Shown here piece by piece: positions 1 to 64,000 of a stretch of 64,000 nt of DNA. A model generated the notes under the pieces. That model was not told the origin of the DNA and searched no databases. It worked only from the letters and a program-made list of their open reading frames with translations. The translations under genes and the position numbers were made by a program. How positions within the stretch are numbered: the first letter of the stretch is position 1; each line of letters begins with the position of its first letter. Location of the stretch: NCBI RefSeq assembly GCF_963576615.1, contig NC_088708.1:27225191-27289190 (forward strand), in the 5' to 3' direction. Origin of the DNA: Watersipora subatra (lineage: Eukaryota > Bryozoa > Gymnolaemata > Cheilostomatida > Watersiporidae).

Positions 1-53
1 GCTAGTTTTGTAACTGATAGGGTATAGTTGATAGATATTCTAATAATTGTCAG

Positions 54-3000
54 CTGCTCTGGGTACTTATGACTGCGACAGCACTCGGGCTGCTCATGCA
101 ACGACTGTCAGCGAGGCTCGGAGTTGTCACAGGGAAGCATCTGGCCGAGATCTGCTTTCTTTACTATCCGAAAGCTGCCCGCATTGCCCTTTGGCTTATG
201 ATCGAGGTAGCCATCATTGGTAAGAAGATAACCTTTTGTTCTTAAATACCAAATTTATGCTTTTCTTATTGTTCATAAATTTAAACACTTCATGAGTTGT
301 AAGAAACTAGACAGAGGTAAGTTGAGTTGTAAGAAACTAGACAGAGGTAAGTTGAATTGTTTTCTTTTAAGCCTAGTCCGATTCCCAAGACCTCTGAAAA
401 CTGCCATTGTTTTTTGGCTTGTTGTGCAAATGCCTTGCACATCGCAAACTCTTCATTATTTGTTCAATTCATTAAGTTTTAAAAATTAGAAAGCAAAAAC
501 TAAATTTCTATGTTTTAACAAAATTGTTTAGATATGTTCATAGTTTTACAGTTGGTTGCATCTGAGAGAGGTAGGAAAGAAACAGCTCTTGCTAGTTCTT
601 CTCCATAGAAGCAACTTTAGCTCAACATAATATTAGTGTATAGAATAGATAATACGCACATTGTTATTATATCTTTGGTATCTACTGTATCTCATATAAA
701 CACTGTCTACTACTTCTGATGACAGGGTCTGACATGCAGGAAGTGATTGGTACAGCCATTGCCATATATCTTCTTTCAAATGGAGTGTAAGTTGTTCTCT
801 CGTATGCCTACAGTATTTAGAAAAATCTTCAGTAGATCTTTGGGACCTTCAAGGAGATCTACAGGTGGAGTAAACTGTAAATCATTGGTTTCAAGGGTAG
901 TAAAAAGCTTTGGTTGGCCGTTTTGAAGATTAGGGAGTGTTATTTGATGACTTGAATAGTACAAAATTAAAATAAGTACAGTAGACACCCGGATTACGGC
1001 ATCACTGTCTTACGGTTTTTTCGCTTTACGATGTGGGACACGAAATTTTTCCAGTCCCTTGTTACTTGAGCTTAACTGTGTGTGATTAATAAGCTAAATT
1101 CATTTAAGGTACATTCAGAGTTCATGTTATGTTATGTAGCGTCACAAAAGTGTTGTGTCGCTACGCTTTGCTGTTCAAGTCTCTTTTCCACTGTACTTAG
1201 CCACTACGTCTGTCTCGAAGGTGAGAATTCCATACATTACTGTACGTAGTAATGTTGCATTTCATTGCAGACCATAACCACTCAATAGGTCACTATACTT
1301 AGTAAGTGACCTATTTAGTCACTACTATATTATTTTGTGACTAAATTTTATTATGTACAGTACGTATATACAATTTTAAAGTTTTGTCTGGGATTGGGGG
1401 TTTGCATTATATAATTACAGTAGGCTCCTATTATTACTCATTTTTGCCTTACGATCCCAACACCAGAATTAATTAATATCTTATGGCGGGGGAGAGGGTC
1501 CACTGTACTTTATTAATTAAAACATAAATAAATGGGTAGCTTAACAAGTTAATAATACTAATACAAATTAAAATACTGATAAAATTAACAACAACAATTG
1601 TGAGTTTTCAATCTGCTTTTTTTGCCTGTCAGGAGAGCATAGTGCGTGCGTGTGTGTGATGTTTTATTACGCGGAATTTATAGCTGAGACATATAAAATA
1701 ACGGAAACACAAACATAAAAAAGGGGCTGTCCGATAGTTTGAGACTAGCAGCGAGATAGCTCCGCTGGCAGTTTGCAGAAAAACAAACACAGTTATGAGT
1801 GAGCACCAGTAGCACTACTGTCATCGGTCGCCCACAAGCCCTCCACCAACTTCCCTTTTATAACATTTAAAGCCAAATAAGTGTTTATTGAATTATTTAG
1901 TTTCAGTGAACATCCTCAATCTTTGACCTTTACTAGTTTTAAAGTATTGTATTTTAAAAGTATTGCTTGTCTATAATCTGGTACAGTACTTGTGATCAAT
2001 TAACATAATTATTTTGAAAATCAACATCCTTAAAAACATTGATAAAATGCAGCGCAAGCCGGAGTTCAAAAAGCATTTGCACAAGCATTAGTTTTAAGCA
2101 AAAAGCTACTAATTAGGCCTACTGATGCTTTTGGTTTAATTTTAAAGTAATCCTTACAGCTTTTTTTGTAATAACAAAATCTTTTCTAACCCTCTTGAGC
2201 CAGCATGCCCCCAAAACTCTCCTCCATAAATCAGGTGAGGATAGAAAAATGTATGATACAGGTCGAGCATTGTTTTGGTGTCCAAGTATCTTCTCACATA
2301 ATCATCAAATCATCAACAAAGCTACATAGTGTAGTTGACTGATTAATTTTAATATGTCTTTGAAGGGATATGTTTTTATCAACCTTATTTCTAAAAACTG
2401 TGTATAAACTTTTACAGATATTAGTATTTTGGTAATAAAAACTGAACCAAGTGAATCAAGCAAATGTTTCTGAGGGTTTTCAAAATTTACAAAAAATGTT
2501 TTTTAGCTATTTAAGATAAGATTATTGGCTAAACACCATTTTTCAATTCTTTAATTTAATTTGTAAAATGAGAAAATCAGTAGTAAAACAGGTGTATCGT
2601 CAGCAAAAAGCCCGCAGTTTAGTGATGGAGCGCAGTTCACCAGATCATTAATAAATATAATGAATATCAGTGGGACTGTGATAGAACCTTGTGGAACACT
2701 AATTTTAACATGTTTTAGGGATGAAGATGTTTTATTATTGTTCACAAATTGTGATTAAAGTGCCAGCATCATTAGAAAAATTACAAAATTTATGGTTGTT
2801 AATTAGAATGATGTGGTCAATCGTATCGGAGGCTTTTGAAAAAAATCTTAAAAACGTGCCGTGGATAACTGTGCCACTATTGAAATTCAAGGATTAAACT
2901 AATAGCTCCTGTGGTGTTTAGCGTTTTACGAAAATTAGTTTTGTGGTTTTCAACCAACAATTTTAAGTCTTCCATATATGTACGTATTCGTTTTACTAAA

Positions 3001-6000
3001 ATTCTATCTATAATATTGATCAAACTGGTAGCATGGAAATAGGCCTGTTGTAATTGGGATCTGTTTTGCTACCTTGTTTGTAGAGAGGAGAAACTCTTGC
3101 TATCTTTAAACAGTCAGGGAATGTGGACTTTGCTATTATTAAATTAATAAGGTGTGTGATAACAGAAAGTAGAGAAAGGGAAATTTATTTTAACAGAAAT
3201 GTTATCATATCCTGTTGCTTTTCACATGTTCAACTGATTTATCACTTTTATTACATCACCTTCTAAGACCGCTTAGATTTAAATTAAATGTTAGATATTA
3301 GTACAGCGGATCTCACCATACGATATTAATTCGTTCCAGTGTTGGCATCGTTTAATGAAAATGTCGTATAGAGGGGTATAGAAACTCATAGTAATTATCT
3401 AATGCAAACATCCTTGGATAAAAAACCATCAAAATTTTATATACGTCTTGTACATATTAAAAATTAGTAACAAAATAGTATATTAACCTTGTTGTAGAAA
3501 GGATTAATAAGTTACATCGAATTTAGAAAGTTTTGCAGCACAGTCTACTCTAATATTCACAAAATGGCTGTTAATACATTCAGAAATTTCTAAAGGATCT
3601 GTAAATTGACTGTTTCCTGTTTGTCTTAATTAAAACTTAACAATGACTAAGCTCTTGACATCAAGAATAAATGGTACCAAATTGTGTTGTCAAGCATCTA
3701 ACATTGATCTATGACAAGTTGATCTAACATTCACCCAATCTTTTAATCCAACAAGATTGTAAGCATATAATTGGATATTTTCATATTGGGAACTCATAAA
3801 ACAAAGGTGTAGCTGTTAGCATAATAGAAAATTATTATTAATTACTAATTATTATGGTTTCTGTTTCTGTGATTTCATGCTTGCAAAGATTTTGTATTAG
3901 CTTATAAAAAAGCAAACAAAGCTGTACTGACAAGATGTACAAAAATGCTACTAGACTCAATGCTGCCTGTCATCATACTCTATAATCATGCTGACCCAAA
4001 TACAATATTTCCAAAAGTATATTACTCTAATAGTCGAGGAGGGATAGCATCATAGATAGTTTTAGAGGCTGTAGACTTGGTAGTAATTGTCAGTAGCAGA
4101 AGGAAAAATGCAGGAAAAGAGTGAATTATAAAAGTTAAAAAGTTGAATAGCTATGAAATTATGCTGAGTTAATTTAGCAAGATTCTGCATTGTAAACAAT
4201 AACCATCTAGTGGTTCTACCTTATTAAAAATTATTTTACTAAGTGCGATGGTAACACAGATGCTAGACAATTTATTGGAATTCTTACAGTATTAAGTCAA
4301 TTGTTACCCCTTCTAATCGCCTCTTGCGAATCAACCATTCTGCATGATCGTGTCAACTTGTAGCTGTGATGAGATTACGCTGTCTTATCAATAACAGGCC
4401 AAGTATAAAAATATTTGCTCAAGAAAACTGTGGATGGGCAGTCTAATGGAAAAGTAAACACAGTTTCAGTACAAAGTATAAGTGATTGTATGGAACAATC
4501 ATTTAGCCATGATTTTCTTGCATGATATTGTTGCTTGTCTCCATTTACTGCCTAGCGTCCTAGTTGGCACTCCTCTGGTCCTTGTAATCTGACATTTACA
4601 AGTTCTATAGATTAGCTGATAAGAGGACCACTAGAATGTCCTCTAGCCATATTATCTACTAATAATATTTGGTGTGATAACGCTTATGAAACACACCCCA
4701 TGTTTTCTAAGATTACATATACTTGAATATTTTAGTAGTACAAACAAAAATGCTAACTGTTTATTATTAGATGTTAAGGTTTAACACTAGCTATTCAAAG
4801 ACTGTTGACAGACTAATGTTCCATCATGTTATGTATCCCTTCGGTCACACAAAAATCTTGTTATTCAGAAAAAACCAATTTAGACAGAAATGCTTTTTAG
4901 GAGCGATTAACTACATTAGACTTCCTTATAGTGTAAATAACCCATTCCTAGAAGGAACGGATTGCTATATGCGGAATGCTATATGGTTTTTACACTATGC
5001 GAAGCATAAAATACATGTATTTTCCCACACAGATTTTCTACACAGATGTTCCCAAACTTGTTCCTTAGGCCCTTCCAATTACACAAAAAACTAAACTTAC
5101 CTTTTTAATTTAACAACTGTACAGTAACAGTGATATTACCGGTTTGTATCGAGAATTATCCTTTTTTTATCACTTACACTCGGATTAGTGTCCATGATTA
5201 TGAAAATGTTACACTAAGTTAAGGAAAGTTCTTCTTCAACTGATTTCTTTCGCTTTTTTCTCCACAGCAAAGTCAAGGTTTATGCTGTCAAAAAATATTG
5301 TACATGTCTAAAATAAAGTAAAAGATTTTTACTATAATGAGAGCTGCGTCCATCTGGCTGTCCGAAACCACAAATGGAGGCTGAAAAATCATTTTATAGG
5401 GTATTACAACTCCAAACATTCAGCTTAGTACACCGAGGCTTTAGCACTTGCACCAATTAACCGCCTTCAAGAATAATTGCGCAGATACATACTCTGCGTG
5501 TTTTATCGGTGCACCTCTCACGGCACATTAGACTGTCAAGGTACTAGTATGTATAAAAGATACCCGGGTTCCTCTTAGCAAGAGAGAAAATGATACCTTT
5601 TGAGGCTACATTAACTGCCAAACTCTCATACAAATCGAATTTGTGAACTTGCACCGACTTGACGCTTTACGTTACATGTATATGGAGTTTCTTACATAGT
5701 ACAATGCAAAAACTACATAAATTTTCTACATTCAGTAGAATTTACATAATAGGAGGTTTACGCTATAGAGATGCCTACTGTATATATTTAGTGGTATTAC
5801 CACACTAATCCTTGCATAATAATAAAAATGACCAAAGGACATAGGGTACCCTTTGTAATCAGGTAACACAATTGGAATTCTTAGTTACGTCTCTGTACTA
5901 CCTTTCTAAAACCACTGAAAATTATAAAATAATTTCTTAAGCTTAGCATCCTTTTACAGACATTACTTTTGCACCTGAGTGTATTTTCCCTGATCACCAA

Positions 6001-9000
6001 CTCTATGTTAAGTAGGATCCCGCTGTGGGGTGGAGTACTCATTACTATAATAGTGGATACCTTCTCCTTTCTCCTTCTAGACAAATATGGACTCCGGAAA
6101 CTGGAGCTTTTCTTTGGATTTCTAATCACTATTATGGCACTTTCCTATGGTTATGAGGTAAGGCGAGGTCCTGTCATGTCTCACCTTACCTCATAACCAA
6201 AGGAAAATGAAAAATGAAAATGCTGTTCCAAGCAGCGCAGTCACTAAATGCAGGCCTTGCACTAACAGCGCGGTGTACTCTTGTTGGTGGGATGACATTA
6301 CATTGTTTTGTCTCTAACTTACCCTGCGTGTAAATATTTAGACAATAAATTGTACAAGCAAATATAACGGTAAACACAACCCTTGTGCAACCTCCAAATG
6401 ACTATCAAAAACAGCAATTATACTGTCATGGTTTCGGTTGTTATTGCAATTAGCCTTTCTAGGGTATACTCAGATAAAATAGTTGCCCCATTTTTGGCAA
6501 TAAACGAAGCTTTAGATTAGCTGGTAGGATCAGCTGATATAGGATAATCATTTGAAATGTTCTGTTCAAATTATCTACCAATAGTATTTGTAAAGGACAG
6601 CTGATTGATGCAAACAAAATATTCATTGTGTATTATTGGATCAAATGCTACACCAGAGATATTAAGATTATGATGTGGCATAATGATATTCTTCTGAGAG
6701 TACTGACACTAGGGGGAGACAGGTGTAAACACATAGTTCGCTAGCATGTGTTGGACTTTGTCTCCAAAACAAAAAAGCTGATGTTCTATAATGAGTGTCT
6801 GCATGGCCTTAAAGGCTGTTAGTACAACCTATAACTCTGCATAACATCTATTCATCTGATAATTGCAACTTTGCATTATAGTTATTATATAACAAAATGT
6901 AAAATAACCAAATAATGTTGTAAATTAATTCAACAATACTAAGTGATACATTAAATACAATAATTTATATATATACACATATTATATACGTATTTCTCAA
7001 ACCATGTGTGTATGTGTGTCCCTCCAGCTATAGCTATTATTAGAACAGCGTAGCTGGACAATGCTGACGCAACGTCATGGCCTACCGTCTTTAGAAGCCT
7101 AGCGCTTATTAACTAGCTTACTGGAATTTTTTATTGGCAATGTGCCAGGCTAATAGCTTGCAAGTTACAGTTGTTTGACAAAGTTTTAAAACCTTTACCG
7201 TTGTTTTTATTTTTCTCTTAGTTTATTTCAACTACACAAAACACTTCTCTCATGATAGATATGTAGTTTGAAAGTTAGAATGGAAATGTAGCTATATGTT
7301 AAATACAATAAATTTTTTGTTCCAAGACTGTTATATTACTCGGGCAATGCCAGGTAGCACAGCTAGTGCAGATATAAGTTTCTTAATCAAATGGCATTTT
7401 GATCTTTTAGTTAAACGTTGTTTTTGAAAGTTTTAGAAGAAACCCCCCTAAATTAGACATACTCATTGAAGCCTACTAGCTATACTTCTTATAGTGTTAT
7501 TATGAGAATAACAATGTTTGAAAGAGTAAACTGATAGACATATAAGGCATATATATGCCTATTAGGGCTGAAATATAAGTGCCAAACGAATTTTTTATAG
7601 ATCAGGTAAAAACACACGTAAAATTATTATTTTCATTTCTCCTCTTATTGTAACAATGAAAGACCATAAACTCTTTCATAAGTTTAATATCCTTTACCAA
7701 AAATTGCCACTATATAAAGTGTATTTACCGTGAATGCTAACTTTATATTAAACAGGATCCCGCTGTGGGGTGGAGTACTCATTACTATAGTGGATACCTT
7801 CTCCTTTCTCCTTCTAGACAAATATGGACTCCGGAAACTGGAGCTTTTTTTTGGATTTCTAATCACTATTATGGCACTTTCCTTTGGTTATGAGGTAAGG
7901 TGAGGTCCTGTCACATCTCATACACACAACCTGGTCAGATTAGACTAGAGAGCGGGTTATAAGGAACACAGGTCTGACTGCATATGCCTATGTGTTAGTA
8001 AAGTACTAGTATTATTAGTACAATGTAGAAGTCTCTGGTACACATATACTTGCTCACTATATTCACAGGTTGGAACTTTTACTGATTCTGTTGTCATGAG
8101 GTAAACTGCTATAATTGTCCCGTCCTGAATGAGTAGAATCCTGGACTTAAAGTAGAATCCTAGGCTCTTAAACAAGTTCAAGGCAGTCTTAGTAGTTGAT
8201 TTGTTTAATATGAAGAATGTTATTGACGCTACCTTTTGTTTATCTTCTCCTTGACACCTATATACCCACTACTGTCTGCTTGTACATGGATATTGAAAGT
8301 GGAATGTGTATCTCTGAGCTGCAATAGCATCGTAACAAATGATTTCATGATAAGTTGATGTATGAGCGTGTTTTGTGGAACTAATGACTTTTTATTTGGT
8401 GAGTCCAACATGCTGTTGCTGCTTGCACTTACTCATTATCATGTAGGCTACATGAAAATCTGCTAAAATGGCCAGTTTTGCTTATTCATAATGTGAACTA
8501 AAATGATGTTGATATGTGTTTGATACTGTGTATGTTTTAGTATGTGGTAGCTGCTCCAGATCAAACTGAAGTAGTAAAAGGCCTGTTTGTGCCCTACTGC
8601 AGCGGTTGTGGACAGCCACAACTCCTTCAGGCTATCGGCATCATTGGTGCAATTATAATGCCGCACAACATGTATCTCCACTCCGCCCTCGTAAAGGTAT
8701 GGATTTGTAAACCTTTACTCTTGTATAGATATGGAATATCTATACAAGAGTAAAAGTTTCTATCTCTACTGCACCCTTATAAAGGTATATATTATACATC
8801 TCCATTCTACCTTTGTATAGATATGGAATATGTATCTCTACTACACCCTTATAAAGGTATATATTACACTTCTCTATTCTACCTTTGTATAGATATGGAA
8901 CATATGTCTCTAATGCAACCTTGTATCAGTATATATTGTACACCTACTTTACCTTTATAAAGGTTTAGGACTATAGGTTGTTTATTTCCATCTCACCTTG

Positions 9001-11954
9001 TGAATGTATAGATTATAAATGTACATCTCTGCACTCTTGTAAAGGTGGCTATAATTAGGTCACTCAATTTTCTTATTAAGGTATACCTAGCAGGCGCCAG
9101 TCAACTTTTCTTTCTCTCCACTGTCAGTATCTATGAAATGTTGTATTGTGCCGGTGTTGTTCCATGAATCGCGAATCGGTTGTAATAACTTTATATTCTA
9201 TGCATGTATGGCACGTATGTCCAAGGTCTATTTATATGTATTTGCAGTCTCGAGATATCGATAAAGGAAAAAGAACCCAAATTAGGGAAGCCAATTTCTA
9301 TTTTTTTATAGAAGCAGCTATCGCTCTCTTCGTATCATTTCTCATCAATCTGTTTGTGACCTCAGTCTTTGCTGAAGGTTTCTACGGCAAGACAAATGCA
9401 GATGTGGTAAGTTGCTAGCTTCACTTCACTTTTTAATGACTGGCAACAGTATACACAGTATCCTGAATCTTAATATAATACTTTAATTAGACACAGTAGT
9501 CAGTGAACCAAGTTACTCTCTCTCTTATTTGTAGTCTGAGCAGTGCATCAACTCAACCTTGCCAGAGTCCTTCACTAGTGCCTTTGGAGCTAATGTGAGT
9601 ATCTTGGGACCTTTATCTTTCCCTAACTGTTTTATACTTATGTTTATGGTAGCTGAGTTTTTAACAGACGTCTATAGATGTAGCATATGCTTTATATGCA
9701 TATGTAGCATATTTTTATTTCCTTGAGAATCTATGAATAAGGTGATACAATATTTATTGATTTGCAGGACACCGAAGATGCAAGTCTCTCTGTGGATCTC
9801 TACAAAGGGGTAGGTTGACTCAATCTTTTGATTTCACCGACTCCTCAAGTATGTGATGGCTTGTCTATTAAATGCTACTTACTCAACAGCTAGGTAACTG
9901 ACATGTGGAACTTTATATATTGCATCCCTTTTGTTGCTGTCTGCAGGGTGTGTTCTTAGGATGTGCTTATGGGGCAGCTGCTATGTATATCTGGGGTGTA
10001 GGTATTTTGGCAGCCGGACAAAGTTCAACTATGACAGGCACATATGCTGGACAGTTTGCTATGGAGGTATGCTTTTCATGAGATACTCATTGTCTTTGAC
10101 TTATATGTAATATACGAATATATGTATGGATGCAAAGTAAAACTGCTAAAACGTGCATGATTAAAATTTTTCCTAAACCAAGCTTTCACATCTTTTCGGA
10201 ATTCCTTTCGCAGTATTTTGCGATGGGAAAATAATTCCTCCTAACAGCCTCAGGGTAACATAATTTTCAGATTGCCATCAGCAGTGTCTTGAAATATGTA
10301 GACACTTGGTTAGTGTTTTTTTAAAATTTATCATGCAGCTTTTAGAAAACTTCAGTATTAAATAATGTCTAAGGTACCAAAAGTAACGCTCACATTTATT
10401 ACTCTTGTATAATCATTACAAGCAATAGAATTACAAGTAACATGTTTATATATATACTAGCTGCATAACTCGTCCACGGGAACAGATTCATGTGTAATAA
10501 GAGGTTTATTAAGAGTTGTCTTTCATACTGTAAAACAACTCCAAATATGCAGTCTACTGAAATTGTTGTGCTGATTAGACTATGCATACACATATATGCA
10601 GTCATCCATGTCAATAATGTTGGGGAGAACAATGGAAATCTGCAATGTGTTTTACAGCTAATCTACATTGCATCAGTCTCAAACCACTCAAATTGGAGTT
10701 GTCTTATTTTTATACAGAGAACTGATAATGAAATTGACATTGCTAGGCAAACTGAAGTTCTTCAAACTGGCAGTATTGAAAAATTTTGCATCTTTTAAGA
10801 AATTCAACAAAATATTTTGCTATTGTACTGCTGAGCTATTGCAGGCATTGATTAAATGGAGACTTCTACATGCTTAAAACACTAATCATGGCTCACCAGT
10901 TCTCCGTCTATAGCCTGTGTTTTGACATGGTATACACAAACAGTGCCGCAGTTATGTGGTTGTGTTGATAAAATTAATGATCAGTAAAATTTTATGTATA
11001 GCAGCACAGACAGTATGATGTCAAAGCAGATACAGCATTAGCACCTTACAATAATAAAACAACGTCAACATGATTCCCTTTTTGCCGAGCAGAAACTATT
11101 GAGCAAATACGGCTTTGGCAAGAACAGACCAGAATGACTACTAAAGCCGTTTCTAAAAGTGAATGCAATGGTGGGCTTTTTTGTAATATACCCTGCTCTC
11201 TTTCTTCTCACTGTCGCCTATCGCAATGTTCGAAGTACCCTTGCAAGTTCTGTAGTAGTAAGTTACAGTATTCGTAGTTGGAAAAACATTAGTAACTCAG
11301 CTGCGGAAGGAAATGAACATGTTTACTATCATGAACAGTGGCAAATCCAACGGTTTTAAGTAGTGGAAGTGTGTCAACTCATAGGCAGTACAACATTGAA
11401 TGAGAAGTACTTACCATTCTGAAGTAGAAAGTTAGTAGGTAAAACCAATGATATACAGCCCCCAGGGGGCTGTATATCATTGGTAAAACATGAAAATAAT
11501 TGTTTAGGTGGCCGCAAGAAACAAACGTTCACGTGACCTTTCTTGTACTAGGAAATATTAATATTTAGTAGTAAATATTAATTACATGTAATTTACTACT
11601 CGTTAATTTATTTAATGAGTAGTAAATTTTATTTAATTTACTACTAATTTAATTTCACTACTCATATTAATTCAGTTCACTTTGTACGACCGAATCGAAA
11701 TAAGGAAAGACCACTCTATAATCTACACACACGCACACAAATATACAGACAGAATTTTTGCCATTTATATAGTGGATATTGAAATTTATCATACCTAGAA
11801 CTAAAATCACAGTGCTCAACATACAATGGAGCAGTATAAATCAGTAGAAAATTAGTAGAAAACCTAATTTTCTACTAACTTATATATATATATTGTCAGC
11901 ACATTGCCTTACTTAAAGTCTGTGAGGCAACTTAGTTGTTTCATGGGAGAAAGT

Positions 11955-12016
<62 letters not shown>

Positions 12017-14186
12017 GATACATATATATATACGATATATATATATATATATATATATACGATACATATATATATATACGATACATATATATATATATAT
12101 ATATATACGATACATATATTATGATGTATGGCCAAACCTGACCCGGTCTGTATATCCCAGTCGTTGTTTTATTCTAGTTTCCTCTCAGCTGCCACTATAT
12201 CGCATAAACTTGCTAAGAACGGTGATCGGCAGCATGACAACCCAATGCAATGAACAATAAACGAATAAAACAAATGCAATAAATGAACTGTCAATTACTT
12301 GTAGTTGATAGAATCCAAGAGATTTTGTCGGTTGATTGATAAAATGCCAGGAAGTCAGCTACTGTCAAAGTAACTAATCAAACTATTTGACGACAATTTG
12401 ATTATCTTGCGATCTTCTCTTCCTGTAGGGCTTCCTCAATCTCAGATGGAAAAAATGGCAGAGAATTCTGCTGACACGAACCATTGCAATCTCACCGACT
12501 GTGATAATAGCTGCATTCGCAGGTATAGAAGATCTAACAGGGCTCAATGATATACTAAATGTCGTCATGAGCATGCAACTCCCATTTGCAGTTCTTCCGA
12601 TACTAGCATTCACAAGTAACAAATCGCTCATGGAGGAGTTTGCCAATGGAATGTAAGCGGTTTGTGCCATAAATTGTTTTGCTGGCCCGGTATGTACAAT
12701 TTAAAGTAGATTTATTTGCTACCTTCTTTACCTTGTAAATCTTCCTAAACTGCAGACTTTATATGTTACAGGGTGTCTATGGTAATAACAGGAGTATTTG
12801 GGGTTATCGTTATCGCCATAAACATCTTCTTTGTGGTTGAAACGATGGTCAATCAGATGTCACACTTACATTGGGCACTGATATTACTCGCGGCTCTAGT
12901 TGCAGTTGCATACCTTCTCTTCATACTATATTTAGTACGTATTTTACCCATGACTTTGCGTTGTATTTGTAAGAATATTCAGTGTGTGATCGCATGGTGT
13001 TCCTATTCATAGACATAGTATTAGCAGAAATACACATGGCTTTTTTTATTTAAAAAGTTTAGTTGATTTTCATCTTTTCTTAAAGGTTGACTTGCAACAA
13101 AATTCACATTACAGTTATTTGGTATCAAAAGACTCACCATGTCTTACTCTGTTGTGTTGTAAGTGCCAAATATGTGGAAATGTGATTACAAGCTTTTAAA
13201 AGCTCAAAAACGAAAAGCCGCCGTAGATTGGAATCTCTTTATTCCGATGACGTAACCACGAAATTTGGTTATCGTCTTGTCACGTATGTTCTCATGTGAA
13301 TTGAAAGGCCAATGCAAAGCTCAATATAAAACTTATCGTAGCACTAGTTTATGACAAACACTTCGGGTTTTACCGAAGACCCCGTATCAAATATAGATGC
13401 TCGCTACTTTACAGTTTTGTTTCGGCATTATTCAATCGTCAAGTCGTTCTCTGATCGTGTGACCTAATACTTCGCAAATAATTTTTGCAGCAATTTTCGA
13501 TTATCACAGGTGACCAACAGGCTCGTCATGATTATCAGACAATGATATGTACTCCTTCGAGCTAAGGTTAAACAGTTTAACGATTTTTTACGGTAAGTTA
13601 TAAGATATCACTGCTAAAAGTGACAGCATTACAATGACGATAAAACAGACGCGTAAGAACAATAGACATAGTTTTATTGAATGCGTGAAGTATATTTGTG
13701 AAAAGATTTCGACGAATAGGGTTGCAAGAAAGTGTAAACAGAAACCATCTCTTACAACTACATCACATTTGAGCCGTTTTGGAAAGGGAATCCAAACTAC
13801 GGCGGTCTCGTGTGGCTGCGATTTTCTGTTCATTTTTGAGCTTTTAAGAGCTTGTAATCACCTTTCCACATATTTTGCACCTACAACACAACAGAGTAAG
13901 ACATGGTGAATCTTTTCATATCAAATAACGGTAATGTGAATTTTGTTGCATGTCAACCTTTAACTAAATTGCTCTCCTAGTTTTCACACAACTTAATTTC
14001 TGTTTTCATCTAGTTAAAACCAAGGTAAATTTCTTGTCTCTTATCGTATATTTATTACAGGGCTGGTATTGCTTGGTACAGATGGGAGTGGAACGTCTAG
14101 CTGTTGGTATTGTTCAGGTAATTCCCCCATCGAGAAAGCCTCGTGCAGTGTACTACAACAGCACATCAAGCTTGGTTGCTGATTAA
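54..14186 (+). CDS. Nramp: NRAMP/DMT1-type divalent metal transporter, 5' partial
   Basis: Proton-coupled Fe2+/Mn2+ membrane transporter of the SLC11 family. Exons, all GT-AG and phase-consistent: 54-219, 726-786, 6016-6157 or 7756-7894 (alternative copies), 8541-8696, 9248-9406, 9535-9594, 9768-9809, 9947-10066, 12429-12652, 12772-12934, 14061-14186 (TAA). With one alternative exon the total is 1416 nt, about 471 residues. Visible family marks are [44 protein letters not shown], the metal-site MPHN motif followed by [33 protein letters not shown] and a C-terminal YLGWYCL segment like DMT1 YLGWQCL. TM1 with the DPGN motif must lie upstream of base 1. The last exon reads through a GT to TAA, giving a tail ending SSLVAD; splicing at 14118 to an unseen exon is possible but not needed. 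Family assignment is firm; ortholog naming within SLC11 is not. Confidence 0.96.
293..352 (+). repeat. Exact 30-bp tandem duplication with donor consensus
   Basis: Two perfect adjacent 30-bp units in the intron after the first visible NRAMP exon. Each contains AGAG|GTAAGT, a near-ideal 5' splice site. No coding exon is visible upstream of them, so they are decoy donors at most. Confidence 0.85.
977..1507. mobile_element. TA-flanked mariner-like MITE
   Basis: The ends are TACAGTAGACACC at the left and GGTCCACTGTA at the right, imperfect terminal inverted repeats bounded by TA. No ORF is present. TA target and CAGTRGACCC termini fit a Tc1/mariner-type miniature element. Fragments with similar ends occur near 3300-3370 and 57775-57805. 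Confidence 0.6.
2190..3290 (-). pseudogene. LINE reverse transcriptase remnant
   Basis: Minus-strand reading frames, broken by stops and shifts, match reverse transcriptase of non-LTR retrotransposons in the expected order: an RPIS-like block near 3050, [12 protein letters not shown] (thumb of the DFSKAFDTIDH motif) near 2850, VPQGS with [11 protein letters not shown] and then LFADDT near 2580-2700, and [13 protein letters not shown] near 2230. Its PQGS/ADD block differs from the LINE at 25954, so it is a different family. It lies inside an NRAMP intron and is dead. Confidence 0.75.
3300..5950. other. NRAMP intron sequence, nothing firmly recognised
   Basis: AT-rich intron. A 107-codon open frame at 4771-5094 has no recognisable motif and is probably chance. 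A stretch near 5635-5665 matches 24455-24488 in inverted orientation, marking an unnamed dispersed repeat. Confidence 0.5.
6016..6157 (+). other. NRAMP alternative exon 3a
   Basis: 142-nt exon encoding [12 protein letters not shown] followed by [18 protein letters not shown] and ending LSYGYE. Acceptor is gtag and donor gag|gtaagg. It enters in phase 2 and leaves in phase 0, exactly like copy 3b. Against 3b it has one extra ATA codon (ITII versus ITI) and Tyr for Phe near the end. The flanking intron is also similar between copies, so a segment of roughly 200 bp was duplicated. The extra Ile in a membrane helix is unusual for the family. Its donor lies in a hairpin with 6180-6206. Confidence 0.85.
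6180..6206 (+). promoter_or_regulatory. Inverted arm complementary to both exon 3 donor sites
   Basis: These 27 nt are the exact reverse complement of 7878-7904, the exon 3b end plus donor. They pair 25/27 with 6141-6167, the exon 3a end plus donor, leaving a 12-nt loop at 6168-6179. In the pre-mRNA the arm could mask either donor. The complementarity is read directly; a regulatory role is inference. Confidence 0.6.
7756..7894 (+). other. NRAMP alternative exon 3b
   Basis: 139-nt exon encoding [29 protein letters not shown] and LSFGYE, the canonical family length and sequence (DMT1 has LTFGYE). Acceptor is acag, a better match than in 3a; donor is gag|gtaagg. Joining 3a to 3b would read 3b out of frame to a TGA at 7891-7893. 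This copy is probably the constitutive or ancestral one. Confidence 0.9.
8671..9050 (+). repeat. Decayed tandem repeat seeded from an NRAMP exon end
   Basis: About five degenerate units of 60-70 bp. Each contains a version of the exon's last ~30 bp and its donor: exon end ATGTATCTCCACTCC...GTAAAG|GTATGG, then intronic copies such as TGTATCTCTACTACACCC followed by TTATAAAG|GTATAT. A 19-bp perfect hairpin (8714-8732 with 8736-8754, loop GGA) lies in the first unit. The array reuses exon sequence as intron and supplies several cryptic donors. Confidence 0.7.
11446..11482. mobile_element. 37-bp palindromic micro-element, copy 1
   Basis: Arms CAATGATATACAGCCCC and its exact complement make up nearly the whole element. 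It is flanked by perfect 7-bp target duplications GTAAAAC (11439-11445 and 11483-11489). The same element recurs at 23728 and 61940. Confidence 0.85.
11957..12119. repeat. (TA)n microsatellite with CGATACA interruptions
   Basis: About 160 bp of TA dinucleotides broken at intervals by the motif ACGATACATA. Open frames on both strands are low-complexity Tyr/Ile artefacts. Confidence 0.9.
13084..13959. mobile_element. TTAA-flanked long-TIR MITE
   Basis: 876-bp element in the last NRAMP intron. TTAA lies at 13080-13083 and 13960-13963. Termini start AGGTTGAC and inverted repeats extend over 130 bp or more, matching 13084-13210 against 13845-13959. No transposase is seen. TTAA target preference is typical of piggyBac and Kolobok elements; the superfamily is not resolved. 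A third terminus sits at 31178. Confidence 0.75.
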
Positions 14187-15650
14187 CTTCTTCCCACCCA
14201 TTTCCCTGGTGTTATTGGCTAGTGATATTACAGCTCACTATCAATTGTCGGTAGTCTATTGCCCTGCATCATTCTGAGCTATGTACTCAGTTAAGAGGTG
14301 ACAAGGTGTCTGTTTCAATATGTATTTATGTTATTTCTTTCCCCTAATTCCTGTCAACTAACGGTTATTATTTAACACTTCTACTCTAGTCCAAAGAGCT
14401 GTGGTCATGACATAATTATGTTTTGCCCTTTTACTTCCATACCAGGATTGATGTTAAGGCATTCCCTTTTACTTTTATCATGTAAACTTATTTATTTAGC
14501 GTTACTACTTAAAATTCACGGCCAATCTTAGCTGCGTCAGACACAGCAACTGCTTAAAGCAATGCGATATTCTGATTGTTTAAATTTTGAAATCATCAAT
14601 AACACACAAATATATTTCTTCCTGACGGAGGAGGCTATCTTAAGGTTTTGTTGCTGAGGATTATATTAAGTGTTCTCAGACACTGACGTAATCGTGAGCC
14701 AAATATGGAAATATGCTGGTTTTTGCACTTCATCCAGCATCTGCTGTATTTCATCTGCTCCTTCCATCCTGGTTTATAAATTTTAGATTATAAAAAGAAA
14801 ATACTTTAATTCCATGAATGCTGGTGTGCAGGGATATTAATGTATTAATACCTCATCAGTGTAAGTTAGCTTTTAGGTGATACATTTTTATCAACGACTT
14901 CTCTATTTGTGCTCACTTCAACTGCTTGTCCTTTAGCTGTAAGTAGCACGTTTATTAACCTATTAGACATGCTCTGACCTATTGACCTATTAGACATGCT
15001 CATGTGTGAATGGTGAATAAGCATCTTTGTAAACTCATTGATTATATTTTGCAGGCGATAGACAGTAAAGCAGACACCACTGTAAAACTTTCTGAGGGGG
15101 ACCAAGAAGTTACCAAACTTTGAAGACTTTAGTACCCTCATCGAGTGGTGACTAAGTAGCATTTAAAAAATATTTGTTTCATTACTGTTTTGTTCTTTCA
15201 GAAACTTTTAAATGGGCTCCTCAATAATATAAAAAATTATTAAAGAAAACTTGTTAGTGGTACTGAAATAAGACAATTACTAATTTGCCACATTATGTAA
15301 CGAAAAGATAACTTTTTGATTTAGTTAAGTTTTTTACACAAATGCTTCAACTATCAAATTAGTATAAACCTTTTGTAAAATTTGGATCGCTTGAACATTT
15401 TTTATAATAAGATATACAGCAGAAATGTCAATTGTAGTAAAACGTACAATGTATAATGACTACTGTTTTTAACAACACCTTAAATGGTTCTTTTCATATT
15501 TTGTGTTCATCACAAGACTTATAATGGTTTTTTATCATGTCATGCAGTGCATTGCACAAATATTTATTCATCTCTGCTTTTCATTGTTACTAAAAGTTTT
15601 AATGCACTAATAGCCGTTGACAGCTTGAATTATTATTGTTAAATGCATTT
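14187..15650. other. 3' flank of NRAMP, nothing recognised
   Basis: Presumed 3' UTR and intergenic sequence. I found no AATAAA close to the stop codon and no iron-responsive-element hairpin. Small open frames show no motif. Confidence 0.5.
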
Positions 15651-15925
15651 ATCAGGGTTTGGGTTCTATCAAGGTAAGGTGTTTATCAGGGTAATGTGTT
15701 TATCAGGGTAAGGTGTTTATCAGGGTAAGGGGTTTATCAGGGTAAGGGGTTTATCAGGGTAAGGTGTTTATCAAGGTAAGGTGTTTATCAAGGTAAGGTG
15801 TTTATCAGGGTAAGGTGTTTATCAGGATAAGGTGCTTATTAGGGTAAAGTGTTTATTAGGTAGGGTAAGGTGTTTATCAGGGTAAGGTGTTTATCAGGGT
15901 AAGGCGTTTATCAGGGTAAGGTGGA
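15651..15925 (+). repeat. 17-bp minisatellite
   Basis: Roughly sixteen tandem units of GTTTATCAGGGTAAGGT with single-base variants, including runs of AAGGGG and AAGGCG units. Confidence 0.9.
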
Positions 15926-15929
15926 CATA

Positions 15930-18750
15930 TGCAGAGAACTCACACACCTTTTAGCTCCAAAAAGAAGCATGAAGAAAATTTTAGCAGTGTAATTATTTTT
16001 ATTCATGCTTTGAGATAAATATAGTGCATGAAATGATATCAATAGGTCCAATTAACAAAGGTGAGTTTTAAGATTTCTGTGCCCATAGACAGAACAAAGG
16101 AGCAACAGGTCTAAGCACACCTCTCGCTCACGGATGGCTGTGAACACTTGTTTCAGGTTGGATGTTGACATGTTGTAATAAGAGTGAAAAGCTGGATGTT
16201 CCTCCAGGAGTATTTTCCAGAGTACTTTCTCTCTTTGCGAGTGTTTTTATGAACAGCTTTACTCTGCAGTTTTGTTAAATTTTCACTAGAGATCTTAACT
16301 GTATCTTTACTTATGCTTCTATCACTTCTCCACACCAGCTGGACATGTATATTATCCTCCTCTCTTGATTGTGTGATATTTCCAGTGATTCAATGTCTCA
16401 GTGCAGTGTTGAATCTTAGGTGCTAGATGCATATTTCAAGAACAGAAAGTACAACGACATGCATGATATCAACATAGCTTTCGCTGATGCACTTATGCAA
16501 TTCATTTGCAAGCCTTACCCTTAGCCTTACACATTTTGTTAGCAATAATTATCCTGTCTTGGGATGATTAGACACTGATCCCCAAATCTTTACTCCTTGT
16601 CTAGTCAATGTCGTACTATTTATGGTGTACCTGTACTTTTGTGTTTTTTTGTTTGAATGGGAATTTTTCGATTAAAACTCATACTCCATGTCTTGAACCA
16701 GTAACTCAGTGTGCCCAAAATTGCCTGAAATCTCAACTCGGCCCCTTGTTATCTACTGTCTGCTTTATCAGTCCTGACAATGTATATGCATACACTCTAA
16801 ACTAGTAACACAAAAATAAAATACAAAGTTTGCTAAGTGTTTTGTAGAACTTGCTCAACATACAGCTAGCCTCTCAAACTACCCTGAAAATACTATTAAT
16901 GAATGTCTATAACGTTTAGTGCTATTGCCGACAACAATGAGAATTATCTCTGCATTATTTGTCTGCAATTCCGGCCTTAGATCTATTATCTCTTCTCTCC
17001 CGGTTTTCTACTTGAATTCCCTCATCTTAATTCATAATATTTTTTTATGTCTTGCAACTTTTGGACAGCCTATTTGGGTTTTTGGCAATTTAGTATTATT
17101 GGTCCGAATTCCTACACAGCAGTCAAGCTAACTTGATAAGCCATTGATGCAATGAAACCAGCACCTGACCTGAGTACTGAACCCTGAAGTCTCCATGATC
17201 CACTGAGAGCATCCCAGACTGGGTACCATCATTAAGAATATGATATTGCTTCTTTTTCACAGTGTCATATATCCAGTTGATAATATACAAGCTGTCGAGC
17301 TCGTAGCTGTCTGTACCAAGAATATTCACAAGTATTTTAGGATTATAGATCGGGGAACTCTATCAATAACCGCAATTAGATTAGGAATTGCTTTACAAAC
17401 ATTGTTCTTCTTGTCTGCAGAGTGGAACAGTTTATGAAAAATTGCATACCTGTGTCCTCACAACACAATCCTTTTTTGAATCACTATTGTCTGTGATGAA
17501 ACCACCCATCCATTTTCTGTGATGCCAAGGTCAGAGCGATGTATTCCAGCAGTTTACAAGATTATACGCTGTATAAGACGGAAATTTGACATCAAAGTTT
17601 AAGATTAAAAATTCGTCCTCAACTTACACAGCGGTGACATTTTTCACAACACAAATTTTAGTAAAATTCAAAACAAAAAACCATTGCAAATCACAATTAC
17701 ATGATATGAGATATAGATTTATTTATAAAATAGTAAAATATTAGTAGTCCTACTCAAAATGAGATAGATCCAACACAGCCCCATTCTTCAGCATTGAAAT
17801 TGTCATAGCTAAAATTCTCTTCAAGAGTGCGCTGTTGCAAATTTAAAGCTTTATTGTAGTATCTGCCTACAAGCCCACACTGCGGTAATCCATTCGGCAC
17901 ATCCGGCCCACACTGCGGTAATCCATTCGGCACATCCGCTGTCGTCTATCCATCATTTTTTTGTACACGAGTCATGATTCCTGACAGAAATTTGTCTTGC
18001 AGCATTGCTTTTCTGTTAAATACATATTATCAGAGATGACAGTTTCATTCTATTGGCGAGGCAGACCAAAATGATGATGCGATGTCTTCTCTCATTCTTT
18101 TGTTACCAGCAATGGTTGTGTTGTCGACGGCACAAAAACACAGGCATTTTTGCTGATAGCATTTTTGAATGTCATTTCTTCAGCTACACATCGCCCGCCT
18201 CTGATGCTGACTGAACTATTCCGATCAAGCAATTTGAGCCAGAGAAGGGGTCAACTTATAAGGCAGCCACATGTCAAAACCATGATTTTTAAATCAAACT
18301 TCAGCGTACGCCGACTCGAGTCGTATGCTGGGTTGACTTGTACGCCGGAATTTACGGTATATACATAGATAATCGGGAGCATGTACCGATAGTTATGATA
18401 TTTCCCGCAGGAAAGAGTTCAGCTACCATCTTATACGTATGAAGGCATGCTAGTACAGCCTGAGGAATGAAAATGCATAAAACTCTCAGTAGCTGGAAAC
18501 AAAGAGAAGTAGATGTTTAAACCTTATAATACTTTATTAAAAGCTTGTTAACTTGTTTAACACTGTCTTCTTAGCCAATTTAGTGTCATTTTCACAATTA
18601 TACTAACTTATCTGTCATATAGTTGCCTGCTACTTGCCAGGCTAATGGCAAGTAGCAGGCAACTACATTCCCTCTCACTGTTTTTAAGTTGATTTTTAAT
18701 ACCCTTGCTAAGCCGGGCATTTCGCTAGTACATATACATTGTATGTATCT
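15930..18750. other. Intergenic, few landmarks
   Basis: No gene is recognised. A 34-bp direct duplication lies near 17873-17940. A perfect 20-bp hairpin lies at 18620-18639 with 18646-18665 (loop GGCTAA). Confidence 0.5.
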
Positions 18751-18752
18751 AT

Positions 18753-19090
18753 ACCGAATAGCCTCTAATTGAACGCCATGGCGCTCTAGTTTTCAACTTC
18801 TATAGTGGCGGTCAATTAGAAGCGGCATTCAAATAAAGGCTGACGGTCTATTATTCAAATGGTTCGTCAGAATTTTTGGAAGATAAATTTAGCCCTATTA
18901 CGGGCGAAGCGAATGTCGCCTATATTTTGCTCTCTTTTTCTGGTGGAGTAATGTTAAACCTTTTGGATGCAATAAATCTGCTAACTTACCTACAACTTGT
19001 CAAAGATATTTCAATAAATATCCATTGGGTAACTGAGAAATATCTCTATCAGTTGATATTGAATGCTTGCAATTGACCTGCAACGTTATG
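18753..19090 (-). mobile_element. Terminal fragment of the TA-flanked CCGTAAAACC element
   Basis: Matches, in inverted orientation, the right 340 bp of the complete element at 39424-40759, including the CTCTAATTGAACGCCATGG end and an interior block shared nearly base for base. The open frame at 18876-19076 belongs to this repeat and has no transposase motif. Confidence 0.6.
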
Positions 19091-19769
19091 ATAGCCTGTG
19101 TCAAGGGAGAAATTTGAAATATAATTTAATTTATTATATTTATTTTAAATTTCTTATAATAATGAATATAAAAAGTAGGCTAATAATAATAATTTGATAT
19201 TTAAATAATAATATGAAATGTATCGTTTTTGTGAGTTTCCTTTGAGTGAAATACTACAATGGTTCTATGGTTCTATGTGTAATGGTTAGCCTCTGGACCT
19301 TGAGTTCAATTTCTCCCAAGACAAATTTTGACCGCAGACAAAGTGGCACTTCTGCCCCACAAAAATCAGACCGTTGCTATAAAACAAAATTGAAATACCA
19401 ACTCAATCAATGGAGATGGGCACTACTATAGTTATCCTTGCAATTTGTTTTGACAGTAAGGCGTTGCTGTATCGATGAGCCCAAGTATCAAGTATTATTG
19501 AGATTATGAGGCCTACTATCTCTTGTAGGCAACTCTCTGCAGGTAATTATCTTATAATTGACAATAACACGCCAGTGGTTTGTTTCTAAGTGTCTGCGAA
19601 CTCTATTTTTCTCCAAAGGTCAAAATAACAATTATTCTGTCAAGGCTTACTAGCTCAAGCAAAAATAACAATATGCTTAGCCCTATTTGTTATGGCCTTA
19701 CTAGGTTAAATGAGTACGTATCTGTTAGGCGAGTAGCAGTAGCTCTTACTGTAAACAGGGGCGGCTGAG

Positions 19770-20100
19770 TTAGCTCTCTTCTCTCAGGGCTTTATGGCTT
19801 CCTGGCTTGCCACCTCTTTTGGGTGAATTGTGTTTGTTGAGTCTATCCTCGGCGAGCTGGTTGCTACTGGCTCCTTGGCTATCTTGGGCTTATGTTAATC
19901 CTCCTATCTTGGCTCTTCTTTGCGGCGCCCCTTTGCCGTCTGGCTCGCTGCCAGCTTCTCCTTTGCGGCTCCCCTTTGCCGTCTGGCTCGCTGCCAGCTT
20001 CTCCTCCTCTTCCCTTGATTTTGCCCCTCTTTTATACTTGTCCTTGAGCCATTGTCGAATGTCATTGGTTGGTTGTGTTTTACTTGCGGTCTTTGCGTAA
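19770..20100. other. GC-rich segment with 44-bp direct duplication
   Basis: Markedly richer in G+C than its surroundings. It contains two nearly identical units with TTTGCCGTCTGGCTCGCTGC. A 97-codon open frame at 19807-20100 spans the duplication and is compositionally biased (Leu, Ala, Pro, Ser). Origin unknown; a mobile-element fragment is possible. Confidence 0.4.
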
Positions 20101-21702
20101 GCTTTTGTGTAATTTCTATTTCAGATTCCTTGCGGTGAGCTAAAATTCCTTACTGTGGTTGGGATTCCATGACGACAAGCGAATGAGAAGTGAAAAATAT
20201 TCTAAGTCCGGTAACAAATTGTACAAAATTGGCCATAACTCAAAAACTAACAATGGCAGCATTATAAAATTAATTTTACAGTAATCCTCGTTCTAAGACG
20301 CTATTAGCTAGCTAATTTATATGAAGCAAGAGAAACTATTATCATATTATGCCATTCTTTGTACAACCATTTCGTCGATATTTTCTCATGAAATACAATA
20401 TCTGAGTTAATGAATAATTATGCTATATTTTTCTACTGCTCTACAATATAACATTTTCTAGACTATAATGATTTTATAAGCTATAACTAAATATACTAAA
20501 TAAAGTGTTGTAAATGATTCTTTCACTGATGGCTGGTTGCTGATCTGGTGCACGCCGGCTGCTTCTTCGCTCCAACAAGTCATTAGTGTGGCTGGCTCCT
20601 GTAATATTGGCGATATATCTCCATTTTTGCCGGATACTCTGTAGAGTTGTTTGCTTTGCTGAATATCCATTAATAATTGTTGTAGCCAGTTAGTCTCTTT
20701 CATATTAAGTGGTGTTGATCAATAATAATCGTGATTTAGTGACAATTTTATGCTGTTTTTCATTCATTAAGCTTTTCATTATAATGATCAGACAACTCCC
20801 AATCGAAATGATGTCCCATATATTCACATTGCATCAGCTGTGATAGTTGGACAACTCCTATGCTTGATATTTCCAGCAGCATAGCAATTGCCATATATTT
20901 CATGTCTGCTTATTGATGCATCACAGTGCTTGCTGCAATGTTTTGCAGCAGTTGTGGTATTAGGTGATCCCACAATTTATTATTTCTTTTGACTTTTGGT
21001 CATCTATTGCTTCAAACCCTGACACCTGTGTCCTTCTTTGCAATTTGTTGGCATTTTCAATTTTTATTTCATTCTAAATTTGGAGACACATTTTTATTTT
21101 ATATCTACATTTAACAATGTTGCATAAAAACTCATTGCACTCATTGATATGTTTGCTACAGTTTTCAACCAATACTAGCTTTTTATGTGCAATAGCAGTA
21201 GAGTTATAAGCATCAATCTATCGTAAGCCGTGTTAAGATAGCCGCAAGGATGCTATTAAATAACATGCTATAAATTTGCATATTTATAAGTTATATATTG
21301 ATAATCTATCAAATGATACAAATATATATTCATGAACAAGTGACATAAACAAACCATACTTATACTACTGAAGAAACAGAAATTTACGTTTTTAAAACAA
21401 AAATATTTCCATCGTTTGCTCGGATATCTGCGTTCTGATTGTTGCTTTCATAGAGTTACCTCCCGCTAGAGTGATAACTACACGAGCGTTTCTGGTGCCA
21501 ACAAGGAGCGTTCAGGCCACGCTTCTTTTTTGTGCTAGTCAGTCGTAGTGATTGACTAGATCAATAACATCAGCCATGAGAAGGGTTAAACAAGGATCAT
21601 GAATTCCAGTTGAGATAGTAATTAATGCTCATATTAAAGAAATGATGATTATAGTTTATTACTCTAATATATGCTTATTATTTAAAGCAATTCAGTACCT
21701 AC

Positions 21703-22486
21703 CAGGGATCGCTAAACATATTATGGAAATGTTTACTTTTTCATTTCCATAAACATAAATATTTCCATAATTTTAGGGAAATGGATATTGAAATTTTATT
21801 TTACAAGTATGGAAATGGTATATGAAAATGGAAATAATATGGAAATGAATTATGGAAATGAAATTAATATGGAAATGAATTATGGAAATGGAAATAATAT
21901 GGAAATGGAAATACTATGGAAATGAAGTAGGGAAATGGAATTAATATGGAAATGAATTATGGAAATGGAAATAATATGGAAATGGAAATAATATGGAAAT
22001 GAATTATGGAAATGGAATTAATATGGAAATGAATTATGGAAATGGAATTAATATGGAAATGGAAATACTATGGAAATGAAGTAGGGAAATGGAATTAATA
22101 TGGAAATGAATTATGGAAATGGAAATAATATGGAAATGGAAATAATATGGAAATGAATTATGGAAATGGAATTAATATGGAAATGAATTATGGAAATGGA
22201 AATAATATGGAAATGGAAATAATATGGAAATGAATTATGGAAATGGAATTAATATGGAAATGAATTATGGAAATGGAAATAATATGGAAATGGAAATAAT
22301 ATGGAAATGAATTATGGAAATGGAATTAATATGGAAACGAATTATGGAAATGGAAATAATATGGAAATGAATTATGGAAATGGAATTAATATGGAAAAGA
22401 ATTATGGAAATGGAAATAATATGGAAATGGAAATATTATGGAAATGAATTATGAAAATGGAAATTGTGACATACATGTAATCCCTG
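21703..22486. mobile_element. hAT-like MITE filled with a GGAAATG minisatellite
   Basis: Ends are CAGGGAT and ATCCCTG, with 8-bp flanks GTACCTAC and ATACCTGC (6/8). The interior from about 21780 to 22462 is a minisatellite of ATGGAAATG units alternating GAATT, GAAATAAT and GAATTAAT spacers in a higher-order pattern. The opposite arm of the host element lacks the segment, giving an empty-site comparison near 23836-23845. Confidence 0.65.
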
Positions 22487-23727
22487 ATACCTGCATGACT
22501 TGCCAAGGCACTGAATAGATAGTGAGTGAAAGCGAAGGTAATGCTAGCAGTTACTCATAGATAACATACATAGTCATACTGGGGTTGCATTACATTGGTG
22601 TGATGGGACGCTAATCAACTGCCATCAACTATGAGCTGTACTACCAGGTGTTGCCCGAGTAATAAAAAAGTATTTGGACAGAAAATTTAATTTTATATAA
22701 CATTTACTATTCTAACTTTTAAACTTCATATCATAAGAAAATATTTTTAAGCAATTTAAATGAATTAAGAGGAAAAAGAAAACAACTCTAAAGGTTTTCA
22801 AGCTTTTTCAAACAACTACAACTTTTTAATTTCATATCATGAAAGAAGTGTTTTGTTGAAATAAATTAGGAAAAAAAATAAAACTAAATGTGTTTAAATG
22901 TAAAATAATTAGCAAGTAATGGCTAAATATAATCTGTTTAGCTATGATTACAATGAAAAATTATTTAATAAATAAGGTAATAAAAAAGTATATTTTATTT
23001 TTATATAATTATAGTTAGTAGAATTAAGTATAATTTATTTTTATTTAATATATAACAACATTTGCCACTTTAACTTTCAAACAACATATTATGAAAAGTG
23101 TTTTGTGTAATTGAAATAAATGAAGAGAAGAGAGAAAATAAAAACAACTGTAAATGTTTTCAAGCTTATTCAAACAACTACCACTTTTAAATTTAATATC
23201 ATGAAAGAAGTTTTTTGTTGAAATGAATTAGGAAGAAAAATGAAACTGCAAATGTGTTTAAATGTAAATTAATTAGCAAGTAATGCTAATTATAATCTGT
23301 TTAGCTATGATTACAATAAAAAATTATTGTAATCATAGCTAATTTTATTACTTTATTTAATAAATAAAGTAATAAAAAGTCTATTTTATTTTTAAATAAT
23401 TATAATTTAGTATAATTAAGTATAATTTATTTTTATCTAACATATAACAACATTTGCCACTCTAACTTTCAAACTTTTTGCTTGCTTACATCAAGCAAAG
23501 ATGTCCACTAACTAGTGGACATCTTTGCTTCAAGCTAGTCTATGTATTTGATTGATATGTATTGAAATCTAAGATTATATGCAAGGGCTGTTTGTGAACT
23601 GAGGTGACAATGAATCACTCTATCACCATACAATGTCAATACTTTCAGTTGATGGCATTCGATTAGCTTCCTATCACACCAATGTAATACAACCCCAGTA
23701 TGACTATCTATCTTATCTATGAATAAC

Positions 23728-23770
23728 CAATGATATACAGCCCCTCATGTTTGGGGGCTGTATATCATTG
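23728..23770. mobile_element. 43-bp palindromic micro-element, copy 2
   Basis: Same CAATGATATACAGCCCC arms as copy 1, with a longer loop. Flanks are GAATAAC (23721-23727) and GAGTAAC (23771-23777), 6/7. The paralogous site in the other arm of the host element, near 22546-22556 on the opposite strand, has a single GAGTAAC and no insertion. Confidence 0.85.
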
Positions 23771-24239
23771 GAGTAACTGATTGCATTAACTCACTTACTT
23801 AACACCATCTATTCAGTGCCTTTTCAATGCATGTAGGTATTGAATTGCTTTAAATAATAAGCATATATTAGAGTAATAAACTATAATCATCATTTCTTTA
23901 ATATGAGCAATAATTACTCTCTTAACTGGAAATTCATGATCATTCTCATGGCTGACGTTATTGTTCTGTCGATCACTACGATTGACTAGCACAAAAAAAG
24001 GGGCGTGGCCTAAACGCTCCTTGTTGGCACCGGAAACGCTCGTGTTGTTGAATGCACAGTTATCACTCTAGGGGGAGATAACTCTATGGTTGCTTTCCAA
24101 TATCTTCTAGTTGTTCAATACCTTCCACAATATCTTCTGGCCTCAACTCTTCTTCTGCATGTCCAAACTAGTCGATATTAGCGTCCAAACGATATTTTGG
24201 CTGAGCAAAACTTTTATGCGTTGCATTTAACACAAATGC

Positions 24240-25880
24240 AACGCGTAAATGTTTGTTCATTAAATGTAATGTAAATTACATTTAGTGAACAAAACATTTA
24301 CCTGTTATGTATACGTTAGGTTATGTGGACGTATACGTTATAGGAATGTCTACTGTATATATGTATATATATACAGTAGATACTCCTATAATGTATACCT
24401 CCTATTTATGTGAAGTTTTTGCTTCTTACTATGTAAAAGATTCCATACAACAAAGTGCCAAGTCGGGCGAGTTCTCAAATTCGATTTGAACGTTAACTTA
24501 TCTCGCCGCACCTACGAAAGAAAAAACGATGTGCGTAGAGCATTCTACCTATTATATATATACAACTTTTGCAACAATCTAGTTCATCATGATAGATCAC
24601 CAGATGTGTCGACAAGACAGAGAACAGGGTAGCTGCGCAATGTTCATAAATACAAAAGGCGATCGATCGATGCAGGTGTTACCGCGTCAGTCCACCAATC
24701 CGAATGTCCCGAGTTGGAGAATCGTCAAAAGTTCTCCTTTATCTTAACCTTGACCCCCTGGATGCAGATAGACAAAGAACAGGTAGTACCGCTTTGGGAA
24801 AATATTTTGTCGTTTTGCTTTGTTGTAGACGTATAAAATATTTGTTATTAGTTTTACTTTTCAGAGTACACATTGCTGTTTAGAAAAATAAGCAAATCGC
24901 TGTAAATGAACGTTGAAGATGTGAGCTCCCCATCAACTTATTGTAGACTTACCGCAATCATGGTCTATAAAACCAGTGAGATTGATCAAAAGAAGAAAAA
25001 AAATTTTTTGATTTAAAAAAAAATTCACATTTAAAAATGATTTTAAATGTGATATACTTTACAGAATTACATTTACTTTGCAGAATATAGACTTTGCCAT
25101 TTAGAAAAAATAAGCAACTCGTTGAAAATGAACATTGAAAATATGCAGTCTTCATCAACTTTTTGTAAATTGACCGCAATCATGGTCTATAAAACCAGTG
25201 AGATTGATCATAAAAAGGAGAAAAGTTGCCGATGCAAACTGATAATACTGCAGTTACGGGACAGCCTACAAATTAACAAAGTTAAGCCAAGTTTTTCCTT
25301 TTTGTATGCCCAAAGGGGTGAGTTTAAGAAGATCTTGGAACAAATTAGGCAATTTATATGTATTTTACTGTTCTTATAACCTAAAGTCCCGATGATGTAA
25401 ATATTCCTGGAATGGATTATTTACGTTATAGGACCGCGAAATGTAGTAGTTTAAAGAATATTATATATTTAGTACTGTCAGTTTCAAGGATGCAGTGTTT
25501 CCCTCATCAGGCTGCACTCCAAACGTATAGCCTGATGAGAGGAAAGACTGGAGCCTTAAAACTGGCAGTAGCTTAATTGTTGTATAAAAATATCATGAAA
25601 TCAAGATACAAACAGGGCCATGTCGCTTGAGCACATTGAATAAAAGAAATGAATTAACTTCTAATTGCAGACATGCTAGGAGTTATCTTCTCAGTTACAC
25701 TTAAATCACATGATTAATACAGCGAGCCCATTTCTAGCCTTTCGGCACAATCAGTACAGCTTTTCATTTTAGTCCAACTGCGCCTGAGAGTGCATCGCAC
25801 GAAACAAATTTGTAGCGTAATTACTAAAAGTTTACTTTTTTCTTAACATTTTTTTCAAATGTATACCAACCAACAGTTCC
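24240..25880. other. Intergenic repeats and a 220-bp tandem duplication
   Basis: An imperfect palindrome spans 24245-24300 and another is centred near 24358. Segments 24885-24990 and 25105-25210 are tandem copies sharing CCGCAATCATGGTC and GAGATTGATCA. No gene is recognised; the 85-codon frame at 25122 lies in the second copy and has no motif. Confidence 0.5.
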
Positions 25881-25953
25881 AACCAACACAACAAATGTAG
25901 CGACTACAAAAAGTGCCTAAATCAGATCAGCCAACGTCATAACGAGCTTCAAA

Positions 25954-28900
25954 ATGGCAGTTAAAAGATGTCAAATAAACATCAATGGTATGTCCTAAAA
26001 CACCATAAAATCTCTGGAACAGTATGTGTGGAAGGAAAACATTGATATTGTGTGTCTATCAAAAACAAAATTGAGTGAACTTCTCATCAGTGTATTCTCA
26101 ATTATGAGCAGCATCATCAAGCCAAATCCGACTAACACTTATCAAAGAGGGGTGGCGCTATTAGCCAAAGACAACATACAACTCACCAGATACCCTGACC
26201 TTTAGCCGCATTCAGCAGACATGCTAGTCACTGTAGCAAAAGTGGGCACACATCGACTCTATATTTGTTCAGTGTACTCACCACCCAAAGAAAGCATAAA
26301 ACTAGAGGAAATTTTTCAAGCTACAGCAAACTTGAAAGACAAAATGGCAACACTTAAAGTTGATGGAATCCTTTTGATTGGTGATCTCAATGCTCGCCGT
26401 AAGACTTGGGGCGATCATTGTCAGAATTCATCGGGTGTCACCCTTTTTGAGTTCTCACAGAAAGTGGGACTAGAGGTCATCTACAAACATGACAACCCGA
26501 CATTTCTATGTGACGATGGCTCGAGCTTCATTGATTTGTTTGTCGCTTCTACAGACATCACTCGCTTTGTCAAGAATCAATATGCTTATAACACTGTTGA
26601 GCTTTTTACCGGTGCCCCACGTAAGGGTCACGTAACGGTCATAACAGAGCTCAATATATGCGTACCATCGACCAAGAAAAAGACCATATACAAATGGAAC
26701 AGCACTGATTAGTATTCCTTCAGTCGCACCCTAGAAACAACGTGTGAGCAGCACATTACTGACTTCTCCACAATGTCTCATGCAACTGTCATGTGGGAAG
26801 TCCTAAAAAATTTTTTACTTGAAACTAAAAAGTTACATGTCCCATCAGCAAAAACAAACAAACACAATAACTTCTACTGGAATGAAAAGCTTTTCAAGCT
26901 GTCTTCCCAACTTCGACAAGCTAGATCACGGTACAAATATCATTCCTCTTATGAAAATGGCAACGAGCTGAATTGAATTAAACAACTGTTTAAAAGTGAG
27001 CTATCAAGTGCACAACAAAAACACCTGGAATGCAAAGCTAGCAGAGTTAATGATCACAGTTCTGAAAGTTTCTGGAAGGACTTCAAATCTACATTTTACA
27101 AGAAAGATGAACACAATGTTGGGGATATTCTTGGATCACAAGATGAAGTTCTCAAGGACGGCAAATCCAAAGCAGAACACCTGCTTCATAATATATTTAG
27201 TGGATGTGGCACTCTAACCTACAACGATCCACCTGATCCAGTCAACTCTCAAGAGGCTACATAAAATGAACATTTGAGTCAGCTCAATGCCACCATTTCC
27301 ATGGATGAAATCAAACAGGCTGTCCATAAGCTTAAGCCATCATGAAAAAGTCCGAACTATGATGGTATCCATCCAAAAATGATCAAACAAGGAACAAACT
27401 TTTTTTTAATAGCGCTACACTGTCTCTTCAACAAGGTCATAGAAACTCACAAATGGGCATGGAACAACTGTAATCTAGTCATCTTTCTCCAAAAACCAGG
27501 AAAAAAGGATTACAGAAAGACAGGTTCATACCGTCCTATTACTATCAGCTCTTATGTTGGTAAGACGCTCGAAAGAATTCTGGAACGGAGATTACGCTCG
27601 TTAATTAAACATTGGTCTCTCATTCCAAATACTCAATATGGATTCAGGCAGGGTAGAGGTACACACTCTTACCTCCTCAACCTGCTCACCAAAGCTACAC
27701 ATAGCATGAAAAAGAGATTAACATGTGCAGCTCTTTTCTTAGACCTCCAGAAAGCATTTGACACAGTTTCACATCAGGTGATGCTATACAGATTAAAAGT
27801 TTGGAATTCACGGCAATTTCCTTGGTTTAGCCAACTCTTTTCTTACAGGCCGCCAAATAAACATCAAAGTAAACAACTATATCCACCCAGCACAGCCTTG
27901 CAATATAGGCTTACCACAAGGAAGTGTCTTATCTCCCCTACTATTCATTATATTTGTGAGAGACATGCTAACTGAAGTTGAAGGAACATCTCTCCAGTAT
28001 GCAGATGATTGCACTGTGCTGATGTCTGCAAGGGATGACTCTGAACTACAAGGAATGCTGCAAAACAACTGCCAAATTATAGAAACATGAATGGCGAAAT
28101 GGAAACTGCAAGTCAACTACCAGAAAACAAAAATTGTGGTGTTTAATAGGACCATATCTCCCCCGCCATAAACTTGAACTCTATCCAGTTGTCTCCCACA
28201 TCAAAAGTTTTAGGTATTACAATTGACCATCAACTCTCTTTTTTAAAACAGTGCTGCTCCAGCATAAGAAGTCTAACACAGCGATTCAACATGCTGAAAC
28301 CATTCATCTGCGCTGGCCTCAACTGTGAAACTGCCAGAAAAATATTTACTCAAGTCATATTGCCAAAAGCACTTTATGGGGCCTCACTCTGGGACATCAA
28401 CCCCAAAACCCCCGTTCTCTACCTATACATCAAGCTCCTTTTAGGAGCCCATTAACCCACCTAGCGACTCCCTACACCTACTGATTAACATGGGAAACAG
28501 TCCCAACATCGACATGTTCGAACCTAGACAAGTCCCGATCTCGACAGAGGTTGGTCCAAATCTAGACAAAGGTTGGTCTGAATATCGACAATTTATGCTG
28601 TATTGTACACCACCAATATCACAGTGATAGAAGAAATTCTACACCCACAAACTAGAAATAGCCTTCAGTGGTTATCTGATGAAGTATATAGTCCTAAGCT
28701 TAACGAGTTTTAAATTGATAGCATGCTTTTGCATAATCATTATCACATTGGTGATACCAAAATTGTAAATGAACTGCTCAGGAGAAGAAATTGAGAAAAT
28801 CAATGAACACAAGAAAATAATAAGACTATAGACTGTAAATTTCCATAAATAAAATAATAATGCAAAAATACAATAATTATATTAATAAATTTACTTATAA

Positions 28901-29840
28901 TTATAATAAAATTGGGACCAACTGCTGTCGAGATTGGACCAACCGTTGTCGATATACAAACTCGTCGAGCTTCAAACCCGTCGAGGTTCGGACTATAATC
29001 CATTAACATCCCTCCAATTAAACTATTATACATGAAGGAAAGAATGATGAATGTAAGAGAATTGGTAAAACCAAACCAATTGGATGTACTCACTAGCACC
29101 CAAAAAAGCCCAATAACAGCAGCTATTATAACAGACATCATAAAAATTCTAATTCACTGTTCAGTGCTACTCAAAGACATATCCTTAAATGATATATCGA
29201 AAATAAAAGTCAACAATTGTGTAGAAAAAGAATGGAAACGACAATGGACAGCTCTAATCAGAGATGGGAAATGCTCATATGGCCTTCTCTCAAATTTACA
29301 CCCAGATCATGTCTTCAACCAACCAATAAAACTGAACACCAAAAGAGAAAATCTTGGAGCTCTATGTGACCTGTTAACGGGCCAAAGCAGACTCTAATTA
29401 TTCCAATTCAGATCAGGATTGAGTTACAGCACAACTTGCACTTGTTTAAAAGAAGATGAATCCGCTCACCATTACCTCCATATATGTGCGGATTACAAAG
29501 ATGCTAGATCACACACACAGCCAACCGAAAATAGTTGGGACTCCATAATAGACTTCCTGCAAGTCACCCGTCGTCTCATGTTCACATGACAACATATGAC
29601 AATATTATAGCCCTGGTCAGGCGTTAACTCGACCAACACTAATCTTTACGGCGTCTACGGCCGTCTGACGTCAGGAGACCAGCGCCGCAGATGTTTGCAG
29701 ATACTGTCGACCCAAGCACTCAAGACAATTCTTGCCAAACGCTTAAAACAATCATGCCAAACACTCAATAAAATCTTGATTATGGAAAATTTTGCCAGTC
29801 AACATTGCCAAACATGAACAGTCAAAATAAACCCGTTCAT
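25954..29840 (+). pseudogene. Degenerate non-LTR retrotransposon (Jockey/CR1-like), nested MITE inside
   Basis: Order on the plus strand: an endonuclease start at 25954 (RCQININGMS then TAA); endonuclease frame 26221-26712 with SVYSPP, IGDLNARRKTWGD and SFIDLF; reverse transcriptase 27379-27975 with KPGKKDYRKTGSYRPIT, QYGFRQGRGT and FLDLQKAFDTVSH; then, after a frameshift, LPQGS, PLLFIIF and YADDCTVLMS near 27905-28030; and a C-terminal Cys/His motif CTCLKEDESAHHYLHIC near 29440-29495. Stops and frameshifts make it dead. It is interrupted at 28492-29001 by a MITE and resumes in register. The APE-type endonuclease excludes site-specific RLE clades; the exact clade is not assigned. Confidence 0.85.
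28492..29001 (+). mobile_element. 510-bp MITE, copy A, inside the LINE
   Basis: Starts GGGAAACAGTCC and ends GGACTATAATCC, flanked by perfect 8-bp duplications ATTAACAT (28484-28491 and 29002-29009). Copy B at 33244 is in inverse orientation and also 510 bp. Both ends carry an iterated motif around ATCTCGACA with GGTCC or GTCCGAA spacers. Eight-bp duplications suggest hAT, P or Merlin-type integration; not resolved. It encodes nothing. Confidence 0.8.
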
Positions 29841-30002
29841 TTTAATTGTATATAATATTATCTATTTTTTGCTATATAATATATTACAATCTATTCAGGT
29901 CAATATGTACTATAAGAGGACCATACAATTTCATCCTAGCCTGCAAAAAGAGGCTTTTGTTTCATTGTTGTATATCATGTTTTATTTTATCAATAAAGAG
30001 TT

Positions 30003-30041
30003 CATCATATATATATAATGATGATATATAATGATATATAA

Positions 30042-30078
<37 letters not shown>

Positions 30079-30090
30079 TATATATATTTA
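30003..30090. repeat. AT-rich microsatellite
   Basis: ATGATATAT and (TA)n array just beyond the LINE 3' region. Confidence 0.8.
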
Positions 30091-30876
30091 AACAAAAAAT
30101 ATATAACTTTACATAGTTACATTTCTAATACATTGGTGCATTTATTTTATTATAAAAAGTGAGATATAGGCATACTAATATCAAAATATCATTGAGTCAG
30201 AAATGTAGGCCTACCTAAATATACTTAAAGTATTATAAAATGAAAAGTGCAGGAGAACACAAATGTAACTTGTTAGTTTTTGTTGGAAACTGTTTATGTG
30301 ATGCAGTACTGATGCTATAGCTGCGACAGTTATCGCTGAATTTGAGCAAGCGTTTGCCTTGTTTTTATCCATAGATATATATACCTAGATTGGCCAATAG
30401 GGAAAAAGCCTGTCAGACCTAAATAGCACGACGCAACGTCACTGTATTGTACCTCACGCTTGACTGCACCGCTGTTTACAATGAATCTAATGGGAAGGTA
30501 ACAAAATTACATTTATTTTCACATAAAAACCTTGTATACATAATCCAGTAAACTAAAGCAATTCTGTGATAATATCTGATAACCACCATAGATTAAAACT
30601 ATAAAAGCTATGAATTGTTGCACACAAATCATGAGCCATCATGGCTTTATTTGCAACCTCTCTTATCCCCATTCTCTCTTTTCCCCTTCTCCAAAGAATA
30701 AGTTAGAAGGGGAAAAGAGAGAAGGGGAATGGAGAGGGGAGGGGAAATAGTCCACCCACTCAAAGAGCCAGACCTTGGCTAGGTAAATAGACTAATATGC
30801 TGAACTAAACATGACTAAATATGATGAGTATGCAAATGTCTGAAGTCAAAAATGAGACAGAATGATTATTTTACAG

Positions 30877-31173
30877 CTGGCTAGGTCAACAAAGCTGAAG
30901 TGTAATGATTGTATCACTAGCATTGTGGATGTTACCAACGTTGATGTAAATCAAGCAATGAATTCCCTAATTACAGTTAAGAATCAGGGTGGCTTGGCTT
31001 TGTCTTCGCCTGTGGTGATTGAGGTTTGCAACCACAGCGAGAAAGCGACAAGAGTGTTGCTTAGTAGTGCTGGATTGGCGAAAAACTTTGCCAGGCTAGC
31101 ACTAATTGCCACCACTAAGAAGCCAGTCACGAAAGGACAATACCAAGTTATTTGTACAATATGCATAAGCAAG
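30877..31173 (+). pseudogene. P/THAP9-type transposase C-terminal exon, truncated
   Basis: Open for 99 codons after the acceptor ttattttacag. It encodes LKCNDCITSI and then VKNQGGLALSSPVVIEVCNH, resembling the C-terminal domain of P-element and THAP9 transposases (Cys pair, then a GGL...PS.VV block). At 31174 it runs into a TTAA-inserting MITE terminus, which supplies the last codons of the open frame up to 31224. Catalytic core exons are absent. Identification is from motif resemblance only. Confidence 0.6.
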
Positions 31174-31177
31174 TTAA

Positions 31178-31310
31178 AGGTTGACTTGCAACAAAATTCA
31201 CATTGCAGTTATTTGGTATCATAAGATTCACCATGCCTTACTCTGTTGTGTTGTAGGTGTGAAATATATGAGAAGGTGATTACAAGCTCTTAAAAGCTAA
31301 AAACTTATAC
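31178..31310. mobile_element. Third terminus of the TTAA-flanked MITE
   Basis: TTAA at 31174-31177 is followed by AGGTTGACTTGCAAC and about 130 bp closely matching 13084-13215. The opposite terminus was not found; after 31313 another inverted-repeat-like sequence begins (ACAGTCATACTTCAACTTACG). Confidence 0.65.
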
Positions 31311-31682
31311 AGTCATACTTCAACTTACGAGCTTAATGCGTTCCGAGACTGAGCTCGTATGTTAATATACTCGCATGTTGGTGCAATTTATTTATATATC
31401 GAACAATTAAATATATATTGCTTGGTTTCCATACTCTAAAAATGCAAATAAAACACTCAAAACAAGATATTGTAACAGAAAGAAGATGTTGGTTATTGTC
31501 ATAATTTACCACATGCTTTCAAAAAGCAACAATCAAAAAATAATACAAGGAAATGCGATTATTTAAAATGTAAAATTAAATACATACAATAGCAGCTAAT
31601 GCTAGCATTTGCGAGAGAGGGAGATATAAGTTATCCTTCATTACAACAGTTGTCTTTGATAAATTTGAATTTTATTAATGTC

Positions 31683-32618
31683 TTAAAAGACAAACTCTAA
31701 TGTTGGTATGGTATTGGCCTTCAATCTAGTTTTTTTCCCAACACCAGGTGATACTTGGTAGCTGTCACTAGTGAAGTGGTCTGAACAAAGTACAGAAGAT
31801 TTACTTGGGGTCCACTGTTCTCGTCTCACTGCTTTAATCCAGGCATCCTTGCGATCAGCAGCAGTAGGAAAACTTAACAAGTAATAAAAGATACATACAA
31901 TTAGTGGTGTTTTTTGCTCATTGGATTATTGACTTTTTGCCTTTGAGAAGTGTAACATTAACCTTGTCAAATAATGGAAACTTTTAAGCCTGATTATAGC
32001 CAAAGATAACCATGCTCCAAGCCATGCTCATGTAGTATGTTCATGAATTCTCCCAACGATTAGCAGGGTGAATGTTTGTTATATTGTCCTACCTGTGGAA
32101 GCTTTTCTCTGGGCATTTTCTTGGATAATTGGAACATCCAAAGGCAACGCAGCAATTCTTACTAGTCCTCTCAGATGACTGTGAGCTTGATGAATAATGG
32201 TGAGATCGCTGCCAAAATAGCAATGAATATGAATTCCATTCTGACTTGGTGATTTATAGCAAGATGGTATCCAAATTAATGACTCAAGCATCACAAAGTA
32301 GCAGTATTACACAAGCAGCTCCTTGGGCAAAGTTAAAGAAACCTTCCAAGAGAGAGTCAATCAGTTAATGAATCAAACAAGTTGACGTTGATAGTAACTT
32401 GACAAACAATGATGTCTGCTGATTTGGTTGTCTTCAATAATTTTTTCAAAGTGTCAAATATGGGGAAAATATGTCCACTATTGGTATGAAAACTGTTCTA
32501 GTTTTTACTATAAAGCCTTACAGCTGATATTTAGGAGTTCCAAGCCTATCTTTGATATTAAAAGTAGTAAAAAACTCACCTTAGTAGCAGCTGACACACT
32601 CTTCTCAGCTTCAGCCAT
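31683..32618 (-). CDS. THAP-domain-only protein, three exons, intact
   Basis: Exons on the minus strand are 32618-32580 (ATG), 32208-32093 and 31872-31683 (TAA). Total is 345 nt, 114 residues, with consistent phases and GT-AG boundaries. The C2CH zinc-binding DNA-binding THAP domain is complete: NCCVAFGCSN, KSFHSFP, WIKAVRREQW, CSDHF, and the closing TIPTLEF in place of AVPTIF. The protein stops right after the domain. AATAAA (minus strand, 31676-31671) follows the stop within about 10 nt. It starts just inside the right inverted repeat of the P element, as the first exons of a P transposase would. It may be a repressor-like truncated transposase or an exapted gene; expression is unknown. Confidence 0.8.
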
Positions 32619-33243
32619 TGTAAACTAATGATGAATCTTGCGGTCAGTCAAGCGTAAGGTACAATACAGTGACGTTGCGTCATGGCATTAAGTCTGACAA
32701 GGCCACCAATGGGACTAGCTATTATTGGCCAATCTAGGTATATATACATGTATCTATGTTTTTATCGAAGTGAGCGCTGTATTCGAATTCTTAGATAATT
32801 TTCGAAGTTGCCCTTTCTTTTGTAGAAAAGTTAATGGCTTGAAGCGGTGAGTTACGTTAGCTGTGAGGAGCTTACAATTTCTACGAATTTTCTTTTTTTC
32901 AATAACGCCACGCATGAAAAAGTAACGGAACGAAATTAATTATCTTTATGTCAAGGTCAATTGTTGTTTCCGATTGTGCGCCACACATTGCAAATGTAAA
33001 GAATACGCGAAGTAGCTGATTGAAGTTTTTAACTGTTAAAGATTAACAGTTAACAATTAACAGTTTTAACAGATTAAAGAGCGATTGGTACACTGTAGAG
33101 TTAATTTTGCGGTTTCTATTAAACTCCTCAAATAAACCAATCACTTGTATTAATCTGCATGTATTTTACTGCAGGCTCTAGACTACATGTATCTTCAACA
33201 GGGCCGTGTGATAAGGATTTCGTTAAATCGCCTGTTTCTAAAT

Positions 33244-33753
33244 GGGATTATAGTCCGAACCTCGACGGGTTTGAAGTTCGACGAGTTTGTATATCGACAA
33301 CGGTTGTTCCAATCTCGACAGCAGTTGGTCCCAATTTTATTATAATAATAAGTAGATTTATTAATAAAATTATTGTATTTTGCATTATTATTTTATTTAT
33401 GAAAATTTACAGTCTATAGTCTTATTATTTTCTTGTGTTCACTGATTTTCTCAATTTCCTCTCCTGAGCAGTTCATTTACAATTTTGGTATCACCAATGT
33501 GATAATGATTATGCAAAGGCATGCTATCAATTTAAAACTCGTTAAGCTTAGGACTATATACTTCATCAGATAACCACTGAAGGCTATTTCTAGTTTGTGG
33601 GTGTAGAATTTCTTCTATCACTGTGATATTGGTGGTGTACAATACAGCATAAATTGTCGATATTCAGATCAACCTTTGTCTAGATTCGGACCAACCTCTG
33701 TCGAGATTGGGACTTGTCTAGGTTCGGACTTGTCGATGTTGGGACTGATTCCC
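33244..33753 (-). mobile_element. 510-bp MITE, copy B
   Basis: Inverted copy of 28492-29001 of identical length, bounded by GGGATTATAGTCC and GGGACTGATTCCC, with 8-bp flanks TTCTAAAT and TTTTAAAT (7/8). Confidence 0.8.
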
Positions 33754-33761
33754 TTTTAAAT

Positions 33762-35530
33762 GTGTGATCAACATATTTAACCATAATTTTATTTTTTTTT
33801 AAAAAGTTGTGGTTTTTATCTGTACCTTGCTAATAGCTAGAATTATTTAACAGAACGTGTAAAGAGAAATAAACTTGCGTTATTTTTTCCTGTGTTTATT
33901 ATAAAATTATAAGTAAGCTGCTGTTTATCTCAATGTTTTATGGTTTGACCTGTTGCCTTTTAGAATTACAAGTTATTATACTATTGCTAAAACTAACAGA
34001 CTGCTAAAGTAAAAACGGTGGAAGTTCATAAGCAGAAAGTTTACATGCATTCATATAAGACTACAAAAACTCTTCTTAAAATTTTGTCATTCACAATTTG
34101 ATTGTTAACTAGCTTTTTAAATTGGAAAGCACTTGTTGTAGTTTTAGTAGTTAAGAAGGAGGTTTCTCTTTGTTGAGGTTAGGCTTAATAAGTTTTTTGG
34201 GGAACAATTGTCTCTCACCAATTCGGTAAATGAGCTGAGTTTATTTAGCTTGGAAAGCTTCTCTTCTTCTGTTCTGATTAAGATTAACAGTGAACAAGTG
34301 TATATAACAAATAATATATCTTGTATAAAATATCACCATAGCTTGTTGTGATGGCTACATTAGTCAACAAAATTAGTGAATAGTATCTAGAAAAATGGAA
34401 AATTAGTAGTAGTTCAAACTAAACGTAGCAATTACACTGATGCACACAATACTACTTGAGCTGTGTAAAATTAAATTGGTAGTGCAATATTCTGTCTGGT
34501 AATATTTGCATATAGATGCATCGAACAGCGATAGCGTGCGCACAGAGGTTATTTGGAAAGCAGACAGAATCATTAATGAATCTTGCAGAATTTCAACCAA
34601 ATTTTTTTACAATCTCCTGTGGTTATTTTACTTGAACTGCAAGGAAGTGTTATGCACAAAGCATTACCGATTTAGAATCATGAAGATTGATGAATCAGCT
34701 GAAGACCTTTGAATAACATGTTCTTGAACATAGTCCAGTTAATCGAGGCAAACTGAAAGCTGGCTTCTCTCAGCGGCAACTGTTCCTTATTGTTGCATTT
34801 TAACTTTACACATTCAGTAGCAGTTTTAACAACTAATACACGTGCACAAACTCACACGCACCTACTTTAAGCTAGTAACACAGAAATGAAATATAAAAAT
34901 AGTGATGTATTCAGTAAAACTTTAACTCGCTTCTCTCAGCCAGTCTATTGACATGGTTTGACTATAACATGACATACCATTTGGGTCTATATTTTGATGA
35001 TACAGAAGTGATGATCTTTCTTAAGCATTTTTCAAGGTAACTTTCTTCCAACCATGCAACACAAGTTATTCCATCATGCATGTAGAAAGGTTGACTAGGT
35101 CAAATCGTATCAAATATGGGAATTTTCCCCTTTCATCATGCTGGTTTGAGTCAACTAGCATTTCTTCACAGTTCATAAAATTAATAGTCTTCAGATTAAT
35201 TAAGACTGTTTACCTGTCATATTTGCATTGTTTCTTTAATATATGTTCGTATTTAAAAGTTACAACTTATTTCTCTCCTGTTGAAAAGTTATAAAGCAAA
35301 TGTGTTCACTGATTAAATAGCTTACAACATTGTATAACCTATTTTTTAAATACCATTTCATAGGTTGATTAAGCTGAAATCTTCAATTCTATGAAATGAA
35401 CGAAAGCAATCTATCTGACTATCCATTTATTGTAACTGAAATTTTCAAAATATCACGCGGTGTAAATTTCTAGGTTTCATTAATAAGCTTTTTAAAAATT
35501 TATATATTAATATTTCATTCTAGATTTTAG
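33762..35530. other. Upstream region of CTU1, nothing recognised
   Basis: AT-rich intergenic sequence. A tract ATATTTCATTCTAG ending at 35522 could be the acceptor of a 5' UTR intron of CTU1. No other feature is supported. Confidence 0.4.
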
Positions 35531-35550
35531 TGCCTTATAAAAAGCAAAAA

Positions 35551-38500
35551 ATGTCCGTGACATGTGACCTCTGCAGCCAGAAGGCAATTCTAAAACGTCC
35601 CAAGACGGGGAGGAGGCTCTGCAAGGACTGTTTTTACTACATGTTTGAAGAAGAGATACATCAAACGATAGTAGATGCAGATTTGTTTACATCTGGTGAA
35701 ACGGTAGCCATCGGAGCAAGTGGTATGATAAAGCACAATAAATGCTTATAGTAAAAGCCACCAGTTGTGTTTTATTTAATTTGAGGCTCGTTTAACAAGC
35801 GGTTTTTTGTGCATATATTGCATTTATTGACTAGTCTCTCTAGCTACCATGAACGCTATTTATCAATAGCGTTCATGGTAGCTAGAGAGACTAGCTGTAT
35901 TATCATGAAGGTTGTTCAGATCTTTTGTTACGGGCCTCTCTATTTGTCATGTAATGGTTCTCCTTTTGGTTAGCAAGTACTTGTTGGTTTCAACATGTGC
36001 TCAGATAGTCAGCAAGAGATTTGAAAAAACCTAAATCACCTTGTGGGGCTCAAAAAATTATAACTTTTTCTGTTTTTTACTAAACTAAGCAGTAGTGTTT
36101 TAAACTGGGGCTTCATTTGTCATAGGAGGAAAGGACAGCACTGTTCTGGCTTATGTTATGAAACTTCTCAATACTAAGTACAACTATGGACTTAATCTCG
36201 TTCTCCTCTCTGTTGATGAAGGAATCACAGGCTACAGAGATGATAGCCTTGAAACTGTGAAACGTAATAAGGTAGCTTCACAGCCCAACATGATCATTCT
36301 AGTGTAATAGGCCTTAATGTATGTTTGCATGATTTTTACAACTGTTATAGACCTATGATATCTTTACTGTTGGCTTTGGTCAGTCAGTATCTAAATACAT
36401 AGCTCTATGTTTCTTCTCCTAGGAACAATACGCTTTGCCTCTCCAGATTGTGTCGTACGAGGACCTCTATAACTGGTCGATGGACTCCATAGTCAGACAG
36501 ATTGGTATGAAGAACAACTGTACATTTTGTGGTGTCTTCAGAAGGCAAGCTTTGGATAGAGGAGCTGAACTTATCAAAGCAGACAAAATATGTACAGGTA
36601 GCAGGACCTCTCTGCTTGTCCGTTTCACCTGCTATGAGAATGTGTTACCATTACTTGTGAGATCTCTCTAGTATGCCATATAGTGCTTTTGTCTGAGTCT
36701 ATGCTAATAGCATTTTGTGTGTTCGTATTCACAGTATTTTTATTCAGCGATGATATGTCGATGAAGAGCTTTTCTAAGGGTGTTAACCCACGCTACAAGA
36801 CTCCATTCAAATGATAAGTCAACATGCAGTCCGAGTATAACCAAGAACTCAAGCTTCTGAAGAGCACATACTGTAAAAACTCTATTTGAACCCCATGGCG
36901 CTCTATTTTTTAACCTTTCCTCTATATTGTCGGTCGAACAAAGGTGGCATTCATTTAGAGGTTTTACAGTATTTTATACCAAATCTGTTGAAAAGTGGCT
37001 ACAAAGTTAATCCTACTGCTCCTATTTTCTGGCGCGGTGCAATTTTGTGTAATGACTCATAATTAAATTTGCCTTTTGAAAAAAGTAACTACTGGATCTC
37101 CAACAAAAATAAATTGTTCAATTAAATGCAAACTCAAGTCTGACTTGTCTAAAGCCATTCAGCCGCTTTGATTACTTCAGCTGCTTCTCTCAGCCCAAAC
37201 TTAACTAACTGGGTTATGATGTATTTTGTTAACCACCAAACTGTCATAGAGAAAGGAATAGAAAAAGTATTCTAGCAATCTAGATGGCAGGAGGTTACAA
37301 TCGCTGCTATTTCTTTTATTGTTGCTTACAGGACACAACGCTGACGATATAGCCGAGACAGTTATCATGAATATATTGCGGGGTGACATAGCTAGGCTGC
37401 GCAGGTGTACTGCCATCTCTACAAGCAATGACAGCGATGGCATCCCACGCTGTAAGCCACTCAAATATACCTATGAGAAGGAGATTGTCATGTATGCGTA
37501 TTTCAAGGTGAGTGATATTAGCTGATGTGTTGATACTGTACTTTGTTGAATCATTCTGTGTCCTTAATTGTTCTGTTTGCTATTCTGTTGATTTATTTTA
37601 AGCATCATTGTTTTGTTACATTTCATTTTGGATCAGGTGTTTCCAGAACATTCAAACATAAGAACATATCATTTGACTCCTGCTGCTACAAAACCTGAAC
37701 TGTTTACTAAGTCCTCATCCAAGCTTGTATTTATGTCATGTATCTCCATCATATTGTGTACTATTACGTCACACGTGTTTTCTTTTCAGGGTCTAGATTA
37801 CTTTTCTACAGAGTGTATCTACTCTCCCAACGCGTACAGGGGATACGCACGTGCTTACATAAAAGATTTAGAGCAGATTCGACCGAGCACAATACTCGAT
37901 ATTATACATAGCGGGGAGGTAAGTATAGGAATTCATAGTTTAGTGTGCTCAATATTATATACATCAGTGGAGGTGGGAAGTGGTCAAACATGCTTACCAT
38001 TGCAAACACTTACAACATGAAAGATTTTTCTTGGGAATGGTGGTAGATACAGTAAGCTTAATCCACTATATGACACATGGCGGCGGGTAGGTAAATTAGG
38101 TAAGTACTGCCAATAGTGTTAGTAGTAAGTCATTACTATGTAAGTTTTCATCTTTTCATTTGACACCTTTTTATGATTCTACTCATTTTAGTATTTCATC
38201 AATACTCCATCAATACTCTCAGCAATACTCCTAGCAATACTCCATCAATACTCCATCAATACTCATCAATACTCCATTCACACTGAAATATGCTATCAGA
38301 GCAGTTTTTATTTATTTGATTAAAGTAAAGTCATGAAGTGCGGAGAAATCTTTACAATCACTCTGTAACATAGCCTCTTGTGTAACATAGCCTTTCATGT
38401 TACATAGCCTCTCCCGTGTTACATAGCTTCTCGTGTTACATAGCCTCTCATGTTACATAGGTGATGTCTATCAAAGAGGAGGTAAAGATGCCCACTCAGC

Positions 38501-38766
38501 AGCGCTGCCAAAGGTGTGGCTATATATCCAGCAATAAACTTTGTAAAGCTTGTTTGCTGCTTGAAGGCCTGAACAAGGGTTTACCAAAGCTAGGCATCGG
38601 TAAGACTCCTAAACATTATGTAGGAGGAACTCGGGCTCAGCAGGCGTGCTCCAACTGTCAATGTAAGACTAAGGCTGATGACTCTCTGGCGGATTCGGGG
38701 CTCACTCAACCGCTCTCCCAGTTGACTGTTAACGAGCCAAGGACTTCGGCTGATCTAGACTTTTAA
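35551..38766 (+). CDS. CTU1: Cytoplasmic tRNA 2-thiolation protein 1
   Basis: With CTU2 and the URM1 sulfur relay, this enzyme thiolates U34 of cytosolic Lys, Glu and Gln tRNAs. Exons: 35551-35722, 36126-36271, 36423-36597, 37332-37507, 37790-37918, 38461-38766; 1104 nt, 367 residues (human CTU1 is 348). Motifs: N-terminal zinc site CDLC...CKDC, PP-loop GASG|GKDST formed across the first splice, [83 protein letters not shown], and C-terminal RCQRCG...[13 protein letters not shown] with IGKT. I chose the ATG at 35551; an upstream in-frame GTG is not a likely start. All catalytic and metal-site cysteines expected for the family are present, so the gene looks functional. Confidence 0.97.
35831..35894. 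repeat. Perfect 30-bp-arm palindrome in CTU1 intron 1
   Basis: Arms 35831-35860 and 35865-35894 are exact reverse complements separated by TATC. No target duplication is visible at its edges, unlike the micro-elements. Confidence 0.9.
36871..36969. mobile_element. 99-bp TA-flanked MITE in CTU1 intron 3
   Basis: CTGTAAAAACTCTATTTGAA at the left and inverted TTAGAGGTTTTACAG at the right, bounded by TA on both sides (36869-36870 and 36970-36971). It is a miniature form of the 39424-40759 element, sharing CCCATGGCGCTCTATTTTTT. Confidence 0.7.
38365..38460 (+). repeat. Tandem acceptor-like repeat ending at CTU1 exon 6
   Basis: Five to six units of CCTCTCNTGTTACATAG, 17-19 bp each. The AG of the last unit (38459-38460) is the acceptor of the terminal CTU1 exon. 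A second short array (CAATACTCCAT units) lies at about 38198-38275. Confidence 0.85.
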
Positions 38767-39044
38767 GGCTATCTATTTTCTAATTATCAGTGCATATGTT
38801 GCTGTAGTATGTTCTAAATACTAAGTACTGTATATACTATGTACTATATATACTATAGTATAAACTACTATATATAGTATGCAAGATGATTTGTATATTG
38901 ATCTGTTATTTCCCTCTGGTCCGTATAAAAGTGCCTGTTGATGCATCTTTAGTTTTGTCAAATTGAGGCAAATCACGTCTTTAACTAATGCACAGACTCC
39001 CTCTTCACTGAACCCTTTAGCTTGCAGCACTCTTCTGTTCACAT

Positions 39045-39050
39045 AATAAA
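39045..39050 (+). terminator. Candidate CTU1 polyadenylation signal
   Basis: First AATAAA found about 280 bp after the CTU1 stop. Position is plausible but unproven. Confidence 0.35.
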
Positions 39051-39423
39051 GAGCAGATAAAAAAGCCACGTATAGCCTAAGTTTGGATTTGCTTCCCTTG
39101 GTATATTATTTGCTCAACATTAGAAAATGCCTATGTAGCATGTTAGTAGTTGTCCTCAAAATAGTTTATATATTCTATTGTGAAAATAAGTTGTCCGCTT
39201 TTGTATTTCTATATAACATTTTTTATTTACATATTATCTAAACATTCTAATGATTAATACATAAAAGCTAAAAAGTAATAGCTTCCTGATTTTCAAAATG
39301 TTGAAATTGCAATCTCATGTTGTTTACAAGAAAGGGGATTGCCATAGACTTCAATACTTACCCACCACACAGCTAGCAAAATGCGGGTTCAATAGCACAA
39401 CACCCGCAGTTTAAATTAAGTTA

Positions 39424-40759
39424 CTGTAAAACCTCTAATTGAACAACACCTCTAATTGAACAACACCTCTAATTGAACGCTACCTATATTTGAACGCCCC
39501 CTCTAATTGACCGCCACTACGAAAGAAAGGTTGAAAATAGAGCGCCAACCTCTATTTGAAAGCTACCTCCATTTGGCTATCTTTGATCTTTATGAACCCG
39601 TAATATCAAGTGACCAGTAGAAAGGTGTTCACAAAATGATATTAATAATGAATCGTTGACATTAATAATAATAATCAATTTTCTCGTTGTCCAACTCTAA
39701 AGCTTTTCACTTTTTTTTCGTTAAAACTTTAAAAGCTACACCATAGAAATAGTCAATGACGGTCACAGGCTAATAGTAATTCCTTGTTTAATGCGATCTT
39801 AATACTTCAAAGAGCATGCATATAAACGGTTTGCAAGCTTTGAGCCAGAGGTTACGTCTAGCGAGCAAACTTTTATGCGTTGCATTTGTGCTAAATGCAG
39901 CACATAAAAGTTTTGCTCTGCCAAAAAGTTGTTTAGACGCTAATATCGACTAGTTCAGCAGTGCAAAAACGAATGGAAGACAGAAAATATTGCGGAAAGT
40001 ATTGGACAACTAGAAGATGTTCAAACGATGGAAATATCTTTGTTTTAACAATGTTAATTTTAGTTTCTGCATTTAACATAATTGTGGTTCATTTATGTCA
40101 CTTGCTCATGAATATATATTTGTATCATTTGATAGATTATTATTATGTAAGTAATAAATATGCAGATTCATAGCATGTTATTTAATAATATCCTTGCGGC
40201 TATCTTAACACGGCTTACAATGGATTGATGCTCATAACTCCACTTCTATTGCACATGAAAAGTCGGTTCTGGCTGCAAACTGTAGCAAACATATCAATGA
40301 GTGCAATGAACTTTTATGCAACATTGTTAAATAGAGATACAAAATAAAAATAGGACTTTAAATCTAGAATGAAATGCAAGTTAAAAATGCTAACAAATTG
40401 CAAAGGACACGGGCTATAATATCATCGCAGGTCAATATTGCAAGCAATAGATATCAACTGGTAAAGATATTTCTCAGTTTCCCGTTGCATATTTATTAAA
40501 ATATCTTTGACCAGTTGTAGGTAAGTTAGCAGATTTATTGCATCCAAAAGGTTTAACATTACTTCACCAGAAAAAGAGAGGAAAATATAGGCGACATTCG
40601 CTTCGGGCTAATGGGGCTAAATTTATCTTCGAAAATTCTGACAAGCCGTTTGAAAATTACGCCACCACCCTCTATTTGAACGCTGCCTCCAATTGACCGC
40701 CACTATAGAGGAGGGGTTAAAAAATAGAGCGCCATGGCGTTCAATTAGACGTTGTACGG
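39424..40759. mobile_element. Full-length 1.34-kb TA-target non-autonomous element
   Basis: Left end CTGTAAAACCTCTAATTGAAC, tandemly reiterated at 39424-39480. Inverted right end GTTCAATTAGACGTTGTACGG closes at 40759. TA precedes the left end; the right flank reads TG, so that copy of the duplication has decayed. Blocks of it are present inverted at 18753-19090, 21020-21416 and 24100-24260. The 70-codon frame at 39961 has no transposase motif. Confidence 0.6.
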
Positions 40760-41092
40760 TGATCATTTGGCTAATATTCATTTAGCGAGTAGATAACGCT
40801 CTAGTGAAATTCTAAGTTAATAATAGGTGTGAGTGAAAAGTCTCATTACATATTTAAATGCAGTTGCTGACAAAAGCTAGTTAGAGAATAAGTACTTACC
40901 ATTGTCGCAATATGCTGTGCTATATTGTAAAAAGCAAGTCTTGCTACTCCAGGAATAGCAAGCACTGATTGTATGTGCATCAGCTGTAATTGTTATTAGC
41001 TCAAATTTTCCTAACAAATAATCTCAACAAGCGCTCTAAGTGAGTATTTTAACCGATGTAATGACTATTTGTGCAATGAATCCATAGTATTC

Positions 41093-41185
41093 TGTGTAGA
41101 TTAATGGTTAAGTTTGCTGCCTCAAGATCTGAAGGTCCCGAGATCAAATCCAGTGCCGTGCGGATTTTTCCTTGCTAGATTTTAA
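41093..41185 (+). mobile_element. tRNA-derived SINE head
   Basis: Contains an A-box-like TAATGGTTAAG and a B-box-like GAGATCAAATCC at tRNA spacing, followed by CCAGTGCCGTGCGG and a T-rich stretch. Acceptor-stem pairing and CCA context are poor, so it is a SINE rather than a tRNA gene. A related head lies at 46588. Confidence 0.5.
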
Positions 41186-41871
41186 TTGCTAAAACTGGAC
41201 ACAGGGTTTAACTAAATACAAACACTGAGATTTGTATATATAGATATAATACATCAATAGTTAGTTCAGAAAAATGACTTGGTGCCTCTGAAAGACTGTT
41301 TTAGCATCTATTATATCATTATTATTAGGATATTCTGCCATCATTTTGAGCCTAGATTCACAAGAAAGATATCACAGGAGTTGTGCATACCTGTTGGTGC
41401 TTAGTTAATATAGACTTGGTCCTATAAGATTTGAGCTATGATTTTCGTATGTTTCAAGATAAATATGTTCAAATCTGTAAGGAATTATTTTCTCGTAAGA
41501 TATGATCACAGTCATGATTCTAACTCTTTGATAATATGGCACCAAACTCATTTAACCCGCATGAGAGAATTTCTTATTTAACCTTATAATCACCATACAG
41601 TTATGAGCCACTCTCAGTCAGATAAACTGTAGATTTTAAGCTCCTTTATGGTCTATTATTTTGTTCTTGCGTTGTTTTTACGTTACCCTGAGCAGACTGA
41701 ACTAAATATGAATTGTTGTTTTTGCATTTATGATTGTGAAATCTTCACCGAGGTAGAATCACAATGGTACTGAACAATAAGTCCAGTCATGTTTGTATTC
41801 CATAAATACATAGTCGCCTTTTTACAACTTCCTCTATTCGGTAAACGCAATATTCAGATAATGGTATATAC

Positions 41872-43098
41872 CAGGGGTCGGCAACCTGCGGCTCATTCAT
41901 CCCTTTGCTGCGGCTCCCTCTGACTTTGGACTTTTCCTTTTTTTTACCATATGCCAAGTAATTCATAAAAATATAGAGGTTTTATCATTAGATTTTGTAA
42001 TATAATTTATAAAATTGTAATTATGGCAATAAATCAAACATTGTCGCTTGTTATACGTCATTATTTATGCGCTAATGAAACTGCCAAAATTACACCAGTC
42101 GGCACGACACTTCTTGATTTTCTTTCTCCAAGTAAGCAAACTATGGCGAATACCAAGAAAAGAGAAGTGGCAGAAGAAAATAGAACATTTAATCCTACGT
42201 GGGCTGATTCGTTTGCTTTCACTGCTGATGAGACAGGTTAACCAGTTTGTTTAATATGTAATGAAAAATTTGCAAACAACAAAAATCAAATGTCGCAAGA
42301 CACTTTCAGAATAAACGCAGCCTTTGGTAAAAAATATCTAGAGGAGATGAGAGAGAAAAGGCTGTTTTGGAACTGATGCGTAAGGCTAATTTGAGCAAAA
42401 ATCATTTTAAGAAGTGGGTTTAGTCCACAAATTCAACTAAATATGCTAGTTTTGTGGCCGCTCAAGAAATAGTCAGGCATGGAAAGCTGTTCACCGATAG
42501 AGAATATATAAAATAATCATTCGTTAAGATTTCTGAGCATTTGTTCACGCACTTTAAAAATAAGACTGAATTTGTGCAGAACATCAGAGATATGCCCCTG
42601 TCTGCAAAGATAACCAAAGACAGGACCATACGAATGGCAGAAAACATCACCAGACAGCAAATAAAGCTATAAAAGACATCAATAAAGCTGTGGCGTATTC
42701 AATTGCTTGTGATGAATCTAAAGACATCTCAAAGATGTAGCACATTTGCTGCAGTTAGAATTTAAGTTCGGCGTTTTGTTAAAAGGACTGAATGAAACAT
42801 GAAGTCGCAATTTTTCTTGAAAGTAACCGTAAAAACAACGTAATATTTTCACATTATGTTCAAGTTATTATTAACTATTTTATTGTTCTTTGCAAAAGTG
42901 TAATTTTGTTTTCTCAGCAGTTAACCATTATACATGCCACACCTTTTCATTTTATGATATAAACATGGTATACATAAAAGCATTGAAAACTAAACAAAAA
43001 TGTTACATGTAGTATTTATTTTTTAATTTAAAATATCAAAGGGCACCCGGAAAACGGGTCCAAATGACTGTTTGAGTGGAAAAGGTTGCAGACTTCTG
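41872..43098 (+). pseudogene. hAT transposon with decayed ZBED/GTF2IRD2-like transposase
   Basis: Begins CAGGGGTCGGCAACC and ends GGTTGCAGACTTCTG, with 8-bp flanks GTATATAC and GTAAATAC (7/8), as for hAT. The frame at 42023-42241 encodes FNPTWADSFAFTADETG, ends in a stop, and continues as VCLICNEKFANNKNQ, the BED-type zinc finger start of ZBED-class hAT transposases. Further decayed frames (AQEIVRHGKLF, FVQNIRDMPLSAKT-like, VAYSIACDESKDI) follow in the family order. The catalytic C-terminus is deleted. Confidence 0.8.
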
Positions 43099-43615
43099 GT
43101 AAATACAGATAACACCGCATATGTATTTAACAATGCATGTATTGAAATATAATCTGATGTTTTTATTGCCCTGTTTTTCGATTTTTAATGGGAACACAGC
43201 GCCTGCAATGTTAGCAGTCTTCATCTGCCAGTTATTGGATTGTTCGATGAGAGTTTGAACGAACTTAAAATTGCTTCAAGTTGTTAAACTAAGCTAGTAA
43301 TCATTTACAACTGTTGCAAGCTACTTTGACTATGGATGCTTTGTAGAAAGTCTGCTCAAAAACAGATTAGTGTTGTATCAATAGCATATAATTGCGCTTG
43401 CTAATTTTCCAACACAACATACATTATACATAAAATGGCAAACTAGAGGATTAGATCGAAATCTGGCTGACTGGCTAACTTTATGTTGTATGGCGGCTCG
43501 TTGTATTTGCTATGCAATATCATCGTCATGGCAATATGTACGCAAGTGTTTGAGGGGAATAGGTAAGTCGTCTCCTAGAGGTACGTGTCGCTCGGTGGTT
43601 CAAGGAGTTATGATG

Positions 43616-46600
43616 TTACATGTACAATTTCAGTTGAGACTGCAGCGCGGAATAGCTGGTCTCTGACCTTTGACCTTCCTGTGTCAGCATCAGTTTAAGG
43701 ATGGCCGCTATTTGCTCCTCCCGCGCTCTTCTCTCTTGAGCGAGCTCTTCCGGAGTCAGCTTAGTCCTTACTGAGTTTCTAGATATGGGGTTTGAATGGT
43801 TGGCGGTAGTTGGTAGATTTACATTGTGTTGTTGCTCTAAGCTGTTATCTGGCAACGATTAAAACAGATATACATAATGTTATACAACTTGTGATCCAAG
43901 TAGCCTTACGATTCATGAACTTGCATATACCATAAAACCTCTATTTGAGTGCCATGGTGTTCAAATAAAGGTTTTACGGTACTTTCAAGTTATTACATGA
44001 ACACTGAAGGTCAACAAATTATCAATACAACCTTCAACACTTCCTGCACTTTTTTATATATATATTATTGTATTTATTATTACTTATATTAATATAATTA
44101 TAGTTTATATATATTTTTGACTATCACTGTTGCGTATAGCTACTCCCTTCAGTCTGCACCCTTTTCTAACCTTTTAACTCACAATTGATCTCTCATCTGC
44201 ATTATCAATGCCATGCAACTCGCTTGTCCTACAAAATTCCAAAGGAATCTGATTTAGACAAGAATGTACCCAGCTCATGGGTGGGCGAGGTCACCAGGAA
44301 ATAATTCCTTTATGATATAAAACCACATATTGTTCTTACATGCCCGAATTCCTGTAATAGTACACCGGCTTGCAGTAGAAAGCTGATAGCAGGTTTACAA
44401 ATTTGTATTATAAAATATAGCGGATAGTCAATTATGCTAACCTAATACTTTGCTAACAGGTCACTCAGCGCATGTTATCTGATCAGTGACCTTGGCACTT
44501 GCACAAAATGGGAAGAGCTGTTTAACACATTATCTGAACAGGCTATAGAGCCAACAATTTTAGTTGGTCCTAACGAGAACAAGCTATTAGATACATCATC
44601 TTACTTTCTTTATTAACAGTGTGGCTGTTCCTTATAACCTCGCCCTCACCGTCTGTTCTGTTTCGGCGGCTTAAAGAGGGACATGTTCCATCGACTCCGT
44701 GGTTAGCTGGTACATCAGCTTCATCCTCCGAGTCAGCTCCCTCCTCAATACCAAAGTCAAAAGGGCACTTCTCTTCCCTAGGCTCTGCGTGTAGCACTGA
44801 ATCAGGTTTGCCAAAGTTAAATGGGCATCTTCCACCTGAATCTTGAACCATCTTCATCAAATCCTCCTGATTGGTTACTGAGCTTTTGCTGCTGGAGTGT
44901 GACAGCGAATCGTCACTTTGGAAGGGGCAAAATAATTTGCTCACATCTACATCATCGTCTGCCAAGTACAGCATTAGTCTAGTAACACTGGTACGGTCTT
45001 TGAAAATCTTCATAAAGTTTTAATATCTTAAAGTTTAGCAATATTATTGCTTGAATTTGTGCGTTATAAGCAAAGCATTAACAACTTCTTGTTTTTAAAT
45101 TTGATATTTCATTCTGGCTATTTTGTGTGGAATTACTTTGAAACCAAAAATCTTTATCCTAGTTTGATACAATGTAAAACAACTCCAAAGTGTTTGAAAT
45201 TAGAATACGTTTTGAGACCTTCAGACTGACTTCATGGGAAACCCATCTTACTTCAAACATATTCGGTTTAGCCTAAAAAATTCACATTTTATGACTCTGA
45301 AACACCTAGTATATACTCCCTGCCACATTACTTGTATATTACATTTGCTGCCATTGATTCCACCTTTCAGTGTTTGATTTCACACTAGATGTCAATAATA
45401 AATAATATCTATCAACTGGAGAATAAATAAGGAAATAGCAGCCTTGTTTTTACTCACCTTTGGAGCCTGGCTGCTTCAACTTTCTGCCGTAGGTCTGATA
45501 AAGTGGGTCCTTGACACCTTGTTCTAACTCTGGACAAAAACCTTTTTCCAAGAACAGGTAAAATTTTTCTTTCATCGTCATCTCTTTTTCACTGGTTCTG
45601 TGAATGAATGAACAAAGGTCATTGCAATTTATGTTTGTATCATCGCAAGGTGGGCATTTTCGATACAGTAGTATTTTCGATATTATCGCTAAAATAGAAA
45701 AATAATTTCTAAATTTCTTATATCTGATTTCTAAAGCAACTGTTTGTCTGCTCGCAGCAAAATCGATGTGCACATATCTACTGCTTTCATTACATGCTTG
45801 AAATGCTGGGCACCTTTATACTACATACAAAGTATATATTAGCTAAAATCTTACACAAACATGAATAGTTCTGCACAGCCATCATCTTCTCAAGCAATCA
45901 TCATGATAAGCCTCATCTTAACAGCGCAGTTATGAGTGCACAGGCTACAGTGTAGACTCAATGCTGATGGCTTGGCAAGGCAAAAAACTCCAGAGAGGAA
46001 TTATGTGCTTATTAAAAGTTAAAACGACCTTAAAATTTGTAATTTCCAACTGTCCGGAAAGACAGCGTATCTACTTGACTTATGTATTATATCACATTGT
46101 TAGAGGCAAAGAAGGTAGGCAGAGGTTCAACAATGGTGGCTCATACAACCATATTGTTTTTCAAAATATGATTGATGGTAATAGCCTTTGGGCTCCAATC
46201 TAGCAGGTTTATTCTATTGTCTCAGTTCCATGTATGGCTATTATTATACCGTTTTCACACGTATTTGTCGCAACTCTCAGCTCCACTAGTATTGATTGGT
46301 GTCTGTGTATGAAGCTGTCAGCTGCGCTAAGAGTGGTAACTGACTGTGAAAGTCACCACAAAAACACCTGAACATCATGCGAATAGGAACCATGTATATG
46401 TATATGTTTGCTATAAGAACCATGTATTTGTTTGCTATAAGGACCATGTATATGTTTACGTGTAATCTACTGTTGGCTCATTAGTTTTATTACTAAATAT
46501 TGAAACTAGTACGCTAGCAGTCATGAGCCTGCATCAAGAGAGATCGTCATGTATCACAAGTATGTGCACAATTATTCATAGATTTGGAAAGATGGTCGAG

Positions 46601-47702
46601 TGACACCGGAGTAGTAAGCTTGCCTTTGAATCTGGATAAGAGTCTGGGTTCAATTCTTGTGCAGTGCAATCTTTTTTCCTAACGCTATTGATGTGGCCTC
46701 GGACAGATGGACGAACAGACACGGCTCTTATTGAAAGACTGTAGTTTTACTATACAGCAATCTCTTATTGTACTGTAAAATCCTTGTGATATTTTTGGCC
46801 TTACACAGACAGGGAATTTTTTCTATTTCGTAGAGTACAGATGGTACTATGCTAATACCAACTGTATAACTGTTTCCTATTTGCTTCCACTTGGTCAATA
46901 AACCAGCAGTTTCTCTTGCCTTGCCTCATTGCCCTCGCTTGCAGTCTGTCCTTCAACTCCGACCAATGGTTGGGAACAATCGCTATTAGCATTAGGCTGG
47001 CAGTGTAACAATGTAGGTCTTGTTCATAAATTTTCGAGCAATTAATTCGTACGAGTGAAGCGTGTTTTGTGTTAATGTAAACTATGATATCTAAAGTTCA
47101 CTTACTCCTAGGTATTTGTTACCTGACAGGATTGGTACGAGTCGGAATGATACAGTGAATGTTTCAAAGTAACCATGACAAATGCACTTATCCAAGTAGG
47201 CGTACATCTCTTCTTAGATAATCACAATCTACAGAAAGAGCAAAAGTTCGTCTTTTGTGCTTATGTAGCTCAAAATATCCACAAATTAGTACCTCAAGTT
47301 CACTTAATCATACATAATTATTATTTCTCAGGGTGCATAGTAGGCCTACATAATACCCCTTTATGTATAGCGCATAGTAGCAGGCTTACCAAGGTCATTG
47401 TTTAGACACGAGTGGTAGCCACTTTTTCACTGACCCAGATTTACATGTGTGCTCAGCTGTTCTCACCCGGTAGATTGTAGATGGTTGGATAAGTCACCCT
47501 CCTCTCGCTTATTCGAGTTGCTGCCATTTTTCTTGACGCATCTCTTTGTTTTGTCTCCATGCTGCCACTCTTCTTCACCTCGACTATCAATTGTTGGTCT
47601 CACAAACTTGGTGTTTAAATTCCCAAAGTACCAAAACAACCACATGACAACTGTAGTGACTATTCCTATGAAAATTGTGGAAAATAAATTCAGCTCTTCC
47701 AT
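43616..47702 (-). CDS. MXRA7: MXRA7-like single-pass membrane protein
   Basis: Exons on the minus strand: 47702-47467, 45597-45458, 44958-44605, 43848-43616 (TAA). Total 963 nt, 320 residues, phases agreeing at all three joins. N-terminal signal anchor: MEELN then IFIGIVTTVVMWLFWYF (residues ~8-26). The middle is hydrophilic with three Cys-Pro-Phe repeats (FCPF, RCPFNFG, KCPFDFG) of unknown role. The C-terminus LTPEELAQERRAREEQIAAI, then LKLM, ending in SQLKLYM matches the conserved tail of matrix-remodeling-associated protein 7 (MTKEELEEEQRVQKEQLAAI...QLRLYDM). Human MXRA7 is about 204 residues; the middle here is expanded. Molecular function of the family is poorly known. Exon 2 starts at 45597 because that acceptor keeps the frame; the open frame upstream of it is intron. 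Confidence 0.85.
43930..43979. mobile_element. 50-bp palindromic TA-flanked MITE
   Basis: CCATAAAACCTCTATTTGAG...CAAATAAAGGTTTTACGG around a central CCATGG, bounded by TA on both sides. Smallest member of the CYGTAAAACC family, inside the last MXRA7-like intron. Confidence 0.75.
46588..46680 (+). mobile_element. tRNA-derived SINE head
   Basis: A-box-like GGTCGAGTGACACCGG and B-box-like GGGTTCAATTC, followed by TGTGCAGTGCAATC and a T-run, the same tail plan as at 41093. It lies in the first intron of the MXRA7-like gene. Confidence 0.45.
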
Positions 47703-49194
47703 TTCTGTGGCAGCGAGTCAGGTGAGTGGTCCGACAGCCTAACTACCACATTGGATATTGATTTCAAGACATAATTAGCTTTAAGACAGCTCCCTCAGGG
47801 CAGCGCGTGTTTAATTATTTTATAGATTGAAAGACTTGGCTTCTTCTAATCCTCAAAACTAACAGAGAATAAGAGGCTTTTATACCTTTATCTGTTGTCT
47901 TAAGGCTCATCTATCCACACTTATAAACAAAGAACTCGTTTTTTTCGGAAAATAATTTAGATATTTTCAAAATAGACATTGTCCAGAAATTGAGCTAACT
48001 TGGTGTGCTAAAGAAAAAAGTAATCTACAGTCATTAGCACCATTGACACCAGTAAAAGTACCGACCGATGTTCTTCTGTTAAATTACTGCTCATCAAGTA
48101 ATGCTCACATGTTTCTCACTGTAAACCAACCTCTTTAAACTCAAATATGAAATATTCGAAAACTTAGTAAAAACTCAAAACTCCAAAGATTACTAGATAT
48201 GAAATCTAGAAGGAAAAGAGAATTATTACGAAAACAGGCACGGTTCTTAAGTACCACTAGCCTGAATTTATAAAACTATCAATACCTTTGCAAATTGTTT
48301 AAAAATTGCTAGATCTAGCAACGGTATATGTTTAATGCTATGCCTACAAACAGCATGGCTGACAAAAGGTTAAGAATTAAACAAGGCCAGTATGAGATGT
48401 AAAACAACAGGTAGGCCTATATGGTATAAAAGTAAAACAACTGAGATGTTACAAATGTGTAAAATGCATCAGGTAAAAAATTCATAAAGTTGATACATTG
48501 TGTGGAGAGGAGCAGAGGACTAGCCGCGCTGCTGAAACAAGGATGGCAGGAAATGGAAGAGTTAAGTTATAATAACGCAAAGGCAAAGGAATGCTTAACC
48601 ATGAAGGAACATAATCTTTAAATTATGTTAATCATATATTTTTATATTTTAATATGTTGTTATTTTACATATTTTGAAAGAGTACAATAGTGCCCTCATA
48701 TACTGCCCATGGCGGTTATGGGAAATAGTTTTTCAACTTATTGTTTATTGAATAAATTGAAAGTTGAACTCAAACCATCTCAGTAAATAGCTATTATGAT
48801 TGACTCTTTGTTCAACCTATTAATTGTCATAAAATTATAAATTCTGACTCCAAGGTCGTTTAAACAACTAGTGCCAACAAGATTTCACTATTTTTTCTCC
48901 TTGTATGTTCTCTGTCCTTGACATTGTTGCTTCCATTTATGGCAGCCCAAGTGTCAATATACAAGAGGGTTGGCCTGAAACAATTTAATACCAGGCCTTG
49001 ATTCAAGACTGCTTCTCAAAGTTCAACTAAATAAATATATAGCACAAGTTTCTTTATGAAGCAGGCGTTGAATGGCAACGGTATAAAAAAAGCCTGTTGT
49101 TTTTAAGGCAATCTCAAAATAGCCTGTAAAAAGTTGAATAGTGACCATGCAAGGCCTGACAACTCTGGCCTAAAAACTCTGGTCTGACTGCCTT

Positions 49195-50190
49195 TAACTA
49201 TGTCTTTGAGGACTAGAAATGGCCTGCAGGTTGGCCTCTTACTATGACCTTGATAATTAGACATGGCCTGCAGGGTGCCCTCTTACTATGATCTTCAGAA
49301 TTAGAGATGGCCTGCAGGTTGCCCTCTTACCACAACCTTCAGGATTAGACATGGCCTGCAGGTTGTCCACTTACTACAACCTTGAGGAATAGACAGGCCT
49401 GCAGGTGCCCATCCTCCTGTTTGGGTCAAGGAACATTAGGTTTAGAGTTTATTTTAAGTTTCAAAATCAGTGGCTTTTTCTGTTTGAAACTTTCCAAGTG
49501 ACAAGCCGGCCTACCCCAGCTGTATTTTAGTATCCTACTAGAGGAAAAATGCTAATAAGTGTTTTGATTAAAAGTTACAAATGTTTAAAAGGCCATACGC
49601 TTCAAAGGTGTAGGCTCTATGCAACTTTCCAGTCAGAGAACAATATGCCTAGTCTTTTGTTACTGTTTTATATATATGTGCATGTATTAACAACGGCATG
49701 GGTAGCATATACATAGTACCTTGACAGCTTCATAACCCCATTAGAGAGTTGGCTGCTATTGAAGCAATGTCTAATATAACAAAGGCTGTGAAGAGGGTTT
49801 TCTTACTTTTTGTATCAATTCTAGGAATGATCACAGTTCTGATGTCTTTGCAAGGAAAGCTTATTATTGAAAGGTTAGTTGGCAGCTGCCAGGTGTGTCG
49901 CCCATAAAGGGTGGTGCACTTGACAAGGTTGGTGAGCGGCTGTCAGGGGGTCAGACACCCTTAGACACTGGTGCACTTGACAGGGTTAGTTAGTGGCTGC
50001 CAGGTGTCAGTCATCTATTATACGCTGGTGCATGTTGTGAGGTTAGGCATGAGCTGTCAGATGTCAGTCACCCATTAGACGCTGGTGCATGTTGAGGTTA
50101 GGCATGAGCTGTCAGATGTCAGTCACCCATTAGACGCTAGTGCGTGTTGAGGTTAGACATGAGCTGTCAGGTGTCACTCACCCCACTATT
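49195..50190. repeat. Two ~60-bp minisatellites
   Basis: 49195-49412 is about four units of an ATGGCCTGCAGGTTG-containing repeat. 49870-50190 is about five units containing GAGCTGTCAGATGTCAGTCA and CCCATTAGACGCTGGTGCA. No gene was seen between 47703 and 53671. Confidence 0.8.
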
Positions 50191-50407
50191 CTGTTGTATG
50201 CGGTAAGGAGAGAATTCTGATAGTAATTACTAGTTGACTGCCATGAAAACTCAGCTCTTTTCTCAATGAGTGAAAGGTTTTAAGACTGATTCAAAATAAT
50301 TATTATTGATTATTATTATTCATCTGTCTTAAAAATTTATTATCTGTTAAAAATTAGTGTTATCTGTTCTTCTGAATTTGAGTACTGAAGACTCCTTGAC
50401 CTACCAC

Positions 50408-50670
50408 TAATTATACAACATGTGAATACCATGTATACAACATGTAGACACTATGTGTACAGTATGTAGACACTATGTATACAACATTGAAATTCCGTGT
50501 ATACAACATGTAGACACTATGTATACAACATGTAGACACCATGTATAGAACATGTAGACAATATTTATACAACATGTAGACACTATGTATACAACATGTA
50601 GACACCATGTATAGAACATGTAGACAATATTTATACAACATACAACACTATGATATGTATACAACATACA
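50408..50670. repeat. 22-bp minisatellite
   Basis: Units of ATACAACATGTAGACACTATGT with variants, alternating in pairs. The 64-76-codon antisense frames rich in Cys, Tyr and Val are translations of the repeat. Confidence 0.85.
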
Positions 50671-50699
50671 ACACTATATGTATATTATAAATTGTAATC

Positions 50700-52390
50700 T
50701 GTTCAATTAGGATACGTCATTTCAATGAGTTAAATACACATGTATATAAATTCATTTTTATTCATTAATTGCGAAGGCTTCATATAATAAATTACACCAG
50801 AATGAGCTTATAAATTATTATGGGTGAAAAGGCTAAGTAATATACATATTAATTAGACCTGCAAGTTGCTTTTTCATTGGTCCTTTTGTAAAACCAGTTA
50901 GCACTTTTACTGATGTATTTCAATGATAGGACTGTGTTAGTTTGTGTTCAAGCAAACCTCTGTACAATTTTGAGTTGTTGCTAAACAGACCTCAAATTTA
51001 TACACGTCATTTGTATCTTTTCGTGCAAACACAAAACTATACAGATGAGATACAAAAATGCAATGCACAAAATATTAGTTTATTTTCATCTTCTAAAACA
51101 TGGTGATGATCAACCTTGCAGCCTCTGATCACCGCGTAATTCTAATTTAACATTTTTTATTTCTACTTTGTACTCATGTATATAAGAGTGTAGACACTGC
51201 AAACATCAGACTTACCTTGAGTTACTTACCATCTGCACTATGTTTAATCTAACTGACCTTCCAACTAACTTTAAAAACTGCCATGATACTGTAAACTCAA
51301 TCTGGAGCAACCAACCATAATATTATCAAACATGCGATTTCATTGGAAGCGGTGTGAGCTGAATCATATGTGCTTGCTTTTTATGTTGATTCAAGTCTTA
51401 AGAGTAAGTAACACACTTTCATATCATGTCTCCCTTTGAACAGGGAACAAACAGTTTATTATAATAAAGTTCTACAAATTTTTACTAAAGAGTATTAGAT
51501 GAGCAGACTGCCCTAGCCTTCTTTCTCTCTCCGCTTTGTACAAGTGATACTCAAACATTAACACGCCATTTTGTCATTGTGCATATTATTACACATTGAT
51601 AATGTTTACCGGCCTCCAAAGAGCTAAAGCTTTAAGTGTGTTACAAGGCATCTTTAGCTTGAAATACTCAAATAGTAGCTTTATGAAATCATCAGCCACT
51701 TTATAAAATAGCTCATTTTTAACTCTTCTTGCATTAATCATCTTATAGTTGTTTTCATTACTTCATCGAAAAAATTTTTTAGAGTCTTACGCTAGCTGAG
51801 ATGGAAGCTATATGACTATAATAAAGTAAATGATTTTGTATATAGAACAAAATTGTAATATTAAATGCACAAATATTGTAGAGAGGGATACATGAATATG
51901 AAAGGCGTCTTTAATGAACACCTGATTATCAAGGTATGTGGTAAGCATGTGCTCATATTCATAGATGGATGTGTATTAAGAGGCCTGACAAGGTTATTAG
52001 CACCTTTGGCAGGTCAAAAGGTACTAATTAGGTTGTTACATCTTACTTCTCTCCATATGATATCCTTTTAGGTAGTTTTTACAGTACTTACTACAATACA
52101 ATTGTATTAGGCGCTTTGGTATAGCCAGTTATGTAACAGGGAGATAAGATTACTTCTTAATCTCTGCGAAGAGAAAGTGGGAACCTAGGCTATTATTACA
52201 GCAGTATTTCATTGTCGCCAATGCTAAATCTCAAACAAATCGCTATTACCTGCCTTGTAACTTTCAATCAAACGTTTTAGTGTCTGCATTCAACCATTAA
52301 TAATTGCCAATAAAGTAATATATATATATATACAATAATAGTAAATAATATAAAAAAATATATATATATACATGTATATATATGTATATA
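50700..52390. other. Intergenic, nothing recognised
   Basis: AT-rich. The 68-codon frame at 51865 has no motif. A TA/GTAT microsatellite lies at about 52318-52395. Confidence 0.45.
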
Positions 52391-52394
52391 AATC

Positions 52395-52585
52395 TCAAAG
52401 TTTGTGTGTATGTATGTGTGTATGTCCTTCGGTATGTCTAGGTATGGCTATTAAAATCTTGGAATTAAAAGCTCGCTCTCTGCTGGAGTTGAACTCATGA
52501 AGATGGCAACCACAAGATTTGGACTGCAACACTGGAACCGCGCACTGAGCCACCAAGCTACGCTGTTCTCATGATTCTGTTGCTA
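52395..52585 (-). mobile_element. tRNA-derived SINE
   Basis: On the minus strand, TAGCTTGGTGGCTCAGTGCG (A box) and GAGTTCAACTCC (B box) lie at tRNA spacing within 52490-52570, followed by a GT-rich 3' end (TGTGTGTATGTATGTG on plus). A related 3' end without the head occurs at about 6995-7060 in the NRAMP intron. Confidence 0.55.
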
Positions 52586-53671
52586 TTATCACACAGCGTA
52601 TACCCTTTTCTCGATTTTCCACGCTAAATGACGTATTAATCGAAACTCTATGAAGTCTATTACCTCTATGAAAGATGGAGATGCGTTTTTCGTAAGGTTT
52701 AATTACTGAATTGGTAAAGGCCAATACTTTTCATGCAGGCAATTGTATTATATCGAGTAGGAATAGCCTCTACATTCTCTCTTTGTTCGGTCGGACAAAG
52801 ATAGTCCGATATCTCAATTTTACATTTGTACCAGTATCGAAAGGTACTAGTATGGAGGTATTCAAAGTTTTGATGGATAGCTTTTGCTGGAACAATAACT
52901 TTTTTACACACACACTTTTATGCATGAATAATTATCATTAATTTAACATATTCATGATTTTTATTTTGTTTTCTCAGTTCGTATTAGTTGTATCATTACC
53001 AAATCATATTTTATTGTAATCGTAGCAAAACAGACTTAATTTAGCTATTACTTGCTATTTATTTCACATTTTAACACTTTTATAGTTGTTTTATTTTGCT
53101 TCTTAATTTATTTGACCAGCACAAACATTTTCCTCATAATATGAAGTTTGAAAATTACATTTGTTTGACAATGTTTGAAAACCTTTACAGTTGTTTTATT
53201 TTTTCTCTTAATTTATTTAAACTGCACAAAGCGCTTTTCTCGTGATATGAAGTTTGAAAGTTAGAAGGGTAACTGTTGTATTTTGTTAAATGGAAATAAA
53301 TTTTCTGTGCAAAGACTTTTGTTACCCGGGCAACGCTGAGTATACATGCATGAATATATATATACCTATATACATATAGGTATATATATATATACATGTA
53401 CTATTAAAATTGTTATTAAGATTATATTTGTTTGGACTTGCATATCATTACAATTTTCATGCTATAGATTTCGTGACAATCACAAATATTCTCTGTTCAT
53501 TTTGAACTGTTTTGCGATGATTACAAAAAAAGGAGAGGAAGTTGTCACTCGAAAAAGCACTAGCTTAATTATGCTGCTGATGCCAAAAGGCTTGCTCTAG
53601 CATGCGTATAGTTTAGCGAATACGTGTGCGTAGGTACGTATCATAATCATAACATAATCATATTATACTAG

Positions 53672-54630
53672 AGGTCTGAAAGAGATGAGAAAATACCTAC
53701 TAACGAGACAACACATAGGAGCGAGATAGAGGCCACATACAAATGCAGCAACTATCATGGTGAACTCATCTTGGCATCACTGCGATGTGATGGGCAGAAT
53801 GACTGTGGGGATTGGTCCGATGAGATGGGTTGTGACTGCAACAGCCGGCAGCTGTACAAGTGTATGGGTAAGTAAGGCTGCCACAGCAATGCTGCCGTGT
53901 AAACAAAGTAACGACATAAAGATTAGAGCAGGCTTTATGCTGAAGTCGACCAACAATATGACAAAATAAAGCATCCATACTTTTTTCTATAGATTTGTAG
54001 ATATGTTTAGGGAAGAGTATCAATTAGCACAGGTAAATATGTGAGACTGCTGGAGTTGTCCGAGCAATTTTTTAAAGCAAGTCCTAATCCGTCTAAACTC
54101 ATCTTCACCGAATACATCCAAAGAGTATCATCGTAATCAAAGGGGGGTTAGAATGTCATTTGAGAGAACAATACTGCTTGCTATGAGTGAACTTTTACTC
54201 CTTCAGTTGCTATTGTCAAACATAGCAAACATTATATTCAGCCGATTAACATCCTGTAAAATAATCTAGGTGCAACTGTAAGACATATTCATAGCGTATT
54301 ACGTAGGTAGCCGGTATTGATCAGGTCTGACCTTGTAAGCATAATAAGTGAGCTTAATCGCTAACAATAGGTATGATATCTGCTCTACAATCAATATTAC
54401 GTGTATATATCCCAGGCTCAGGCAAATGCATCCTGAAGGAAATGCTGTGCGATGGGTGGAATGAGTGCGGCGACTGGGAGGATGAAATATGTTCCTGTAC
54501 GGCTCGGCAGTTCGCGTGCTTTCAGGACTGCATTGCCAACACTGAAGTGTGCGCTGGACAACTGCTATGCGGAACTAACTTGCAGAGCTGGTCAGATGAA
54601 CTGGAGGAGTGTGACTGCCACAATTGTTGA
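53672..54630 (+). CDS. LDL-receptor class A repeat protein, 3' end
   Basis: Two exons, 53672-53867 (phase 1 at its end) and 54416-54630 (TGA). The first contains RCDGQNDCGDWSDEMGC. The repeat across the junction reads [30 protein letters not shown], a complete LDLa pattern with the Ca2+-binding acidic cluster. A divergent third repeat, FACFQDCIANTEVCAG...SWSDELEEC, ends the protein at HNC. The first repeat lacks one expected Cys. Secreted or membrane extracellular role is inferred. The 5' edge is uncertain because the acceptor at 53671 is weak, and upstream exons were not found. Confidence 0.75.
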
Positions 54631-54654
54631 GACATTTTTTGGTAGCTGTTTTCC

Positions 54655-54660
54655 AATAAA
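54655..54660 (+). terminator. Polyadenylation signal of the LDLa gene
   Basis: AATAAA 25 nt after the stop codon, giving a very short 3' UTR. Confidence 0.7.
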
Positions 54661-56630
54661 AGGTTACATATTTTAGTAGAATAATAAGGTACTATTTTAA
54701 TCTATGCTGATGCCAATGTATTTCTAATAGCTCAGCGCGTTTAGATATGACCAATTTAAAACATGACCATTTATAAAACGGAGAATCAAATGCAAAAACT
54801 GATATGGACGGAGGAAACAATAGCTAAAGTATGAGCCAGTCATGTTAAAACAGTGGGAACAAAAAAAATATCTAGCAAAATAAATTAGTTTTTAGAGATA
54901 TTGAATTTTTGGTATAAAGTTGTGATAGAATTAGTGACTAGCTTCACATTGTATGTTGATTTTTATTATTAAAACATGAGGTAAGATAAATCGTAATGTT
55001 TTCAGTGATGTTTTAAACAAATTTCAACTATTTGTTTTTGCAAATGGAGTGAGCAATAAGTTTACAGAGAACGTTCGTTATTTTTCTAGTTTAATATAAG
55101 CAGACAACTCCCAATTTTGGTGCCTTAGCCTAATCTTAGTACATTATGGTGCTTAAAATTGTTTATTGAATTTGGCACTACATTTGTCAACTCTCGTTGC
55201 CTAAGTCAACTTGCTAACAAAATGTTTACATGAACAATTGCTCCAAAGGCATTTTAACAAGGATTATATAGCTTGTATTCTTTAAGAAGCGTATTGATGT
55301 TATTATATTTGCATGCTTGAATTGCCTGTGTATTTAGCCTTTTGCTTAATTTCAGACACTATATTATAGAAAAGACATTGTAAAGCTTTTTTTGATCGTA
55401 TATATAAATATATTTCTATGACCTTGAACTACAGATATAAAGACAACCAACTGATTCAAAGTCACCTTAATTCATAGGAAGTTAACAGAATTACAATAAT
55501 ACACAATGAGGTTTAGGATGAATCCTAGTTTTTGTATAGTTTGACAAGGTCTTTTCTGCATCTGTGACATAAGTAGAGAGTTACATATGTAGTCCAGTTG
55601 ATTCTACCAAATATATATTATCATTATTATTATTATGAGACAGACGTCTAATATGGTATTTATGACTACTGTAAGTGAAAATAGACCATTGAGAAACAAT
55701 AAAAACTCTGCCTCTGATTACACGTACTTATTATGGTTTGACTTTTGTTGCTATGAAAATATGTTAACAGCTTGTAAACGTGTCACAGAGTTACCACTTG
55801 ATGACTCAATTTCAAGTTTGAGCAAGGAGACACGACTCCAATATCAATCTATCAAGGATGCTCATAATTGGAGTTTGGCTAGCACACATAACTCAGATAA
55901 TTGTAGAATCAAGCCATGTGTCTTTATGGTTTACAATGAGTTTGTTATAACAAATGTTCCTGTTTAGGGTACTAACCGTATGTTCCTGTTTAGGTTACTA
56001 ACCGTGGCTGGCATTGAGTGATAACTGCATGTATGGATCGACTATACAAACAGGGAGTTGGTTTGTGATGGAGCTTGTTGACACTTCATTACCAAGCTAT
56101 TTGTCTCATGAATACTTTAACTTCTTTTACTAACTTCATAATATGCTTTGGGCGCATAAAACATTATATTTATGAGTAACGATTATGATATCAAATTACT
56201 CACAAGTGAAAACTACAACAAGCAAACCAGATGTCAGTTTTTAAATAACAAGGGTGTTGAAAAAATTAGAAAAAATTGAATGGAGTTATTAAAAAGCAAT
56301 TGACAAGCAGAAAGACACTGATGATAGCGGCTGTAGAAAGGCTAGTACAAATTTACACACATCTTTAAACAGTTTTTCTAAAATATACAAATGCAAAATT
56401 TCACACAAAATTATCGGTTCAACAGGTTGAGCTATATGTAAACGAGTATATGCTTTACTAATTACACATGCAGACAGTGAAAGCTTAAAAAATGGAAATA
56501 GACAATCAGTTGATGAGTATAAAATATTTTCCTCTCATTAGCCACTGAAGAAATATCAATCAGAGAAAGACCAGTTCAACTTGAAGCTTCCGTACCTTCT
56601 AAGGTAAGCATTAACCTAGCCATTATGCAG
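54661..56630. other. Intergenic, nothing recognised
   Basis: AT-rich sequence between convergent genes. The 110-codon frame at 55635-55967 shows no family motif and no splice context; left unassigned. Confidence 0.45.
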
Positions 56631-56635
56631 CCTAT

Positions 56636-59600
56636 CTAGAACTTGGCACTTTCCATGACTGGCATCGTCCTTGACCTCATGTAATCACCGAAACATTCAT
56701 CCTTGTGTTTGCACACGCTCAGTGACCGCGATGTATCACCGTAGGTATTACCAAAGGCAAATCTCCTCTCTGAAAATATTTAAAAATCATTGAATTGGAT
56801 ATTTGATCATACACTTTGCAGTATTGAGTCTGATGATTAAAAGGTTAGAATAGATCTATTATAGAATGAGTACATTGAATTCATTAAATTTTTCACATTA
56901 TTCCATGTGGAGGCAATTCCATGAAATGTTTTAGATTGTTCAAGGTGAAGACAACTCCATGAAATCTTTTAGGATGATGAGCAAGAGTCAGCTTGGGCAA
57001 AAGTCTCAGAGCATCATTTGCCATGTGGTAAGACCACAGGCTAATTGGAGCAGTTCCTATAAAAACTTTGGGCAAAAAATGTAATCAAATCGTTTTTAAC
57101 ATGACAAAATCACTGCTATCCATGAAGTGAAGGCGCAAACAAAAGAACCTTTTACTATAATCAATATTGCAAGACCTGTGAGAGTTTATAAAAATATTAC
57201 TTAGTCAAGGTAATTTGTGCATTTAGCTAAACCATGACAAAACATGTTAGTCCTACTACACAAGCTGCAATAAAAACTCTAGACATTATTTGGCAGCCGA
57301 CTATATTTTGAGCTGCAGGTATTACCTCTTGCTGCAGGCTCTATACTTGAGCTGCAGGTATTACCTCTTGCTGCAGGCTCTATACTTGAGCTGCAGGTAT
57401 TACCTCTTGCTGCAGACTAATCATGGACTGAAGACTAGTGATGTGAACCACACAAATAATATCTGTTAATTTTATTGACTGCTTTGCTTATATTTATGCA
57501 TATTATTGAGTTTTACAATCATTAAGATAAGAACATCACGCATTTTAATATATAGGTAATCCAGGGTTGGAAAAAATCATTATTTTTTTAAATCAGATTT
57601 GTTGAAAACATTAATTACCAGCTTTTTTTTCATAACCGCTAACATAATATTATTTTATTTTGTTGAAGTGTGCCACATGAAAAAATTAGCAACATAACAA
57701 AACAACTTTGCATCACTTTAATTTATTAAAAGTTGTTTTTATTTTAATTTTGACCAACTTGTGCAGTTCATATTCACAGTAGACCCTCTATAAGTACCAT
57801 TTTTTTGACATTGAAAAAATAAAAGAAATCATCAAACATAATTTTTTTAGGATGATTTAAATCGTTTGATTTTAATCGGCCAACTCTGAGGTAAGCTGTT
57901 TTATAATCCAAAAGACGCCAAAAGCATGTGCTCTTCAATGAAAACAAGATAGATTCACAGTGCCTTACGCAGTATTCTTATGGTACTCACGTGGTAAATA
58001 GCCTGTGTACTTTGGAATCATGCCATCGTTGAGATAGACCCTTCTACTGTATGATGGGCCATCTACACCTTCATAGTTCCTACAATCAGAGTCTTGTGTT
58101 TGTTGACTATTTTACTTCTCACTTCAGAATAAATCAAGAGAAATCCTAACAGCAAAAACAAGAAATTTTTAATTGAGTTGGTTTATCTTTGGATCAGGTT
58201 TGGTTTATGTCTGACTTGAAAGATTCTCATCACTAAATATTAAATATTTGTTTCATTGAATGATTTGAATTACCGGCAACATTTTTACTTGTATTTTTTG
58301 TGTCTAGTTATACGAAAAACAATTCTCTTTTTCTTGCAAGTTTATTTGAAATCTCAGCAGCGATGAGCAACTGTTAAGCTAGTCAAGAGCTTTGTTAACT
58401 CATCTTTTGCAGTTTTATACTACAAGTTTTAGAATACTACAATATTATAAAACTTTCTTAGCTTTAGTGTAATTAATGCATTCTTTAGTAGAGAGCAATA
58501 GAGTAGAAAGCAATTTTAGAGCAATAGGAGCCAACTTTTTGATTAGAAGTTTAGTGCTCTTGTGAGTAGTGAGGCAACAACTTCAAAATTAATGTTTTAA
58601 ACTACATGTTCATGAGTCTCACATACTGTATCTAGCAACCATCGAAATAAAAGCTAACTTCTTCATAAAGCAGGTAGCTGGTAAAATTACTTGATTTTAT
58701 TTTCAATAATTTAAAATGCACATAACATGCATAAATCTGTTAGCCACTAGAGCAATTCATTGATCACTAAATATTTTCACAAAAATAAGATTGCTGATTA
58801 AAATTGTAACAAAATTCTGGAGATTTAACAGCTCTTACCTATCCAAATTGACTTTTTCTGACATAGCATTCCAGTGAGCAGCATTTTCTTGAGCAAATGA
58901 CTCTAATCCTTGTTTTGTTGATGAATGGTATCTACAACATTGCAACCAAATCTAAGAATCAAACTCAGCAAAAAGCAAATAAATTCCAAACATGCAACAA
59001 ACAGTATTAGTAACTTTATTTTATGTACCAAACCTGACCTTCAATAAATCACAATACAATCAAAGTTAGGTTTCGCTCATCATATCAACAGACAGACATG
59101 AATTAGTTGTCAATAGCCTAACACCGGTTAATCACTGATTGAGAAAACAACTCCGTGTGATATGAGTTCGGTTAATGACTTGTGAGAAATTCAAACGCTA
59201 ATTTACTGTTGAACATTAACAATACACGCCATCGAGTTGCTAAAATGGAGTTAATAAAACTAACGGTTGTGACCCAATCTTACCTTGCACCAAGACCCTT
59301 TTCCGTTACGTTGATGCGAGGAATAAAGCCTTTGTATCCTGGCATCGGAGGCTCCGTCGGCAGCCTCTTTTCAGCTGGCAATTAAAAAATAAACAGTTAT
59401 CACGTGTAAGTCAAACACAGAAAGGTGGAAATAAGATTTGCTCAAAGGGGTTGCTAGGACATCTATATTTATTTAAGAGCATTATTTAGTTTGCTAAGAC
59501 AAGTGAAAATAATTAGCTTGATGTAAAAAATTTAATTCTGCAAATGAATTCATGCTTGACACTCTCTTTTATTTGTTAAAAAAATTTCCATTAGCATCAG

Positions 59601-62447
59601 ATCACTCTGATGCTAATGGACACACCAAAAAGTCATGATAAAACTCAACACTTTTAGAAAACTCTTCAATTTAGCCTCTGAAAATCCTTGAACTATAGAA
59701 ATCCTCAAGGTTCAGTCATATCAGTAACTAGAGACATTTCACTCCCAAGACTTATAAAAACTGCAAAACATTTCCACTCCAATAGACTTATACCTAATAA
59801 AATGGATCGGGATGGATGGGTATCTCGATACTTGTCCAACACATTCTTAACATGGGGATCCTTGTCTACGGGATGAAGCTGTGACGCTGTTTTAACATGG
59901 TTCTGCAAATCTTTCATCTTATAATCGTGATACTTGTACATACTCAGATGCTGGTCAATGTTAAAATCGCAGTCCTCTTTGTAAGTGTTTCCAAACTTGA
60001 AGGGTGAACGAGGAATATAGCCTAAAATAAATTTACAGTATCTTCAGCTATGACAAAATTTTCTTGAGCAAATGACTCTAATCCTTGTTTTGTTGATGAA
60101 TGGTATCTACAACATTGCAACCAAATCTAAGAATCGATCTCAGCAAAAAGCAAATAACAACAGATTTAGAGCTTGCGACGAACAGCAATAGTAGCTTTAT
60201 TTAATGTACCAAACCTGACTTTTAATGAATCACACTACAATCAAAGTTAGGTGTCGCTCATCAATTCTACAGCCATATATGAATTAGTTATGCCAATAGT
60301 CAAACACTGGTTATTCTTGAGAAGACAACTCCGTGTGATGTGAGTTTGTGCTTTATGACCCTATGACTGACTTATTATTATGACAAGATCACTACAAGGA
60401 GTTAATTTTATAACGGTATCTAAGAGTATCTATGTACATATAATCATAAAGTTCTATAGAGTTTTTATAAAGTTATCTATAAAGTGTTTATTGATATGTC
60501 TATGACACCAGCCTTACCACTAAAGCTGAGTCTATAACATCATAGGCAAACGTCTAATACAAAGTAGTCTCTATAAGTATTGTGTCATTGTATCTTGTTC
60601 TAACAAAGCACCATCATGTATGTAACCCTTATGATGTTGATGAATTATTTTAAACTAATTTAAATCCTTTTGTTTTTGCAATTTAAAAGTTTTTTTCCAT
60701 AAATTGCACATTTTTTGTGTAACTCTCAATAACTCCAAACAACTTCAATGCTACAAGTAAAGTCTAAAGTGATATCCAACCCTGTGTAAAAACATCGATC
60801 AAGTCAGCAAAAAAATTCAAAGCAAAAAGGGTTTCATGAGCTGACATTTTTCAGTTTTGCCGTATATGTTTAGTTAGAAGAGAGCCATTCTGTAAAAGTT
60901 AGTAGTCCTCTATACACAGCAACTAAATAAATGACAAAAGCCAAAATTTAATTTGAGCGCCGTGAATCTGTTTATATATAGTCAAATACATAAAGTCAAA
61001 GAACAAACATGCCAATCATCTACAACCTGCTTACTGCAATATGTTCCAATCATGTTATACCTGTATAGCCAGGTACCATCTGTTCTGTGTATTTGTTATC
61101 TCCAGTAGCGCTGGGAAGTTTATTTGACAACACAGGTTTTGGATTGGAAGGTCCAACTGGAGGCAGAGGGTGGACATGATCAGTTTTTGCAGAAAGTTCG
61201 CTTGTATCAGTGCCATATGTTTTTCCAACTCGATACTTTATCTGTGGGCAATACCCTCGGTAGCTGGGAGTTACACAAAACAATGCATGCAATGCGTGCA
61301 ACTTTGGTAAAGATTTAACGTGTTGTTTAAAAAAAAAGCTAATTGATCTCAAGCTACAACAAGAATGGGAAGGAAAAGTTTACTAATTATAATTCAGCTA
61401 CAAGCATGCAAGGAGGGAAACTTTGGACTAAATGTCCCGATAAACCTTTTCAAACTTGCAAATAAAATGTGAGACAACAGTAGGCTGTGATGTTGTGCAC
61501 GCGTTGCAAAAATAATGTCAAAATTTGGCGGGTTTATACATGTAAAGATACCATCACTGAGCGAGTCCTGACAACAATGTTTATCAATTTGATGAAATCT
61601 TTTTTCTACAACCGAAAAACCTTAAAATAATTGTCGTAAGATAATGGTCATCTGACGGCAAAAATGAACTAAATCATTTTGAGAGTTTGTAATGTTCAGT
61701 ACAAAAACTGAAAACAATTTTTTTGTTTACAGGCATATATATGTAGCAAGAAAAGTGTTATTCTTTATAAGTTTTAATCTCATTGTAGTCAATAAGCTAT
61801 ACATTCTTATAATGCAATCACTAGTAAATGTTAATTCACAGCTGATATCAATATATGCAGAGAGCGACTGTGTACAGCAGTATATTTTTTAACATAACAA
61901 TTTTGGTGAATAGGAAGAATCTATAAGAGAGGGAAGAAGCAATGATATACAGCCCCTATGGGGCTGTATATCATTGGAAGAAGTAAGATTTACAGCAATT
62001 TAATGGTCAAAATCTATAATTTAACAGCTACGTAATACTCCAAACTACTGTACTCACAAAAAATTTAGCTGATAACAAAAAATAAGCCCATTGTAAGTGC
62101 CTATCTATTTGCTACTTCCAAATCAAAATTTTCAAGTTATCTCAACGCCTACAATATTTAATACATCGCAAAAAGAATTACAGCAACATTTTTCTAATAA
62201 ATTCAAAATCATTAAATAAATATTTTTATTGGTCTATCATCCTTAAATGTTCTGAAACTTAACTTTATGACAACCACGTATATGACAACCACGTAGCGAC
62301 CTTTCATGCGACTCAAAACCTAACACGACGTACACCTGAGCATAAAACTATAAAATTATACCCTGGTACATGAGTGCCTTCTCTCAAGCCTGCAAACTCT
62401 CTTCTTTGAAATACGTCAGGTCCTCCACCAAGAGCTATGGTGGTCAT
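56636..62447 (-). CDS. CIMIP2B: CIMIP2B/FAM166B-like ciliary microtubule inner protein
   Basis: Exons on the minus strand: 62447-62362 (ATG), 61263-61061, 60021-59794, 59374-59284, 58931-58839, 58079-57991, 56769-56636 (TAG). Total 924 nt, 307 residues, every phase consistent. The protein is built of repeated PGY.G..P...F.FG.TYG modules: VPGYRGYCPQIKYRVGKTYG, VPGYTGYIPRSPFKFGNTYK, MPGYKGFIPRINV, PKYTGYLPQRRFAFGNTYGD. This is the signature of FAM166/CIMIP2 proteins, which bind inside the doublet microtubules of motile cilia (family knowledge). It stands head-to-head with HDAC. A/B/C paralog assignment is tentative; length fits CIMIP2B best. Confidence 0.9.
57301..57415. repeat. 42-bp tandem repeat
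   Basis: 2.7 nearly perfect units containing GAGCTGCAGGTATTACCTC, in the last intron of the CIMIP2B-like gene. Confidence 0.85.
59587..59620. repeat. Perfect 15-bp-arm hairpin
   Basis: TCCATTAGCATCAGA and its exact complement around TCAC, in an intron of the CIMIP2B-like gene; no target duplication visible. Confidence 0.85.
60062..60350 (-). pseudogene. Duplicated partial exon 5 of the CIMIP2B-like gene
   Basis: Matches 58890-59180 closely over about 290 bp, including the exon 5 acceptor and its first ~50 coding bases, but ends inside the exon before the donor. It lies between exons 2 and 3. Spliced onto exon 2 its frame would hit TAG within ten codons, so it is a dead pseudo-exon. Confidence 0.8.
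61940..61976. mobile_element. 37-bp palindromic micro-element, copy 3
   Basis: CAATGATATACAGCCCC arms around TAT, flanked by perfect 7-bp duplications GAAGAAG (61933-61939 and 61977-61983), in intron 1 of the CIMIP2B-like gene. Confidence 0.88.
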
Positions 62448-62932
62448 GTTGACTTCAATGTTTTTAAGACCACGAGTCAGATGTTATCATAGGTTGGTTG
62501 TGGAAAAAATATAGTGCCTTTGTTGAGGCAAGGTTTACGTTCGCTAACGAAATGCTTTTCCGTTTACCATACGTGCGGGCACCTTCTAGTCCGTGACTTG
62601 AATTATGAATAAACGCTTGATAAACTACATTAAAAAATGTATATAATTAAAAAGCACAGGCTAAAATAAATTTAGACAGACCCGCAAAGAAAATCATCGA
62701 AAAGTGGGCGCTTTTGCTAGTCGGTTGCTACGGACTGTAGATCAAATACAAACTTTTAAAACTTTTGGTCATTCATTAATTTTTTAAATTAAATTATCAA
62801 CTGTTACAATTTAATAATATATATTTTGTTTATTAATTTAAAATTTATTTAAATAATTACATTTTTTCTAAGATCTTTATTTTTACTTTACTCATCTTTC
62901 TTTATTTCGGGTTTTCCGTTTAACCATTGTAG
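62448..62932. promoter_or_regulatory. Shared bidirectional promoter region
   Basis: About 485 bp separate the divergent start codons of the CIMIP2B-like gene and HDAC. No TATA box or CpG island is obvious. A tract ending TTTAACCATTGTAG just before the HDAC ATG could also be an acceptor of a 5' UTR intron. Confidence 0.5.
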
Positions 62933-62996
62933 ATGTGCATAATGAATCAAGGAGTAGGACCTCATAGCAAGAAGAAAGTGTGCTACTACTATGACG
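62933..62996 (+). CDS. HDAC1: Class I histone deacetylase (HDAC1/2, Rpd3), first coding exon
   Basis: Encodes MCIMNQGVGPHSKKKVCYYY then DG, with the donor GACG|GTAGGC splitting the Gly codon (phase 1). KKKVCYYYDG is the invariant N-terminus of HDAC1/2/Rpd3 nuclear Zn-dependent lysine deacetylases. Starts at 62933 or 62942 are both possible. The next exon (expected DVGNYYYGQGHPMKPHR) is not in the remaining 1 kb, so the gene continues past the window. Confidence 0.85.
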
Positions 62997-63752
62997 GTAG
63001 GCTACTAAATAGTTATTTTATGCGTTTACTTGGTATTATAAGTATATATGATAGTTTGAAACATTATACTGCATTAGTTTATACTCCGCCAGGTGTGGCG
63101 AGTCATTTGACAACTAGCCTATATGGCCAGGGTTGAAAATTTAGTCTAAATTCTTCTAATGTATTGAGATTCTGATTAGCAGCAATTACATAGCAACTGG
63201 ATTCTTGGTGCGGTAATTAAATTTTGCTTAATATACTTTTTGTGAATTCAAACAACAGCGCCATAAAATTTTGCGCGATTTTTCTAATGGACTAAGCAGA
63301 TTTTGAAAGCTCTAAACAGCGACGAAAAGTAATCAATTTTGACATCTTGATTAACAACATAAAATATGTGCAAAAATTTGCATAGTTATTGACTGATCCT
63401 CATTGCTTTGGAAAGTTGCCAGTTTTGTGTTTGTTGAAAATTAAGCATTGTTGAGTTACCTAAAATAACAATGCCTTTACGTTGCTGCGAAACATTATTA
63501 TTTTGCTGTTAAACTGATATAGAAATTTGCATGTTCGTTTAGAGTCTTACATTGTATCAAAAAAACGAACACATGCTAGACGTTGTCAAACATTTTTTAG
63601 TTAGCGGTTCATTTAGACTCAATGTAGTGTGGCATACATCTGCGGAACTTTTTCGAAACACAGACTTTGTCAACTTTATAAGTGTTGCGGTTAATTGTAC
63701 CCTAAAAGCACTTTCGTAGGAAACTCACACTTAAATTAGCAATCCTTTATAG

Positions 63753-64000
63753 CAGGGGTGTCAAACTCATTTTCACCGAGGGCCACATCAGCGTAATGGC
63801 TGTCCTCAAAGGGCCAGATGTAACTTATAAATGTAACAAAATGTATTCGAATAATGTAAAATAGCTTTAACTAATCTTTGATATTAAAAAAACTCTGACT
63901 TTATTACTTAAAGTTGCAAACAGAACAGTTGCACAGCAAAACATGCAGAACTCTTGTTTTCGAAAGAAATCAGAAAAATTACACAATACCCATTAACATG
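63753..64000 (+). mobile_element. hAT-type element terminus, 3' truncated by window end
   Basis: CAGGGGTGTCAAACTCATTT followed by GAGGGCCACATCAGC is the characteristic 5' end of a widespread hAT family. It lies in the first HDAC intron. The other end is outside the window. Confidence 0.7.

Follow-up and report, generated by a model that had tools for sequence, protein, structure and literature searches.

The three palindromes and their surroundings

The stretch of DNA analysed here (hereafter the window; 64,000 nt, forward strand, positions 27,225,191-27,289,190 of contig NC_088708.1, assembly GCF_963576615.1) belongs to the bryozoan Watersipora subatra and contains retrotransposon fragments (PF14529, PF00078), a THAP domain and a CTU1-like zinc ribbon (PF16503); this eukaryotic content, together with a genome of 784 Mb, rules out a bacterial mobile element. 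Within it, a sequence-only reading had described three copies of an ultra-short palindromic mobile element. The palindromes themselves (37, 43 and 37 bp, with perfect 17-bp arms in 6/6 cases) and their flanking duplications are indeed present as described, and the relevant features are the following (a dot marks a feature listed without strand):

11439..11445 (.): 7-bp target duplication GTAAAAC, copy 1, left side
11446..11482 (.): candidate footprint 1, 17-nt end, filler CAG and 17-nt end, 37 bp
11483..11489 (.): 7-bp target duplication GTAAAAC, copy 1, right side
21449..24088 (.): inverted-repeat transposon hosting footprint 2, termini CATAGAGTTAyCTCCCsCTAGAGTGATAACT
22550..22556 (-): paralogous empty site, one GAGTAAC in the other arm of the host transposon
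23721..23727 (.): 7-bp target duplication GAATAAC, copy 2, left side, with 1 difference from GAGTAAC
23728..23770 (.): candidate footprint 2, 17-nt end, filler TCATGTTTG and 17-nt end, 43 bp
23771..23777 (.): 7-bp target duplication GAGTAAC, copy 2, right side
61933..61939 (.): 7-bp target duplication GAAGAAG, copy 3, left side
61940..61976 (.): candidate footprint 3, 17-nt end, filler TAT and 17-nt end, 37 bp
61977..61983 (.): 7-bp target duplication GAAGAAG, copy 3, right side

In all three copies both arms are full and separated by a filler, and the centres are not alike; copies 1 and 3 are identical except at the 3 central positions out of 37 (P = 0.0045). With up to 3 mismatches the 17-mer is matched seven times in the window (chance expectation 0.14), the seventh match (23680-23696, 3 mismatches) being part of the host transposon, and identical 7-mers 37 bp apart occur at 0.28% of window positions (181/63,920). 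Under the rules used, the other palindromes of the window carry no exact 7- or 8-bp duplication, with the exception of AT microsatellites (12022-12107) and of a tandem-repeat stretch (8738-8822); the palindrome at 23493-23530 has a 7-bp duplication with one mismatch. A search of the window for trimmed footprints, requiring a minimum of 4 nt from each end and of 10 nt overall as well as a duplication with at most 1 mismatch, returned none besides the three palindromes, and no full transposon with the palindrome's ends was found within the window.

The empty site reported for copy 2 is genuine: if the insert and one of the duplications are omitted, the two arms of the host transposon align there without gaps. 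The scar of copy 2 is found again in other genomic copies of the host transposon, the sites where this transposon bears it having a TCATG-type centre in common; this shows that a footprint can be carried to new sites with no movement of its own.

Relatives of the palindromes in the genome

The 17-mer has 4,016 exact matches in the genome, of which 100 listed arms were examined; these all come from the part of contig 1 that runs from 30 kb to 16.6 Mb, the window itself being at 27.2 Mb. In this sample, 59 of the 100 listed places fall within short remnants that have a second 7-bp repeat (at most 1 mismatch), and the listed copies do not form one cluster. The same 100 places include longer elements, of 697-843 bp, with identical 17-bp ends and 7-bp duplications. 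In the 11 full elements whose two ends were read, the duplications are exact in 9 and show one mismatch in 2; the terminal repeats start with CAATGATATACAGCCCC and extend beyond nt 17 to about 60 bp, and the short forms hold just the outermost 17 nt of these repeats. Bases 18-20 differ among the full elements, so that a stagger of 17 nt is indistinguishable from one of 18-20. No coding frame longer than 87 aa is present in the seven 0.8-kb elements read. Outside this genome, the 17-mer gave 0 matches in viral_contigs and 16 single arms in genome_contigs, none of them with a partner arm at fewer than 7 mismatches within 80 bp; these single arms are taken as chance.

Anatomy of the short forms

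The short copies analysed comprise 32 scars (30 from the sample and 2 from the window; copies borne by the host transposon were omitted, and site 16348485 and the 2 window copies were added by hand). The 7-bp duplications are exact in 25/32, and agreement at an eighth base (8/32) is at chance level. Fillers range from 0 to 48 nt in length and are distinct in 28/32 scars; four centres (CAG, CATTT, C and none) are each common to two unrelated sites, copy 1 of the window being counted. Both arms are whole, with filler, in 15/32, while the second arm is trimmed in 17/32; allowing for point changes, its length is 17 nt in 15 scars, 16 in six, 15 in two, 14 in two, 13 in five, 12 in one and 10 in one.

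The fillers of at least 6 nt match the arm over a mean of 7.5 nt, compared to 3.8 for shuffles; in 8 of these 15 longer fillers the arm match is equalled by at most 25/500 shuffles, while in the other 7 clear copying is not evident. One of the eight, at site 5175539, may instead represent a complete arm into which 2 bp were inserted. The inner motif AAGGATAG is absent from 29/29 fillers tested, which places the limit of end retention in these scars between 17 and about 20 nt; intact elements, too, are variable immediately past nt 17. Ten GTGTGGG sites with a common flank, probably one amplified event, retain about 50 nt of one end, so not all remnants end at 17.

The preferred target is the same in scars and full elements: the right-hand duplications carry T at position 2 in 27/31 scars and 10/11 full elements, and A at position 6 in 24/31 scars and 11/11 full elements; symmetrised counts (one host copy included) are 52/64 for T2/A6 and 28/64 for G1/C7. 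Scar targets favour G or A, then T, three free positions, A, and C or T.

Origin of the palindromes

The most satisfactory explanation, to which we assign a probability of about 0.85, is that the palindromes are footprints left when a non-autonomous transposon, about 0.8 kb long, was cut some 17 nt inside its ends and the break was closed by error-prone end joining. The element, with its ends CAATGATATACAGCCCC, would insert with duplication of 7 bp and a preference for nTnnnAn; a transposase would later free it by a staggered cut, through one strand at the very edge of the transposon and through its partner some 17 nt further in, so that each chromosome end would retain the duplication followed by a 3' tail made of 17 nt of the transposon. 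As these tails are non-complementary, they would have to be joined by error-prone end joining, frequently with trimming on one side and with a filler at times templated by the tails themselves, in the manner of DNA polymerase theta; the expected product begins and ends with the duplication and has in between one 17-nt end, the filler and the other 17-nt end in inverted orientation.

The proposal that transposition had occurred is thus retained in part: the duplications and the empty site indicate that a DNA transposon acted at these sites, while a moving element of 37-43 bp is not what they point to. Such an ultra-short MITE, itself excised and inserted by a transposase supplied from elsewhere, appears highly improbable, even though the perfect arms, the 7-bp duplications and the clean empty site of the window are what it would produce, and even though almost half of the scars have both arms whole and unrelated sites occasionally have the same centre. 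A burst from a master copy should give one common centre, the internal sequence that a master's descendants share, whereas here nearly all centres are distinct, more than half of the second arms are trimmed and the fillers are partly copied from the arms; moreover, the genome contains a 0.8-kb element that has the same duplications but longer terminal repeats. The claim of an ultra-short mobile element is therefore probably wrong. Individual centres and trimmed second arms rather suggest repaired excision breaks: the remnants lie between duplications of the parent's length (7 bp in both), they are made up of the extreme ends of a longer element of the same genome, and their junctions differ individually in filler and trimming. 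It is also very unlikely that the short forms are internal deletions, left with two short ends and no fixed stagger when sister-chromatid gap repair was aborted; the ten GTGTGGG sites, with their longer retained end, could be so explained, but the inner motif is missing from all 29 other fillers and retention ends at or before the variable bases past nt 17.

If the palindromes are excision footprints, the transposase responsible most likely belongs, by analogy, to the P superfamily. A smaller, still appreciable chance is left to a transposase from another superfamily making 7-bp duplications; hAT7 and KDZ elements of the Kyakuja type are examples. The nTnnnAn preference also suits a hAT-like element, but hAT excision leaves changes within the duplication and is not known to leave 17 nt of transposon end. 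A duplication length of 7 bp is common to hAT7 and Kyakuja, and the latter has termini of the CA..TG type but is described as being without terminal inverted repeats (PMC12730594); furthermore, retention of 17 nt is the pattern of P (PMC7776569, PMC2895639), whose superfamily includes an element with 7-bp duplications, Galileo (PMC4168063).

Comparison with the P superfamily

The P transposase cuts with a 17-nt stagger (PMC7776569), and the Drosophila P repair junctions that have been sequenced are scars of the same anatomy: the two duplications enclose two stretches of terminal repeat of no more than 17 nt each, and between these lies a filler that is in part a copy of neighbouring sequence (PMC2895639, Tables 1-3). 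They differ in having 8-bp duplications and in deriving from designed crosses with one marked element; they also show more trimming and microhomology, whereas the scars described here are natural, lie at many sites, have 7-bp duplications and more often keep full arms. Two full arms and a filler are seen in 15/32 scars here and in only 7/114 Drosophila isolates (0/66, 3/23 and 4/25 in the individual sets, the last two from theta mutants; totals counted by hand from PMC2895639).

Galileo, a Drosophila member of the superfamily, likewise has 7-bp duplications and a palindromic target, GTATTAC or GTANTAC (PMC4168063); the parent element here is 0.8 kb long with repeats of about 60 bp, and the likeness is not based on a transposase relationship. 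The P-MITEs of Anopheles gambiae are similarly non-autonomous and keep P-type ends, but have 8-bp duplications and a known P master (PMC1562414). Duplications of 7-8 bp and a palindromic target of GT..AC type, both found here, are traits of the P superfamily, the T/A part being common to hAT.

Similarity of the 17-mer to the ends of Drosophila P and zebrafish Pdre2 is not significant (the score is reached by 657/5,000 and 4,932/5,000 shuffles, respectively); these two ends are unlike each other, which makes the test a weak one. A THAP9_C-like fragment at 30862-31224 was rejected as evidence for P, since it scores 18.1 bits against a curated cut-off of 24, and a PDB search with it had no P transposase among the matches listed. 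A literature search among open-licence papers yielded no description recognised as genome-wide P footprints or as MITEs this short.

Implications

The would-be record for the smallest mobile element falls away, and a rule takes its place: short palindromes with individual centres, lying between target duplications, may be scars rather than elements. Such scars allow the cleavage stagger and the end-joining habits of a species to be read without experiments. More tentatively, the genome of W. subatra could be a fossil record of the order of a thousand or more excisions, displaying a P-like transposase stagger and theta-type end joining; possibly the cut end was also imperfectly resealed at each move, each transposition rewriting the join between end and body. 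Should a P-type transposase confirm that a 17-nt stagger goes together with 7-bp duplications here, this would be a sign that the unusual cut of P extends beyond the Drosophila P element.

Palindromes of the window

The three palindromes of the window, found at the positions assigned to them by the sequence-only reading, are most likely scars rather than elements: what was observed stands, but the interpretation as an ultra-short mobile element probably does not, given the existence of a longer parent, the varied fillers (the bases between the arms) and the trimmed arms described below. Every one of the six arms matches the 17-mer CAATGATATACAGCCCC exactly.

11446-11482, copy 1, centre CAG
23728-23770, copy 2, centre TCATGTTTG
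61940-61976, copy 3, centre TAT
21449-24088, host transposon of copy 2, a long inverted repeat with copy 2 in one arm

Each palindrome carries a 7-bp repeat on both sides, with one mismatch in the pair of copy 2, and the opposite arm of the host transposon indeed reads as an empty site with a single GAGTAAC (22550-22556, reverse strand), the two host arms aligning without gaps at this motif once the insert and one repeat are omitted; the trace of transposition seen in the duplications and the empty site is real. Since only 0.14 arm matches with up to three mismatches are expected by chance in the window, where identical 7-mers occur at palindrome spacing at 0.28% of positions, a chance origin of palindromes with duplications is excluded. 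Copies 1 and 3, equal in length, differ at two positions, both among the three middle bases of 37 (P = 0.0045), and this is a clue, a burst from one master being expected to yield a common centre, which an end-joining scar need not have. The scar of copy 2 (GAATAAC/GAGTAAC, TCATG-type centre) recurs in further copies of its host (L027, L039 and others) and has spread as a passenger of that transposon. A satellite-like array with 13- and 17-bp steps (ATGGAAATGGAAATAAT type; 21713-22553) occupies part of the host arm opposite copy 2.

Setting and neighbouring features

The window, which is eukaryotic and, to judge by its genes, probably animal-like, covers bases 27,225,191-27,289,190 of contig 1 in an assembly of 783.7 Mb and 239 contigs; its gene content comprises a retrotransposon endonuclease and reverse transcriptase fragment, a CTU1-like zinc ribbon and a THAP domain. 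The THAP exon and a THAP9_C-like fragment are near neighbours, with imperfect inverted repeats on either side. For neither perfect palindrome listed here was a duplication of at least 5 bp or a second copy within the window found.

31686-31925, minus strand, THAP-domain exon (PF05485, E 6.9e-12)
30862-31224, plus strand, THAP9_C-like fragment (18.1 bits, below the cut-off of 24)
30321-30483 and 32616-32807, the imperfect inverted repeats
28492-29001, 0.5-kb element inside a retrotransposon, ends GGGAAACAGTCC...GGACTATAATCC, 8-bp duplication ATTAACAT read by eye
about 33245-33753, second, inverted copy of the 0.5-kb element, about 96-97% alike
18620-18665 (20-bp arms) and 35831-35894 (30-bp arms), perfect palindromes with TA close to the edges

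Genome sample and probable parent element

Exact matches to the 17-mer number 4,016 genome-wide, against none for the reversed control. The sample consists of the 100 places listed among these matches, on contig 1 between 30 kb and 16.6 Mb (loci L017-L099). Counted by coordinate, 59 of these 100 are part of short remnants in which the 7-bp repeat recurs with no more than one mismatch, and 14 of the 59 sit in the transposon that hosts copy 2; a further 22 are ends running into the inner sequence of the parent, and 19 fall outside both rules, including, by eye, one parent end, host copies with a lost or altered repeat and complex arm arrays. Under another rule, without coordinates, the same 100 places divide into 52, 29 and 19.

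At seven sampled places both arms are exact, lie 697-843 bp apart and belong to elements alignable over their entire length (an eighth pair spans 1,342 bp and was dropped because it covers one of the seven plus an adjacent remnant). In four further elements (L038, L100-L102) an exact arm is paired with an altered one at a distance of 797-818 bp; for L033, a search over 1.5 kb revealed no second end. The 7-bp duplications of these 11 full elements are exact in nine and have one mismatch in two. Beyond the 17-mer, the parent terminal repeat continues as (variable bases)-AAGGATAGsCGACGGCTATCATATGGGCGGGGTTTAATGAT, so that the window palindromes represent only its outermost 17 nt. Translation of the seven elements gave no reading frame longer than 87 aa, and for this reason the 0.8-kb elements look non-autonomous.

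Anatomy of the probable scars

The distinct short sites in the sample number 49, namely nine host copies, ten GTGTGGG sites and 30 others, among them site 16348485, which the motif rule of the script had set aside and which was added by hand; these 30 and window copies 1 and 3 form the set of 32 scars. If scars were evenly spread, about 30 per 16.5 Mb of contig 1 would extrapolate roughly to the order of 1,400 genome-wide; this figure is based on a portion of a single contig and on scars in which one arm or both are intact.

Duplications are exact in 25 of the 32; agreement at the eighth flanking base (8/32 in an earlier set of scars) is at chance level, and the duplication is therefore 7 bp long. 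Filler length runs from 0 to 48 nt, with 28 of the 32 fillers distinct, the centres occurring twice being CAG, CATTT, C and no filler. With the first arm fixed at 17 nt by the choice of sample, the second, point changes allowed, is 17 nt long in 15 scars, 16 in six, 15 in two, 14 in two, 13 in five, 12 in one and 10 in one. In the 15 fillers of at least 6 nt the longest arm match averages 7.5 nt versus 3.8 nt in shuffles; for eight of them at most 25 of 500 shuffles equal it (site 5175539, one of the eight, may instead represent an untrimmed arm bearing a 2-bp insertion), and two tested fillers hold the entire 17-mer again.

In right-hand duplications (31 scars, site 16348485 left out), T occupies position 2 in 27 scars and in 10/11 full elements, and A position 6 in 24 and 11/11, respectively; from this common preference both look like the output of one integration reaction. 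The ten GTGTGGG sites (L017, L030, L042, L049, L061, L062, L064, L069, L070, L079; L032, L041 and L045 resemble them by eye) carry the same partly deleted element between GTGTGGG-type repeats, retain about 50 nt of one parent end, as expected from interrupted gap repair, and, since all have an identical outer flank, are probably one amplified event, a derivative multiplied inside another repeat.

Probable excision, repair and transposase family

P transposase makes a staggered cut, one strand being severed at the edge of the transposon and its partner 17 nt inward (PMC7776569, in excerpt); the donor ends are left with non-complementary 17-nt tails. In sequenced Drosophila repair junctions a filler sits between two stretches of up to 17 nt, with a duplication on the outside of each (PMC2895639, in excerpt), and by our own count 11 of 66 isolates in Table 1 of the latter paper have an insertion and keep 15 nt or more on each side. 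The present scars are alike in anatomy, filler length and tail-copied fillers. The fit is less good in that two full arms with a filler are more frequent here, in 15/32 scars and all three window copies, against 7/114 Drosophila isolates (hand-counted), perhaps because the CCCC-ending tails give less microhomology than the Drosophila ends. From the likeness, the 0.8-kb element would have been excised by a transposase of about 17-nt stagger, and the breaks healed by theta-type end joining.

The bases directly after nucleotide 17 vary among intact elements (A, C, CC, CAC, CAT; e.g., L092, L043, L060, L101), even between both ends of a single one, AAGGATAG beyond being mostly constant; because of this variation the stagger could be anything from 17 to 20, slippage in the C-run being the plain alternative explanation of the variation. 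From the 17-nt retention we infer that the transposase probably belongs to the P superfamily; the target nTnnnAn would suit hAT too. No significant similarity was found between the 17-mer and the ends of Drosophila P or zebrafish Pdre2. Galileo, of the P superfamily, makes 7-bp duplications at a palindromic GT..AC target, GTATTAC or GTANTAC (PMC4168063, in excerpt); such duplications also come from hAT7 and Kyakuja (PMC12730594, in excerpt).

Laboratory flies have already yielded scars of this kind; to the extent that searches of open-licence papers show, the novelty is a natural record of them at many sites in another genome.
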